This document shows, in pieces, positions 1-64,000 of a stretch of 64,000 nt of DNA. The notes under the pieces are model-generated. The model worked only from the letters and a program-made list of their open reading frames with translations, was not told where the DNA came from and did not search any database. Position numbers and translations under genes: made by a program. Position 1 is the first letter of the stretch, and each line of letters starts with the position of its first letter. This DNA is from Acorus gramineus. Its lineage: Eukaryota; Streptophyta; Magnoliopsida; Acorales; Acoraceae. Where the stretch lies: NCBI GenBank assembly GCA_030737835.1, contig JAUJYN010000018.1:930001-994000 (forward strand). The letters run 5' to 3'.

Positions 1-386
1 TTAGAGTTAGGCTCACCAATTCACATACCAAAAGACCAATGGTTTCTTCATCACTAAGCAAGGTGGGGGTAAGGTTACCAAAGGTCACCCCATCCTCAAA
101 ATATCTCCCACTATTCGACCAACCAGGAACTCTCAAAACCCGGAGACGGTTCGGAACTGCATATTTTTCAAAACGTTACTAGAATTCGATGAAATTTTTA
201 TGGGTAGTACTAAGCAGTACCAGGACCCATAATATGCAGTTAGATTTTCAATCAGAGTACTCCAACTCTTGCAGGTAGCTAAAAGCCAAAATTTTAGCGA
301 CTCCGATCGAAAAAGAAAAAGGCTCTGAATGACCCAGATGAGACCAAGGCTTAACCGAAATGGCTCCAAATGACACAGGCATAACA
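1..386 (-). repeat. 3' LTR of element A (partial, cut by window edge)
   Basis: This is the first part of the LTR read on the minus strand, and it matches 5661-6045. It ends at 386 against the purine-rich tract of the internal region. It carries the type II U3 module (words such as aaatttcatcgaattc) also seen in the LTRs starting at 54877 and ending at 61516. Confidence 0.85.
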
Positions 387-506
387 TTCTCCCTCCCTTA
401 GGAAATTTAATCCTCGAAATTTAAGGAAACCCAAAGGGAAGACCGAATGTAGCAAGTATCACGCATAGACCTTTTGCTTCCAAGTGGTCTATGCACCAAA
501 CTAGCG

Positions 507-1263
507 CTACCGACACACTCTAATCAAAGGAACGGTCTTAGCGTGGAGCCTCTTCTCATGATGGTCCTTGACCTCGATCCACTGCTCCACGAACGATAAA
601 TCTAGCTCGAGGATGAGGCGGTCGAACGGAATGACTGAGCAGGATCGTGGACATAACGCCTCAGCCCTGAGACAAGGACGACGTCGTGGGCATGAGCCAG
701 CTGTGGGGGAAAGGCTACATGACAAGCCACCTCCCCAATCCACTCAAAGATGAGAACCGGTCCGATGAAGGGCCGACTCAGCTTGCCCTGAACGTCGAAA
801 CTAAGGTAAGCTCTTGGCGACGATGACCTGCGTAGCCCTTCTATCGGTTCTGGGAGGTGCAGATGCACACATGAACCAACCTGGCCACTGCAAGGTCAAA
901 TAAATAACTTGTGGCCACTCCAACTGGCGCTCCTCAACCGTCCCAACACAAGGGAGGTATAAAACTGATCCTGTAGAGTGCCTTTTTCAGGTCCATCTGG
1001 ATGCTCGAATGGCAGTCGTCTTGCAGGCATACCCCAACAAATGGGTGGTGCCTCACCAAACATCCATTATCATTGAGCATGCAGGCACTTAGCATGTCCT
1101 CCAAGGTCAGAATCGTCCTTTTGCTTGGCCATTCATCGGCGGTGAAACGCTGCACGTAGATGGAGGCTCGTGCCAAAACCTCAAAGTAACCCTCGCGTCT
1201 CAACCTGAAATAGCGCCGACCGAAGTGCCATGAAGACAAATAATCGCGAAGGTGGAAACCCAC
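507..1263 (-). pseudogene. Integrase remnant of element A
   Basis: Minus-strand frames show the end of a chromovirus integrase. 934-1263 holds TILTLEDMLSACML followed by SSIQMDLKKALY, matching the conserved catalytic-core end of Ty3/gypsy integrases. 602-868 holds GKLSRPFIGPVLIFEWIGEV and a run resembling the C-terminal GPY/F-type region. 507-743 holds DLSFVEQWIEVKD and AKTVPLIRV, resembling the chromodomain-like tail. RT-like words are also readable near 1.7 kb. The region is a fossil with several breaks. The same order of parts appears in element B on the other strand. Confidence 0.75.
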
Positions 1264-3043
1264 GTCAAGGAGTCCAGAGATTCAATCAGTCAGATTAGGG
1301 AGGGAAGTGCGGACTTAGTCTGTCGGTCATTGATCACCTAGATGGCGTCGCGACCTGAACCTGACTTTAGCGAGCCCGCAGCAATCCCTGATAACCCACT
1401 CCCACGTCCACTGAGGAATCTCGATGGACTGATGCTTTCCACTCAATGATGATTCTCAAACTTGCTTGAGGGCATGCCAACCTAGGGAAACAAGGTCACC
1501 CATATCGCCTTTTCATCGCACCACTAGCAATCTCAATGAGGACTACCTCAAAGTAGTCCACGGAGACCCAATAAAACTTTTGAGATCCACGAAGGCATCC
1601 GGTGCATTCGTCAACCCCGACAGCAGTACTTAAAACTCTTAGTGCCTGAAACGGTCACGAAAGGCCATCTACAGGATGTCCAACTCCCGGATCTCTGACT
1701 TGTGGTACCCTTGTGCGAAGATTGATCTAACAGAAGACACTCGCTCCCAGAGCTGGTCAAATAGATCATCAATTCACAGCAAGGGGTACCTGATCTTCAA
1801 CCCTTACCGGAAGATCAAAACAACACCTCGAACAATTAAGTCCAGATTCTGCTCCTCGAGCATGGCTGGCGCTCATGATGACACTTACACGCTTGGTAAG
1901 CCGCTCAACCACACTTAATCCACAAGACACGCAATAAGGGGGTCGTCAAACCTCGACAATGCCTATGCGACATCATCTATCTGATAGGGCGGTTGAGTCC
2001 CATCACGAACGCTAGCATCGCGTCTCCTCGTTTACGACCCATGTGGGGGCAAAACGCGACAATATTGCAAACTGTGTTTCACATGCCGCCAGAGATAGGT
2101 CGCTCAACTATAACCATTGGAACTCCAGCATCCTGCACTCAATGGGCAGATTCATCACGGGGAGTCCACGCTCTCGACATCATCCAGTAGCACTCTCCCA
2201 GTGTGGCCTCTACCTGGTAGCCTCCCAAGCCCACTATCTCTGCCATATGGGCGCACCAACAAGCATAGTATCTGGGAGCACCTCACAGGGCTCTGGCCTC
2301 AACCGGGCAGCTACAACGCACAATGATATATCGAAGCGACTCCAGATGCCACTATGGAACCCTGTCCACAAGCGATCGCCCACCAAGCTGCAATAGGACG
2401 CACCCAATCCCGATCATACCCATCACCACTCGCTATAGCACCTTCCAAGTGAGAGGAAAAATCAATCATCAACTAGATGCTTCAAAGGTATTCCTTAACT
2501 GGGAAAAGAACCCTTGGGAGGGCACCATGAGGTCCCGATATAGGATATCCTGACAACCAAACAAGGAACACGGAGTACCCTAGCCCGGGTCTCAACGATG
2601 ACCCCGCAAGGCCCCTTAATCCTGAGTAGGAAGACTGGAAGAAGACATCACCCCTTAATGAGCAATATGCCACATCCTCAAAACTTGAAACTGGCACCGC
2701 ACGCGAACTCCATGGTTACCAGCAATACTGATGCACGGGAAAGAAGCTCCATTATCGAGACGCAATCCATACCTTAGAAATTTCAACTAATTCCTCACTA
2801 TCATACTACTGGGCTGGAATCTCCTACCCAAGCCTTAATCTCAGAACAAGGAATCCAACAACTGACCCTAATCAGTCGACCCAATCGACAACTTAAGGGT
2901 GGGTCCAGGGGGGTCACGTCCACGTCAACGGATGCGAGGAGGCATGTCAGCAACCTAAAATGAACTTCTAAAACAAGAGTACTTGGATGACAATCCTACG
3001 ACTCATCATCTATATGACTAGACTTAGGCTCTGACAGGACCAG

Positions 3044-3055
3044 GCTCTGATACCA
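3044..3055 (-). other. Primer-binding site of element A (tRNA-iMet type)
   Basis: The plus strand reads gctctgatacca, so the element's strand reads TGGTATCAGAGC. This is the usual plant initiator-tRNA-Met primer site. It lies five bases inside the right LTR, which fixes the element's orientation as minus. Confidence 0.85.
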
Positions 3056-3060
3056 ACTTT

Positions 3061-6045
3061 TGTCACGCCCCAGGGCGGCCGTCCCCGAGACGTGGCAATA
3101 ATGAAGTATCAGCTATCAATACCTGAGGTCAACAAAGACTCAAACAACAACACACAAGATGGCACAGCAAAGATAAATGATAACTGACTGAAAAGCGCAA
3201 GCATAAGATATCAACAATGTATGTAAACCAAAAACATTATTACAGACTCGAATACACAATCACTGTCTTGTGAGAGCCAAGTCTAGTCCAAATAAAATAC
3301 AACATGTGCCACATGCACGATTTACAATACATAATATGACTCTAGGACTGCTGACAGCCTCGCACTCGCCACCCGCCGGAAGAACGCTCCACGCCCATAA
3401 GACCACGCCATAGGGAAGCTCCAGCTCCACGCCCAACACTGCCCGTGAAAAGAAACAGTATGTGAGGGGTGAGCTACAAGCTCAATGAGTGGCTGGAAAC
3501 CAATCACCATTACAACAGTTCAATGTTAAGGCAATTTTCTTTCAAGGAAAACATGGGTAGAAACCCAATGGATAACAAGGTAACGCTGCGGCGCGACCAA
3601 CGTCACCCTCACCCTCACTCCCGGAGGAAGACTCTTGGGACTTTTGGGGAGAAACCATACCGTTGGTCGAAGAGGCGCAGAATTACTGGTCCACACAACA
3701 CTACTGGATCACCAACCTCACCCTCACCCTCACTCCCAGAGGGAGACTCTTGGGACTCTTGGGGAGAGACCATACCGTTGGTCGAAGAGACCCAGAATTA
3801 CTGGTCTACACAACACTACTGGATCATCTACATCGAGATAACTGCCCAACGATGTCTTTGAACATCGATACGCAACCGGACCCAACAACAATGGGAACGG
3901 ACAAACAACGAATGGGTCACGCGGCGACCTATCTTCACCTCATCCTCACCCTCACCCTTTAGAGGTGACATAGGACTTTTGGAGAGATTAGACTCCTCTA
4001 CACCCTTGGTCCACCGGTAGCCCTTTCCCCGGGTAGCCTCTACTTGGTATACTCCCATGATCAGTACGCTTCGGAACGTATCAGTGGTACCTACGGATGA
4101 GAGCCCGCTGTCAGGAGAGCTTTTCCAACGCCGGGAAGTTCCTACATCGGATCCAACGAAGGGGAGAACGATTTCATGCTCGCAATATCATTCGTTAGCC
4201 CTCTCCCGGGTAGCCTCTACCTGGTACACTCCCACGATTAGTACGCTTCCGAACGCATCGGTGGTACCTACAGATGGGAGCCCTCTGTCAGGACAGCTTT
4301 AACCTGGCCCGCTTCAACGCAGACGACATTGGGAGGAAACACTCCATGTTCGCAAAGCGAACCAATGGAAAAACAACTGCTCTCGTTAATCGCCTACTTA
4401 ATGCCCAAGCTACCGGTTTAACAAAACCGATACAACAAATGAATTCTCCTGAATTCCATTCAAGTGCATCCCACGGACGCAAGGGCAATTACATCGCTCG
4501 CACACTAACTAATGAGGTACATCCCAACGACGGGTCGTACCCACGCCTATTTCAGATAAGCCTATTTAGTTTTAACATATGCGTATATATAACAGGAGAA
4601 TCATATCATAGCTATGTGCATGAACAACATGCATACAAGGTATGGCCATTAATCATATAAGCACACAAGGCATAACTTAAGCATGCGTTGGATATCACCA
4701 ACTTAAAAAGGAAGGGTCAAGCACGATCTCGCGCACTAACAGGTGCATGCCAATATTCCAAACGAACCTGAGTCGAGTAGGAAATCGCATCTACTTACTC
4801 AATTCGTGCAGAGGGAGAGGGTGAGAGAGATCATCATCTCATGAAGTTGGTCATAGCTTTTCCCCATTAGCATGGGTACAACAACTACACCACGCCCTCG
4901 AGTCTTATCGCAAGGGAATATTAGGCAGGTGCCCGTCATTAACCCAGACTTAATCATGCTGGATATTCCAATTAATATGGTGGGAATAGTATTACAATAC
5001 TACCTAAGGCATGCTTATTCTATACATTCATGAAAACCCACATCACACATGCCCATACATGAAGGGCGCATGCATACCTAATAGTTCACACATGAACATA
5101 CATAGGCAAGTATATGGTAGAAAAGGGGGTTTCTACAAAATATACAAGCTTTACTAACCTAGCACGTAAATACTTAGCATATTATAGTTTAATCATGGCC
5201 ATACTACTTATCTTACACAAGTAGTATAGCTAGGGTGCCCCATCGATGCGCGACGCACGACTACCTGCCTCGAGCGCATCTCGAGGGGTTGGATCAAACC
5301 ACTCACCGATACCCGGATCGTCGCGCGTCCGGTCTACAAGATCAAAACAGGGGGAGGGAAATGGGGAGATGCGGGGTTCTCGACACACCCACAACCACCT
5401 CAACCACCACCACCACTACCACCACCTCATCAGCATCTCCTTAAGCCCCTTTCTCACTCTTTCTTGTGCTTCTTCTTCATCTTTTCCTTCAATTGCTTCT
5501 TCCTCCTCCTTCACACACAAAGAGGAGAAAAAAAAAGTGACCAAGAGAGGGAGAGAAGGTGTTCCACGAAATGGGAGAGAGGGGGAGAGAGAGAAAGGGC
5601 AAAAAGGTCATTTTCATGCCCAAATAGTGTCTAGGGGTGACCATAAGGGGGGTGGTGAGGTTAGGGTTAGGCTCACCCACTCACATACCAAAAGACCAAT
5701 GGTTTCTTCATCACTAAGCAAGGTGGGGGTAAGGTTACCAAAGGTCACCACATCCTCAAAATATCTCCCACTATTCGACCAACCAGGAACTCTCAAAACC
5801 CGGATACGGTTCGGAACTGCATATTTTTCAAAACGTTACCGGAATTCGATGAAAAATTTATGTGTAGTACTTAACAGTACCAGGACCCATAATATGCAGT
5901 TAGATTTTCAATCAGAGTACTCCAACTCCCGCAGGTAGCTAAAAGCCAAAATTTTAGTGACTCCGATCGAAAAAGAAAAAGGCCCTGAATGACCAGATGT
6001 GACCAAGGCTTAACCGAAATGGCTCCAAATGACACAGGCATAACA
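3061..6045 (-). repeat. 5' LTR of element A, 2985 bp
   Basis: It runs from tgtcacgcccc (3061) to ggcataaca (6045) on the plus strand, giving TG...CA ends. On the minus strand it carries the family's micro-exon-like cassette at 5307-5333 (AG acceptor on one side, GTGAGT on the other), and C-rich arrays at 3720-3960 that are the complement of the G-rich tandem units. Confidence 0.85.
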
Positions 6046-7053
6046 CTTAGACACTGAGTCAAAACCAGAATAGTCTACTAAGCCAGTAAGAGATTTGGAT
6101 GTTCACTTTATTACCTCATGGGCTTTATATGTGATATTCCAGCTTACTTACTATCTTTTACAGGGAGGCTTTCACTCTATCACTGTTGAATCGGTCTTTA
6201 AACTTCAACATAATGATTGCTAAGCTCTCTGTTCAAAGCACCTTAGATATTATCTCATTGAATTTTTTTTTCTTCTTCTTCTTTTTTTTTTTTTTTTTTA
6301 AAAAAGGTACTCTATCAATTTTTTTTTTTAAGACCTAATGATAAGTAGCCCTTTTCCACTGTACTTGTGATTCAATGGTTGCTTTTCAATTGATGTAAAC
6401 CCTAACTCCTTATCAAGCAAACCAATGAACTAGACTTTTAGGTTCAACAGGTTTTAGAAAGTTCTTAACATTCTAGGCAATTATTAAGTCGACTCCACAA
6501 ATTCATCTTAACTCAAAAATGCATCCAGATGTGTAGTGACTTTTCCAATATCAAGCACTTAAGACCTACTAAAATAGAAATTAACATAAGAGTTCATGCT
6601 ACCATCATAGGGATATAGGCATTTTTTTTTTTTTTTTTTTTTTTTTTGAATACTCTATCATAACCGAGAATGATGAATCACATGATAAATTCAAATTGTC
6701 AAAAAAAACCCCCAAACCTAATCCACACATTGTCCTCAATGTTCATATGTTTGGACACGAAATATCAAGAAAAGAGAATAAAAAAGGAAGAATTTTACCA
6801 TATCAAGTGATCACCATTGAACTGCTGCTATACGATGGCATCAAAACAATTTCATTAGTTCAACATATTTCAAAATAAAGACTACATCCAATGACTCGAT
6901 GATAGTGGATGCAAACAAACATAAAATCTAGACTGAAAAATAGAAAATTACCCTAACACCCCCAAACCTAGTTTACAGCATGAACAAGGAAATGATGATT
7001 CGGGAGGAAAGGCAACCCAGAAAAATATGGTACAAAACAATTATCAAGAGAGC

Positions 7054-8210
7054 TTAATCTTGATAGATGGAATCATGGAGGTGAATGACCTCCATTTTCT
7101 CCAGCGGTAACTCCAAAAATGGTTTAAGTTCTAGCTTGGGAGGCTCATCAATGGAAGGAAGGGGTGGTGACAGAGGAGGGGGCTCAGGCTTTGGTTGCCA
7201 CTTATTAAATGGGATGGTTGTTTCTGAATCTAGGAGAGCATTTACTTCCATGATCGATTTTTTCATATCAAAATTTTCTCCAAAGTGGGCAAGACAAAAC
7301 TCCAAAGGATCTTTCGTGCTCATAGAATGATGTTTCAAATCTTCAATTATTTCCTCAATAGAATTCACATCCTCTAATTCATCATTATAATCTCCTGGTT
7401 GTTTTCTAATGTGGAAGATATTTAGGTCAACTGTCATATTTCCAAAAGATAATTTCATCAATCCATTTCGACAGTTAATCAAAGCATTAGATGTAGCCAG
7501 AAATGGTCTGCCTAAAATTACAGGAATTTGCCCTTTGGGTTATGAACAGGTTGGGTTTCTAAAACTATAAAGTCAACAGGAAAGATGAAATCCCCAACCT
7601 TAATCAGGACATCCTCAATGACACCTTTAGGAATTTTCACAGATCGATCTGCTAATTGTAAGGTCACTGGGGTAGGCCTCAATTCTCCTATGCCTAACTG
7701 TTTGTACACTGAATAGGGCACTAGATTTACACTCGCACCTAAGTCTAGCAAAGCTCGATCAATACGAGTGTCTCCAATCACACATGAAATGGTGGGACAA
7801 CCTGGGTCCTTATACTTGATTGGAGTTTCACATGAAAGAATGGAGCTTACATGGGATGCTAGGAAAGCTTTCTTGGGTACATTGTTGGTCCTCTTTTGGG
7901 TGCATAAGTCCTTCAAAAATTTAGCATATGCTGGTACTTGTTGGATAGCATCTAGGAGCGGAATGTTCACGCGAACTTGCTTAAACACTTCTAAAATTTT
8001 ATCTAGCTGGGTAGATTTCTTAGTTGAACCTAATCGCTGAGGATATGGGGCCTTGGGAACATAAATTCTCCTAGGAGAATCATTGGGCTTTGCTTTCTCT
8101 GGGATGGATGGGCTAGGAGGGATGGGTTCAGAATCTGGGTCCTCATGAATAAATTTGGGCTTGTCCTTATCATCTTCGACATCATTAGGCATAATAACCT
8201 TGTTGTCCAC
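7054..8210 (-). pseudogene. Athila-like aspartic protease region
   Basis: Two long minus-strand frames (7518-8210 and 7054-7482). The first has the retroviral-type protease signature LLDLGASVNLVP, in which DLGAS replaces the usual D-S/T-G in many Athila elements. It is preceded by a proline- and charge-rich linker and followed by a beta-rich stretch ending LETQPVHNP. The second is acidic and proline-rich (PPLSPPLPSIDEPPKLELKP), like the linker before reverse transcriptase in this lineage. In life the protease would cut the Gag-Pol polyprotein. The region is part of a fossil with a few breaks. Confidence 0.75.
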
Positions 8211-8322
8211 TTGTCTACCAGACCTAAGAGTAGTGATTGCATTAACCTGGTTGGACTGGTTACTAGAAGAATCTTGGATTTGTCCTTGAAGAATGGGTCC
8301 TCTAGGGTTAGGCTCAGGTTGA

Positions 8323-9695
8323 CTAGGAAATTTTCCTTTCTCTCTCTCTCATGGTGGTGGCCAATTGACCAACTTGAATCTCGAGACGGGAGATTGCCTG
8401 TGTGGTGGATTGAAGGATTTGCCCTGTAGATTGCATAAATTGATTCAAAGTGGCAGACATCTGGGAGGATGATTGAGTTAGATTTTGAGTGGACTTCATA
8501 AGAACATCTAATCCTTTCTCAAAGAAGAACTTCTTCTCGTTTTCTATTTGAAAACCAGGCGGAGGAAATGGAGTAGGAATGGGTCCTGTGTTTGGTCTAG
8601 GATACATGAGAGCTTGAGGAGGTCCCTGTGGGCCTCCCTGGTGTGGGCCTTGAGTCCACGACAGATTTGGATGATTCCTCCATCCAGGATTATAAGTTTG
8701 AGCATATGGGTCATTTTTCCTCCACTGTAAGCTATTGGCATGTTCGGCCCAACTTTCCTTGTGGGATGACAGGGAAGGACAGTCTTCCGCTAGGTGATTT
8801 GAAGATTTACATAAAATGCAGACAATAGTAGAGTTGGAGGTGGAGACTTGATTAACAGAATCATGATTTGGTTTCATCTCTAGGGCCTCTACTCTACGAA
8901 TGAGAGATGCAAACTTGGCTTCAGACTCAAAGCTACTATCAATGGAATGAATACCTCCCTTAGAAGGCATGGTTTCTCGGGCTCTCTAATTGTCTCCCAT
9001 TGCATGGATTTTTCAGCTACTTCTTCCAAAAATGCCCATGCTTCAGTTTCATTTTTATTGGTAAATTCACCACTACACATTGATTCAACCATAGTCCTTG
9101 TGGTGTAATTCAAACCTTCATATAAAATTTGCACTAATCTCCAAACCTCAAATCCATGATGAGGACATTGCAACAACAAGTCCTTGAATCTCTCTAAATA
9201 TCTCCATAAAGATTCTCCCTCCTTTTGAATGAATTGATTTATATTCATGCGAATCTTAGCAGTTTTATGATTAGGAAAGAACTTCTTCAAAAATATCATA
9301 ACTAATTGATCCCAAGTGGTGATAGATTTTGCGGGTAGAGCATACAACCACTTTTTAGCATTATCTTTGAGGGAGAAGTTGATTAACCTCAACCGGATTG
9401 AATCATCAGTTAGCTGTTGAAGTTTTAGAGTGGAACAAACTTCCTCAAATTCCCTAATGAAAAGATATGGATCCTCAGATCCATCAAATTTTGGGAGCAT
9501 ATTAATCATCCCAGGCTTGATCTCAAAGTTGTTAGCATTGGTTGTTGGTAACACAATGCATGAGGGTTGCGTAGTTCTAGATGGATACATGTAATCCTTC
9601 AAGGTCTTTGGAATGACATCTACTGTGTTATCCATGGTGATGGTTGAATCGGTACGAATCAATCGGTTTTTAGAATCCCTAGACCAAATGCTCAT
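8323..9695 (-). pseudogene. Athila-like gag (capsid and zinc knuckle)
   Basis: Two overlapping minus-strand frames. 8889-9695 (268 aa) is a retrotransposon capsid domain with LPKFDGSEDPYLFIREFEEV, then WDQLVMIFLKKFFP and INQFIQKEGESLWRYLERFK, the classic plant Gag helices. 8323-8970 (215 aa) holds a CCHC zinc knuckle at residues 51-64 (CILCKSSNHLAEDC, spacing C-2-C-4-H-4-C), then a glycine/proline/glutamine-rich stretch and a C-terminal coiled-coil-like part. Gag would build the particle shell and bind element RNA. It lies just upstream of protease in element order. The frames are unusually long for a fossil, suggesting a moderate age. Confidence 0.8.
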
Positions 9696-10081
9696 AAATC
9701 AAAATATCCCAAATCAAGAATATACTTTCACAACCAACATATTAAGATTTATCTTGTTAAGTGAGGGAGGATGATTTTTAAAAGATCTAGTTGTTGAGGA
9801 TGTTCCTCCTTAAAGGACAGCTCCTAACTGTTCCAAGATATGCCTTAAGCTTGCCAGTTAACGATCAACCACTCAACAACCAGGAAAGTGTAAAGGATTA
9901 GTGTTCCTCAATTAAGTAACCACGTCCTTTAAGGTAGAAACCTTATGAAACCACTTTCCTAGACATCATTAAATGGTTAATGGCTCACTAGAGGCGTCTC
10001 TTGTCCTATTGAGCTCGAAAACCTAGGGCCAAGTCTACTTCATCTTATTTTAATTAGGCTCATGGGTTTGACAAATGCTCA

Positions 10082-13000
10082 TGTTGTGCCTGTGTCATTT
10101 GGAGCGCTCTGTTTGAAAATTTGGGTACATAATTTTTTTCCTAGAAGTTATGTATTTCCAATTTGGTATTTGGATTTGATTTTGTTAAAATCCAAGATGA
10201 AGAGGTTTAAATATGAGTTTACTATGAGATGTCCAGTTTTGAGTTAGCTTTCGTACAGAAGTGGAATTAGATCAACTGGATTCTTGTAGTAAAAGTTATG
10301 GGTATTTTTCCAAGTATACCCCGGGGATGGAAATTCTGGCAGCAGCCCTGCTCTATGTTTAGCTCTAATTTCGGAATAGCTGGAGAGATTATTTGATCTT
10401 GGCATGAACATGAAAGTTGTAGATAATCTTCTTAGCTTTCCATCGGCCTTGGAATTGTGCAATGCGGAGCTATATTCAGGAAGTTATGGCTGTTCCAGTG
10501 AAGCATGCGCAGAATTTCTAGTCAAAGGGCGACTAGGTCATTTCTCCTTTAGATATTTGTGATAAATATCTCTCTCTCTCTCTCTCTTCCCCTCTCACCC
10601 CCACGTCGACTAGCTTTTCTGGTCCCTCTTCCTCTCCTTCAAAAGCACACCAAGTGTTTGATGAAAGTCCCCAATGAGAAGAGAAGGTGGAGGAGGAAGT
10701 GGTGGTGGATCTTGGTGTAGATGTTGTTGTATTGGTTGTTTCTCCTCTCTCTCAAGCTCCCCTCATGATCCTTCCCCCCCCCCCCCATGTTTTTCAGCCA
10801 AGGAGAAGGCTGAGGAGAGGTGGTGGTGGTGGTGGTGGTCTCGGTGGCGGCGTTTCGGTGCGCGAAGGGCCCCTGAACCTCCCCCTTTCATTCCCCCTCC
10901 AAGGTGAGCTCCTCCCCTTCTTTTCTTGGTTTTCTTGGCTTAAGGGGTTGGTTGGGAGGTCATGCATGCTAGGTAGAGGTGTTAGGGTGTGTGTGAGGGG
11001 TTGGGAAGGGTTAAAATGGGGTTAGAGTTGGTTGGGCGTGCGTTTCGGGTCGTTTGCGCGCGTGCGCGGGGGTGCAAGCAGGTGCGCGCGGTTGCAGGCC
11101 CGAGCGGGGGTGCGAGCGGCGGTGCGCGCGGGAGTGCGCGGGAGTGCACTCGAGTGCGCGCGCGCGGGCAGGGCGCCTGGGAGCGGGGCTGGGGACCAGT
11201 GCGTGCGCGCGCGTGCGTGTGCGTGCGTGCGCGTGCTGGGGCGTGCGAGCAGGGTGCGTGCGTGTGCTGGGGCGTGCGTGGGGTGCTACGCGAGGGGCGC
11301 GGGCTGGACGTGCAGTGCGCGCGAGTGCGCGCACGTGTGGCAGCGCGTCTGGGCGCGCGGGCAGGGGAGCGACAGTGCGCCGAGGGTGTTGGGGTGCGTG
11401 CGTGCGTGCGCATTTGTGCGTGCACATGCGGGGGGCATGCGTGTGGCTGCCCAAGGGTTCGGGTAGGTGTCGGGGCACTCGGACTCGCGTGCGTACGTGC
11501 GTGCTCGCATCCGTGCGAGCCCGTGTGCAGGCTTGTCCGAGTATGGGGTATTTCTAATGTTTTCTATGTATAAATTGTGTTGTTTCTCACCAGTTTGGAT
11601 GCCCCTACCTTGCAGATCTCGTCGGATGGGATGCCCGAGGTCCCGGGTTGTTAAGGTTAGTGGTTTGATTCCAATCCCCCCCCCCCTCTCTATGGGTGCG
11701 CTCGACCCGCATAGACGTGCGTCGCGCATCGATGGGGGCCCCTAGCTAAATTATGTAGACACCTGTGCATGCATGATTAATATGATGTATCCATGCCACC
11801 TTAGACCTTGCAGGCTAGGGATATACACCCATACATCATGTATAGAGGCCCGTACATGCCTGGACACCATGTCATGTACTTAAGAGCCTTGATCTATGCA
11901 TGTTTTGCTATGATGTATCCATGCCACCTTAGACTTTGTATGCTAGGGATATGCACCCTTATATCATGTATAGCGGCCTATGCATGCCTAGACACCAAGC
12001 CCCGAGCTATGCATGTTCCCATCTAGTTTAATCTAATTAAATCAGAATGTGAGCATGCCTTAGAGAATATTGTAACCTTGTGGTTATGATATATGTCTCC
12101 CCGCATCTTAGGGGATTATGTGAGCATATTGTTGTTAGCATGCCTTAGAGAATATTATAACCTTGTTGTTATAATATATGTTTCCCCGCATCTTAGTTAT
12201 GCGCCCTGGAGGAATTCTGAAGAATTCATGTCATTTGTAGAGTTGAGATCGGTGTCGGCGGATCCAAGTGGATCGTATCCGTGTGGGTAGGCTATTTCTC
12301 TTCCCTTCGTTGGATCCGTGTAGGGACTCCTCAGCGTTAGACAGGCCGTCCTGACAGAGGGCTCCCATCAGTAGGCACCTCCTGATTTGGTTTCGGACTG
12401 TGCTGAATCAGGGGAGTAGACCAGGCGAGCTACGGTGTGGAGGAGAGGCTATCGGTGGACCAAGGGTGATTAACAGCCTAGTCTGTCCCAAAAGACTATG
12501 TTACCCTGTGAGGGTGAGGGTGAGGGTGTGGTGGGTCGGCGATGTAGCGACCCATTGGATTGTGTAGTTGCTGCCACTTAGAGGCTATGACTACTTTGAG
12601 GTTAATATGTGTGTGATATCTCGATAAGCGAGTATCGAGAGTGGTTGTTCGAGTTGACGAGATCGGGTTGCAGATACAACCCGGGAGAGGGTTAACGAAT
12701 GATGTCACGAGCGTGGAATCGCTCTCCCCTTCGTTGGATCCGCGTAGTGACATCCCCGACGTTAGACAGGCTATCCTGACAGAGGGCTCCCATCAGTAGG
12801 TACCTCCTGATTTGGTTTCGGACAGTGCTTAATCGTGGGAGTATACCAGGTAAGCTACGGAGCGGGGAGAGGCTACCGGTGGACTAGGGGTGTAGAGCAG
12901 TCTAAGTCTCTCCCAAAGTCCCAAAATGTCTCCTTTCGGGAGTGAGGGTGTGGATGAGGCGAAGACGCGTCGCCTCGTGACCCATTCGTTGTTCGACCAT

Positions 13001-13763
13001 TCCCATAGATGTTGGGTCCGGTCTCGTGATGGATGTTGAAGGACATCGATGGGCGATTATCTAGATGTAGATGATCCAGTAGTGTTGAGTAGACCAGTAA
13101 ATCCAGGTCTCTTCGACCGACGGCATGGTCCCTAGACCAGTAAATCTGGGTCTCTTCGACCGACGGTATGGTCTCTCCCCATAAGTCCCAAAAGACTCCC
13201 TCCGGGAGTGAGGGTGGGGGTGAGGTTGGTCGCGCCGCCGCGTGACCCAGTGATCATTGGGTTTCTACCCATGTTTTTCCTTGTAGAAGGGAATTGATTA
13301 TGTATTGAACTATAGACTGGTGATTGGTTTCCAGCCACTCACTGAGCTTGTAGCTCACCCCTCGCATACTGTTTCTTTTCAGGGGCAGTGTTGGGCGTGG
13401 AGCTGGAGCTTCCTGTGGCGTGGTCTTATGGGCGTGGAGCGTTCTGCCGGCGGGTGGCGAGTGCGAGGTTGTCAGCATTCCTAGAGTCATTTTATGCTTT
13501 GTAAATCGTGCATGTGGCACAGGTTGTATTTTCTTTGGTCTAGACTTGGCTCTCACAGGACAGTGATTGTGTATTCGAGTCTGTAATAATGTTTTTGATT
13601 TACAGACATTGTTTATATATTATGCTTTCGCTTTTCAGTCAGTTATCTTTATCTTGCTTTGCCGCCTTGTGTATTGTTGTTGGTGTCCTTATTGACCTCA
13701 GGTATTGATAACTGATATTACATTTTATTATTGCCACGTCTCGGGGACGCCTGGGGCGTGACA
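10082..13763 (+). repeat. Solo LTR S6 (~3.68 kb) inserted in the Athila-like element
   Basis: It starts tgttgtgcctgtg at 10082 and ends gcctggggcgtgaca at 13763. The bases ctca stand on both sides (gctca before, ctcaa after), close to a 5-bp target duplication. No primer site or internal region follows, so it is a solo LTR. In order it has a type I U3, CT-rich tract (~10571), donor-like GTGAGC (10904), CpG-rich block (11040-11470), micro-exon-like cassette (11616-11655), G-rich units (~12507), and a final acceptor (13381-13382). Confidence 0.85.
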
Positions 13764-14197
13764 CTCAAGATGATGATTTGTGGGCCAAGGAAGGGAGATG
13801 AAATCCCCACCTTATGTTGTGTGGGACAACCCTTAGATGGATTAATTAATGTATGCTAATTGAAAAATGCACACACCAAAAATCCCAATCAACCCCAAAA
13901 GTAACCCACTTGCAGAAGATTCGTGGGTGAATGAAATACTCACAACTCACACACAGTGAGGGAAGAATTAAATCCACCTTTTTGCCGTGATGAAATGGTT
14001 CACCTTAGGGTTGCCTTTGAACACTTTTGGATACTCGTTTAGAGAAAGAATGGTCTAAGCTTTACACCATTCTTTGTTGTGTTCTTGTAGGTTCTTGATA
14101 TCCTGCAAAATATGAAGAGAAAAAATCAGCAAAAGTAAAGAAAAAAAAAAAACTAATCCGAAAGATAAATCAACATCAAATATAATATGAAACAATT

Positions 14198-14214
14198 CCC
14201 CGGCAACGGCGCCA
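14198..14214 (-). other. Primer-binding site of Athila-like element (tRNA-Asp type)
   Basis: On the minus strand this reads TGGCGCCGTTGCCGGGG, matching the 3' end of plant tRNA-Asp. Athila and Calypso elements are known to use this primer. The LTR sequence to its right (14215-14750) would be the 5' LTR, here cut by the next insertion. This is a primer site, not a tRNA gene. Confidence 0.75.
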
Positions 14215-14750
14215 AAAACTTGATTGATTATTAAAGTTGTTATTAATTACCGCAAGTGCACGGATCATTACAAAAGTATAGATCTAGCAAATACGGGTCG
14301 ATCCCACAGAGAATTGTTCAAATTAAATTATTAATTGATTTAACTAATCGAATTAGACAGGAAGATTGATGCAGGTTTATTTTATTTTTTTTTTAAAAAA
14401 AAAATTAATATTAATATAACTAGGGTTTTAGAATCCACCATGCAATACCAATTTAGGGGTTATATTCAAATGTGAAACTCCACCATATAACTCAATCAAT
14501 ATTGACGTTAGTCAAATACCAATTGGAAATTAAATATTTAAAATCATATTAATTATTTCATAAAATGATCTATCTCCCTCCCTAAAATCTACTAACTCAA
14601 TATTCAACTTGTTAAGAAGAGCATAAAATATCAGAGAACCTAATCAAAGCATATTTTATCAAATCAAATACAAGAGATTTTTGAAGAAGGTAATAAAAAA
14701 TTCACATGAAAGGTTTCAAAAGAGAATTGAAGGAGAGATTGATATTCAAT

Positions 14751-15963
14751 TGTTATGCCGTGTCATTTGGAGCCTTTTTTTTTTTATCGGAGTCGCTAAA
14801 ATTTTGGCTTTTAGCCACCTGCAGGAGTTGGAGCGCTCTGATTAAAAATTTGGCTACATAATTTTTCTCCTAGAAGTTATGTATTTCCAATTTGGTATTT
14901 AGATTTAATTTTGTTAAAATCCAAGATGAAGAGGTTTAAATATAATTTTATCATGAGATGCTCAGTTTTGAGTTAGCTTTCATACAAAAGTGGAATTAGA
15001 TCAACTGGATTCATGTAGTAAAAGTTATGGGTATTTTTCCAAGTATACCTCGGGGATGAAAAATTCTGGCAGCAGCCCTGTTCAATGTTTAGCTCACATT
15101 TCGGAATAGCTGTAGGGATTATTTGATTTTGGCATGAACATGACAGTTGTAGATAATCTTCTTGGCTTTCCAGTGGACTTTTAATTGTGCAATTCGGAGC
15201 TATATTGAGGAAGTTATGGCTGTTCTAGTGAAGCATGTATAGAATTTCTAGTCAGGGATGAATTGGTCATTTGGATCCCTCTTTTGGATATTTATTTGCC
15301 CAAAAATATCTCTCTCTCTCTCTCTCCCTCCCGCGGGTGCGCACGGGCGCTGGCGCGAGCGGGGGTGCGCGCGGGGCGTGCGGGCATGCGTCTGGGAGCG
15401 GGACTAGGTGTTAGTGCGCGCGCGTGCGCATGCGTGGGGCTGCCCAGGGTCTCGGGTAGGTGCTAGGGCACTCGGGCATGCGTGCGTACGCGCGTGCTTG
15501 CATGCGTGCGAGCCCGTATGCGTGCATGTCTAAGTCTTTGGCATTTCTAGTAAATTCTAAGTGTTAAATTGTGATGTTACTCACCAAATTTGATGCCCCT
15601 ACCTTGAAGATCTCATCGGATGGGATGCGCGAGGTCCCGGGTTGTATGGTGAGTGGTTCGATCCAATCCCCCCCCCCCCCCTTCGGAATGCGCTCGACGT
15701 GCGTAGTCGCGCGTCGCGCATCGATGGGGCCCCCTAGCTATACTACTTGTGTAGATAAGTAGTATGGCCATGCTTAAGCTATAATATGTAGATATCTTGC
15801 ATGCTAGGCTTATATACATGTATTGTATTCATGTATGAATGATTGTGTTGCATGGGCCTCTCTAGTATGGGCATCTATGTTGTAAATGTGTATGGATGTA
15901 TAGAATATGGCATGCCTTAGGTAGTATTGTAATACTACTCCTACCATATTAATTGGAATATCC
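14751..15963 (+). repeat. LTR piece (plus), left part of a split LTR
   Basis: It starts tgttatgccgtgtc and carries type I U3 words, a CT tract at 15310, a short CpG-rich block (15330-15530) and the GTGAGT part of the micro-exon cassette near 15648. It stops at ggaatatcc, where a minus-strand LTR begins. Plus-strand LTR sequence resumes at 19610. Confidence 0.75.
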
Positions 15964-18900
15964 TGTCACGCCCCAGGGCGGCCGTCCCCGAGACGTGGCA
16001 ATAATAAATATCAGCTATCAATACCTGAGGTCAATAAGGACACCAACAACAATACACAAGGCGGCAAAGCAAGATAATGATAACTGACTGAAAAGTGGAA
16101 GCATAATATATAATAATATCTGTAAATCAAAAACATTATTACAGACCCGAATACACAATCAATGTCCTGTGAAAGCCAAGTCTAGACCAAAGAAAATACA
16201 ACCTGTGCCACATGCACGATTTACAAAGCATAAATGACTCTAGGAATGCTGACAGCCTCGCACACGCCACCCGCCGACAGAACGCTCCACGCCCATAAGA
16301 CCACGCCACAGGAAGCTCTAGCTCCACACCCAACACTGCCCCTTAAAAGAAACAGTATGCGAGGGGTGAGCTACAAGCTCAGTGAGTGGCTGGAAACCAA
16401 TCACCATACTACAGTTCAATACATAATCAATTTCCTTTCAAGGAAAAACATGGGTAGAAACCCAATGGATAACAGGGTCACACGGTGGCGCGACCAACCT
16501 CACCCTCACCCTCACTCCTAGAGGGAGTCTTTTGAGACTTATGGGGAGAGACCATACCGTCGGTCGAAGAGACCCGGATCTACTGGTCTAGAGACCATAC
16601 CGTCGGTCGAAGAGACCCGGATTTACTGGTCTACTCAACACCACTGGATCATCTACATCTAGACAATCGCCCAACGATGTCCTTCAACATCGATCACGAG
16701 ACCGGACCCAACAACTATGGGAACGGTTGAACAACGAATGGGTCACGAGGGACGTGTCTTCGCCTCATCCACATCCTCACTCCTAAAAGGAGACATCTTG
16801 GGACTTTGGGAAGAGACTTAGACTGCTCTACACCCCTGGTCCACCGGTACCCTCTCCCACCCTCGTGGCCTCCGCCTAGTCCTCTGACAGGTATAGCCAA
16901 CGCCGGGGAGTTCCTACATCGGATCCAACGAAGGGGAGAACGATTTCCACGCTCGCGACATCATTCATTAACCCTCTCCCGGGTAGTATCTACAACCCGA
17001 TCTCCTCAACTCACCGCTCTACACCCTTGGTCCGCCAGTAGCCCTTTCCCACCCTTGTGGCCTCCACCTAGTCCACTCCCACCATCCGTACTGTCCGACA
17101 CATCGGAGGTACCTACGGACGGGAGCCCTCTATCAGGTACAGCCAACGCCGGGGAGTTCCTACATCGGATCCAACGAAGGGGAGAACGATCCCATGTTCG
17201 CAAAGCAAAACCCAAAGGAAAACAACCACTCTCGATACTCGCTTATCGAGATATCACACACATGCATAACAACAACCAACACACTCATATTAACCTTAAA
17301 GTAGTCATAGTCCCTAAACGGGAGTAACTACATAAGCTAGTGGGTCGTAACATCGCCGACCCACCCCACCCTCACCCTCACCCTTTAGGGGGTGACATGG
17401 GCCTTTTGGGACTGACTAGACTGCTATTCACCCTTGGTCCACCGGGAGCACGTCCCCGCTCCGTAGCTTACCTGGTATACTCCCACGATCAGCACTGTCC
17501 GACACATCGGAGGTACCTACAGATGGGAGCCCTCTGTCAGGATAGCCTGTCTAACGCCGGGGAGTCCCTACACGGATCCGACGAAGGGAAGAGAACAGCC
17601 TACTCACACGCATGCGATCCTCTTCGAACCGTCAACAATGCTTCCTAACATTTCTAATGTCATGAATTCTCAAGAATTCCTCCAGGGCGCATAACTAAGA
17701 TGCAGGGAAACATATATTATAACAACAAGGTTATAATATTCTCTAAGGCATGCTTACAACAATATAATCACATAATCCCATCTTGATTTAAATAAATTAA
17801 ACTAAATGGGAACATGCATAGGTCAGGGCTTTCCAATTAAAGGACAAGTTGACTAAACATGCATAGGCCGCTATACATGATATAAGGGTGCATATCCCTA
17901 GCATACAAAGTCTAAGGTGGCATGGATATATCATATTTATCATGCATGCATGGTATCTACATATTTTAGCTAGGGGCCCCATCGATGCGCGACGCGCGTC
18001 TATGCGAGACGCGCGTCGAGCGCATCCCCAGAGAGGGGGGGGGGGATTGGAATCAAACCACTCACCTTACAACCCGGGACCTCGCGCATCCCATCTGACC
18101 AGATCTGCAAGGTAGGGGTATCCAACTGGTGAGAAACAACACAATTTACACAAGAAATCATTAGAAATACCCAATACTCGGACAAGCATGCATACGGGCT
18201 CGCACGCATGCGAGCACGCATGTACGTACGCGAGTCCGAGTACCCCGACACCTACCCGAACCCTTGGGCAGCAACACGCATGGCCCCCCGCACGTGCACG
18301 CATGAATGCGCACGCACGCACGCACCCCAGCACCATCGGCGCACTGCCGCGCTCCCAGACGTGCTGCCACACGCGCGCGCACGCTCGCGCGTGCCCGTGC
18401 GCACTGCGCGTCCAGCCCATGCGCCCTCGCGCAGCACCCCGCATACGCCCTAGCACGCGCACGCACGCGCATGCACGCGCGCGTGCGCACTGGTCCCCAA
18501 CCCCGCGCCCAGGCGCACTGCCCCGCGCGCGCACACTCGCGCGCACTCCCGCGCGCACCCCCGCTCGCGCCAGCACCCGCGCGTCTGCGAGCCGGACTGC
18601 GCCTGCCAGCGCCCGCCTGCGCGCGCCTGCGCGCGCACGCGCGCAGACTGCGCCCAGCGCGCGCCCAGCCCATCCCAACCTCATTTTAACCCTCCCCAAC
18701 CCCTCACACACACCCTAACCCATCTACCTAGCATGCATGACCTCCCTAACATCCCCTTAAGCCATGAAAACCAAGAAAAGAAGGGGAGGAGCTCACCTTG
18801 GAGGGGGAACGAAAGGGGGAGGGGCCCTCGACGCACCCGCGACCACCTCAACCACCACCACCACCTCAGCCCTCCTCAGCCCTCCTATGGCTGCAAATCA

Positions 18901-19609
18901 GGGGGGGGGGGAATCCATGCAAAGGTGCTTGAGAGAGAGGGGAACAAACAACAACAACACATAAGCACAACCTTCTCTTCTTCCATCACCTCCTCCTTCT
19001 CTTCTTCTCATTGGGACATTTAAACAAACACTTGGGGGGCTTTGTGTGTGAAAGAGAGAAAGGGAGCTCAAGATGTAGGCGTGGAAGTGAGAGGGAGAGA
19101 GAGAGAGAGAGGAGATATTTGTTGCACACAAATATCTAAAAAGGATGGAAATGACCTAGTCGCCCTTTGACCAGAAATTCTGCGCATGCTTCACTGGAAC
19201 AGCCATAACTTCTTCGATATAGCTCCGAATTGCACAATTCCAAGTCCGATGGAAAGCCAAGAAGATTATCTACAACTTTCATGTTCATGCCAAGATCAAA
19301 TAATCTCTTCCGCTATTCCAAAATTAGAGCTAAACATAGAACAGGGCTGCTGCCAGAATTTCCCTCCCCGGGGTATACTTGGAAAAATACCCATAACTTT
19401 TACTACAAGAATCCAGTTGATCTAATTCCACTTCTGTACGAAAGCTAACTCAAAACTGGACATCTCATAATAAAATCATATTTAAACCTCTTCATCTTGG
19501 ATTTTAACAAAATCAAATCCAAATACCAAATCAGGAATACATAAATTCTAGTTAAAATTTATGTACCCAAATTTTCAATCAGAGTGCTCCAAATGACACA
19601 GGCACAACA
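15964..19609 (-). repeat. Complete solo LTR (minus, ~3.65 kb) nested in a plus LTR
   Basis: Plus-strand ends are tgtcacgcccc (15964) and ggcacaaca (19609). The word gaatatc lies on both flanks but is not an exact 5-bp duplication. It carries a donor-like GTGAGC (complement of 18791-18796), CpG block (18200-18690), micro-exon 18066-18104, and C-rich complements of the G-rich units. No internal region adjoins, so it is read as a solo LTR. Confidence 0.75.
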
Positions 19610-20040
19610 AGAATATCGGACATGAATAAGTCTGGGTTAATAACGGCCACCTGCCTAATATTCCCTTGCGATAAGACTCGAGGGCGTGGTGTAGTTGTTG
19701 CGTCCATGCTAATGGGGCAAAGCTATGACCAGTTTCATGAGATGATGATCTCCCCCGCCCTCTCCCTCTGAACGAACTGAGTAAGTAGATGCGATTTCCT
19801 ACTCGACTCAGGTTCATTTGGAATATTGGCATGCACCTGTTAGTGCGCGAGATCGTGCTTGCCCCTTTCTTTTAAGTTGGCGATATCCAACGGATGTTAG
19901 AGTATATTTTGTATGTTTATGTGATTAATGACCATGTATGCATGTTGTATGAATTATTATGATGTAAATCCATGTTAGGGAGTGTCCCTATAATTATTAG
20001 ATGATTGTGCATATGGTTCATGCACATACGAGATATCAAT
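19610..20040 (+). repeat. LTR piece (plus), continuation of 14751-15963
   Basis: This continues the plus LTR after the nested minus copy: words around gtctgggttaat and cctgcctaatattccc are the complement of 4900-4950 in element A's LTR. It ends at a junction with a minus LTR piece where the word caat is shared. Confidence 0.65.
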
Positions 20041-20283
20041 AATAAAATATCAGCTATCAATATCTGAGGTCAATAAAGACTCCAACAACAACACACAAGG
20101 TGGCAAAGCAAAGATAATGATAACTGACTGAAAAGCGGAAGCATAATATATAAACAATGTCTGTATACCAAAATCATTATTACAGACTCGAATACACAAT
20201 CACTGTCCTGTGAGAGCCAAGTCTAGACCAAAGAAAATACAACCTGTGCCACATGCACGAATTACAATACATACAATGACTCT
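20041..20283 (-). repeat. LTR piece (minus), end region
   Basis: It matches the terminal 300 bp of the minus LTRs (aataaaatatcagctatcaa onwards, as at 42535 and 16005), including the conserved cgaatacacaatcactgtcc stretch. It joins plus-oriented LTR sequence at about 20284. Confidence 0.7.
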
Positions 20284-23089
20284 ATCTCAAGCACCCTCTC
20301 ATATCTTGTTCTCCCCCCCCCCCTGATTTTCAGCCAAGAAGGAGGCTGAGGAGGCTGAAGAGGTGGTGGTGGTGGTGGTGGTGGTTGAGGTGGCCGTGGG
20401 CGCGTCGAGAGCCCCGCATCTCCCCCTTTCCGTTTCCCTCTTTTGGTAAGTCCTCTTCCCCCTTTTTTTTATTTTTAGGGTTGTTGGGATGCTTAGGGTG
20501 TTCATGCATGCTATGCATAGGGGTTAGAGTGTGTGTGAGGGGTTGGGGAGGGTTAAAAAGGGGTAAGGGTTGGCTGGGCGCGCGTTGGGGGCTGTCTGCG
20601 GGCGTGCGCGCGAGAGCGCGGGTGCGCGCAGAGTGGGTGCGCGGGTGCGCGCGCGAGCGGGGGTGCGCGTGAGTGCGCGCGCGTGCGTGCGCATGCTGGG
20701 GCATGCGCGCGGCAGTGCGCCGAGGGTGCTGGGGCGCATGCGTGCTTGCGCATTCGTGCGTGCGCGTGCGGGGGGCCATGCTTGTGGCTGCTCGAGGGTT
20801 CGGGTAGGTGTCGGGGCACTCGGACTCGCGTGCGTACGTGCGTGCTCGCATGCGTGCGAGTCCGTATGCATGCTTGTCCGAGTATTTGGTATTTCTAATG
20901 ATTTCTATGTGTAAATTGTGTTGTTACTCACCAAGTTGGATGCCCCTACCTTGCAGATCTCGTCGGATGGGATGCGCGGGGTCCCGGGTCGTATGGTGAG
21001 TGGTTCGATTCCAATCCTCCCCCCCCCCCCTCTCTAGGGATGCGCTTGACGCGCGTCGCGCATCGATGGGGTTCCCTTAGCTATTCTACTTGTGTAGATA
21101 AGTAGTATAGCCATGCTTAAGCTATAATATGTAGATATCTTGTATGCTAGGCTTATATACATGTGTTGTATCTATGTATGAATGATTGTGTTGCATGCGC
21201 CCTCTGGTATGGGCATGTATGTTGTAAATGTGTATGGATGTATAGAATATGGCATGTCTTAGGTAGTATTGTAATACTACTCCCACCATATTAATTGGAA
21301 TATCCAGTGTGATTAATGGCCATGTACGCAGGATTAAGTGGGCCATACCTTGTAGGTATGTTGTATGATTGCTGTTATGATATAAATCCATGATTAGGGA
21401 GTATCCCTACGATTAATTGATATGTGATCGTGCATATGGTTCATGCACCCAACTAAGATTAAATTCTCCTACAAAATATATGCGCATGTTAAAAACTGAG
21501 ACTCCTATCTGAGATAGGTGTGGATATGACTCACTGTTGGGTTGTGCCTTAGTAATTAGAGCGCTAACGATGTAATTGCTCCGTGCATCCGAGCGATGCA
21601 CTCGTTTGGAATTCAGGAGAATTCATTAGCTGGGATTACTTCTACGTGAGAGCAGAGGTAACCCCTTTGTGTCTGAGCGACGCAACGGTGTGGGAGTACA
21701 GTAGTATTCTGTATCTCGATAAGTGAGTATCGAGGGTAGTTGTTTTCCATTGGGTTCGCGTTGCGAACATGAGACCGTTCTCCCCCTCGTTGGATCCGAT
21801 GTAGGAACTTCTCAGGTTTAGTTATCCTAACAGAGGGCTCCCGTCCATAGGTACCACCGATGCATTCGGAAGAGTACTGATAGTGGGAGTATACCAGGTA
21901 GAGGCTACCCGGGGAAAGGGCTACCGGTGGACCAAGGGTGTAGAGCGGTGAGTTGAGGAGATCGGGTTGTAGCTGTCCTGACAGAGGGCTCCCATCCATA
22001 GGTACCACCGATGCATTCGGAAGCGTACTGATCGTGGGAGTATACCAGGTAGATACTACCTGGGAGAGGGTTAACGAATGATGTTGCGGGCGTGGGAATT
22101 GTTCTCCCCTTCGTTGGATCCGAGTAGGGACTCCCCGGCGTTGGAAAGCTGTCCTGACAGAGGGCTCCCATCTGTAGGTACCTCCGATGCGTCGGACAGT
22201 GCTGATCGTGGGAGTATACCAGGTAGAGGCTACGGAGTGTGGGAGAGGCTACCAGGTGGACCAAGGGTGTAGAGCAGTCTAAATCTCTTCCATAAGTCCC
22301 AAGAGTCTCCCTCCAGGAGTGAGGGTAAGGATGAGGTGAAGAATATCGCCGCGTGACCCATTCGTTGTTCGACCGTTCCCATAGTTGTTGGGTCCGGTCT
22401 TGTATCGATGTTTAAAGGCATCGTTTGAGCAATTATCTAGATGTAGATGATCCAGTAGTGTTGTGTAGACCAGTAAATCCAGGTCTCTTCGACCGACGGT
22501 ATGGTCTCTCCCCAAAAGTCCCAAAAGACTCCCTCCGGGAGTGAGGGTGGGGGTGAGGTTGGTCGCGCCGCCGCGTGACCCAGTTATCCATGGGTTTCCA
22601 CCCATGTTTTCCTTGAAAGGAAACTGATTATGTATTGAACTGTAGTATGGTGATTGGTTTCCAGCCACTCACTAAGCTTGTAGCTCACCCCTCGCATACT
22701 GTTTCTTTTCAGGGGCAGTGTTGGGCGTGGAGCTGGAGCTTTCCTGTGGCGTGGTCTTATGGGCGTGGAGCGTTCTGCCGGCGGGTGGCGAGTGCGAGGT
22801 TGTCAGCATTCCTAGAGTCATTTTATGCTTTGTAAATCGTGCATGTGGCACAGGTTGTATTTTCTTTGGTCTAGACTTGGCTCTCACAGGACAGTGATTG
22901 TGTATTCGAGTCTGTAATAATGTTTTTGATTTACAGACATTGTTTATATATTATGCTTTCGCTTTTCAGTCAGTTATCATTATCTTGCTTTGCCGCCTTG
23001 TGTATTGTTGTTGGAGTCTTTATTGACCTCAGGTATTGATAGCTGATATTTTATTATTGCCACGTCTCGGGGATGCCTGGGGCGTGACA
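20284..23089 (+). repeat. LTR piece (plus), middle to 3' end
   Basis: It runs from the exon-1-like segment through donor GTAAGT (20456), CpG block (20570-20880), micro-exon 20957-20995, G-rich and C-rich tandem parts, acceptor at 22711-22712, and the terminal ggggcgtgaca at 23089. It lies between two minus LTR pieces, so it looks like a plus LTR lodged inside a minus LTR. Confidence 0.75.
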
Positions 23090-23459
23090 AAATAATCCCT
23101 CCAGCTATTCCGAAATGTGAGCTAAACATTGAATAGGGCTGCTGCCAGAATTTTTCATCCCCAAGGTATACTTGGAAAAATACCCATAACTTTTACTACA
23201 TGAATCCAGTTGATCTAATTCTACTTTTGTATGAAAGCTAACTCAAAACTGAGCATCTTATGATAAAATCATATTTAAACCTCTTCATCTTGGATTTTAA
23301 CAAAATTAAATCCAAATACCAAATCGAAAATACATAACTTATATGAGAAAAATTATGTAACCAAATTTTTAATCAGAGCGCTCTCCTGCAAGTGGCTAAA
23401 AGCCAAAATTTTAACGACTCCGATCAAAAAATAAAGCTCAAAATGACACTGGCATAACA
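23090..23459 (-). repeat. LTR piece (minus), U3 end
   Basis: This is a type I U3 in reverse (words catccccaaggtatacttgg and ttggattttaacaaaat), ending ggcataaca at 23459. It probably belongs to the same minus LTR as 20041-20283. Confidence 0.7.
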
Positions 23460-24030
23460 AATAGATCCATATCCGTATCCGTACTCGAGCTGAATATTCA
23501 AAAAATATTCGTATATAATATTCAACGGATATTGAAAGTAAGTATCTGTATCCGATCTGAAAATCCGGATTTAGATATGGATAATTATCTGAAGTATCCA
23601 AAAATTCAAAATGAATATGAAATAATTAAATTATCTAAAGATCCAATACCCAAAAATAAAAATCATATATCTAATATTTAAAATATATAAAAAATCTAAT
23701 AATTATATATCTAATTACCTAGTATATAACATAAAATTATAAGTATATACATAAAATATTACATGCTTTAGAGTAAAAATAAAAATAAAAACTCATATAA
23801 ATTCTAAAAATATATGTATATAAGTAAATAAATAATAATATTTTTGTATACAGATATTTTTCAGAATGGATACAGGCATATCCGTATCCAATCTGAAAAT
23901 TTTTAAATACAGATATTTTTTTCAGATACAGATACGGATTTTTTGGATATCGAATATTTTTTGAATTTTCAAATATGTATTCGAATCAGATATGGATATT
24001 TTTTTGGATAATTGACAAGCTTAGTTAGGA
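23460..24030 (+). repeat. AT-rich pseudo-palindromic repeat, probable non-autonomous DNA transposon
   Basis: Both ends are made of repeated words of the type atccgtatc and gatatggatat. The left end reads ccatatccgtatccgtac. The right end, read in reverse, gives tatccatatctgattcg. The middle is over 80% A+T. Such subterminal repeats are common in plant hAT-like elements, but exact terminal repeats and an 8-bp target duplication were not found, so the class is uncertain. Confidence 0.4.
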
Positions 24031-24289
24031 AGGCATGAACTAGATCATGACTATAATTTTTGGAAAGGGAAACATTATAATTCAGTCCATTTTCCAATCT
24101 AAAATGCAATATGCTTATATTTTTATTTTCATGAAAATCATATATCTCACTAATAAGGGATCTGTTTCATAGAAAGTGAAGTATATGTTCCATTGTATTG
24201 TATTGTATTGTATCATTTATAAAAAATGTAAAAAAAATTTGACGAGGTATATACTTAATTACAATGAATAGAGATGAGTAATGACGTAT

Positions 24290-25190
24290 GTGAGACTATA
24301 TTATAAATTGTAAAAAGTGCCTGAGTGTAACAACACTCTTTTGGGAAGGTTTGGAATAGTGTGAGAGATCAAATATGGTCCTCCTTGAATGGTTGAGACC
24401 CAAGAATGATCCGGGCTTCGATTGATGCAGATATGAGATGAAGTGTCAGTATAACTCATGAAATGATATGATCGTCGTTCGTTCGATCTTCTTCTTCGAT
24501 ATCCTGTACTCACACCAATGAGGTGCTAGCTAACGCCCCTCAGACTCTCAAGTAAATTTTCCATTTTTAGGGTTAGAACTTGAACTCAGGATGAAGTGTA
24601 TACCTTGTGATGAATGGGGTATCCCTCTATATATAGGCGAAGATGGCGCGTTGATTACACTATGTTGACGTGAGGATGACGCGAGAGAATCTTCCACATA
24701 GCTCAACGACGACCCGTAGGATCTCAGGATGAGGTGATCATGACCGTTTTCATGTGGTTTGTTAGCATATTCGTGTCACCGCATCTTTCAAGGGATAATC
24801 CGTAAATTCACTGGGGTTAGTTAAATGCACGTGAGAGTTTCCCACACTAGTCGAACTCAATGGTCTGACTGGCCCAGATCTGGACAGGTCAGAATTTTAT
24901 CTTCGGGTGCTCGAGTATTAACAGAGACCCGACCTAGAATGCCTCTTAAAAACTTGAAGTGAAGACCCGTTTCCGAAGTGATGTCCCAGTCCGAGAAGAA
25001 CTTTTTTCCGAGATGGGTTCCCATGCTGAGCTGGACCTTTACCCAAAGTGGGCCCCAACGCTTTCGTGGGCCTGCTCCTGTTCTATTGTGATCAATTTTT
25101 GTATTATTATTTCTAATTTAGGAGAGATGGATTTTGTCTCCTATAAATAGAATGCCTAAAATAAGCAATGGGCCGCGCGACACATGAAAC
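24290..25190 (-). repeat. LTR-like remnant, uncertain
   Basis: Read on the minus strand this has a U3-like stretch, a TATA-like tatatatag (complement near 24635), then a leader-like stretch, the usual layout of an LTR. No partner LTR, primer site or coding part was found. It is given only as a likely old LTR fragment. The flanks (24031-24289 and 25191-25840) hold a ttgta microsatellite near 24192 and a CT tract at 25735-25752, and no gene. Confidence 0.3.
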
Positions 25191-25946
25191 CAACCCGAAA
25201 AAGAAATTTGGAAAATGTTAGACGCAGTTATTTGTATCAACCAAGTTAGACCACACATGTTATTATTTTTTAAAAATGGTAAACATCATCTAATAAAGTA
25301 TATGCTTTGATAAAAAGTATATCGTTCCATTTCGAGTTGAATGAACCCATTTAGTAAGTGTAAGTAAAAATTTAACAAGTTAAATACATCGTCTAACGAT
25401 GTATATGTTTCATTGGATTAATTTCTACTGAGGTATATAGAACTGCATTTTGATTGGTAAAAATAATTGAGTGTAACAGTGATCAAGAAATTTTTGCTCT
25501 TACATAGATAGAGGTGTAAAATGGGTCGTGTTGGGCCGACCCATTAATTTTAATGGCCTACGTCGGTCCGCCTGGCCCACCAATGAAAATACAATCCCAT
25601 CCTTTAGAATATTTTTAGGTGGTGGAGAGACATCCACTGAACTCTCTCCCCTTCCCTTACCCAGCCTCCTACAGCGTCCTTTGCTTGCCACCCCCACTGT
25701 CATCCTCCATCGTCCCATCCACTGCCACTTCTTGCTCTCTCTCTCTCTCTCTCATCCCTCCTGGTCCCACCAACCAAAACAACATTTTTATTAGTGGTGG
25801 GATAGATGCTTCCTTGTACCTTAACGAGGTGCATGTAACTAATCAAGATCGAATCGTCTGTAGTACACTATAGGCTCCTCCTTGTAGTAACCAATGCATT
25901 GTCATCAAATATAAACTTTCACTTATAAGAGACTAACTCCTCCCTA

Positions 25947-26122
25947 CAAAACAGAACTTTTTTACTGGTAAGAATTTACACGTGATGACAATGTATTGGT
26001 TGTTACAGGGCGAAACATATAGTGTGCTAGGATCTTGTTATGTAGCACACTACAGACTTCTCTCTGTAACAACCAATACATTGTCTCCACGTATAAACCT
26101 TTATCGATAAAACTCTGTTTTC
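25947..26122 (+). repeat. Fold-back element upstream of the EMB8-like gene
   Basis: The left arm (25947-26008) pairs with the right arm (about 26060-26122) over roughly 60 nt at about 85%. The core caatgtattggttgttaca is paired by tgtaacaaccaatacattg. Inside, agtgtgcta and tagcacact form a second stem. A third diverged copy of the core lies near 25892-25910. This looks like a MITE or a long hairpin. It ends about 310 bp before the gene's ATG. Confidence 0.6.
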
Positions 26123-26433
26123 GAGATGGGCGAGTGGAGGACAATCTCTTACTGCAAAGAGTTTACAAGTGTTGATATTGTATTAGGGTCCGTTTGTTTT
26201 AAGATAAAATCTCCGTATGGACTAGTTTTTGGTAAAAATAGTTACAAATGGATGTTTGAGAACTTAAAAAAAGAGCAGTCAAGTTGTTACAAAAAAGAGA
26301 ATGCAGTGTGTTATCCATGATCCCATCCCGAGGATCCCGATCCAGACATTTCGGTCTTCTGCAACGGAGCTAGTGACAAACTACTTTTATATCGTTTTCC
26401 CTCCGAACCCACCCACCCCCCATTTAATAAGCG
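26123..26433 (+). promoter_or_regulatory. Upstream region of the EMB8-like gene
   Basis: This is the interval between the fold-back element and the start codon. A weak TATA-like tttatat lies at 26387-26392, only about 45 bp before the ATG. It could serve a short leader, but this is inference. No clear cis element stands out. Confidence 0.25.
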
Positions 26434-29400
26434 ATGGTGAGGACCGCCACCATCGGCTCCTCCGCCGTTCGCTTCCTCCCCCCCCCCTCCCCTCCGCCCC
26501 TCCCCCTCCGCCTCCACTGCCTCCGCCTCCACTGCCTCCGCCTTTCCTCCCCTTCCGCCTCCACCGACATGGTCCCGGCCAACGCCACGTCTTCTCCGTC
26601 GGACTCCCTCCGCTTGGAGATCGTCGGCGCCGGACGTTCGTTGGTTCACCGGCTTCCAAGCCTGAACCGTCCGTACAAGCCCTTCCCGGTGATCGGCTGG
26701 AACTGCCACACGGAGACCATCTTCGCCGCCTTCTTCCGGGCTCTCCCGGACGTCCGGTATCGGAGGGAGTGTCTCCGGACGAGGGACGACGGAGCGGTCG
26801 CGCTCGACTGGGTTTGCGGCGACGACAGGGAAATCCCCGCAGCATCTCCGGTTCTGATACTCCTGGTTCGTATATGCAATCCATGTAGGGTTTTAATGGT
26901 GATTCGGTGAATGACGGTAACTTTGGTCAGACATTTGAATTTGTTGTTCTGTAAAGTTTATATGACACATGAGAAATGCAGCCAGGTCTCACCGGAGGGA
27001 GCGGGGACACATACGTGAGGCACATGCTTGTGAAGGCGAGGAGCAAACGGTGGAGGGTTGTTGTTTTTAATAGCCGCGGCTGCGCTGATAGCCCTGTCAC
27101 CACTCCTCGGGTACATACTTTCAACTTAGCAATTTGAATGGGCACATGCTTGGGGCATTGTTTCTTGATTATACCCTTTCAAGGTGGAGAATTTGTTTGT
27201 TGTGGCCTCCCACTATCCGTCTTTGAACCAATTGTTGATTATGCTTTTGTAAGATCAGTTTTCAGATAGTTGATCCCAAAAGTGGTATTTTAAATTTAAC
27301 TTTTTGTTTGGGATTTTTGTTTTTTATGTGTTTAAAAGTTTCACAAAACAGCTTTGATGAAAAAAACTGATTGAGAATAAGCTTGTATGAAAAAAAATAA
27401 ACTTGTTCATCATAATTTTTTTTTTTTTGAGAAAGTGGTTTTTGAAAATTGGTTCCAACGGGGTCAAGTTGATAGGTTGTAAATTTCCTATCATGGAATG
27501 TCTTCATGGGTGTCAGAACAAATTGATCATGAGATTGGAATGTGCATTTGGAAGTTATTATTGTGCTTTGTCATTGTAGTTGTTGATAGATGGTTCTCAC
27601 TTTTTTTATCATGTGGACTTCATGAGTTACTGTTTGATATGCAGTTTTATTCGGCTTCCTTTACAGAAGATCTTCGTCATGTGGTTAAGCATGTTGGGAC
27701 TCGTTACCCTGGCTCAAGATTATACACTGTTGGTTGGTCCCTAGGAGCTAATATTCTTGTTCGATATCTGGCTGAGGTAATATACGGTTGAATGTGCCTT
27801 TTTATTGTTTCATTAGAATGATGGTCAAGTCTATCATGCAACCGCCATGGAGCAGGTTTCCTAGGATTATTTTTGTCAGTGATTTTGATTTGGAACCAGG
27901 AGCAGTTAAGTATATCGACCAAGTTCACTTGCTTGAATTTAAATGCTCGTGAATGCTGGGATGTTGTGTTAGAAATCATGGTTTGGCCAGAGAGCGGAAA
28001 TTTTAACTTTTGACTAGATTTGACACATTGGATTGGAGTGTGTTGGGGACAATAAAAATCTTTCAATTGCAATCAGTGAGAGGATAGGTCTGGTCCAGTG
28101 AGAGTTCAATGCCACAAAATGTTGAGGGAGTATGCATTAGATGACTTAGTGAACTGAGAACTTGTAAAGGCCATTTTTGTCACACATGGATGCATTTCTG
28201 TATCAGAAGTTTTGCCACTCATGTCATGTGCATAATACAAAAAAAGTTTGTTTATGGTTGGGGCAAAAGCAAAACATGTGATCAGGGATATTCATTTGCA
28301 TATATTGAATGGGTTCTGTTTCATGTACTTCCGCTTCTAGATGGTCTGTCATCACAGGCTCTAGTGGACCTTGAATCGATATAAAATATTATAATTCCTT
28401 TAGCTTGTGCTTTGATTCATGTTCTTTCCATTTCTCCTTTTACCTCCATCCTGCCTGGTAGCTCAGATTTTATCAATTTTGATCTTTTTTTTTTTTTTTT
28501 TTGAGACAAGGTAGACTCTTGCTATCAATTTTGATCAATTTTCATTTTATCAATTTTGATCTTGTACATTCTAAACATTGAATATTCTGCTAAACCTCCT
28601 TTGATATTTTTGTCCTACCTTCTACACCCTCCCCCCACGTTCCGGTGCTTTCATGTGTCCATTAGAAAATCTGGATTTCTGTTTTTTTCTTGCTTCCTCC
28701 GGATTTAACTCCCTGACTGATGCAACTTAGTTTCTTATCCACAATACAAAGGGATGCATGCCAAGTATCCATCTCCGACCCATTTGTTTCTATTCTCTTT
28801 TCTAAGAATTTTATACATTTCTTTTTGCTTCGGATCCATTCTACTGCAGCACTACTATGGTTTTGAATGGAAATACCCTATAATTGCTTTATCGAACCAT
28901 CAACTAAATCCATCATAGGTTTCTTCTCATAGCTGGTCACCAGGTCCCTCCATCACCACCTTCCCTTGGAAGGCAATTGAAACAGAGCCAGTTTTGTTCA
29001 CATCTCAGAAAAGATATGGGAAAGCCTTGGCCAGAGTTTTATACCCTTTCTATACGTCAAGCCAAAGACAGATATCTTCTGCACTCTTCTTTTTTAATCT
29101 GGTTTCTAACTCAATTTTTATTTTCTGACTTTAGAATTCCTTCCAATAGGCTGACAGCTTGCAGGTTCATTGAGATCTTTATTTAAATCTCCCTCCACCA
29201 TCATACGAGTGTGATCTAATGACTTTTGCCCATAATGCCTCAGGATGAGCAACATAACCATTTTCCCATCAATGCTTAATTCATTTGAAGAAGATCCAGG
29301 ACCCCTGCTCCCCCTTTTGTCTTCTTTATACATGTGGCCTCACAGCAAGATTAGTGAATTCTCCACTCATTATTTGCCTCATTCCATAAAACTGTCGGAA

Positions 29401-31356
29401 GCCTCAATCTTATCAATAATTTCTTTTGGAATTGGGCAAACTAACTTGAAAAATTTGGAGAGATTTGAAAGTGGTGCCTTGGAAAATGAGCTTATCTTCA
29501 AAATTCAAATCTAATCACCTTGCTTTTCCAGTCAGCTATTCTTCTTAATCTTTCCACTAATGCACCCCACTCTTGAACTCTTATGCCCTTTTTGGGTAGT
29601 GGAATGGGGAGAAAATTGATTGGAATAGGGATGAATAAGCCCAAAAACCTGTGTGTTTGCAAGGAATAGTGTGTTTAGCTATGCAGCCCACTATACACTT
29701 TATATCCACCATATAAACTCTCTTTTGGACATTTGGTAAGTTTTTTTCATATTCTTTAACCTGATCAGTCATCAGAACTCTTAATAAATCCTTTTGTTTT
29801 CTCCATGCTATACATATGACCTAATATTTTGCTCAATGGTTGATGGTAGGCTCTGTCAGTACACTCTGCGTATTAACTAAGGAAGATCTCGTGGCTTCCT
29901 CCTCTTTCTTTCATAATCAGACACACCCAATTTCCTTGTTAAAGTCTATTCACAGATTTCCAAGTTGGATGACATTTATTCTTGTCCCCTTTTTTCGATG
30001 CTGCTCATCCATGGAAAAATAAAACGGTACTTCGTCAGTCTTAATGCCGTGGAAAAATAAAACAAGGGTAAGATAACAAATTCTGTCCACAGAGGATCAA
30101 TTTTCTAAAATATATATAGTTGTTCCTTTGAGAGGAAATTCTGTGCAGGCTGAGATTCAATTGTGTAGATTTTTCCATCATTGCTGCTATTAAAATTCTT
30201 CCTTAAACCATTTTACATCTCTCTCTGCAGGAATCTCATAATTGTGCTCTTTCAGGGGCAGTATCCTTGTGCAATCCTTTTGATTTGGTACTTGCCGACG
30301 AGAATTTTCACAAAGGCTTTAATGTTGTCTATAACAGGAGTCTTGCTAGAGCACTGCAGAAGATCTTCAAAAAGTAAATATGGGATATTTTACTTTAACA
30401 ATATTAATAGAACTTGCTTTCATGAAGAGTACTTTAGCTAAAATTCATGTTACTTCTAATTTTTGCAGGCACGCACTCCTCTTTGTAGATATGGGGGGAG
30501 AATACAATATTCAAGCAGCAGCTAATCCACGGTCAATTAGGGAGTTTGATGAAGGGCTGACACGTGGTAATCCTTTAACTAAGATTTGAGCCACTGAAAG
30601 CCATCTCCTTTGATAATCATCTCCTGAGTGCTAATGGTCCTTTCAACCTTTGCAGTTTCCTTTGGTTTCAAGTCAGTTGATGAATACTACATCAATGCGA
30701 GTAGTTCCCGTTCCATTGCACACGTGCATACTCCTTTATTGTGTATTCAGGTAACGCCCATTACAAATATTTTAACTGTACATGCTCTCATTGGATGTCC
30801 AATATGAATGGATTTCTAATAATAGCTACATTGTGTTCTTGTTTACCAATGTAAAATATTTCATTTTATCAAGATAGTCCATGACTTTTGAATCAATTAT
30901 ACCTGATTCGCTGATATTTTCTAGGCTGCTAATGATCCATTTGCGCCAGGCAGGGGAATTCCTCGGAAAGACATTGAGGTATATGATACAGACATAATTT
31001 ACATTTCTCAGTGCATGTATTCTGCATACCTATGTCTTTTCCATGTAATATGAAAAACGTTCAATCTGTGCATATGCGTTTACATGTATTCAATGATATA
31101 AACTTGCAGAATATGTGACAAATATGGATTTCAGGAGAATCCCTACTGCCTTCTGATAGTGACTCCGGAAGGCGGACATCTTGGGTGGGTTGCGGGTGAT
31201 GAAGCTCCATTTGGTGCACCATGGACAGATCCTGTAGTCATGGAATTCTTGGAGCATCTTGAAAGTGGAAGTATTGAAAACCCTTCTCCCTTCCAAGCAA
31301 ACAGTGCCGGACAATCTCCAGATATCCTGCATCAATTTGAAAGCATAATGAGCTGA
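26434..31356 (+). CDS. EMB8-like: EMB8-like alpha/beta-hydrolase, 8 exons, 434 aa
   Basis: Exons: 26434-26865, 26982-27110, 27645-27776, 30231-30373, 30469-30566, 30656-30750, 30925-30978, 31135-31356. All seven introns are GT-AG and the frame stays open. It belongs to the plant embryogenesis-associated EMB8 / YheT-like esterase family, whose substrates are poorly known. Family motifs: HTETIFAAFFRALPDVRYRR (about residues 91-110), PGLTGGSGDTYVRHML (start of exon 2), FNSRGCADSPVTTP, nucleophile elbow GWSLG with Ser219, Asp347 in AANDPFAP, and His376 in TPEGGHLGW, giving a complete Ser-Asp-His triad. The N-terminus is Ser/Pro/Arg/Leu-rich without acidic residues before about 45, so a plastid transit peptide is possible. 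Met46 is an alternative start. Exon 1 is very GC-rich with an RLHCLRLHCLRL duplication; later exons are not. Intron 3 (2454 bp) holds a truncated LINE tail. The gene appears intact. Confidence 0.93.
28471..28536 (-). mobile_element. Severely 5'-truncated LINE tail in intron 3
   Basis: A T-run (28485-28502) followed by gagacaaggtagactcttgc is flanked by perfect 14-bp copies of tatcaattttgatc (28471-28484 and 28523-28536). The tail resembles the 3' end of the LINE at 36663 (T-run, then gaggcaaaggtagactatc). Only about 20 bp of LINE plus its poly(A) inserted, a typical abortive L1-type event. A third copy of the target word sits at about 28549. Confidence 0.65.
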
Positions 31357-31600
31357 ATTTGTACACCCACCAATAATTATTCATATATACGATGAAATTG
31401 ATTCATTATATGCATCATTTTGCAGTGATAATATTTGTTCTCCGCATGCTTTGGCCTGACGGTTGGGACTTGGGACATTGCCACTGCTTGTGAGGGTCTG
31501 GGATCCAATTATAGTACCCCCTGTTTGGGGTGAAGCATAAAACCGGAATACGGGGGAATGCATGAGAATAAGAAAAAAAAAGAGTTGCTTGTTTTGCAAG

Positions 31601-31606
31601 AATAAA
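31601..31606 (+). terminator. Possible poly(A) signal of the EMB8-like gene
   Basis: An AATAAA hexamer lies 245 bp after the stop codon. Plant signals are loose, so this is only a plausible site. AT-rich sequence without a gene follows to 32170. Confidence 0.35.
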
Positions 31607-32170
31607 CTTTGATAGCTATTCTTAGATAAGCTAGGATAACATGCGATAACTATTCTAGGGTGTGTTAGAATTGTTTATGAGGATGTTTATCTATGACAAT
31701 AGATAAAAATATTTTACTCTATCATTTTAAAAAACTTATTTCATCTAACACTTACACATTCAAAAACTGTTATTCATATCATATATACATCTCTCACACT
31801 TATTCTCATACAAACATTTATGTAGGGGTATAGTTGTGATTTAAAAAATCAAACTATTTTTCATCCCTTATCCATTACTTATATTTACTTTTATTGAAGG
31901 TGACCAAACAATAAAATTGTCACTTTTATGTTTTTCAATAAGAATAACAAGAAATAAATCAAATAAATTTTTTTTTATTGTGCATGGATTGTTATCTATC
32001 ACGGTATAGTTATCAGGGGTAAATAACATTATATCAATATAATTCATAAATGTGGAATGGGGGTGGATATAAGTCAAATAAACATATTTGTTTGAAAGGA
32101 ATATATGTGTGTAATTATATTTGATTATGTGAAAATAAACTAATATGGGTGATTCTATTAGTCCAAGTGG

Positions 32171-32366
32171 TCTCACATGTTAAATTACTTGTCATCCCCT
32201 TATAAATCAGAGTCGCATTATTTTTTTCACCTTTTATTAATATTTATCCACATATAATTCACATTTGATCTCACATGTTAAATTACTTGTCATCATCTAT
32301 TGTAAATCAGAGTCAAATTGTTTTTCCATATTTTATAAATACTTATCCACAACTTACTCACATTTT
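32171..32366 (+). repeat. Diverged ~98-bp tandem duplication
   Basis: Both copies start tctcacatgttaaattactt (32171 and 32269) and continue with aaatcagagtc and an AT-rich end with tatccaca words. They have diverged by roughly 15-20% by eye. 32367-32700 is AT-rich with no gene. Confidence 0.7.
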
Positions 32367-32699
32367 ATTAGTAACTTATTCATATTTATCTATAACTTAT
32401 CCATAGTTAACAAAACAATAAAAATTTTATTATTATAATTTCTAATTAGAATAACTAAAAATACAATCAAATAAAAATTCTCTTGCGTCCGAAACCGTTG
32501 CACACTTTTTTGCCAATGCAGAGGATAGTGAGGGAGTTGAGGAGGTTGGTGGGCTGCTATATTACTGGTCCCTGCCTTTCAAGAAGCTAATGAATTGTGG
32601 GCTACGGGGAAGTCTTCATGCAAATAGGATAATCACAAACCTGACTAACCCTAACCTTCAATTGGTCATATCGTCTGGTGATTGATTGATCTAGTTAAG

Positions 32700-32970
32700 A
32701 CTAACTTTGGTCAGTTCGGTCAATATTGAATAACACAATTTATTAATGAATTACACTGCCAATGAATCGAACTACACAGTCAATTGTTGGGTACATGTGT
32801 CACTCTCTTATTGGATACTAATGGTACTGACCAAACCTAGGCTTGATTGGATCTGATAGGAGGGTGACACCTGTATCAAACAATTAGCTGTGCAACTCGA
32901 TTCATAGACTATGTAATTCGATTAATAGAATGTGCAGTTCAATATTTACCGGACTAACCAAAGCCAGTCC
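32700..32970 (+). repeat. Diverged inverted repeat (fold-back), centre near 32840
   Basis: The left arm (from actttggtcagttcggtc at 32703) pairs with the complement of the right arm (ending gactaaccaaagcc at about 32966) over about 130 nt with many mismatches. Shared words include aatattgaa and the gtgtcac stretch. It directly adjoins the perfect palindrome at 32960-33056, so the two may be one fold-back element. Confidence 0.6.
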
Positions 32971-33056
32971 TAATTTGATCCGGACCCATGAATTATATTA
33001 AATTATTTATTAATTTAATATAATTCATGGGTCCGGATCAAATTAGGACTGGCTTT
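32960..33056 (+). repeat. Perfect palindrome, 46-bp arms, 5-nt loop
   Basis: Arms 32960-33005 and 33011-33056 are exact reverse complements, starting aaagccagtcctaatttgat and ending with its complement. The loop is tttat. With no mismatch in 46 bp the arms must be young, or kept identical, or an artefact of cloning or assembly. Confidence 0.9.
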
Positions 33057-33079
33057 GAACGATGAATTTAATTGAAGTA

Positions 33080-33480
33080 AATATATGAAAAACCACTGAA
33101 GTACATGTTAAGAAAATAGAACAATGAATGATGGAACTAATGTTCTTATGAATCAAACCAAAGCACTATGAATTGAACTGAACAATGTATAAATTGAACT
33201 GAACAATGTATAAATCGAACTGAACACTATACAAATTGATCTGAATTACTTTTTAACCGAATTGAACATTTCATGAATGGAACTAAAGTACTTATTAATA
33301 GAAGTGAACAATGAATTAATCGAATTAAAGTATTTATTAGCTGAATTGGATAATGAATTAATTGAACTGAAGAACTTAATGAGCTGAACTGACTGTGTAT
33401 GAAAATTAACTAAGATACTTGTTAATTAAACTGAACAATTTATGAATGGAATTGGGGTCTTTATGAATCAAACTGAAAAC
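33080..33480 (+). repeat. Degenerate minisatellite (~20-bp unit)
   Basis: Repeated variants of gaactgaacaatgtataaat, clearest as adjacent copies at about 33177-33235, with drifting versions on both sides (gaattaattgaactgaag, gaatggaactaaagtactt). It lies next to the palindrome and may be part of the same element. Confidence 0.6.
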
Positions 33481-33854
33481 TCATTTTCAAAGTAAATGTT
33501 AATTAAATGTCACTATTGTTTGATTTGTAAATACGTGGGTTTAAGGGAAAAGATGGAAAGAAAATTGGAGTTCAAGGGAGGTTGAGGGAAGGAATGAAGA
33601 AAAAGTGGAGAATTTCAGGACCAAGAGTGAGAAGAAAAGTAAGTTCGTTCGTGATGAATATTCAGGCTGATAGGATCTGAACCTTGATTTGAGTAGTAGT
33701 GATTCATCGTTGGGTGCAGTTATCCCGGCCATCCTGATTGTCAATCCCACCGTGCAATATTCCCAAAAAAACATGGTTTTTCATTTTCATAAAACAAGAT
33801 GTGAAGCCAGCTCGTTGAGGGGGAGGCTCAATAGTCCCAAGAGGCCCATGGATT

Positions 33855-34015
33855 GGGTGAGGTATTTAGTCCCACATCGCCTAATGGGAGGAGATAGTTT
33901 GTGCTTATATGTGAGCACAGCTCTTACATACCAAGATGCATTTTAAAGCCGTGAGCCTATTTAAGGACAAAGCGGACAATTTCTTTACTGTGTAAGCTTG
34001 GGACGTTACACAAGA
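33855..34015 (+). repeat. Repeat with snRNA-type promoter words
   Basis: agtcccacatcg at 33868-33879 matches the plant snRNA upstream sequence element RTCCCACATCG. After 26 nt comes tatatgtg (33906). The segment ends ttgggacgttaca, like the end of short terminal-repeat (TRIM-type) or other dispersed plant repeats that carry agtcccacatcg. No snRNA sequence follows. The class is uncertain. Confidence 0.35.
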
Positions 34016-34159
34016 TTAATCCCACCACCTATACATGGTTATTTGACAGGGTGTTATCGAGCCAAGTCCATTAGGTTGACAGAGGTGTCATCGAGAAAAG
34101 CTATCAAGTTGACTGTAGGCCATCGAGAAAACACTATCAGGTTAACACACCTCTGTTGA

Positions 34160-34497
34160 ACTGGATGCAAAGAGATTATGAAGAAACAATTCGATTAGTT
34201 CCTGTCAAACTTGGGACTAGTTTTGACACTAAATATGTCAAAAAGAATTTTTTTTTATTTATTTTTCTTACCAAACATGACATTGGAACACAATGTCACC
34301 TAAAGCATTCATAAAAAAAGAAAAAAGAACTAGATGCAAAGAGATTATGAAGAAACAATTCGACTAGTTCCTGTCAAACTTGGGACTAGTTTTGACACTA
34401 AATATGTCAAAAAGAATTTTTTTTTATTTTTTTTCTTACCAAACATGACATTGGAACACAATGTCACCTAAAGCATTCATAAAAAAAGAAAAAAAAA
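34160..34497 (+). repeat. Tandem duplication of 169 bp
   Basis: 34160-34328 is repeated at 34329-34497 with only a handful of differences (for example actggatgc and actagatgc at the starts). The unit holds ttgggactagttttgacac. The near-identity implies a recent event. Confidence 0.85.
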
Positions 34498-34689
34498 ACA
34501 TGGCATAAATTTCACAATAAGTTTATCAGATATTCAGAGTATTCCACATAAGATCATATTTTTCACTTTTATTCCGTTGGTGATCAAAATGAGAATCATG
34601 CAACATTTTTTAAAACAAATAAACTTCGTTGATTGCTGAAAAATCACTATATAGGTGTCACATGGGAATGGATGAAATGATATTTATTT

Positions 34690-35720
34690 CATTGGTTGAA
34701 GAGGTACTAGTTTTTGTGTAAACAAAAAAAATAAGATATAAAAAAATGGCATCCTCACATAGATATCCATGCAGGTTTGACAAACATCTGTCAACATGTT
34801 TAAGCTACATTCGACGAAGGGTAGTCGTCTGAAGCGCATCGACTTGACACACATCTGTCGAACTAGGAGTCTACAGACAAATATAGTGGAGATTTGATCG
34901 ATGCTTGTCGTCTAAAGCCCATAAGGTTGACACACCTCCAATTGAACTGGGGGTCTACAAACAAACAAATTTAAATCATACATTTCTCTAACAATACCCT
35001 ATCTTCATTTAACTTTGAATAAAAAAAACATTTCTCTAATGTAAGGGTTTTAAACCAAACAAATGTAATCATAATCATAACTTGCAATCCAAAAAAAAAA
35101 AAACCCAAACCATATTTCTTTAAAATGCTCTAAATTCCTATCAAAACCCTAATTTACAATATAAAATAACCTCAATACTTATAATTTAAGGGTTTAAATC
35201 AAACAAATGCAATTGCAATCCTAGTTTTTAGTCCAAAAAAATTAAAAAATAGAGCACAAACCATACATTATCTAAAAATGTCCTAATTTCTTATTAAAAC
35301 CCTAACTTCCAATAAAAAAAATTTAATGATTAAAAAATAAAAAGAGATTTACTAACTTATGAATAACTAATAACAATGGATGTAAGTGAGATTTGAATAA
35401 TCATTTACCCTTTTTTTAGGTTTGGGGGCATTGAGGGAGGCTGACAGAGAGGGCTGTAGACGAGGATCACTGTCGCGACAGACTCACAATGGGCTCAAGG
35501 TAGACTGATTCACAACGGACTCACAACACCATTGTATGTGAACGAGAAGAATAAAAAAAAGGAGAGAATGGGGAGAAGAAAGAGGATCGACTTTTGAAAA
35601 TGGGTAGGTGGTGGGATTGTGATTTCATTAATAATATCTTTATTATGAGGTGGGGTTGATGAAAAATAAAATGGGAGGTGGGAGGTTTAAAAAGGTGGTG
35701 GTCCTAATAATTTAGGTGGT
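34690..35720 (+). repeat. AT-rich non-coding repeats, unidentified
   Basis: The part at 34780-34970 shares phrases with 34070-34165 (gttgacacacctcc beside gttaacacacctct, each followed by ttgaactg). 35030-35320 looks like two diverged copies of a ~165-bp unit with words such as aaaccctaa and caaacaaatg. 35400-35720 is purine-rich. No gene was recognised. 35721-36662 is AT-rich with nothing I can name. Confidence 0.4.
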
Positions 35721-36662
35721 GGGAGTAACCCCACCCTTCATCATTTCCCATGTGTCACACTTTCTACTTTATATATGCATATACATATACAACAATTCAG
35801 GTAAAGGCGCTGTTACACTCATATCCATTTTCAGCCCCAAATCTAGCTCTGTATGCGTCAATAGATTTCTATCGACGCATATGCTCACGTTAATAAGTTA
35901 TATAATTCGAAAGATTTTTTTTACACTTTCTATAAATACATCTATACAATTTATTGAAATATATGTTTCATTTTTTATAAAAATATATACTTTATTAAAT
36001 AATATATACTATTTTTAAAAAATTTAAAATACACGTACATTAAAATTGAGAATGGATGTAACATTATCTTCTTGATAAATGAAAGAAAATGTGATGTGTC
36101 CTCACTGGACCATCCTGTTAAGGTCATCTTTTATTAAACTTTTTAATGCTTATCTGGTCAAAGTACCGGGTTTCGATAACGAGGACGTCTTTATCGAGGA
36201 TAAAAGGACACGTAATAGTTGTAAACGTTTTAAATGCGAAAGAATCTTTTGTTTATTTAAATGGATTCTTGTAAGATTTTTATTTTTTATTTCATGATGA
36301 GTTACATTTTTAATGGACTATGACAATCAATCCTATAACTTTCATTTATTGTCTAACATATATAACATTACATTAATATATAATAATTTTATTTATAAAG
36401 TATGTAATTCATTTCAATATATACTTTGTCAAATAAATATATATCTTAAAAATTTTAAAATATGTCAATATATTTGTTAAAATTTATAAGTTGCAATGGA
36501 TATATTTTAGTTTAAAATAAGTAGTGATGTTTGGAAATACAATTTGGATTATTTTGCTTTTGCAAGAAGTTAAAAGTTGTAAATGTGTTTTCAAATCCCA
36601 CAGCTTTGAATAATTAATTGAAAAATATGACCCAACATTTTAGTTATAAATGCTACTTTAAA

Positions 36663-37045
36663 TTAGGTTTTTTTTTTTTTTTTTGAGGCAAAGGTAGACT
36701 ATCTACCACGATTTCTATTAATAGAGGTGTCGTAGTACATGTCTAAATACAAGAGTAATTCTAAAGATACAAGAAGAAAGAACAAAAAGTGAACAACTAG
36801 AAAATAGAGGGAAGAGATAAGGATGGGGCGTGGCAAAAGAGGTATCTGCCGCTCCAGGCCTCCCAAGGCACGTCACGTACTACATGTACACGTGCAGGCG
36901 GCCGCTGAAACCAACAGACTGGGTGCCCGCAAGCCCTCGTCCCCATCCCCGAACCAGACCCACTAGGTCCTCCCAAGTGTTCTCTATGTAAGTCGGTTGA
37001 TGCTTGAATATCACCGCGTTCCTTGTGCGCCACACCGACCATATT
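36663..37045 (-). pseudogene. LINE 3' end: C-terminal coding part, 3' UTR and poly(A)
   Basis: Minus-strand reading starts WSVWRTRNAVIF (complement of about 37005-37045), continues with KHQPTYIENTWEDLVG-like residues, and is followed by a short non-coding tail and a poly(A). It is the last piece of the split LINE. The bases atatt at 37041-37045 are the left copy of the S1 target duplication. Confidence 0.8.
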
Positions 37046-39432
37046 TGTTATATATGTGTCACTTTTAGCCTGCTGGTAACCGTTAGAGCGTCCTGGCAGT
37101 TTTAAAATTTTTAGGGTTTTCGATCGGAACCGCTTATTTTTAGACTGTTAGCTATCGTCTGAGTTAGAGGACTCCGATTGAAAATCTGACTGCATATTTG
37201 GTGTCCTGGTGCCATTTTAGACCTCTCACGAAAATTTCGTCGAATTCTGGACGCGCGAGGTGCGCGCGGAGGTGCTGGCGGAGGTGCTGGACGCGCGAGG
37301 TGCGCGCGGAGGTGCTGGCGGAGGTGCTGAGCGGAGCGCTTGGGTGCTGGGGCGCGCGCGGAGGAGGCGCGGGGCGAGGAGCCGTGCGCGAGGCGTGCGC
37401 GGGGCGCGGCGGAGCGGCGGAGGTGCGCGGGGGGCGCGCGCGGGGCGTGGAGCGTGCACACGGCGTGCGGGGCGCGTGCGGGCTGCCGCGGCTGGGCTCG
37501 GTGGACGCGCGGGGCCCCGGGCGGTGCGCGGAGTGCGCGGGCTGAGGCGCGGCGGCGCGTCCGGGCGGTCGGGTGGCCGTGCGGGTGGTGGCCGGCCGTG
37601 CGGGGGGTTGTCAGAGTGCTCGGGCTAGCGTGCGTGCGGGTCGTATGCACGTTTGCCGAGTGTTGGGAGTTTAATTATGGGTTTATGTATTTTGTAGTAT
37701 TTATGGATTTTAACTCACCATATTGATTGTCTGTCTTGCAGATCTCGACGGGCGGTCGCGCGACGACCCCGATTCTGGTGAGTGGGACAATCCAACCCAG
37801 TAGAGAGGTGTTATACGCACTTGGGCGTATACCGACCTCTCCTGGGGCGACATGGATAAATATTACCTGCAAATAATATGTAATCCATGCTTGTGTGAAT
37901 GATGTGTAGAATGCATGCTACCCTAGGCTTTTATGTTAGGGACTTGCACCCATAGGATATGCGTATGAGCCATGCAGCATGTCCCCTGGTTTTCATGCTA
38001 GGAAACCCCGGCCTATGCATGCGTCCTACTAGTTTAATTATTAAATTAAATGCTGGTATCTGTTAGATCGCATGCCTTAGGATAATATTATAGGGAGGAG
38101 CCTTGCGAGGTCAACGCTGAGACCCGTGTTAGGGTACTCCGTGTTCCTTGTTTGGTTGTCGGGATGTCCTGTATCGGGACCTCGGGCTGCCCTCCCAAGG
38201 TTCTAGTCCCAATAATATTATATGTAATGATTGTATGATTGGTATAATTATTAGTATAGTTGGTAGATATTATAGGGGAGGGGCCTTGCAAGGACAGCGG
38301 TGAGACCCGGGTTAGGGTACTCCGTGTTCCTTGTTTGGTTGTCGGGGTATCCTATAACGGGAACTCACGCCGCCCTCCCGAGTTGCTTTCCCCAATGATA
38401 TTCCAGCCTTACTGATTTTTGTACATGTTCCCGCATCTTGATGATGCACCTGGTTGAATTCAGAGGAATTCATGACATTTGAGTTGTAATGATATGTAGT
38501 TGGCGGATCCGAGTGGATCATATGCGTATGGATAGGCTGTTCTGTTCCCTGCGTTGGATTCGGTAGAGGCTACCCCCAGCGTTAGACAGGGCCTTCCTGA
38601 CAGAGGGCTCCCATTAGTAGGCACCTCCTGATTTGGTGACGGACTGTGCTGAATGTGGGAGTAGACCAGGCGGCCTATGGAGTGGAGGGAGAGACTATCG
38701 GTGGACCAAGGGTGACCAACAGCCTAGTCAGTCCCAAAATCCTATGTCACCCATTGATGGGTGAGGGTGAGGGTGTAGTGGGTTGGCGATGAGCGACCTA
38801 CTGGATTTGTGAATAGATGATTATCAGTCCCAATAGCCTATGTCACCCATTGATGGGTGAGGGTGAGGGTGTGGTGGTTCGGCGAAGTACGAACCACTGG
38901 ATTATGTTGTTATGTATTGATGGCTGGATAAAATAATGGAATATTGGTAAATATTGTCTGTGATGCGTGGGTTGTGCTGTTCACTGAGCGTGTGGCTCAC
39001 CCCTCGCATATGTTTTTCCCCAGTTGCCACTGAGCCTGAGCTGGAGCCGGAGCAGCAGTTGGAGCTTTCCGAGGGATTTCTTCAGTAGCGGAGCAGCGCT
39101 ACGTCCGCGAGTACCAGAGGCTATCAGCATCCCTTTCCTTGGCTGTATGTATTTTATTTCCGTGCTTGGCACGTGTTGGTATATGTTCAGTTGTTTTCCA
39201 TGTATATTGGCTCTCACAGGACGTATGATTGTGTATCGAGTCTGTAATATGTTTTGGTTACAGACTCAGTTTTAGCTTCCGCTACATTGTGTATATATTA
39301 TGTCAGCCCTGTTTGATATGTGTTGTCATCTTATTTGTGGTTTAGAGTATATATTATTGATCTCCTGTGTTGGCTTCTGATATGATATATACACTTGCCG
39401 CGTCCCTGGGTTGGCCGCCCTGGGGCGTGACA
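37046..39432 (+). repeat. Solo LTR S1 (2387 bp) in the LINE, target duplication ATATT
   Basis: It starts tgttatatatgtgtcac and ends gccctggggcgtgaca, with atatt at 37041-37045 and 39433-39437. It has a type II U3, CpG-rich block (37250-37640), micro-exon 37742-37777, two ~180-bp tandem copies of a segment with cgtgttccttgtttggttgt (from 38092 and 38274), G-rich units (38750-38880), and an acceptor at 39022-39023. No internal region is present. Confidence 0.92.
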
Positions 39433-39790
39433 ATATTGTCGCCGGTACAACCATCAATGCCACCGAACCAGGGACACCACCACCGCTCGCCTCGCCCAAT
39501 TTTTTCCCCGCCTCCCACATCCCGTCAACAGTCATGAAGTTAGCGGTGAAGCCAATAGACATCTCTAACCGCTCCCATATTTGCCTTGTGAAACTTCACG
39601 AGCATAACAAGTGAGTTGTGGTTTCCCGTTCCACATTGCATAGCACACATATGTCGGATTCATAGGGTCTCCAAATCGCCCGATACGCTTTGGTTAATAG
39701 ACGCTCTTGCAGTACCAGCCAAACAAACCCTTTTATCTTCAGAGGTACCTTCAATCTCCATAGGATTGGCGCGTTGTCTTGGACAGCCAG
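39433..39790 (-). pseudogene. LINE zf-RVT piece
   Basis: Minus strand: AVQDNAPILWRLKVPLKIKG, then FVWLVLQERLLTKAYRAIWR and the zinc-binding CVLCNVERETTTHLLCS typical of zf-RVT, then WERLEMSIGFTANFM and GSVALMVVPATI at the S1 junction. It lies between two LTR insertions and flows into both neighbouring LINE pieces. Confidence 0.85.
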
Positions 39791-42129
39791 TGTCACACCC
39801 CAGGGCGGTCGTCCGCGAGACGTGGCAATTATATAATATCAATTATCAATACTTGAGGTCAACAAAGACTCCAACAACAACATACAAGGTGGCAAGGCAA
39901 AGATAAATGATAGCTAACTAAAAAGCGGAACCATAAAAACATCAATAAGTCTGTAAACCCAAAACATTATTACAGACTCGAATACACAATCACCATCCTA
40001 TGAAAACCAAGTCTAGTCCAATCAAATACATCCTGTGCAACACGCACGATTAACAAATACATGACTCTAAGACTGCTAACAGCCTCGCACTTGCCATCCA
40101 CCGGACAGAAAGCTCCACGCACGCAAGACCACGCAACAGGGAAGCTCCAGCTCCACGCCCAACACCGACCTTGTAAAAGAAACAGTACGTGAGGGGTGAG
40201 CTACAAGCTCAGTGAGTGACTGGAAACCAAACACCATTACAACAATTTAATACTAAGGCAATTTCCTTTCAAGGAAAATCATGGGTAGAAACCAAAGGGA
40301 TGACAAGGTCACGCGACAGCGCGACCATACCTCGCCCTTGCCCTCACTCCCCGGAGGGAGGCTTTTGGGACACTCGGGGAGGAATACCTGTTAACCATAA
40401 CACATGGTGTTACTGGATAACAAGATACAACGAGTCCATCCGCTATGAGGTAGAGATATACTTTGATACCTCAAGCGTTAGAAGCAGCATACCTAGAGTA
40501 TACTCGATGGGTATAAGAGTCACGTGACGACGTGACTCCAAATCTCCCACACCCTCACCCCTAAGGGTGACACGGAAACTGTTGGGAGAAACCTTTTGCT
40601 CTACACCCTTCGTCATCCGGTAGCCCTCTCCCGAGTAGCCTCACCTGGTATACTCCCATGATCATTACATCTGCCAAACGCATCGGTAGTACCTACAGGT
40701 GGGAGCCCTCTGTCAGGACAGCTTCAACATCGGGCAGCTTCAACGCGGATCCGATGAAGGGGAGAATGATTCCACGCTCGCAATATCGTCCGGTAGCCCT
40801 CTCCAGCGTAGCCTCTACCTATCAGCCTTCTATGATCAGTACATCCACCAGATGGGTACAACAGTACGCATCAGTAGCACTTACAAGTGATGGCACTACA
40901 CAGGACAGCTTCGACGCTGGGCAGCTTCGGTGCACGACGATATTGGGAGGAAGACTTCGCATTCGCAATGCGAAACCTATGGAAAAATCAACTATCCTCG
41001 GTAATCCCATACCGAAATATGCTTGAAATCCCATAGAGACGTGTCGCTCAGACGCAAGGAGTCACCTCTGCTCTCGCACAGAGATAAGCCCTAAGGCATA
41101 ACCCCACAGGCGGTTCATACACTCACCTAACATGGGTAGGCCTAGCTTAATGCCATAACCACCGGCTTAACAAAACCGATATGATAATGAATTCTCTTGA
41201 ATTTCAATCGAGTGCATCGCTCAGATGCAAGGGGGCGATTACATCGCTAGCGCTCTAACTAATAAGGTACAACTCGATAGCGGGTCATACCCACGCCTAT
41301 TCCAGATAGGCCTAATCAGTCTTAACATGCGCATATATATTACAGGAGAATTATATCATAGTTATATACATGAACTACATTCACGATAACATAATAATTA
41401 ATTATAGGGATACTCCCTAACATGGATAAAAGCATAAACAATAAATATGCAACATATATGTCAGGTATGGCCTACATAAAATGCATACAAAGACATTAAT
41501 CATACAAGCATACAAGTGTACCCTAACATGTGTTGGATATCACCAACTTAACAGGGAAGGGTTAAGCGCGATCTCACGCACTAACAGGTGCATGCTAATA
41601 TTCCCAAACAAACCTAAGTCAAGTAGGAACCATATCTACTTACTTAGTCCGCACAAAGAGAGAGGGCGAGAGAGAGCTCATCATCTCTAGAAGTTGGTCA
41701 TAGCTTTGCCCCAACAATATGGGTGTAACAACTATACCACGCCCTCAAGTCTTAGGAATAGGGAATATTAAGTATGCACCCAGTTATTAACCCAGGATTA
41801 ATCATGTTAGATATTACTAATATAGGGGTAGTGTTTCAAACAAGGACTATCTAAGTCATGCCATATTCTATACATCCATATAACCACACAGAACACAAGC
41901 CCATACAAGAAGGGTGCATGCAAAACATGATTATTCAAACATGAATACAATACATAGGCAAGTATATGGTAGAATCTACGTAATATACGAGCTATACAAG
42001 ACTAGCATGCATGATATCTAGCATATTTAGGGTGCAAAGGTGTCCCATGGATGTGCGAAGCACGACTACGTGCATCGAGCGCTCCCTGAAGGATTGGATC
42101 GAACCACTCACCGATACCCAGGTCGTCAC

Positions 42130-42490
42130 GCATCGCGAGGCAGCACGCGAGCAGGGCAAGCGGGGCAGCACGCACGTGGAATGGCACGCATGTGGGGCAG
42201 GTAGGATAGCATGCACGCGGGCAGCACGCACGCAAGAGGAAGCACGCACACACGGGGTAGCACCCGGGATGCACAGGCAGAGCACGGTGCGTTGGGCACG
42301 CTGCAGGGCACACTAGAGGGCACATTGGGCACAGGCGCAGGGCACTCCTCAGGGCACAGGCGTAGGGCATGCTTGGCATAGACGCAGGGCACGTCGCAGG
42401 GCATGATGGGCACAGGCGCTGGGCTGGTAGGGTAGCAAGCAGGGCAGCAGACAGGGCATGCTGGGCACAGGCAGCACACACAAGGTAGCA
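42130..42490 (-). repeat. GGGCA-type minisatellite inside LTR S2
   Basis: Imperfect units built on gggcacaggcgcagggca and gggcagcacgc, about 15-24 bp each. They replace the alternating CG/TG block found at the same place in sister LTRs. Frames through it give Cys/Ala/Pro-rich nonsense. Confidence 0.7.
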
Positions 42491-43890
42491 CGCATGCGTG
42501 TCACGCCCCAAGGCGGCCTTCCCCGAGACGTGGCAATAATAAAATATCAGCTATCAATACCTGAGGTCAATAAAGACTCAAACAACAATACACAAGGCGG
42601 CAAAGTAAGATAATGATAACTGACTGAAAAGCGGAAGCATAATATATAAACAATGTCTGTAAATAAAAAATATTATTACAGACTCGAATACACAATCACT
42701 GTCCTGTGAGAGCCAAGTCTAGACCAAAGAAAATACAACCTGTGCCACATGCACGATTTACAATACATACAATGACTCTAGGACTGCTGACAGCCTCGCA
42801 CTCGCCATCCGCCGGAAGAACGCTCCACGCCCATAAGACCACGCCACAGGAAAGCTCCAACTCCACGCCCAACACTGCCCCTGAAAAGAAACAGTATGCG
42901 AGGGGTGAGCTACAAGCTCAGTGAGTGGCTGAAAACCAATCACCATACTACAATTCAATACATATACACTTTCCTTTCAAAAAAAACATGGGTGGAAGCC
43001 CATGGATAACAGGGTCACGCGGTAGCGCGACCAACCTCACCCTCACCCTCACTCCCGGAGGGAGACCCTTGGGACTTTTGGGGAGAGACCATACCGTTGG
43101 TCGAGGAGACCCGGGATTACTGGTCTACACAACACTACTGGATCATCTACATCTAGATAACTGCCCAACGATATCCTTGAACATCGATTACGAGACCGAA
43201 CCCAACAACTATGGGAACGGTCAAAAAATGAATGAGTCACGCGGCGATGTGTCTTCGCCTCATCCTCACCCTCACCAATATCATTCGTTAACCCTCTCCC
43301 GGGTAGCCTCTACCTGGTATACTCCCATGATCAGTACGCTCCCGAATGCATCGGTGGTACCTACGAATGGGAGCCCTCTGTCAGGACAGCTACAACCCGG
43401 CCTCTTCAACTCACCGCTCTACACCCTTGGTCCACCGGTAGCCCTTTCCCCGGGTAGCCTCTACCTGGTATACTCCCATGGTCAGTATTTTTCCGAATGC
43501 ATCGGTAGTACCTGCAAATGGGAGCCCTCTGTCAGGACAGCTGTAATCCCGAGAAGTTCCTACATCGGATCCAACGAAGGGGAGAACGATCCCATGTTCG
43601 CAAAGCGAACCCAACGAAAGACAACTACTCTCGATAATCACTTATCAAGATATCAAAACACAGGCATAACAACAATCTATGCAACACAACTCATATTAAC
43701 CTTAAAATAATTAAAGTCCCTAAACGAGAGTAACTGTACAAGCTAGTGGGTCGTAACATCGCCGACCCACCCCACCCTCACCCTCACCCTTTAGGGGTGA
43801 CATGGGCCTTTTGGGGACAGACTAGGCAGCTCTCCACCCTTGGTCCACCAGTAGCCTCTCCTTCGCGTAGCCTCTACCTGGTATACTCCC

Positions 43891-44754
43891 AATATCCTAT
43901 GTCACCCATTGAAGGGTGAGGGTGAGGGTGTGGTGGGTTGGCGATGTAACGACCCACTGGATTGTAAGTCCCAATATCCTATGTCACCTATTGAGAGGTG
44001 AGGGTGAGGGTGTAGTGGGTCGGCGATGTAGCGATCCACTGGATTTGGTAGTGATGTTTATCAGTCCCAATATCCTTGTCACCTATTGAGGGTGAGGGTG
44101 AGGGTGTAGTGGGTCGGCGATGAGCGACCCACTGATTTGTGTGATGATTATCAGGCTAGTAAGTCCCAACATCCTTTGTCACCTATTGAGGGTGAGGGTG
44201 AGGGTGTGGTGGTTCGGCGATGTAACGACCCATCGGATTTGTGTTGTTCATGCCACTTAGAGGCTTTTGCTGATAAATGGTGGTTAATATGAACTGTGAT
44301 GCATGGGTTGTGCTATTCACTGAGCGTGTGGCTCACCCCTCGCATAATTATTTTCTCCAGTTATCACTGAGGTGGACTTGAAGGAGGAGCTCCCCGAGAG
44401 AGACTACACCAGTAGCGGAGTAGCGCCACGTCCCGCGAGTTATAGAGGCTATCAGCACCCCTTTTTGGATTGTATGTATTATTTTCCGTGCTTGGGCACG
44501 CGGTTGTATTTTATTTGGATGTCTTTGTATATATTGGCTCTCACAGGACAGTTGATTATGTATCGAGTCTGTAATATGTTTTTGGATTACAGATTCAGTC
44601 TTTTAGCTTCCGCAATTAGTGTATATATCATGTCAGCCCTGCTTTTGGTGTTGTGTTGTCATTTTAGCTGTTGTGTGAGTATGTTATTGAACTCCTGTTT
44701 ATACTGATATCATATATACACTTGCCGCGTCCCGGGGACGCCTGGGGCGTGACA
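43891..44754 (+). repeat. 5' LTR of element B (partial)
   Basis: It matches 50669-51547, including four G-rich/hairpin units and the end cctggggcgtgaca. It begins where S3 sequence stops, with the word tccca shared by both. The acceptor-like CAG is at 44358-44360. Confidence 0.85.
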
Positions 44755-44759
44755 AAAGT

Positions 44760-44771
44760 TGGTATCAGAGC
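44760..44771 (+). other. Primer-binding site of element B (tRNA-iMet type)
   Basis: tggtatcagagc lies five bases after the 5' LTR end. It is the standard initiator-tRNA-Met site of plant Ty3/gypsy elements and matches the one in element A. Confidence 0.9.
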
Positions 44772-44872
44772 CTGGTCCTGTCAGAGCCAATGGTCTTCTT
44801 TCGTAGAGATGAGTCCTAGGATTTCGATATGAGTATTCTGATCCTAGTGTCTGGTTTTCTTGGGTTGCTGAT

Positions 44873-45301
44873 ATGCCTCCTCGTGGAGGACGGCGCGGAC
44901 TAGGTCCCTCTCGACCTTTGGAGGTTTCCGGACCTACTAGAGGCGAGGATGCTACTGGAGAGTCCACGGCTGTGAGGCCAGGATCGGTGCAGGAGCCTCC
45001 TGCATGGAAACGTGCGTTCGCTCGGATAACAGATTTGGTGGAGACTCAGGTGAGGGCACTGGAGGCCCAGGCTAGAATGTTGGCAGAGCAGGCACGGGAG
45101 ATTCAGGAGCTGCGGGCGGCCCGTGATGCAGTTCCACAGGTCCCCTTGATGGCAGATCCGCCAGTGGTACCCGAAGTACCCCCAGTCCCCGTGGTGTTCC
45201 CAGCGGTGAAAGTTCAGGATCCCCTGGTGAGGGAGGTGGAGCTAGAGGCTGCAGCGCGAGTATTGAGAAAGGTTGTTCAAGTTGAGGAGGCCGGGTTGTA
45301 G
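44873..45301 (+). pseudogene. Gag N-terminal remnant of element B
   Basis: A 142-aa frame beginning MPPRGGRRGLG, basic and Pro/Gly-rich at first, then a helical, Ala/Glu-rich stretch (VRALEAQARMLAEQAREIQE) and a Pro/Val-rich linker. Position after the primer site and composition suit the start of a Tekay-type Gag. No capsid core or zinc knuckle follows. Instead sequence resembling the LTR begins at about 45302. Confidence 0.55.
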
Positions 45302-45900
45302 CTGTCCTGGCAGAGAATTCCCATCCGTAGGTACCACCGATGCAGTCGGAGGGGTACTGATCGTGGGAGTATGCCAGGTAGAGGCTAACCCGGAAAAGGA
45401 TTAATGAATGATGTCGCGAGCGTGGAATCGTTCTCCCCTTCGTCAGATCCGTGTAGTACAGCCCCGGCGTTAGACAGGCTATCCTGTAACAGGTAAGCTA
45501 CGGAGCGGGGAGAGGCTACCGGTGGACCAGGGGTGTAGAGCAGTCTAAGTCTCTCCCAAAGTCCCAAGTTTCCTCCTTTCGGGAGTGAGGGTGTGGATGA
45601 GGCGAAGACGCGACGTCTCGTGACCCAATTGTTGTTCGACCGTTCCCAAAGATGTTGGGTCCGGTCTTGTGATGGATGTTGAAGGATATCGATGGGTGAT
45701 TATCTAGATGTAGATGATCCAGTGGGGTTAATAGTGTTCTTTAAGGGTGATGTCTTCTTCCAGACTTCCTACTCTGGATGAGGGGCCTTGCAGGGTCAGC
45801 GTTGAGACCCGGGCTAGGGTACTCCGTGTTCCTTGTTTGGTTGTCGGGGTATCCTATATCGGGACCTCATGGTACCCTGCCAAGGTTTCTTTTCCCAGTC
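45302..45900 (+). repeat. LTR-derived sequence within element B's internal region
   Basis: 45302-45735 matches LTR parts (compare 21965-22440 and 12720-13080), in plus orientation. 45775-45895 matches the segment with cgtgttccttgtttggttgt found in LTRs at 50210-50320. The second stretch is also present in the internal region of element A (about 2500-2640, reverse). Confidence 0.7.
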
Positions 45901-45952
45901 AAGGACTACCTTAGAAGCATCAAATTGATGGTGGATTAAGTGCGAGTTTTGG

Positions 45953-48250
45953 TTGGAGAGTATGGCCTTTCAGGGCCACGTGATTTTTGGCAAGGGCATA
46001 TCTGTGGACCCGGATAAGATGCTCGCCGTGTTAAATTGGCGTCGACCGTCGAACCCCGCAGAGATTTGGAGCTTCCTGGGCTTGGCGGGTTATTACAGGA
46101 GGCTTGTCGAGGGTTTCTCAAAGATAGCTGTACCTCTTAACCGCCTCGCTCGGAAGGATGTCCGGTTCGAGTGGTCCCCGTCTTGCGAGGAGAGCTTCCT
46201 GGAGTTTAAGCGAAGGCTCACCTCAGCGCCAGTTCTTACCTTCCGTCTGGGAGGGGTGGGTTCGCAGTTTGCTCCGATGCATCGCGGTTGGGTGTGGTGA
46301 TGCGTTCGATCGGGATTGGGTGCGTCCTATTGCAGCTCAGTGGGCGATCGCTAGTGGACAGGGTTCCATAGTGGCATCTGGAGTCGCTTCGATAAATCAT
46401 TGTGTGTTGTAGCTGCCCGGTTGAGGCCAGAGCCCTGTGAGGTGCTCCCAGATCCTATGCTTGTGGTTCGCCCATATGGCAGAGATAGCGGGCTTGGGAG
46501 GCTACCAGGTAGAGGCCACACCGGGAGAGTGCTGCTAAATGATGACGAGAGCGTGGACTCCCCGTGATAAATCTGCCCATGGAGTGCAGGATGCCGGAGT
46601 TCCAATGGTTGTGATGAGCGGCCTGTCGGTGGCGGCATGTGAAGCACAGTTGAAACTGTCGCGTTTTGCCCCACATTGGTCGCAAATAAGGAGCGCGATG
46701 CTAGCGTTCGTGATGGGACTGACCGCCATATCAGATAGATGACGTCGCATAGGCGTTGTCGAGGTTCGACGACCCCTTATTGCGTGTCTTGTGGATTAAG
46801 TGCGGTTGAGCGGCTTACCCAGCGTGTAAGTGTTATCATGAGCGCCAGCCATGCTCGAGGAGCAGAATCCGAACTTGATTGTTCATGGTGTTGTTTTGAT
46901 CTCCCCGTGGAGGTAGAAGATCAATTACCTTTGCCGCGAATCGATGATCTATTTGACCAGCTCTGAGAGCGAGTGTCTGCTGTTAGATCGATCTTCGCAC
47001 AAGGGCACCACAAGCTGGAGATCCGAGAGTTGGACATCCCGTAGATGGCCTTTCGTGACCGTTCAGGCACTACGAGTTTTAAGTACTGCCGTCGGGGTTG
47101 ACGAATGCGCCGGATGCCTTCGTGGATCTCAAAAGTTTTATTGGGTTTCCGAGGACTACTTTGGGGTAGTCTTTGTTGAGTTGCTGTGGTGTGATGATAA
47201 GATGATGTGGGTGACCTTGTTTCCCCAGGTTGGCATGCCCTCAGGCAAAGTTCGAGATTCATCATCGCGTGAAAAGCGTCAGTCCATCGAGATTCCTCAG
47301 TGGACGTGAGAGTGGGTTGTCAGGGATTGTTGCAGACTCGTTAATGTCACGTTCGGGTCACGACGCCGTCTGGGTGATCATTGACCGACTGACTAAGTCC
47401 GCGATTCCCTCCCTATCAGACTGATTGAGTCTCTGGATGCCTTGACGTGGGTTTCCACCTTCGCGATTGTTCGTCTTCATGGCACTCCAGTCGGCGCTAT
47501 TTTCGGTTGAGACGCGAGGGTTACTTTGAGGTTGTGGCGCAGCCTTTGGCGCGAGCCTCCATTTAAGTATAGCGTTTCATCGCCGATGGACAGCCAGTCA
47601 ATGAGGACGATTCGGACCTTGGAGGACATGCTATGTGCCTGCGTGTTCGATGATGAGGGCAGTTGGGTGAGGCACCACCCATTGTTGGGGTATGCCTGCA
47701 AGCGACTGCCATTCGAGCACCCAGATGGATCTGTGAAGGGCACTCTACAGGCGCAGTTTCATACCTCCCTTGTGTTGGGACGGTAGTGGAGCGCCAGTTG
47801 GAGGGGCCATAAGTTAGTTGTTTGACCTTGCGGTGGCCGGGTTGGTTCGTGTGTATATCTGCACCTCCCAGAACCGACAGAGGGCTACCCAAGTCATCGT
47901 CGTCAGGGGCTTACCTTTGGGTTTTGGCGACCATATTTTTCAGAAGGTGTCCTGGTTTAGGGGCACCCTCTGTTTCGACGTTCGGGGCAAGCTGAGTTGC
48001 TCTTCAATGGGACCTTTTCTCGTCATTGAGTGGATTGGGGAGGTGGCTTATCATGTAGCCTTTCCCCACAGCTGGTTCATGCCCACGACGTCGTCCTTGT
48101 CCCATGGCCGAGGCGTTATGTCCACGATCCTGCTCAGTCTTTCTGTTCGACCGCCTCATCCTCGAGGTGGATTTGTCGCTCGTGGAGCAGTGGATTGAGG
48201 TCGGGGACAAGCATGAGAAGAGGCTCCACGCTAAGACTGTTCCTTTGATT
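45953..48250 (+). pseudogene. Pol remnants of element B (RT, integrase)
   Basis: 45953-46300 carries the end of RT: FQGHVIFGKGISVDPDKM, SFLGLAGYYRRLVEGFSKIA and EFKRRLTSAPVLTF. 46921-46966 carries LPRIDDLFDQL, an RT palm entry motif. 47300-47420 carries SGHDAVWVIIDRLTKSA and 47526-47786 MRTIRTLEDMLCACVFDDEG, both integrase core. 47940-48240 carries VRGKLSCSSMGPFLVIEWIG and the chromodomain-like tail. These define the chromovirus (Tekay/Del) affinity. It is a fossil with many breaks. Confidence 0.8.
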
Positions 48251-48365
48251 ATAGTGTGTTAGTAGCGCCAGTCCGGTGCGAAGACCACTTGGGAGCAAAG
48301 GTCTAAGCATGATACTTTCGGTCTTCCCTTTTGGGTTTCCTTAAATTTCGAGGACTAAATTTCCT

Positions 48366-48378
48366 AAGGGGGGAAGAA
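48366..48378 (+). other. Polypurine tract of element B
   Basis: aaggggggaagaa lies directly before the 3' LTR (tgttgtgtctg at 48379). This is the plus-strand priming site of reverse transcription. Element A has the equivalent at 387-402 in reverse. Confidence 0.85.
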
Positions 48379-51300
48379 TGTTGTGTCTGTGTCATTTGGA
48401 GCGCTCTGTTTGAAGATTTGGGTACATAATTTTTTTTTCCTAAGTTATGTATTCCTGATTTGGTATTTGGATTTGATTTTGTTAAAATCCAAGATGAATA
48501 GGTTTAATTATGATTTTATTATGAGATGTCCAGTTTTGAGTTAGCTTTCGCACAGAAGTGGAATTAGATCAACTGGATTCTTGTAGTAAAAGTTATGGGT
48601 ATTTTTCCAAGTATACCCCGGGGATGGAAATTCTGGCAGCAGCCCTGTTCCATGTTTAGCTCTAATTTCGGATTAGCTAGAGGGATTATCTGATCATGGC
48701 ATAAACATGAAAGTTGTAGATAATCTTCTTAGCTTTCCATCGGTCTTGGAATCAAGCAATTCGGAGCTGTATCGGGAAGTTATGGCTGTTCCAGTGAAGC
48801 TTGCGCAGAATTTCTAGTCGGAGGGCGACTTAGTAAAATTTCCTTAGATATTTTGATAAATATCTCCTCTCTCTCTCTTCCCCTCCCAATGTGCACGTCG
48901 ACCAGCTTTTCTTGGCCCTCTCTTTCCTCATTCAAGCCCCCTAGGTGTTTGGTTTAATGCCTCAAAGAGAGATGGTGCAAGTGCATGAGTTGGGTTGTGT
49001 GGGTGTGTTGTTCTGTTTGTTCTCCCCTCTCTCAAGCTCCCTTGCATGGATCTTCCCCCCCTGATTTTCAGCTGAAGAGGAGGCTGAGGGGTGGTGGTGG
49101 TGGTGGTGGTCTCGGTGGCGGCGTTTCGGTGCGCGAAGGGCCCCCGAACCTCCCCCTTTGTTCACCCTCCAAGGTGAGCTCCTCCCCTCCTTTTCTTGAT
49201 TTTCTTGGCTTAGGGGGATGTTGGGAGGGTCATGCATGCTAGGTAGGGGTGTTTGGGTGTGTGTGAGAGGTTGAAAGGGGTTAAAATGGGGTTAGAATGG
49301 CTTGGGCGCGAGCTGGGAGTCGTCTGCGCGGGTGCTGGCGCGAGTGGGGGTGCGCGCGGGGGCGCGCGGGCGTGCGCGCGCGCGCCCAGTGCGCCTGGGC
49401 AGTGCGCCTGGGCGCTGGGTAGGGAACCAGTGCGCGCGCGCGCGTGCATGCGCGTGCGTGCGCGTGCTGGGGCGTGCTGGGGCATGCTGGGGCGTGCTGG
49501 GGCAGTGCGCGGGGTGCTGCGCGAGGGGCGCGGGCTGGACGCGCGGTGCGCGTGGGCTCGCGCGAGCGTGCGCGTGCGTGCGGGTGTGCGTCTGGGCGCG
49601 CGGGCACGCGCGCGGCAGTACGCCGATGGTGCCGGGGTGTGTGCGTGCGTGCGCATTCGTGCGTGCGCATGCGGGGGGCCATGCGAATGGCTGCTCGAGG
49701 GTTCGGGTAGGTGTCGGGGCACTCAGACTCGCGTGCGTACGCGCGTGCTCGCATGCGTGCGAGCCCGTATGCATGCTTATCCAAGTTTTGGGTATTTCTA
49801 AGCATTTCTATATATAAATTGTGTTGTTTCTCACCCAGTTGGATACCTTGTCTTGCAGATCTTGACGGACGGTCGCGCGACGACCGATCTCCGGTGAGTG
49901 GGACGATCCAACCCAGTAGGGAGGCGCTACATGCACTTGGGCGTGTACCGTCCTCCCCTGGGGCACCATAGTAAATATTAACCTGTTTAATATGAAAAGC
50001 TATGAAAGCATGATAATCTATAGTATGCATGCCACCCTAGATTTGTATGCTAGGACTTATACCTTTAGGACCCGTATAAGAACCATGCACCCTGTTATCA
50101 TGTTTCCATGCTAGGAAAGCCCCGACCGATGCATGTTCCCATTTAGTTAATTTATTTAAATAAATGCGAGCACGTGATTATTAGTCTGTTTTAGTGAATA
50201 TTATAGGGGAGGGGCCTCGCGAGGACAGCGGTGAGACCCGGGCTAGGGTACTCCGTGTTCCTTGTTTGGTTGTCGGGATGTCCTATATCGGGACCTCACG
50301 CTGCCCTCCCAAGGATTTCTTTCCCCGTTAATATTCCAACCTCCTTATTGTTATAATGCATGTTCCCCGCATCTTGGTTATGCGCCCTGGAGGAATTCTG
50401 AGGAATTCAGGACATTAGAGTTGTTAGGATGTGTTGTCTGCGGATCCGAGTGGATCATATGCGATGGATAGACTGTTCTGTTCCCTTCGTTGGATCCGTG
50501 TAGAGACTACCCCGGCGTTGGAAAGGCTGTCCCGTGCAGGGGCTCCCATCAGTAGGCACCTCCTGATTTGGTAGACGGACTGTGCTGAATGTGGGAGTGG
50601 CCAAACGGCCTACGGAGTGGGGAGAGACTATCGGTGGACCAAGGGTGACCATCAGCCTAGTCAGTCCCAATATCCTATGTCACCTGTTGAGGGGTGAGGG
50701 TGAGGGTGTGGTGGGTCGGCGATGTAGCGACCCACCGGTTTGTAAGTCCCAATATCCTTTGTCACCTATTGAGGGGTGAGGGTGAGGGTGTAAGTGGGTC
50801 GGCGATGTAGCGACCCACTGGATTTTGTGTAGTGATGTTTATCAGTCCCAATATCCTTTGTCACCTATTGAGGGGTGAGGGTGAGGGTGTAGTGGGTCGG
50901 CGATGAGGCGACCCACTGATTTGTGTATAGATGATTATCAGGCTAGTAAGTCCCAACATCCTTTGTCACCTATTGAGGGGTGAGGGTGAGGGTGTGGTGG
51001 TTCGGCGATGTAACGACCCACCGGATTTGTGTTGTTCATGCCACTTAGAGGCTTTTGCTGATAAATGGTGGTTAATATGAACTGTGATGCATGGGTTGTG
51101 CTATTCACTGAGCGTGTGGCTCACCCCTCGCATAATTATTTTCTCCAGTTATCACTGAGGCGGACTTGAAGGAGGAGCTCCCCGAGAGAGACTACACCAG
51201 TAGCGGAGTAGCGCCACGTCCCGCGAGTTATAGAGGCTATCAACACCCCTTTTTGGATTGTATGTATTATATTCCGTGCTTGGGCACGCGGTTGTATTTT

Positions 51301-51547
51301 ATTTGGATGTCTTTGTATATATTGGCTCTCACAGGACAGTTGATTATGTATCGAGTCTGTAATATGTTTTTGGATTACAGATTCAGTCTTTTAGCTTCCG
51401 CAATTGGTGTATATATCATGTCAGCCCTGCTTTTGTTGTTGTGTTGTCATTTTAGCTGTTGTGTGAGTATGTTATTGAACTCCTGTTTATACTGATATCA
51501 TATATACACTTGCCGCGTCCCGGGGACGGCCGCCCTGGGGCGTGACA
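48379..51547 (+). repeat. 3' LTR of element B, 3169 bp
   Basis: TG...CA ends. Contents in order: type I U3; CT tract (~48870); exon-1-like segment ending in donor AAG/GTGAGC at 49174; CpG-rich block (49310-49770); micro-exon 49859-49893; a single copy of the cgtgttccttgtttggttgt segment (50206-50330); four tandem G-rich/hairpin units (50662-51030); acceptor CAG at 51146-51148; terminal 400 bp. This is the best copy for studying the LTR's internal plan. Confidence 0.9.
50662..51030 (+). repeat. Tandem G-quadruplex/hairpin units in the LTR
   Basis: Four units start agtcccaatatcc or agtcccaacatcc (50662, 50743, 50843, 50948). Three contain a canonical four-run G-quadruplex motif (50691-50715, 50773-50797, 50872-50896; loops tga, tga and 6-7 nt), overlapped by a hairpin with arms gtgggtcg and cgacccac. 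The first hairpin is at 50711-50735. In the fourth unit the last G-run is short. Confidence 0.85.
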
Positions 51548-54324
51548 TATGGGCTCCTATACATGATACATGGATGTATATCCCTAGCATACAATGTCTA
51601 ACATGCCATGGGTACATCATAGCAAAACATGCATTAACAAGATATCTACATATCATAGCTAGGGGGCCCCATCGATGCGCGACGCGCGTCTACGCGCGTC
51701 GAGCGCATTCTTAGGGGGGGGGGGGGATTGGAATCAAACCACTCACCTTACAACCCAGGACCTCGCGCATCCCATCCGACGAGATCTGCAAGGTAGGGGC
51801 ATCAATTATGGTGAGTAAACTACACAAATATACATGAAATTTACTAGAAATGCCAAATACTCAGAAAAGCATGCATACGGACTCGCACGCATGCGAGCAC
51901 GCATGTACGCACGCGAGCCCGAGTGCCCCGACACCTACCCGAACCCTTGGGCAGCCACACGCATGGCCCCCCGCACGCGCACGCACGCACGCACGCGCCC
52001 CAGCACCTTCGGCGCACTGCCACGTGCCTGCCTGCGCGCCCGCACACTGCGCGTCCAGCCCACGCGCCCTCGCACGCACTGCGCGCCCGTGTAGAACCCC
52101 GCGCATGCTCCAGCACGCGCACGCATGCGCACGCACGCGCGCGCGCGACTGGCCCCAAGCCCCGCGCCCAGGCGCACTGCCCCGCGCGCACGCACACTCG
52201 CACGCGCACTCCCCGCGCGCACCCACGCGCCCACTCCGCGTGCACCCGCGCGCTCGCGCGCACGCGTCCGCGCGGGTCTGCGTGCCCGCCTGCGCCTGCC
52301 AACGCCCTTCTGCGCGCGCAGACTGCCTCCAACACGCGCCCAGCCTCTCCCAACCTCTTTTTAACTCTCCCCAACCCCTCACACATACTCTAACCCATAT
52401 GCATAGCATGCATGACCTCCCCAACCATCCCAACAACCCTAAAAATAAAAAAGAAGGGGAAGAGGACTTACCAAAAGAGGGAAAGGGAAAGGGGGAGATG
52501 CGGGGCTCTCGACGCGCCCATGACCACTTCAACCACCACCACCACCACCACCTCTTCAGCCTCTCCTCAGCCTCCTTCTTGGCTGCAAAATCAGGGGGGG
52601 GAAGTCATGAAAAGGAGCTTGAGAGAGGAGGATCAACAACACAACACACCCACACAAACCTTCTTGTGCTTCCTTCTTCACCTTCTCCTTCACTTCTCTT
52701 TGAGAACTTATCACAAACACATGGGGGGGCTTTGAAAGAGAGAAAGAGAAGCCAAGAATGTTGACGTGGGGTGTGGGAGAGAGAGGGAGAGAAGATATTT
52801 GTTGCACAAATAAATATCTAAAGAGGGATGGAAATGACCATTTCATCCCTGACTTAGAAATTCTGCGCATGTTTCACTGGAACAGCCATAACTTCCTCAA
52901 TATAACTCTGAATTGCACAATGCAAAGTACGTTGGAAAGCCATGAAGATTATCTACAACTTTCATGTATATGCCAAGATCAACTAATCTCTCCAGATATT
53001 CCGAAATTAGAGCTAAACATAGAACAGGGCCGCTGCCAGAATTTTTCATCCCCGGGGTATACTTGGAAAAATACCCATAACTTTTACTACATGAATCCAG
53101 TTGATCTAATTCCACTTTTGTACGAAAGCTAACTCAAAACTGGACATCTCATAATAAAATCATATTTAAACCTCTTCATCTTGGATTTTAACAAATCAAA
53201 TCCAAATACCAAATCGGAAATACATAACTTCTAAGAGGAAAATTATGTAGCCAAATTTTCAATCAGAGCGCTCCAAATGACACAGGCATAACAATGCGGG
53301 CACGGCGACACCCCTATATACCCAAGAAACCATGCACACACACACCATTCAAACATAAACACAAACACATGGCATGCATAGACTACCCAAACCCTCAAGG
53401 GACAACAATTACCAACAAAATGCAAGGAGGGACGAAGGCTCACCTAGAAAGAGAGAGGGTCAAGGGAGGGGGCACCATCACTCCCAAGTGCACACAACCT
53501 CACCATCCAAGCCATCCACCTCTTTCGACCACCTCCATCAACATGTCCACCACTAATCCTTGCTGTCCCAACACCACGAGAGAAAAAGAAAGGAAGGCAA
53601 ATGGTGTTAGAAGGCAAGGGTGGCCAAAGAACAAAGGCACACACACACATCTTCACACACCAACACATACCTTCACTTTCTCCATCACTACATGCCCAAA
53701 ACACACCCCAAAAGGGGCTGGACCAGAGAGAAAAGAGAGAGGGACAACCACTTAAGAACACAAGCACACAAAACCCACCTCAAGATCTCCTCTTCTTGCA
53801 CTACTTCCTTCTTGTTCTCCTTCTTCTTGCTCCTTCTCCACCAAACACTCACACACACAAAATGGGAGTGAAAGAGAGGCAAAAGAGAGGAAGAGAGGCA
53901 AAAGGAGTGATTTTTGGATGGAGAGAGAGAGGGGTGTGCAAAGGGTGACAAAAGTCACTTGGGGGGTGCGGGTGCACACAAGGGAAAAATAGGGGGGGTG
54001 AGGTTAAGCATAAAGTCACCCACACTCAACAACTTTTATATGCTTTATTGGGAACCGTTAAGTGAAGAATCACATACTCGAAAATATCCCACCCACTAAA
54101 ACCCAGTAACGGCCAAACCCGGATACGATTCAGAACTGCATATTTTCTGAAACGTTACCGAAATTCGATGAAATTTTTATGGGTAGTACAAAACGGTACC
54201 AGGATCCATAATACACAGTTAGATTTTCAATCAGAGCACTCCAACTCCCGCAGGCAGCTAAAAGCTAAAATTTTAGCAACTCCAATCGAAAACAAATAAG
54301 GCTCCAAATGACACAGGCACAACA

Positions 54325-54876
54325 GCCAGCACGGGCAAAGCCTCTCACTTCCACCATTCATAAGCGCTCTTCACTGAGAAACCCCTTTCCAGGCATCGGT
54401 TCCAGATCCTTCGGTCCGCACTGCCCTCATTGAGGCTCATCGGTTGAAGGCACCCTAGCAAAGTGGATAACTCAACCCGCTCCTCCTCCGAGATTGATCA
54501 CGTGCACCCGACTGACCAGTTCTGCGAGTTCCCATTCCAAAAGCTGGACACAGTCCCTGTCTTCCTGTCAGCAACCCGAAACGCTAGTGGATATGAGCTT
54601 TGTAATGGGTAATCCCCACACCATGTGTCTGACCAGAAGGACACTAGCCCCCCTGTCACCCACCTCCCACCTCAGCGATGCTTTGAATTGTGTTGTCAGC
54701 CCAAACACACCCTTGGCCAGGTGCGTCATCTGCCGGGAGGGCTTGGGTGCACTTGTAGTACCCCTCATGCACCTCCCGTAGCTCTCCCACCAGAGCTTTC
54801 TCCATGGCACTTTACTATGCTCCCCCCATTTCCACAGCCACTTCGACAGTAGTGCATTATTTGCTGCCGTCAAGTC
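54325..54876 (-). pseudogene. LINE piece between RT and zf-RVT
   Basis: Minus strand: LTAANNALLSKWLWKWGEHS, PWRKLWWESYG, then the part before zf-RVT ending GFSVKSAYEWWK at the S2 junction. It carries the S2 target copy gccag (54325-54329) and the S4 copy aagtc (54872-54876). Confidence 0.85.
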
Positions 54877-55139
54877 TGTTATATATGTGTCACTTTTAAC
54901 CTGTGGGTAACCGTTAGAGCGTTCTGGCAGTTTTTCGGTTTTTACCGGTTTTCGATCGGAACCGCAAATTTTTGGACTGTTAGCTATCGTCCTGAGCTAG
55001 AGGACTCCGATTGGAAATCTAACTGTATATTTGGTGTCCTGGTGCCATTTTAGGCCTCTCACAAAAATTTCATCGAATTCCGGTAACGTTCCCGAAATTT
55101 CGCAGTTCCGGGGCGTATCCGGGTTTTTAAGTCGCACAC

Positions 55140-55148
55140 TATATATAA
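55140..55148 (+). promoter_or_regulatory. TATA box of LTR S4
   Basis: tatatataa is followed by agtgagagc. Transcription would start about 30 bp on, near 55175, leaving a ~290-nt first exon up to the GTAAGT at 55465. It is seen in the sequence; activity is inferred. Confidence 0.6.
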
Positions 55149-56216
55149 GTGAGAGCTAAATCCCGAGTTACTATTCATCATCCCTACCAAAGTGATTTTC
55201 TCTCTCCCCTCTCTCTTTTTCTCACTTTCAAGCCCCCTAGACCCCTCAAACCAAAAAACCTAAAGCACGGGAAGTGTAGATCGGGTCCCGATCTACACAC
55301 CGGTGTCTTCAAATCCCGTTTTCGGCGATCCTAGCCTCCCCGACCTCCCCTCTTTGTCCTCTGATTTGGCCCGTTTTGAAGGGCAAGGTAGATCGGGGCG
55401 TGAGAGAACCTTTGAGAAAGGTTTCGGCGCACGAAGAGCCACCGAACATCTTTCCCTCCCCTCGGTAAGTCTCCTTTCCCTCTTTTTCTTGCATAGATGT
55501 ATGCTAGGGAGGTGGATCTAGGGTTGGGTGGTGGTCGGCGGCGGTGGGTGGCCGTCGGAGGGCTGTGCGAGGTGGTCGGAGGCCTTGGGGTGGCCGGTGG
55601 GTGGTGGTTGAGGTGCTCGGGCAGGGTGGCTGGTGGCAGCAGCACAGGCAGCAGGCGCAGCAGCTGGCAGGGGCGCGCGCGCGCGCGTGCGCGCGGACGT
55701 GGGCGCGGGCGTGCGCGCGGGTGGAGCTGGGCGCTGGCAGGCGCAGTCGGGCGCGCAGTCGCGCGCGGGGGCGTGCGCGCGGGTGCGCGGGTTCGCGCGT
55801 AGCGGGCGCGCGGGTGCTGGCGCGAGCGGGGGTGTGCGCGGGAGTGCGCGCGGGTGCCGGGCAGGGCGCCTGGGCATGCGCCTGGGCGCTGTGCTGGGGA
55901 CCAGTGCGCGCGTGTGCTGGGGCGTGCGTGCAGTGCGCGCGGGGGCGCGCTGGGCTGGACGCGCGGTGCGCGCGGGCGCGCGCGAGCGTGCGCGTGCGTG
56001 CGGCAGTGCGTCGGGGCGCGCGGGCTGAGGCGCGGCGGCGCATCCGAGGGCGGGTGGCCGTGCGGGTGGTAGCCGGAGTGCTCGGGCTAGCGTGCGTGCG
56101 GGTCGTATGCACGTTTGCCCGAGTGTTGGGAGTTTAGTTGTGGGTTTATGTAAGTTCTTGTGTATTTTGTAGTATTTGTGGATTTTAACTCACCATATTG
56201 AATGTCTATCTTGCAG

Positions 56217-56252
56217 ATCTAGACGGGCGGTCGCGCGACGACTCAGATACTG
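56217..56252 (+). other. Micro-exon-like cassette in LTR S4 (36 nt)
   Basis: The upstream side is pyrimidine-rich and ends ttgcag. The downstream side is gtgagtgg. Counterparts: 11616-11655, 20957-20995, 37742-37777 and 49859-49893 on plus; 5307-5333, 18066-18104, 51747-51785 and 60247-60283 on minus. Length varies from 27 to 40 nt, but the splice-like borders are kept. Confidence 0.5.
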
Positions 56253-57914
56253 GTGAGTGGGACAATCCAACCCAGTAGAGAGGCGTTATACGCACTTGGG
56301 CGTATACCGACCTCTCCTGGGGCACCGTGGATGTATATTAACCTGCAATAATATGTAATCCATGCTTGTATGATTAAATTGTAGAATGCATGCTACCCTA
56401 GACTTTGCATGTTAGGGACTTGCACCCTTAGGATATGTATATGAGCCATGCACCATGTCTCCTGTTACATGTTAGGAAACCTCGACCTGTGTATGCGTCC
56501 TACTAGTTTATTTATTCAATTAAATGCTAGTGTATGTTAAATCGCATGCCTTAGGTAATATTATCGGGAGGAGCCTTGCGAGGACAGCGGTGAGACCCGT
56601 GTTAGGGTACTCCGTGTTCCTTGTTTGGTTGTCGGGATGTCCTGTATCGGGACCTCATGCTGCTCTCCCAAGGTTTCTAGTCCCAATAATATTATATGTA
56701 ATGTTGTATGTTTGGTATAATTATTAGCATGAGTAGTGAATATTATAGGGGAGGGGCCTTGCGAGGACAGCGGTGAGACCCGCGTTAGGGTACTCCGTGT
56801 TCCTTGTTTGGTTGTCGGGGTATCCTGTATCGGGAACTCACGCCGCCCTCCCGAGTTTCTTTCCCCCAATGATATTCCAACATTGCTTTTGATTGTACTT
56901 ATTTCCCCGCATCTTGGATATGCGCCCTGGAGGAACTCTGAAGAGTTCATGACATTTGAGTGGTAGAGATGTATTGTCGGCGGATCCGAGTGGATCATAT
57001 GCGTATGGATAGGCTGTTCTGTTCCCTGCGTTGGATCCGGTAGAGGCTACCCCCAGCGTTAGAAAGGCCGTCCTTCAGAGGACCCACATCAGTAGGCGCC
57101 TCCCGATTTTTGTGACGGACTGTGCTGAAGTTGTGGGTGGAGACCAAGCGGCCTACGGAGTGGAGGGAGAGACTATCGGTGGACCAAGGGTGACCAACAG
57201 CCTAGTCAGTCCCAAAATCCTATGTCACCCGTGGTAGGGTGAGGGTGAGGGTGTAGTGGGTTGGCGATGAGCGACCTACTGGATTTGTGAATAGATGATT
57301 ATCAGTCCCAATAGCCTATGTCACCCATTGATGGGTGAGGGTGAGGGTGTGGTGGTTCGGCGAAGTACGAACCACTGGATTATGTTGTTATGTCTTGGAG
57401 ATTGGATAAATAATGGAATTGTGGTAAATATAGTCTGTGATGCATGGGTTGTGCTGTTCACTGAGCGTGTGGCTCACCCCTCGCATATGTTTTTCCCCAG
57501 TTGCCACTGAGCCTGAGCTGGAGCCGGAGCAGCAGTTGGAGCTTTCCGAGGGATTTCTTCAGTAGCGGAGCAGCGCTACGTCCGCGAGTACCAGAGGCTG
57601 TCAGCATCCCTTTCCTTGGCTGTATGTATTTTATTTCCGTGCTTGGCACGTGTCTGTATATATATTCAGTTGTTTCCATGTATATTGGCTCTCACAGGAC
57701 GTATGATTGTGTATCGAGTCTGTAACATGTTTTGGGTTACAGACTCAGTTTTAGCTTCCGCTATTTTGTGTATATATTATGTCAGCCTTGTTTGATATCT
57801 GTGTTGTCATTTTTATCTGTGGTTTAGAGTATATGTGTTTGACCTCATGTGTAGGCCTCTGATATGATATATACACCTGCCGCGTCCCGGGGACGGCCGC
57901 CCTGGGGCGTGACA

Positions 57915-57931
57915 AAGTCCAGGATCCCCAG
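57915..57931 (-). pseudogene. LINE fragment between S4 and S5 (17 bp)
   Basis: Only aagtccaggatccccag separates the two LTRs. Read in reverse it supplies the residues ILD that link KAGGLG (61517 onward) to LTAANN (54876 backward). Its left five bases are the S4 target copy and its right five (cccag) the S5 copy. Confidence 0.85.
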
Positions 57932-60900
57932 TGTCAAGCCCCAGGGCGGCCGTCCCTGAGACGTGGCAATATATACAATATCAGCTATCAATACAAGAGG
58001 TCAATAAAGACGCTAATAAAACATATGAGGCTAAAAAAGCAATGATAACTGATAGCTCACTGAAAAGCGAAAGCATAAAACATCACTAAGTCTGTAAATC
58101 AAAATATTATTACAGACTCGAATACACAATCGCTGTCCTGTGAGAGCCAAGTCTAATCCAAATAAAATACATCATGTGCAACACGCACGATTAACAAATA
58201 CATGACTCTAGGACTGCTGACAGCCTCGCGCTCGCCAACCGCCTGACGGAACGCTCCACGCACGCAAGACCACGCCACAGGGAAGGTCCAGCTCCATGCC
58301 CAACACTACCCATGAAAAGAAACAGTACGCGAGGGGTGAGCTATAAGCTCAGTAAGTGGCTGGAAACCAAACACCATTACAACAATTTAATACTAAGGCA
58401 ATTTCTTTTCAAGGAAAATATGGGTAGAAACCCCAAGGATAACAAGGTCACGTGACGACGTGACCAAACCTCGTCCTCGCCCTCACTCCTCGGAGGGAGG
58501 CTTTTGGGACACTCAGGGAGGAACAACTATTAACCATAACACATGGTGTTACTGGTTAAGAAGATACAACGAGTCCATCTGCTACGAGGTAGAGATATAC
58601 TTCGATACCTCAAGTGTTAGGAGCTGCATACCCAGAGTATACTCGATGGGTATAAGAGTCACGTGACGACGTGACTTCAACTTACCCTCACCCTCACCAC
58701 TAAGGGTGACATGGGACTCTTGGGAGAATCCTTTCGCTCTACACCCTTCGTCATCCGGTAGCCCTCTCCCGAGTAGCCTCTACCTGGTATACTCCCATGA
58801 TCAGTACATCTACCGAACGCATCGATAGTACCTACAAGTGGGAGCCCTCTATCAGGACAGCTTCAACGCGGATCCAATGAAGGGGAGAATGATTCCACGC
58901 TCACAATATCGTCCGGTATCCCTCTCCAGCGTAGCCTCTACCTATCGACCTTCCACAATCGGTACATCCACCAGATGGGTATAGCAGTACGCATCGGTAG
59001 CACTTACAAGTGGTCGCGCTACACAGGATAGCTTCAACGCTGGGCAGCCTCGGTGCACGACGATATTTGGAGGAAGACTTCACGTTCGCAATGCGAACCC
59101 TATGGAAAATCAACTATCTTAGGTAATCCCATACCGATGCTATCGAAATACGCTTGAACTCCCATAGAGATGCGTCGCTCAGACACAGGGAGTCACCTCT
59201 GCTCTCGCACAGAGATAAGCCCTAAGGCATAATCCAACAGGCGGTTCAGACACTCGCCCAACCTGGGTAAGCCTAGCTTAATGCCATAACTATCGGTTTA
59301 ACAGACCCGATATGACAATGAATTTTTCTGAATTCCACTCAAGTGCATCTCTCGGATGCAGGGTGGCGGTTATATCGCTCGCGCTCTAACTAATGAGGTA
59401 CAACTCGACAGCGGGTCGTACCCACGCCTATTTCAGATGGGCCTAAATAGTTTTAACATGCGCGATAACATATGATTAATTATAGGGTACTTCCTTACAT
59501 GAATATGCATCATAAACAATAAATTATGCAACACACATACAAGGCATGGCCTAACTACACATGCATATGAGGCACATTACTCATATAAGCACACAAGGTA
59601 TAACTTAAGCATGCGTTGGATATCACCGGCTTAAAAGGGAAGGGTTAAGCGCAATCTCGTGCACCAACTGGTGCATGCCGATAATCCCAAGCGGACCTGA
59701 GTCAAGTAGGAACCACATATACTTACTCAGTTTCCGCAAAGAGGGAGGGCGAGAGAGAGGGAAAGTCTCATCCTCTTCGAAAGCTGGTCATAGCTTTGCC
59801 CCAACAAGATGGGTGCAACAACCATACCACGTCCTCCAGTCTTATGACCAGGGAATACTAAGTATGCACCCGGTTATTAACCCTGGTTTAATCATGCTAG
59901 ATATTACGAACATAGGGAGGTAGTACTATAAATAGGGACTACCTAAGGCATGCATATTCTATACATTCATATAAACACACATCACACATTCCCATATATG
60001 AAGGGCGCATGCAAACATAATAATTCACACATGAATATGATTCATAGGCAAGTATATGGTAGAAAAGGGGGTTCTGCGCAATATACGAGCTATACAAACC
60101 TAGCATGAAAATATCTAGCATATTGTGGGTTGGACATGACCATACTACTTATCTTAATAGGTAGTATAATCAGGGTGCCCAACGGATGCGCGACGCACAA
60201 CTACGTGCATCCAACGCTTCCCGAAGGGTTGGATCGAACCACTCACCTAACGACCCATTCATCGCGAGTTCCGCCAACGAAAGCTGCAAAACACAACCAA
60301 TGATGCTCAATTAAAATATGGAACCTCCTGACACACATATAAGTTTACTTCATGAAGAGCCTAACTCTTGATAGTTTCCACAACATGCATAACAACTCCT
60401 TGACACACAATCGAGCAAAACTGCTAAACCTGCTGCAACCAGCCCTACTATTTGATCTCCACAGCACCAAATACACATCCACAAATTATGAAATAAATCA
60501 TACACATTCTCTAACATGCTGGGATCATAATCCATGAAGACATTATAACCTAACTTTGCCTCTACATGCCTGAAATAAATTATTTCCAGAAGCAGGTCAA
60601 CTCCCAAGCGAATTTGGACAGGCCATGAAAAACAGGTTCTAACTTACAACACAGATATCATAATGACCCCAAATTTCATATATACTATCTAGGCACATGA
60701 AGGAACATATCATATGAGGACACAATCCAAAACATATACCTCTAAATACTAGTTTCACAGATATCTTTACAAGAGAGAGATCTGCTTTACCAAAAGAGGG
60801 GGAGGGAAATGGGGAGATGCGGGGTTCTCGACACACCCACGACCACCTCAACCACCACCACCACTACCACCACCTCATCAGCATCTTCTCAAGCCCTTCA

Positions 60901-61516
60901 TGGCTGAAAACAGGGGTGTAAAGGGGGTATGAGAGGGAGATAGAGAGAAGAGAAACAACAACAACAACAACAACAACACACACACTCACCCTTTTTGCAC
61001 TCTCTCTTGTGCTTCTTCTTCTTCTTTTCCTTCTTTAACAACACACACACACACACACACACAAAACAGAGAGGGACAGGGAGAGGGAGAGGGAGTGAGA
61101 GAGTGAGGGATTTTCTCACTTGGGGGGGGGGGTGATGAGAAGGAAAAAAAAGGGGGTGAACTTAAGCTTATTCTCACCCTCTAACACTCAAAAATAACCA
61201 AAGGTTGCTTAACCCTTAAGCAAGGGGGGGGGGGGTGAGGTTACCAAAGGTCACCATATTCACCAAAATATCTAACACTATTCGACCAACCAAACCAAGA
61301 ACTCTCAAAACCCGGATACGGTTCGAAACTGCATATTTTTCAAAACGTTATCGGAATTCGATGAAATTTTTATGGGTAGTACAAAACGGTACGAGGACTT
61401 ATAATATGCAGTTAGATTTTCAATCAGAATACTTCAACTCCCGCAGGTAGCTAAAAACCAAAATTTTAGCAACTTCAATCGAAAAATATAAGGCTCCAAA
61501 TGACACGGGCATAACA
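57932..61516 (-). repeat. Solo LTR S5 (~3.6 kb) in the LINE
   Basis: Plus-strand ends are tgtcaagcccc and ggcataaca. Flanks are cccag and cccaa, a 5-bp duplication with one difference. Minus-strand micro-exon 60247-60283 lies between TTTTGCAG and GTGAGT; a donor-like GTAAAG is the complement of 60785-60790. Unlike its sisters it has an unrelated AT-rich stretch (60290-60780) where the CpG block normally lies. Type II U3, as in element A. Confidence 0.87.
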
Positions 61517-62950
61517 CCCAACCCACCGGCCTTTGGCTTCAGGCAAACTGATTCCCACGATGCAAGATGGGGTCTTCTGAGACCTGCCTCGGTGCCATTC
61601 CACAAGAACCATCGTCGGATAGTGTCTAATATATGAACCACCCCTTTAGACATTTTAAAAATAGACAGGAAGAAAGTTGGGAGGCTAGACATAACCGCCT
61701 GTAATAGAGTGATATGCCCACCAAGAATCAAGTTATGGCTCTTCCATCCTGCAAGCCTTTTGTTCATGTGGTCAGCTAGCACCATCTAGTCCTCCTTTCT
61801 TAGCTTATCTTTCACAAGGGGCAGTCCCAGGTGCTTGCATGGGAATGAGCTTACTGAGCGGCCCATTATATTCGCTAACAATGTGGCCTGGTGAGCCGAT
61901 ATATTGATGGGTAGTAGTGCGCTTTTGACATAGTTTACTTTAAGACCTGACAACCTTTCAAAGAATTTTAGAATAAAGCAAAAACCTTGCATAGTCTCCT
62001 CCTCAGCCTCCCCCAATAGGATTGTGTCGTCCGCATACTGAAGAATGGAGAATCAGGTTCCTTCGCGGGTCCCTACCAAGCCCTTTATCCAGCCCGCACG
62101 TGCTGCCGAGCTGCACATTTTGTACAGGTCATTAGCAACCGCAAGGAATAAGAATTGCGATAACGGGTCTCCTTGTCTGAGCCCCCGATTGATCAGGAAG
62201 TAGCCATGCACCTCCCCATTCACCACCATTGAAGCATGCATGATAGAGATGCATTGGCGAATCATACATAGCCAATTGCTGTTGAAGCCATGTAGCCCCA
62301 GCACTTGGAGAAGAAAGTTCCAGTCCACACTGTCGTAGGCCCTTTCGAAGTCCAGTTTCAATGGTACACCCTTGCGTTTATCCTTGTGGAGCTCCTCTAT
62401 TAGTTCCTGGGTAACCAAGAAGCTTTCTTGTAGTGATCTTCCGGGGATGAATGCTGCTTTTTCCACCTCAAATATCGATGCATTCACCGCTTGCATCCGA
62501 TTCGCCATTACCTTAGCAAGGATCATGTAACATGAGTTCACCAAGCAGATAGGTCTGTAATCTCCTATCGAGCATGCCCCATCCTTCTTGGGTATCAGCA
62601 CAAACATGGATGAATTAATGCTCCCAATGTGGTATCTGCCTTCACAAAACTCAACAAACATATCAATAATATCAGGGCCTACAATGTGCCAAAACAATTG
62701 GTAAAATCGCATACCAAAACTGTCCGGTCCTGGGGCCTTGTCTCCGTCGGAGGAATGAATTGCTCTGAGGATTTACTCCTCCGAGAACGGTGCTTCAAGT
62801 GATTGGGAAGAGTCTGACAGGATCCTCTACAATGAAGGGTCTTCCCAGGCCAGCTTCCACTCCCTCCTGTGAGAGAACGCCTCCTTGAAATGATCAATGA
62901 TCCTCCCGTGTAAGCCATTACTTTCCTCGACCCGCGTCCCCTCGAACTCC
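61517..62950 (-). pseudogene. LINE reverse transcriptase
   Basis: Minus-strand reading: DKAPGPDSFG (near 62730), then 62053-62712 with LIPKKDGACSIGDYRPICLV, AFIPGRSLQESFLVTQELIE, KLDFERAYDSVDWNFL and RGLRQGDPLSQFLFL, all standard RT blocks. The catalytic YADD is at 62027-62038 (complement). One in-frame stop at 62053-62055 lies just before FSILQYADD, and at least one more lies in the part before DKAPGPD. 61517-61785 gives the thumb region with LGGHITLLQAVMSSLPTFFL and ASWESVCLKPKAGGLG. It would copy LINE RNA at a nicked target. It is no longer functional. Confidence 0.9.
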
Positions 62951-63243
62951 AAGACTTGGATGTGGTTTACCTATTTTCAAATTGTGGCGGCTCTGTGGAA
63001 GAATTTGGAATTGTTATCTCCCAATTTTAGCCACAGGTCCTTCGAGTGCTGCCTCCACTCCATCTCTTCTAAGTGAAGAAGCGACGCCAGCCTCTCTCGC
63101 GCTGCTTGGCGTTCCGCACGTGCCCAGGCCTCCAGTGGACTCCCCTCCTCAGTTGTCCCATCTGTATATCAGTTCCATGCATCCGGTTTTCTCTGCCCTC
63201 CTGGCCACCTACGCCTCGACGGCCCATTGCTTGAGCCGTCTCT

Positions 63244-64000
63244 TCAGGCTGCGTAGTTTGAACGTGATCTTGAGTCGCCTCTGCGTCCTCCCGCTCCACC
63301 GGACCAGGAATCCCTTATGACTTCTTCTAAGCCCGGCCATTCCGTCCACCAAGACTCAAATTGGAAGTGTCTTTTCCTCCTATTCTGACCAGTTTGGATC
63401 AACAGGAGCGGAGTGTGATCGTTAACCGAGCGCGATAGGCTTTGGACCACCGTACCTGGGAAACTTTCATCCCACCCCGTATCCACAAAGATCCTGTCCA
63501 GTCTCGCAAGGGAAGGAATATCCCTGATGTTACTCCATGTATATGTCATGTTGGGGACGGGGAGGTCAATGAGACACCCACCTTCCACCCAATCGTTGAA
63601 ATCCCACATGGCCGGTGTTAAACCAGCGTGTCTGCTGCGCTCATCCACCGCCCTGGTCACATTAAAATCCCCTGCCACACACCACGGGCCTTCCCAGCGC
63701 CTGCGGGTTTTCGATAACTCAGCCCACATAACTGTCCTCTCCGGGTCAGAGTGTGGACCATACACCCCAGAGAACATCCAACGCGTAGCCGAAGCCACCT
63801 CCTCAAAATATACCAATACTGAGAATCGGTTAACCACACTGGCCACACACCTTCTGAAAGAAGAATTCCACACCACGATAATACCGCCAGAGTTTCCCAC
63901 CACCCCTCTGTACACCATCTGGTCAAGAACACCACCCCCGAATGCTTGTAACATCTGTGTTTCCACTAGCTAGATCTTGGTCTCCTGAAGACAGCAGATC
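63244..64000 (-). pseudogene. LINE APE-type endonuclease
   Basis: A 240-aa minus-strand frame (63244-63966) shows WMFSGVYGPH, AGDFNVTRAVDE (residues 98-109, catalytic GDFN), SLARLDRIFV (152-161) and SVNDHTPLLL (180-189, the D-H pair). Just upstream, near 63975-63990, LQETK, the conserved metal-binding Glu motif, is readable, with an in-frame stop between it and VETQML. The window ends there. The enzyme nicks target DNA to prime reverse transcription. 62951-63243 is the linker to RT and is not clearly open in one frame. Confidence 0.88.

Follow-up and report, generated by a model that had tools for sequence, protein, structure and literature searches.

The long terminal repeats (LTRs) of an abundant Ty3/gypsy family in Acorus gramineus very probably carry a real spliceosomal intron within their transcribed leader. 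This proposition is strongly supported by the exact absence of this intron (intron 1) recorded across several subfamilies, exon 1 being joined directly to a downstream micro-exon at 15 + 63 = 78 places genome-wide, with reversed-pattern controls giving 0. When a segment is lost exactly, and more than once, at a GT-AG border, this is the signature of a spliced RNA that was reverse-transcribed, and the reading that fits the DNA is that intron-1-spliced RNA would have been reverse-transcribed and then integrated. The segment between micro-exon and exon 3 is probably a second spliced intron of the leader, as its motifs and their conservation suggest.

Element family and LTR architecture

The window, namely the whole stretch of 64,000 nucleotides analysed (contig JAUJYN010000018.1, positions 930,001 to 994,000), contains many LTRs of this family, with TG...CA ends and lengths of about 3.2-3.7 kb. 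The intron-bearing layout starts with exon 1, a GT[AG]AG donor, an intron 1 of ~0.5-0.75 kb ending in TTGCAG and a micro-exon of 35-40 nt, and continues with GTGAGT, an intron 2 of 1.2-1.8 kb, pyrimidines with CAG, and the LTR end. The LTR lengths are in keeping with its loss from some copies, LTRs without intron 1 measuring 2985 bp (subfamily D) and 2493 bp (C55), as against 3682 and 3169 bp in the intron-bearing A and B. Assignment to Ty3/gypsy is based on the TGTTGTG...GTGACA LTR ends, the primer-binding site TTGGTATCAGAGCC, the polypurine tract AAGGGGGGAA ahead of the LTR start, and a PR-RT-RH-INT domain order (RVP_2, RVT_1, RT_RNaseH, then Integrase_H2C2, rve below the cut-off, and SH3_Tf2-1) read from two stop-to-stop pieces of one long-frame copy; in L074 a single open frame covers the end of PR together with RT. 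No chromodomain matched in the scanned piece, which ends at a stop codon. The family may belong to the Tekay/Del chromovirus lineage, and we take TTGGTATCAGAGCC to be of the initiator-Met type. Judging from 839 exact exon-1 borders, there are at least hundreds of LTR copies. In favour of the cassette, one copy with long gag and pol frames has both the micro-exon and the exon-3 acceptor in its 5' LTR; against it, three donor patterns were tried on the long-frame copy L058 and gave no match.

The features of the window are the following, a slash marking a splice border:
10082..13763, plus strand: subfamily A LTR, apparently solo, with the 4-nt CTCA on both flanks; exon 1 ends at 10903, intron 2 11656-13382, exon 3 13383-13763
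10561..10605, plus strand: TATA-like GATAAATATC (10561-10570), then a CT-rich tract and the predicted transcription start
10904..11615, plus strand: intron 1 of this A LTR, 712 nt, AAG/GTGAGC ... CCTTGCAG/ATCT, exactly absent elsewhere
11616..11655, plus strand: its micro-exon, 40 nt, with right border GTTAGT here and GTGAGT in most other copies
15964..19609, minus strand: second A-type LTR carrying the cassette; intron 1 18796-18105, micro-exon 18104-18066, intron 2 18065-16342, acceptor AAG
20280..23089, plus strand: X-type LTR, 5' truncated; donor TTTTG/GTAAGT at 20446, micro-exon 20957-20995, exon-3 acceptor 22712
51548..53293, minus strand: X-type LTR, 3' truncated; intron 1 52471-51786, micro-exon 51785-51747
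48379..51547, plus strand: subfamily B LTR, the 3' LTR of an element whose 5' LTR remnant ends at 44754; intron 1 49174-49858, micro-exon 49859-49893, intron 2 49894-51148, exon 3 51149-51547
44759..44772, plus strand: primer-binding site after the B-type 5' LTR (LTR end 44754)
44873..45298, plus strand: start of a gag-like ORF (MPPRG...), 118 nt past the LTR end, 142 codons stop-free
55465..57915, plus strand: subfamily E LTR from the exon-1 border on, LTR start not fixed; intron 1 55465-56216, micro-exon 56217-56252, intron 2 56253-57500, exon 3 57501-57914
37520..39433, plus strand: subfamily E LTR fragment; micro-exon 37742-37777, exon-3 acceptor 39023
57932..61516, minus strand: subfamily C LTR, outer end as in the sequence-only reading; micro-exon 60283-60247 between TTTTGCAG and GTGAGTGG, CAT at the exon-3 acceptor position, no exon-1 donor identified
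3061..6045, minus strand: D-type LTR without intron 1, 2985 bp; exon 1 ends at 5343, micro-exon 5342-5307 directly joined, intron 2 from 5306
1..386, minus strand: start of the 3' LTR of the D element (L061), running beyond the window, without intron 1 and with the same junction
3043..3056, minus strand: primer-binding site TTGGTATCAGAGCC after the D 5' LTR, which sets the LTR orientation

The sequence-only reading had proposed that a donor, a micro-exon and a pyrimidine-rich acceptor recur in this order, and they do so in the window LTRs on both strands. In nine copies the micro-exon is flanked by a TTG..G-type border on the left and GT[GT]AGT on the right (plus strand: 11616-11655, 15610-15648, 20957-20995, 37742-37777, 49859-49893 and 56217-56252; minus strand: 60283-60247, 51785-51747 and 18104-18066), the left border of 15610-15648 having decayed to AAG. 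The five micro-exons it had located are exact to the base and its six acceptor positions each correspond to the G of CAG. Its donor at 20456 is displaced by 10 nt, since GTAAGT begins at 20446, and that at 53438 is upstream of the LTR (start about 53293, minus strand), outside the cassette. The LTR 6045-3061 (minus) is devoid of intron 1 and has CAC at the exon-3 acceptor position; two other minus-strand copies have CAT and ACAAG there.

A recount covered 40 fetched copies, half of them A and half B, together with 12 stretches of the window, and a micro-exon was recognisable in 41 of the 52; the others may be truncated, nested or decayed copies. Among these 41, the left AG is present in 38, the right GT in 40 and a conserved block before the exon-3 acceptor in 39, and a GT[AG]A[GA][CT] donor lies 450-820 nt upstream of the micro-exon in 28, with none by this pattern in 13. 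By our own estimate a single GTRAGY is not rare in 3.7 kb; the case against chance is carried by the genome-wide counts of the joined places and of the 839 places with the exact intact border CCCTCCAAGGTGAGC (reversed-pattern control 0).

Two other readings of the micro-exon were rejected. A coding exon is incompatible with lengths of 35, 36, 37, 38, 39 and 40, which share no frame. A tRNA-like element had been considered for the pol III B-box-like GGTTCGATCC after the micro-exon; ARAGORN finds no tRNA in the window, the sole Rfam match at gathering score sits elsewhere, and the motif reads GGGACAATCC in most B and E copies. A bacterial promoter scan and a tandem-repeat search added nothing.

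Copies that lack intron 1

The borders of intron 1 are of the spliceosomal GT...AG type with an extended donor and acceptor match (AAG/GTGAGC, TTTTG/GTAAGT or TCG/GTAAGT ... TTGCAG/ATCT), and its exact removal can be read in genomic DNA copies. The joined form CCCTCCAAG/ATCTYGWCGGAYGG occurs at 15 places at up to 2 mismatches, 5 of them exact, and the form TTTTG/ATCT at 63 places under the same threshold, 21 of them exact, with a reversed-pattern control of 0 in both cases; by micro-exon type, the latter comprise 44 D-type, 18 A-type and 1 B-like. The joined junction was present in all 22 loci (10 + 12) read around it. When these and the window copy were read past the junction, 22 of the 23 ran on into the start of intron 2, the donor of which is mutated in a few intron-1-less copies (e.g. 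L050, L069, L070, L072), and in L063 a deletion spans the border between micro-exon and intron 2. Against the intron reading we count the GC content of intron 1 (0.66-0.68 in five copies), which is unusual for a plant intron, its higher conservation between A and B than that of the micro-exon, and the 13 of 41 micro-exon copies in which the donor pattern is missing.

In the D element of the window both LTRs are without intron 1, the 3' LTR (L061) being 95.5% identical to the 5' LTR over its first 1431 nt and rearranged further on. Both members of the C55 LTR pair also lack it and are 98.97% identical over 2325 nt; this pair was discarded as a textbook insertion with target duplication, a second primer-binding site after the second LTR indicating a tandem array, in which no target duplication was readable.

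A possible third, upstream intron of ~100 nt, ending ...TGATTTTGCAG in some copies, was also considered. This stretch is absent from L055, L056, L057 and the D copy of the window; the junction in L057 is imprecise, and the donors vary.

Border conservation and intron 2

It had been suggested that the introns vary strongly while the borders stay, which is only partly true over five copy pairs, two A-B and three with E. In the two A-B pairs intron 1 has identities of 84% and 79%, above that of the micro-exon (67%). When 13-nt border windows were percentile-ranked in these pairs, donor 1 reached the 95th-96th, acceptor 1 the 87th-88th and donor 2 the 58th-63rd percentile, and acceptor 2 ranked at 0 (misaligned) and at the 29th. 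In the three E pairs, acceptor 1 ranked at the 80th-97th and donor 2 at the 67th-78th percentile, donor 1 only at the 23rd-46th (two of three misaligned), and acceptor 2 was misaligned in two and at the 59th in one. By the proposed check, borders are not more conserved than the rest of the LTR when windows are compared between subfamilies; donor 2 is so among 13 divergent copies, and the case rests instead on the exact intron-less copies.

Intron 2 has GT...AG ends, though not in all C and D copies, and no exact removal of it was seen among the genomic copies searched. Genome-wide searches for copies without intron 2 returned 0 places for the A form and 0 for the B form, exon 1 joined straight to exon 3 occurs at 0 places, and a 75-base joined exon 2-exon 3 query found no intron-2-less copy among the 40 scored of 1459 candidates. 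The two longest matches to this query, C59 and C54, are donor mutants and not spliced copies. The idea of a spliced LTR leader is strongly supported for intron 1 by exact absence in several subfamilies, and for intron 2 it draws on motif and conservation.

It is possible, if doubtful, that only intron 1 is real and that the micro-exon is the start of a long second exon reaching to gag, GTGAGTGG and the late CAG being kept for other reasons or as weak sites. Such a reading agrees with the lack of any intron-2-less copy, as against the 78 intron-1-less places, and with the decay of the exon-3 AG, a number of C and D copies having CAC, CAT or ACAAG at this position. It is countered by the conservation of donor 2, G/GTGAGTGG being the best-conserved 9-mer of 107 windows around the micro-exon (0.991 vs a mean of 0.778) in 13 divergent rows, themselves located by the donor motif at up to 2 of 14 mismatches. 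Further points against it are a CTCACC branch-point-like motif, which in A, B and E precedes each of the two acceptors by 24-25 nt (counted by eye), and the tracts ahead of the exon-3 CAG, whose letters differ among these subfamilies and which nevertheless stay pyrimidine-rich.

We consider it unlikely that the micro-exon donor is mainly spliced to a gag-proximal acceptor, TTAG/GTTGCTGAYATG, so that the primer-binding site is skipped and the resulting RNAs are pure mRNAs, never reverse-transcribed. This would account for intron 2 never being seen lost in genomic copies, and the AG is indeed found in two A copies, the D element and L058, as well as in the C55 element with one extra base after it; five B-type copies with a short gag frame, including that of the window, nevertheless have TTGG instead of TTAG.

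Intron-less copies among the subfamilies

The intron-1-less copies examined are spread over several subfamilies. Among the fetched copies, the closest intron-bearing relative of the intron-less L048 is the window LTR 19609-15964 (minus), with a downstream identity of 93.1%; the corresponding values are 94.4% for L053/L054 vs L040 and 90-93% for L049-L051 vs L018, and the upstream identity of the same pairs is lower (83-88%). In quick, midpoint-rooted trees with SH-aLRT support only, the starred branches force at least four changes of intron state with 11 intron-less rows and at least five with 23. Four intron-less rows of the 62-row tree are on long branches and of unsure placement, and row L010 of the upstream tree, with a branch of about 2.5-2.9, most likely reflects a wrong donor call and is to be ignored.

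The D-type intron-less lineage (44 of the 63 places) may represent one old event, or may even be the older of the two states. That the intron-free state was ancestral, intron 1 having been gained by insertion in the other subfamilies, is nonetheless very unlikely. The deep D-type clade is nearly all intron-less (14 of the 15 rows examined), which would suit such a history; yet the intron-less copies nested in A and B look derived in the midpoint-rooted trees, intron 1 is homologous between A and B, the intron-bearing X copy (20280-23089) is placed in the D clade, and an inserted piece with such borders would still be an intron. It is more improbable still that the joined copies arose without splicing, by chance deletion or by recombination off one old deleted LTR, since, even if the D-type lineage could be a single event and LTRs do recombine (the closest relatives differ upstream and downstream in some copies), the end points are exactly GT..AG with only 1-2 nt of border homology (G or AG), the joined copies are nested in separate subfamilies, reversed-pattern controls are 0, and exon-1 ends are combined with micro-exon types in no fewer than three clearly distinct ways (AAG + A, AAG + B, TTTTG + A or D), so that spread by recombination would require crossovers at the junction itself or only a few bases away.

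Proposed mechanism

We propose that transcription would start at about LTR position 510-520, past the TATA-like GATAAATATC box and the CT-rich patch, which would give an exon 1 of about 290-310 nt spliced to the 35-40-nt micro-exon. The micro-exon would then probably be spliced to exon 3, which starts about 380-415 nt before the LTR end, ~0.5 kb before gag, intron 2 being also removed mainly in the RNA used as mRNA. The loss of both introns would shorten the leader about 3.2-3.9-fold, strip most upstream ATGs and permit gag translation, and the replicating form would be an RNA keeping at least intron 2. The chances of this whole mechanism, with both introns, leader shortening and a genome RNA that keeps intron 2, seem to us about even.

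Computed removal of both introns leaves about 0.8 kb of a leader of 2.7-3.2 kb and lowers its number of ATGs from 57-73 to 12-14, the ATG counts being measurable in five of six copies. A role of splicing in gag expression is plausible, given that a gag-like ATG follows the LTR end at 44755 by 118 nt and that the introns contain many upstream ATGs. The sequence-only reading had assigned the genome role to unspliced RNA, which needs amending, as RNA devoid of intron 1 has, on present evidence, served as genome. It can be tentatively hypothesised, at odds that we place against it, that the two introns form a switch: an RNA without intron 1 could still be packaged and reverse-transcribed, loss of intron 2 would commit it to translation, and a kept intron 2 would label the genome.

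How one RNA can be both message and genome is an open question for LTR retrotransposons. With introns in the LTR, splicing takes place ahead of gag, in the RNA segment from which new LTRs are templated, and splicing events are consequently recorded permanently in DNA; with dozens of such records in this family, which spliced RNAs get packaged becomes countable from the genome. Should both introns fall within the sequence shared by the two ends of the RNA, any intact solo LTR would also be a self-contained three-exon transcription unit; with LTR copies in the hundreds at least, their splice sites could be drawn into nearby genes.

Comparison with known systems

In the literature searched, mostly open access, no description of an intron inside a plant LTR was found. 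Splice sites in the R/U5 part of a retroviral LTR are known from the leader intron of HIV-2/SIV and from the splice donor in R of HTLV/BLV. These are vertebrate retroviruses with regulatory genes, whereas the present family is Ty3/gypsy, with a micro-exon and LTRs of more than 3 kb. The family resembles Tekay (Del) in its Ty3/gypsy domain order and SH3_Tf2-1-like integrase end, and presumably also in two traits that we attribute to that lineage, the initiator-Met-type primer site and the long LTRs. It differs in its LTR intron, none being given for the clade in the available part of PMC6317226. Alternatively spliced RNA, with two introns in the short isoform, was detected by direct RNA sequencing for sunflower Tyran and Varan (PMC7730604), where the accessible text reports splicing for ORF-bearing isoforms and describes no LTR intron. 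In the Ty1/copia elements BARE1 and EVADE, a spliced Gag RNA separates the translation and replication pools (PMC3735527, PMC12786077); according to the portions available, however, that intron lies in coding sequence, outside the LTR, and its removal knocks out pol or removes the protease. The plant element Ogre (Ty3/gypsy, Tat) likewise has a spliceosomal intron that is spliced in part of its RNA, which the available parts of PMC6317226 and PMC12786077 place internally, between the gag-pro and RT-RH-INT ORFs, whereas the intron studied here is not located between such ORFs and lies inside the LTR, in the leader.

The LTR family and its cassette

The window consists of nested pieces of LTR retrotransposons. 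Inside LTRs that start with TGTTGTG and end with GTGACA, the sequence-only reading had noted a splice-like cassette of donor, micro-exon (27-40 nt) and acceptor, here described as exon 1, intron 1, a micro-exon of 35-40 nt, intron 2 and exon 3. The orientation it gave to these LTRs is correct, since the primer-binding site follows two LTR ends. The features named in this part are:

after LTR ends 44754 (+) and 3061 (-): primer-binding site TTGGTATCAGAGCC
44852-44872 (+): candidate acceptor TTTTCTTAG/GTTGCTGAYATG, a sequence motif immediately ahead of the gag start that reads TTGG in this copy
62053-62712 and 63244-63966 (-): ORFs for a LINE-like reverse transcriptase and endonuclease, identified by eye

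A gag-like start lies 118 nt downstream of the LTR end at 44754 (+), and the internal region of the window elements holds a decayed pol. A copy on another contig, C2, has long open frames: its gag-like frame is 537 codons long, and its protease, RT, RNase H and integrase are arranged as in Ty3/gypsy elements. Its 5' LTR contains TTGCAG/micro-exon/GTGAGTGG and pyrimidines followed by CAG; three donor patterns found no exon-1 donor in it. The family is very abundant, as three LTR probes returned 3926, 6146 and 5548 candidates in the 398.6 Mb genome (the best 40 of each were scored). Among the best 150 of 3798 candidates, many copies have only a gag-like frame of 160-162 codons, often with identical scores, and copies with frames of ~440-537 codons occur beside them; the short-gag copies (in the window, 44873-45298, +) have the look of a large subfamily that is non-autonomous and conserves a truncated gag. 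Elsewhere, an Rfam match to the plant snoRNA snoR71 (9151-9254, +; 42.5 bits, gathering 40) lies antisense within the gag ORF (8889-9695, -) of a different Ty3/gypsy element, and is possibly a snoRNA model overlapping retrotransposon sequence.

Every cassette position in the sequence-only reading was read again: micro-exons and acceptors were right, one donor was 10 nt off and one lay outside the LTR. The micro-exon was seen in 41 of 52 stretches (40 LTR copies drawn from subfamilies A and B, and 12 window stretches), with AG on its left in 38 of the 41, GT on its right in 40, a GT[AG]A[GA][CT] donor 450-820 nt upstream in 28 and a conserved block ahead of the exon-3 acceptor in 39. The donor types recognised were GTGAGC, GTGAGT, GTAAGT and GTAAGC, with decayed exceptions such as GTGAAC in copy L036, and CTCACC stands 24-25 nt upstream of both acceptors in subfamilies A, B and E (counted by eye). 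The earlier statement that introns vary and borders stay held only in part: between subfamilies border windows were not exceptional, and intron 1 was well conserved between A and B, so that conservation alone is insufficient for the claim. Among 13 divergent copies the micro-exon donor was the best conserved of 107 windows, in rows located via that same motif.

Genomic copies lacking intron 1

If spliced LTR RNA is sometimes reverse-transcribed, LTRs missing exactly the predicted intron are expected in the genome. The AAG-type joined pattern (the last nine bases of exon 1, CCCTCCAAG, and the first 14 of the micro-exon) was found at 15 places (5 exact, 2 with one mismatch, 8 with two), and its reversed control at none genome-wide; all ten loci returned run from exon 1 through the micro-exon into the start of intron 2. 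Window LTR 6045-3061 (-), of a type D element, also lacks intron 1 with a different exon-1 end (CCCTGTTTTG/ATCTTG), and the element's 3' LTR, most of which lies beyond the window, has the identical junction. This second join was matched at 63 further places, both LTRs of that element included (21 of them without mismatch, 19 with a single one and 23 with two), with zero control places genome-wide, and the exons were joined in all 12 further loci read (six fetched by place, six search-returned). The sequence flanking the junction was read at 22 loci among the 78 places, and also in the window copy and the 3' LTR of its element; the remaining places are matches in the pattern letters. For scale, the intact AAG-type exon-1/intron border has 839 exact places. 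Two D-type copies among these 12 loci, L063 and L064, share a breakpoint ~18 nt upstream of the exon-1 end, where an inverted LTR start has been joined on, and the micro-exon of L063 contains a deletion.

We propose that intron 1 is very probably a true intron and that the intron-less copies would represent reverse-transcribed spliced RNA rather than chance losses. Their end points are GT...AG, exact to the base, and constant across at least three clearly different pairings of exon-1 end with micro-exon type (AAG with A, AAG with B, TTTTG with A or D); homology between the two borders is AG or G only. In quick trees of downstream sequence, covering part of the 78 places and with SH-aLRT support only, intron-less copies L048, L049-L051, L052 and L056 fall among A, L053/L054 adjoin L040 among B/E, and others belong to the D clade. 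The smallest number of changes, and the least number forced by starred branches, were 6 and 4 downstream with 50 rows (11 intron-less), 7 and 5 with 62 rows (23 intron-less, four of them on long branches), and 5 and 4 upstream with 40 rows (11 intron-less). Intron 1 is missing from both LTRs in the two elements examined, as reverse transcription of an intron-free leader predicts. The second of these, a B-type element (C55:157195-165816 and beyond), reads LTR-internal-LTR and then a second primer-binding site; it is therefore a tandem array and weaker evidence than the window element.

A stretch of ~100 nt in exon 1 is also missing from intron-less copies L055, L056, L057 and window 6045-3061 (-). 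Several other copies have this stretch, with a pyrimidine tract and CAG at its end, and it is possibly a third LTR intron; the L057 junction is not clean.

Candidate intron 2 and the leader

Leader splicing is strongly supported for intron 1, by 78 places against zero in controls; for intron 2, which is probable from its motifs and conservation, the searches found no copy without it. A pattern uniting micro-exon and exon 3 matched nowhere in the genome for A or for B (up to three mismatches), nor did one uniting exon 1 with the A exon 3 (up to two), and a 75-base query joining micro-exon and exon 3 found no joined copy among the best 40 of 1459 candidates; these searches covered the A and B forms. 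Either intron 2 would not be spliced as drawn, therefore, or RNA without it would rarely or never become a genome, the latter being compatible with separate RNA pools. Two subfamily A copies, the D element and the long-frame C2 copy carry a further candidate acceptor, the gag-proximal TTAG/GTTGCTGAYATG; in five B-type copies, the window's included, it reads TTGG. Splicing to this acceptor would take out the primer-binding site, so that the element could not record it.

In an A copy GATAAATATC occupies LTR positions 480-489, with transcription predicted to start after it. With the start assumed 38 nt after the beginning of this box, the leader to gag could be measured in five of six copies tried: 2.7-3.2 kb with 57-73 ATGs unspliced, and 0.81-0.85 kb with 12-14 ATGs without both introns. 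Since the leader would be shorter and carry fewer ATGs, removal of both introns would make gag translation more feasible, and we infer such an easing as a possible role of leader splicing.

Comparison with known systems

Splice sites within R/U5 occur in HIV-2/SIV and HTLV. As regards plants, a passage of a 2025 review describes LTR elements as generally intron-free and singles out Ogre and EVADE as exceptions (PMC12786077). The part of another source that lists spliced plant elements names BARE1, Bagy2, Ogre and CRR, and describes an intron in the LTR for none of them (PMC3735527). In sunflower elements, the relevant passage presents splicing as a matter of ORF isoforms (PMC7730604). The sequence-only reading knew of no description for this family, and the literature searched, mostly open access, yielded no description of an intron inside a plant LTR. 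Facultative splicing of LTR elements being already known, what differs here is its proposed placement inside the LTR.
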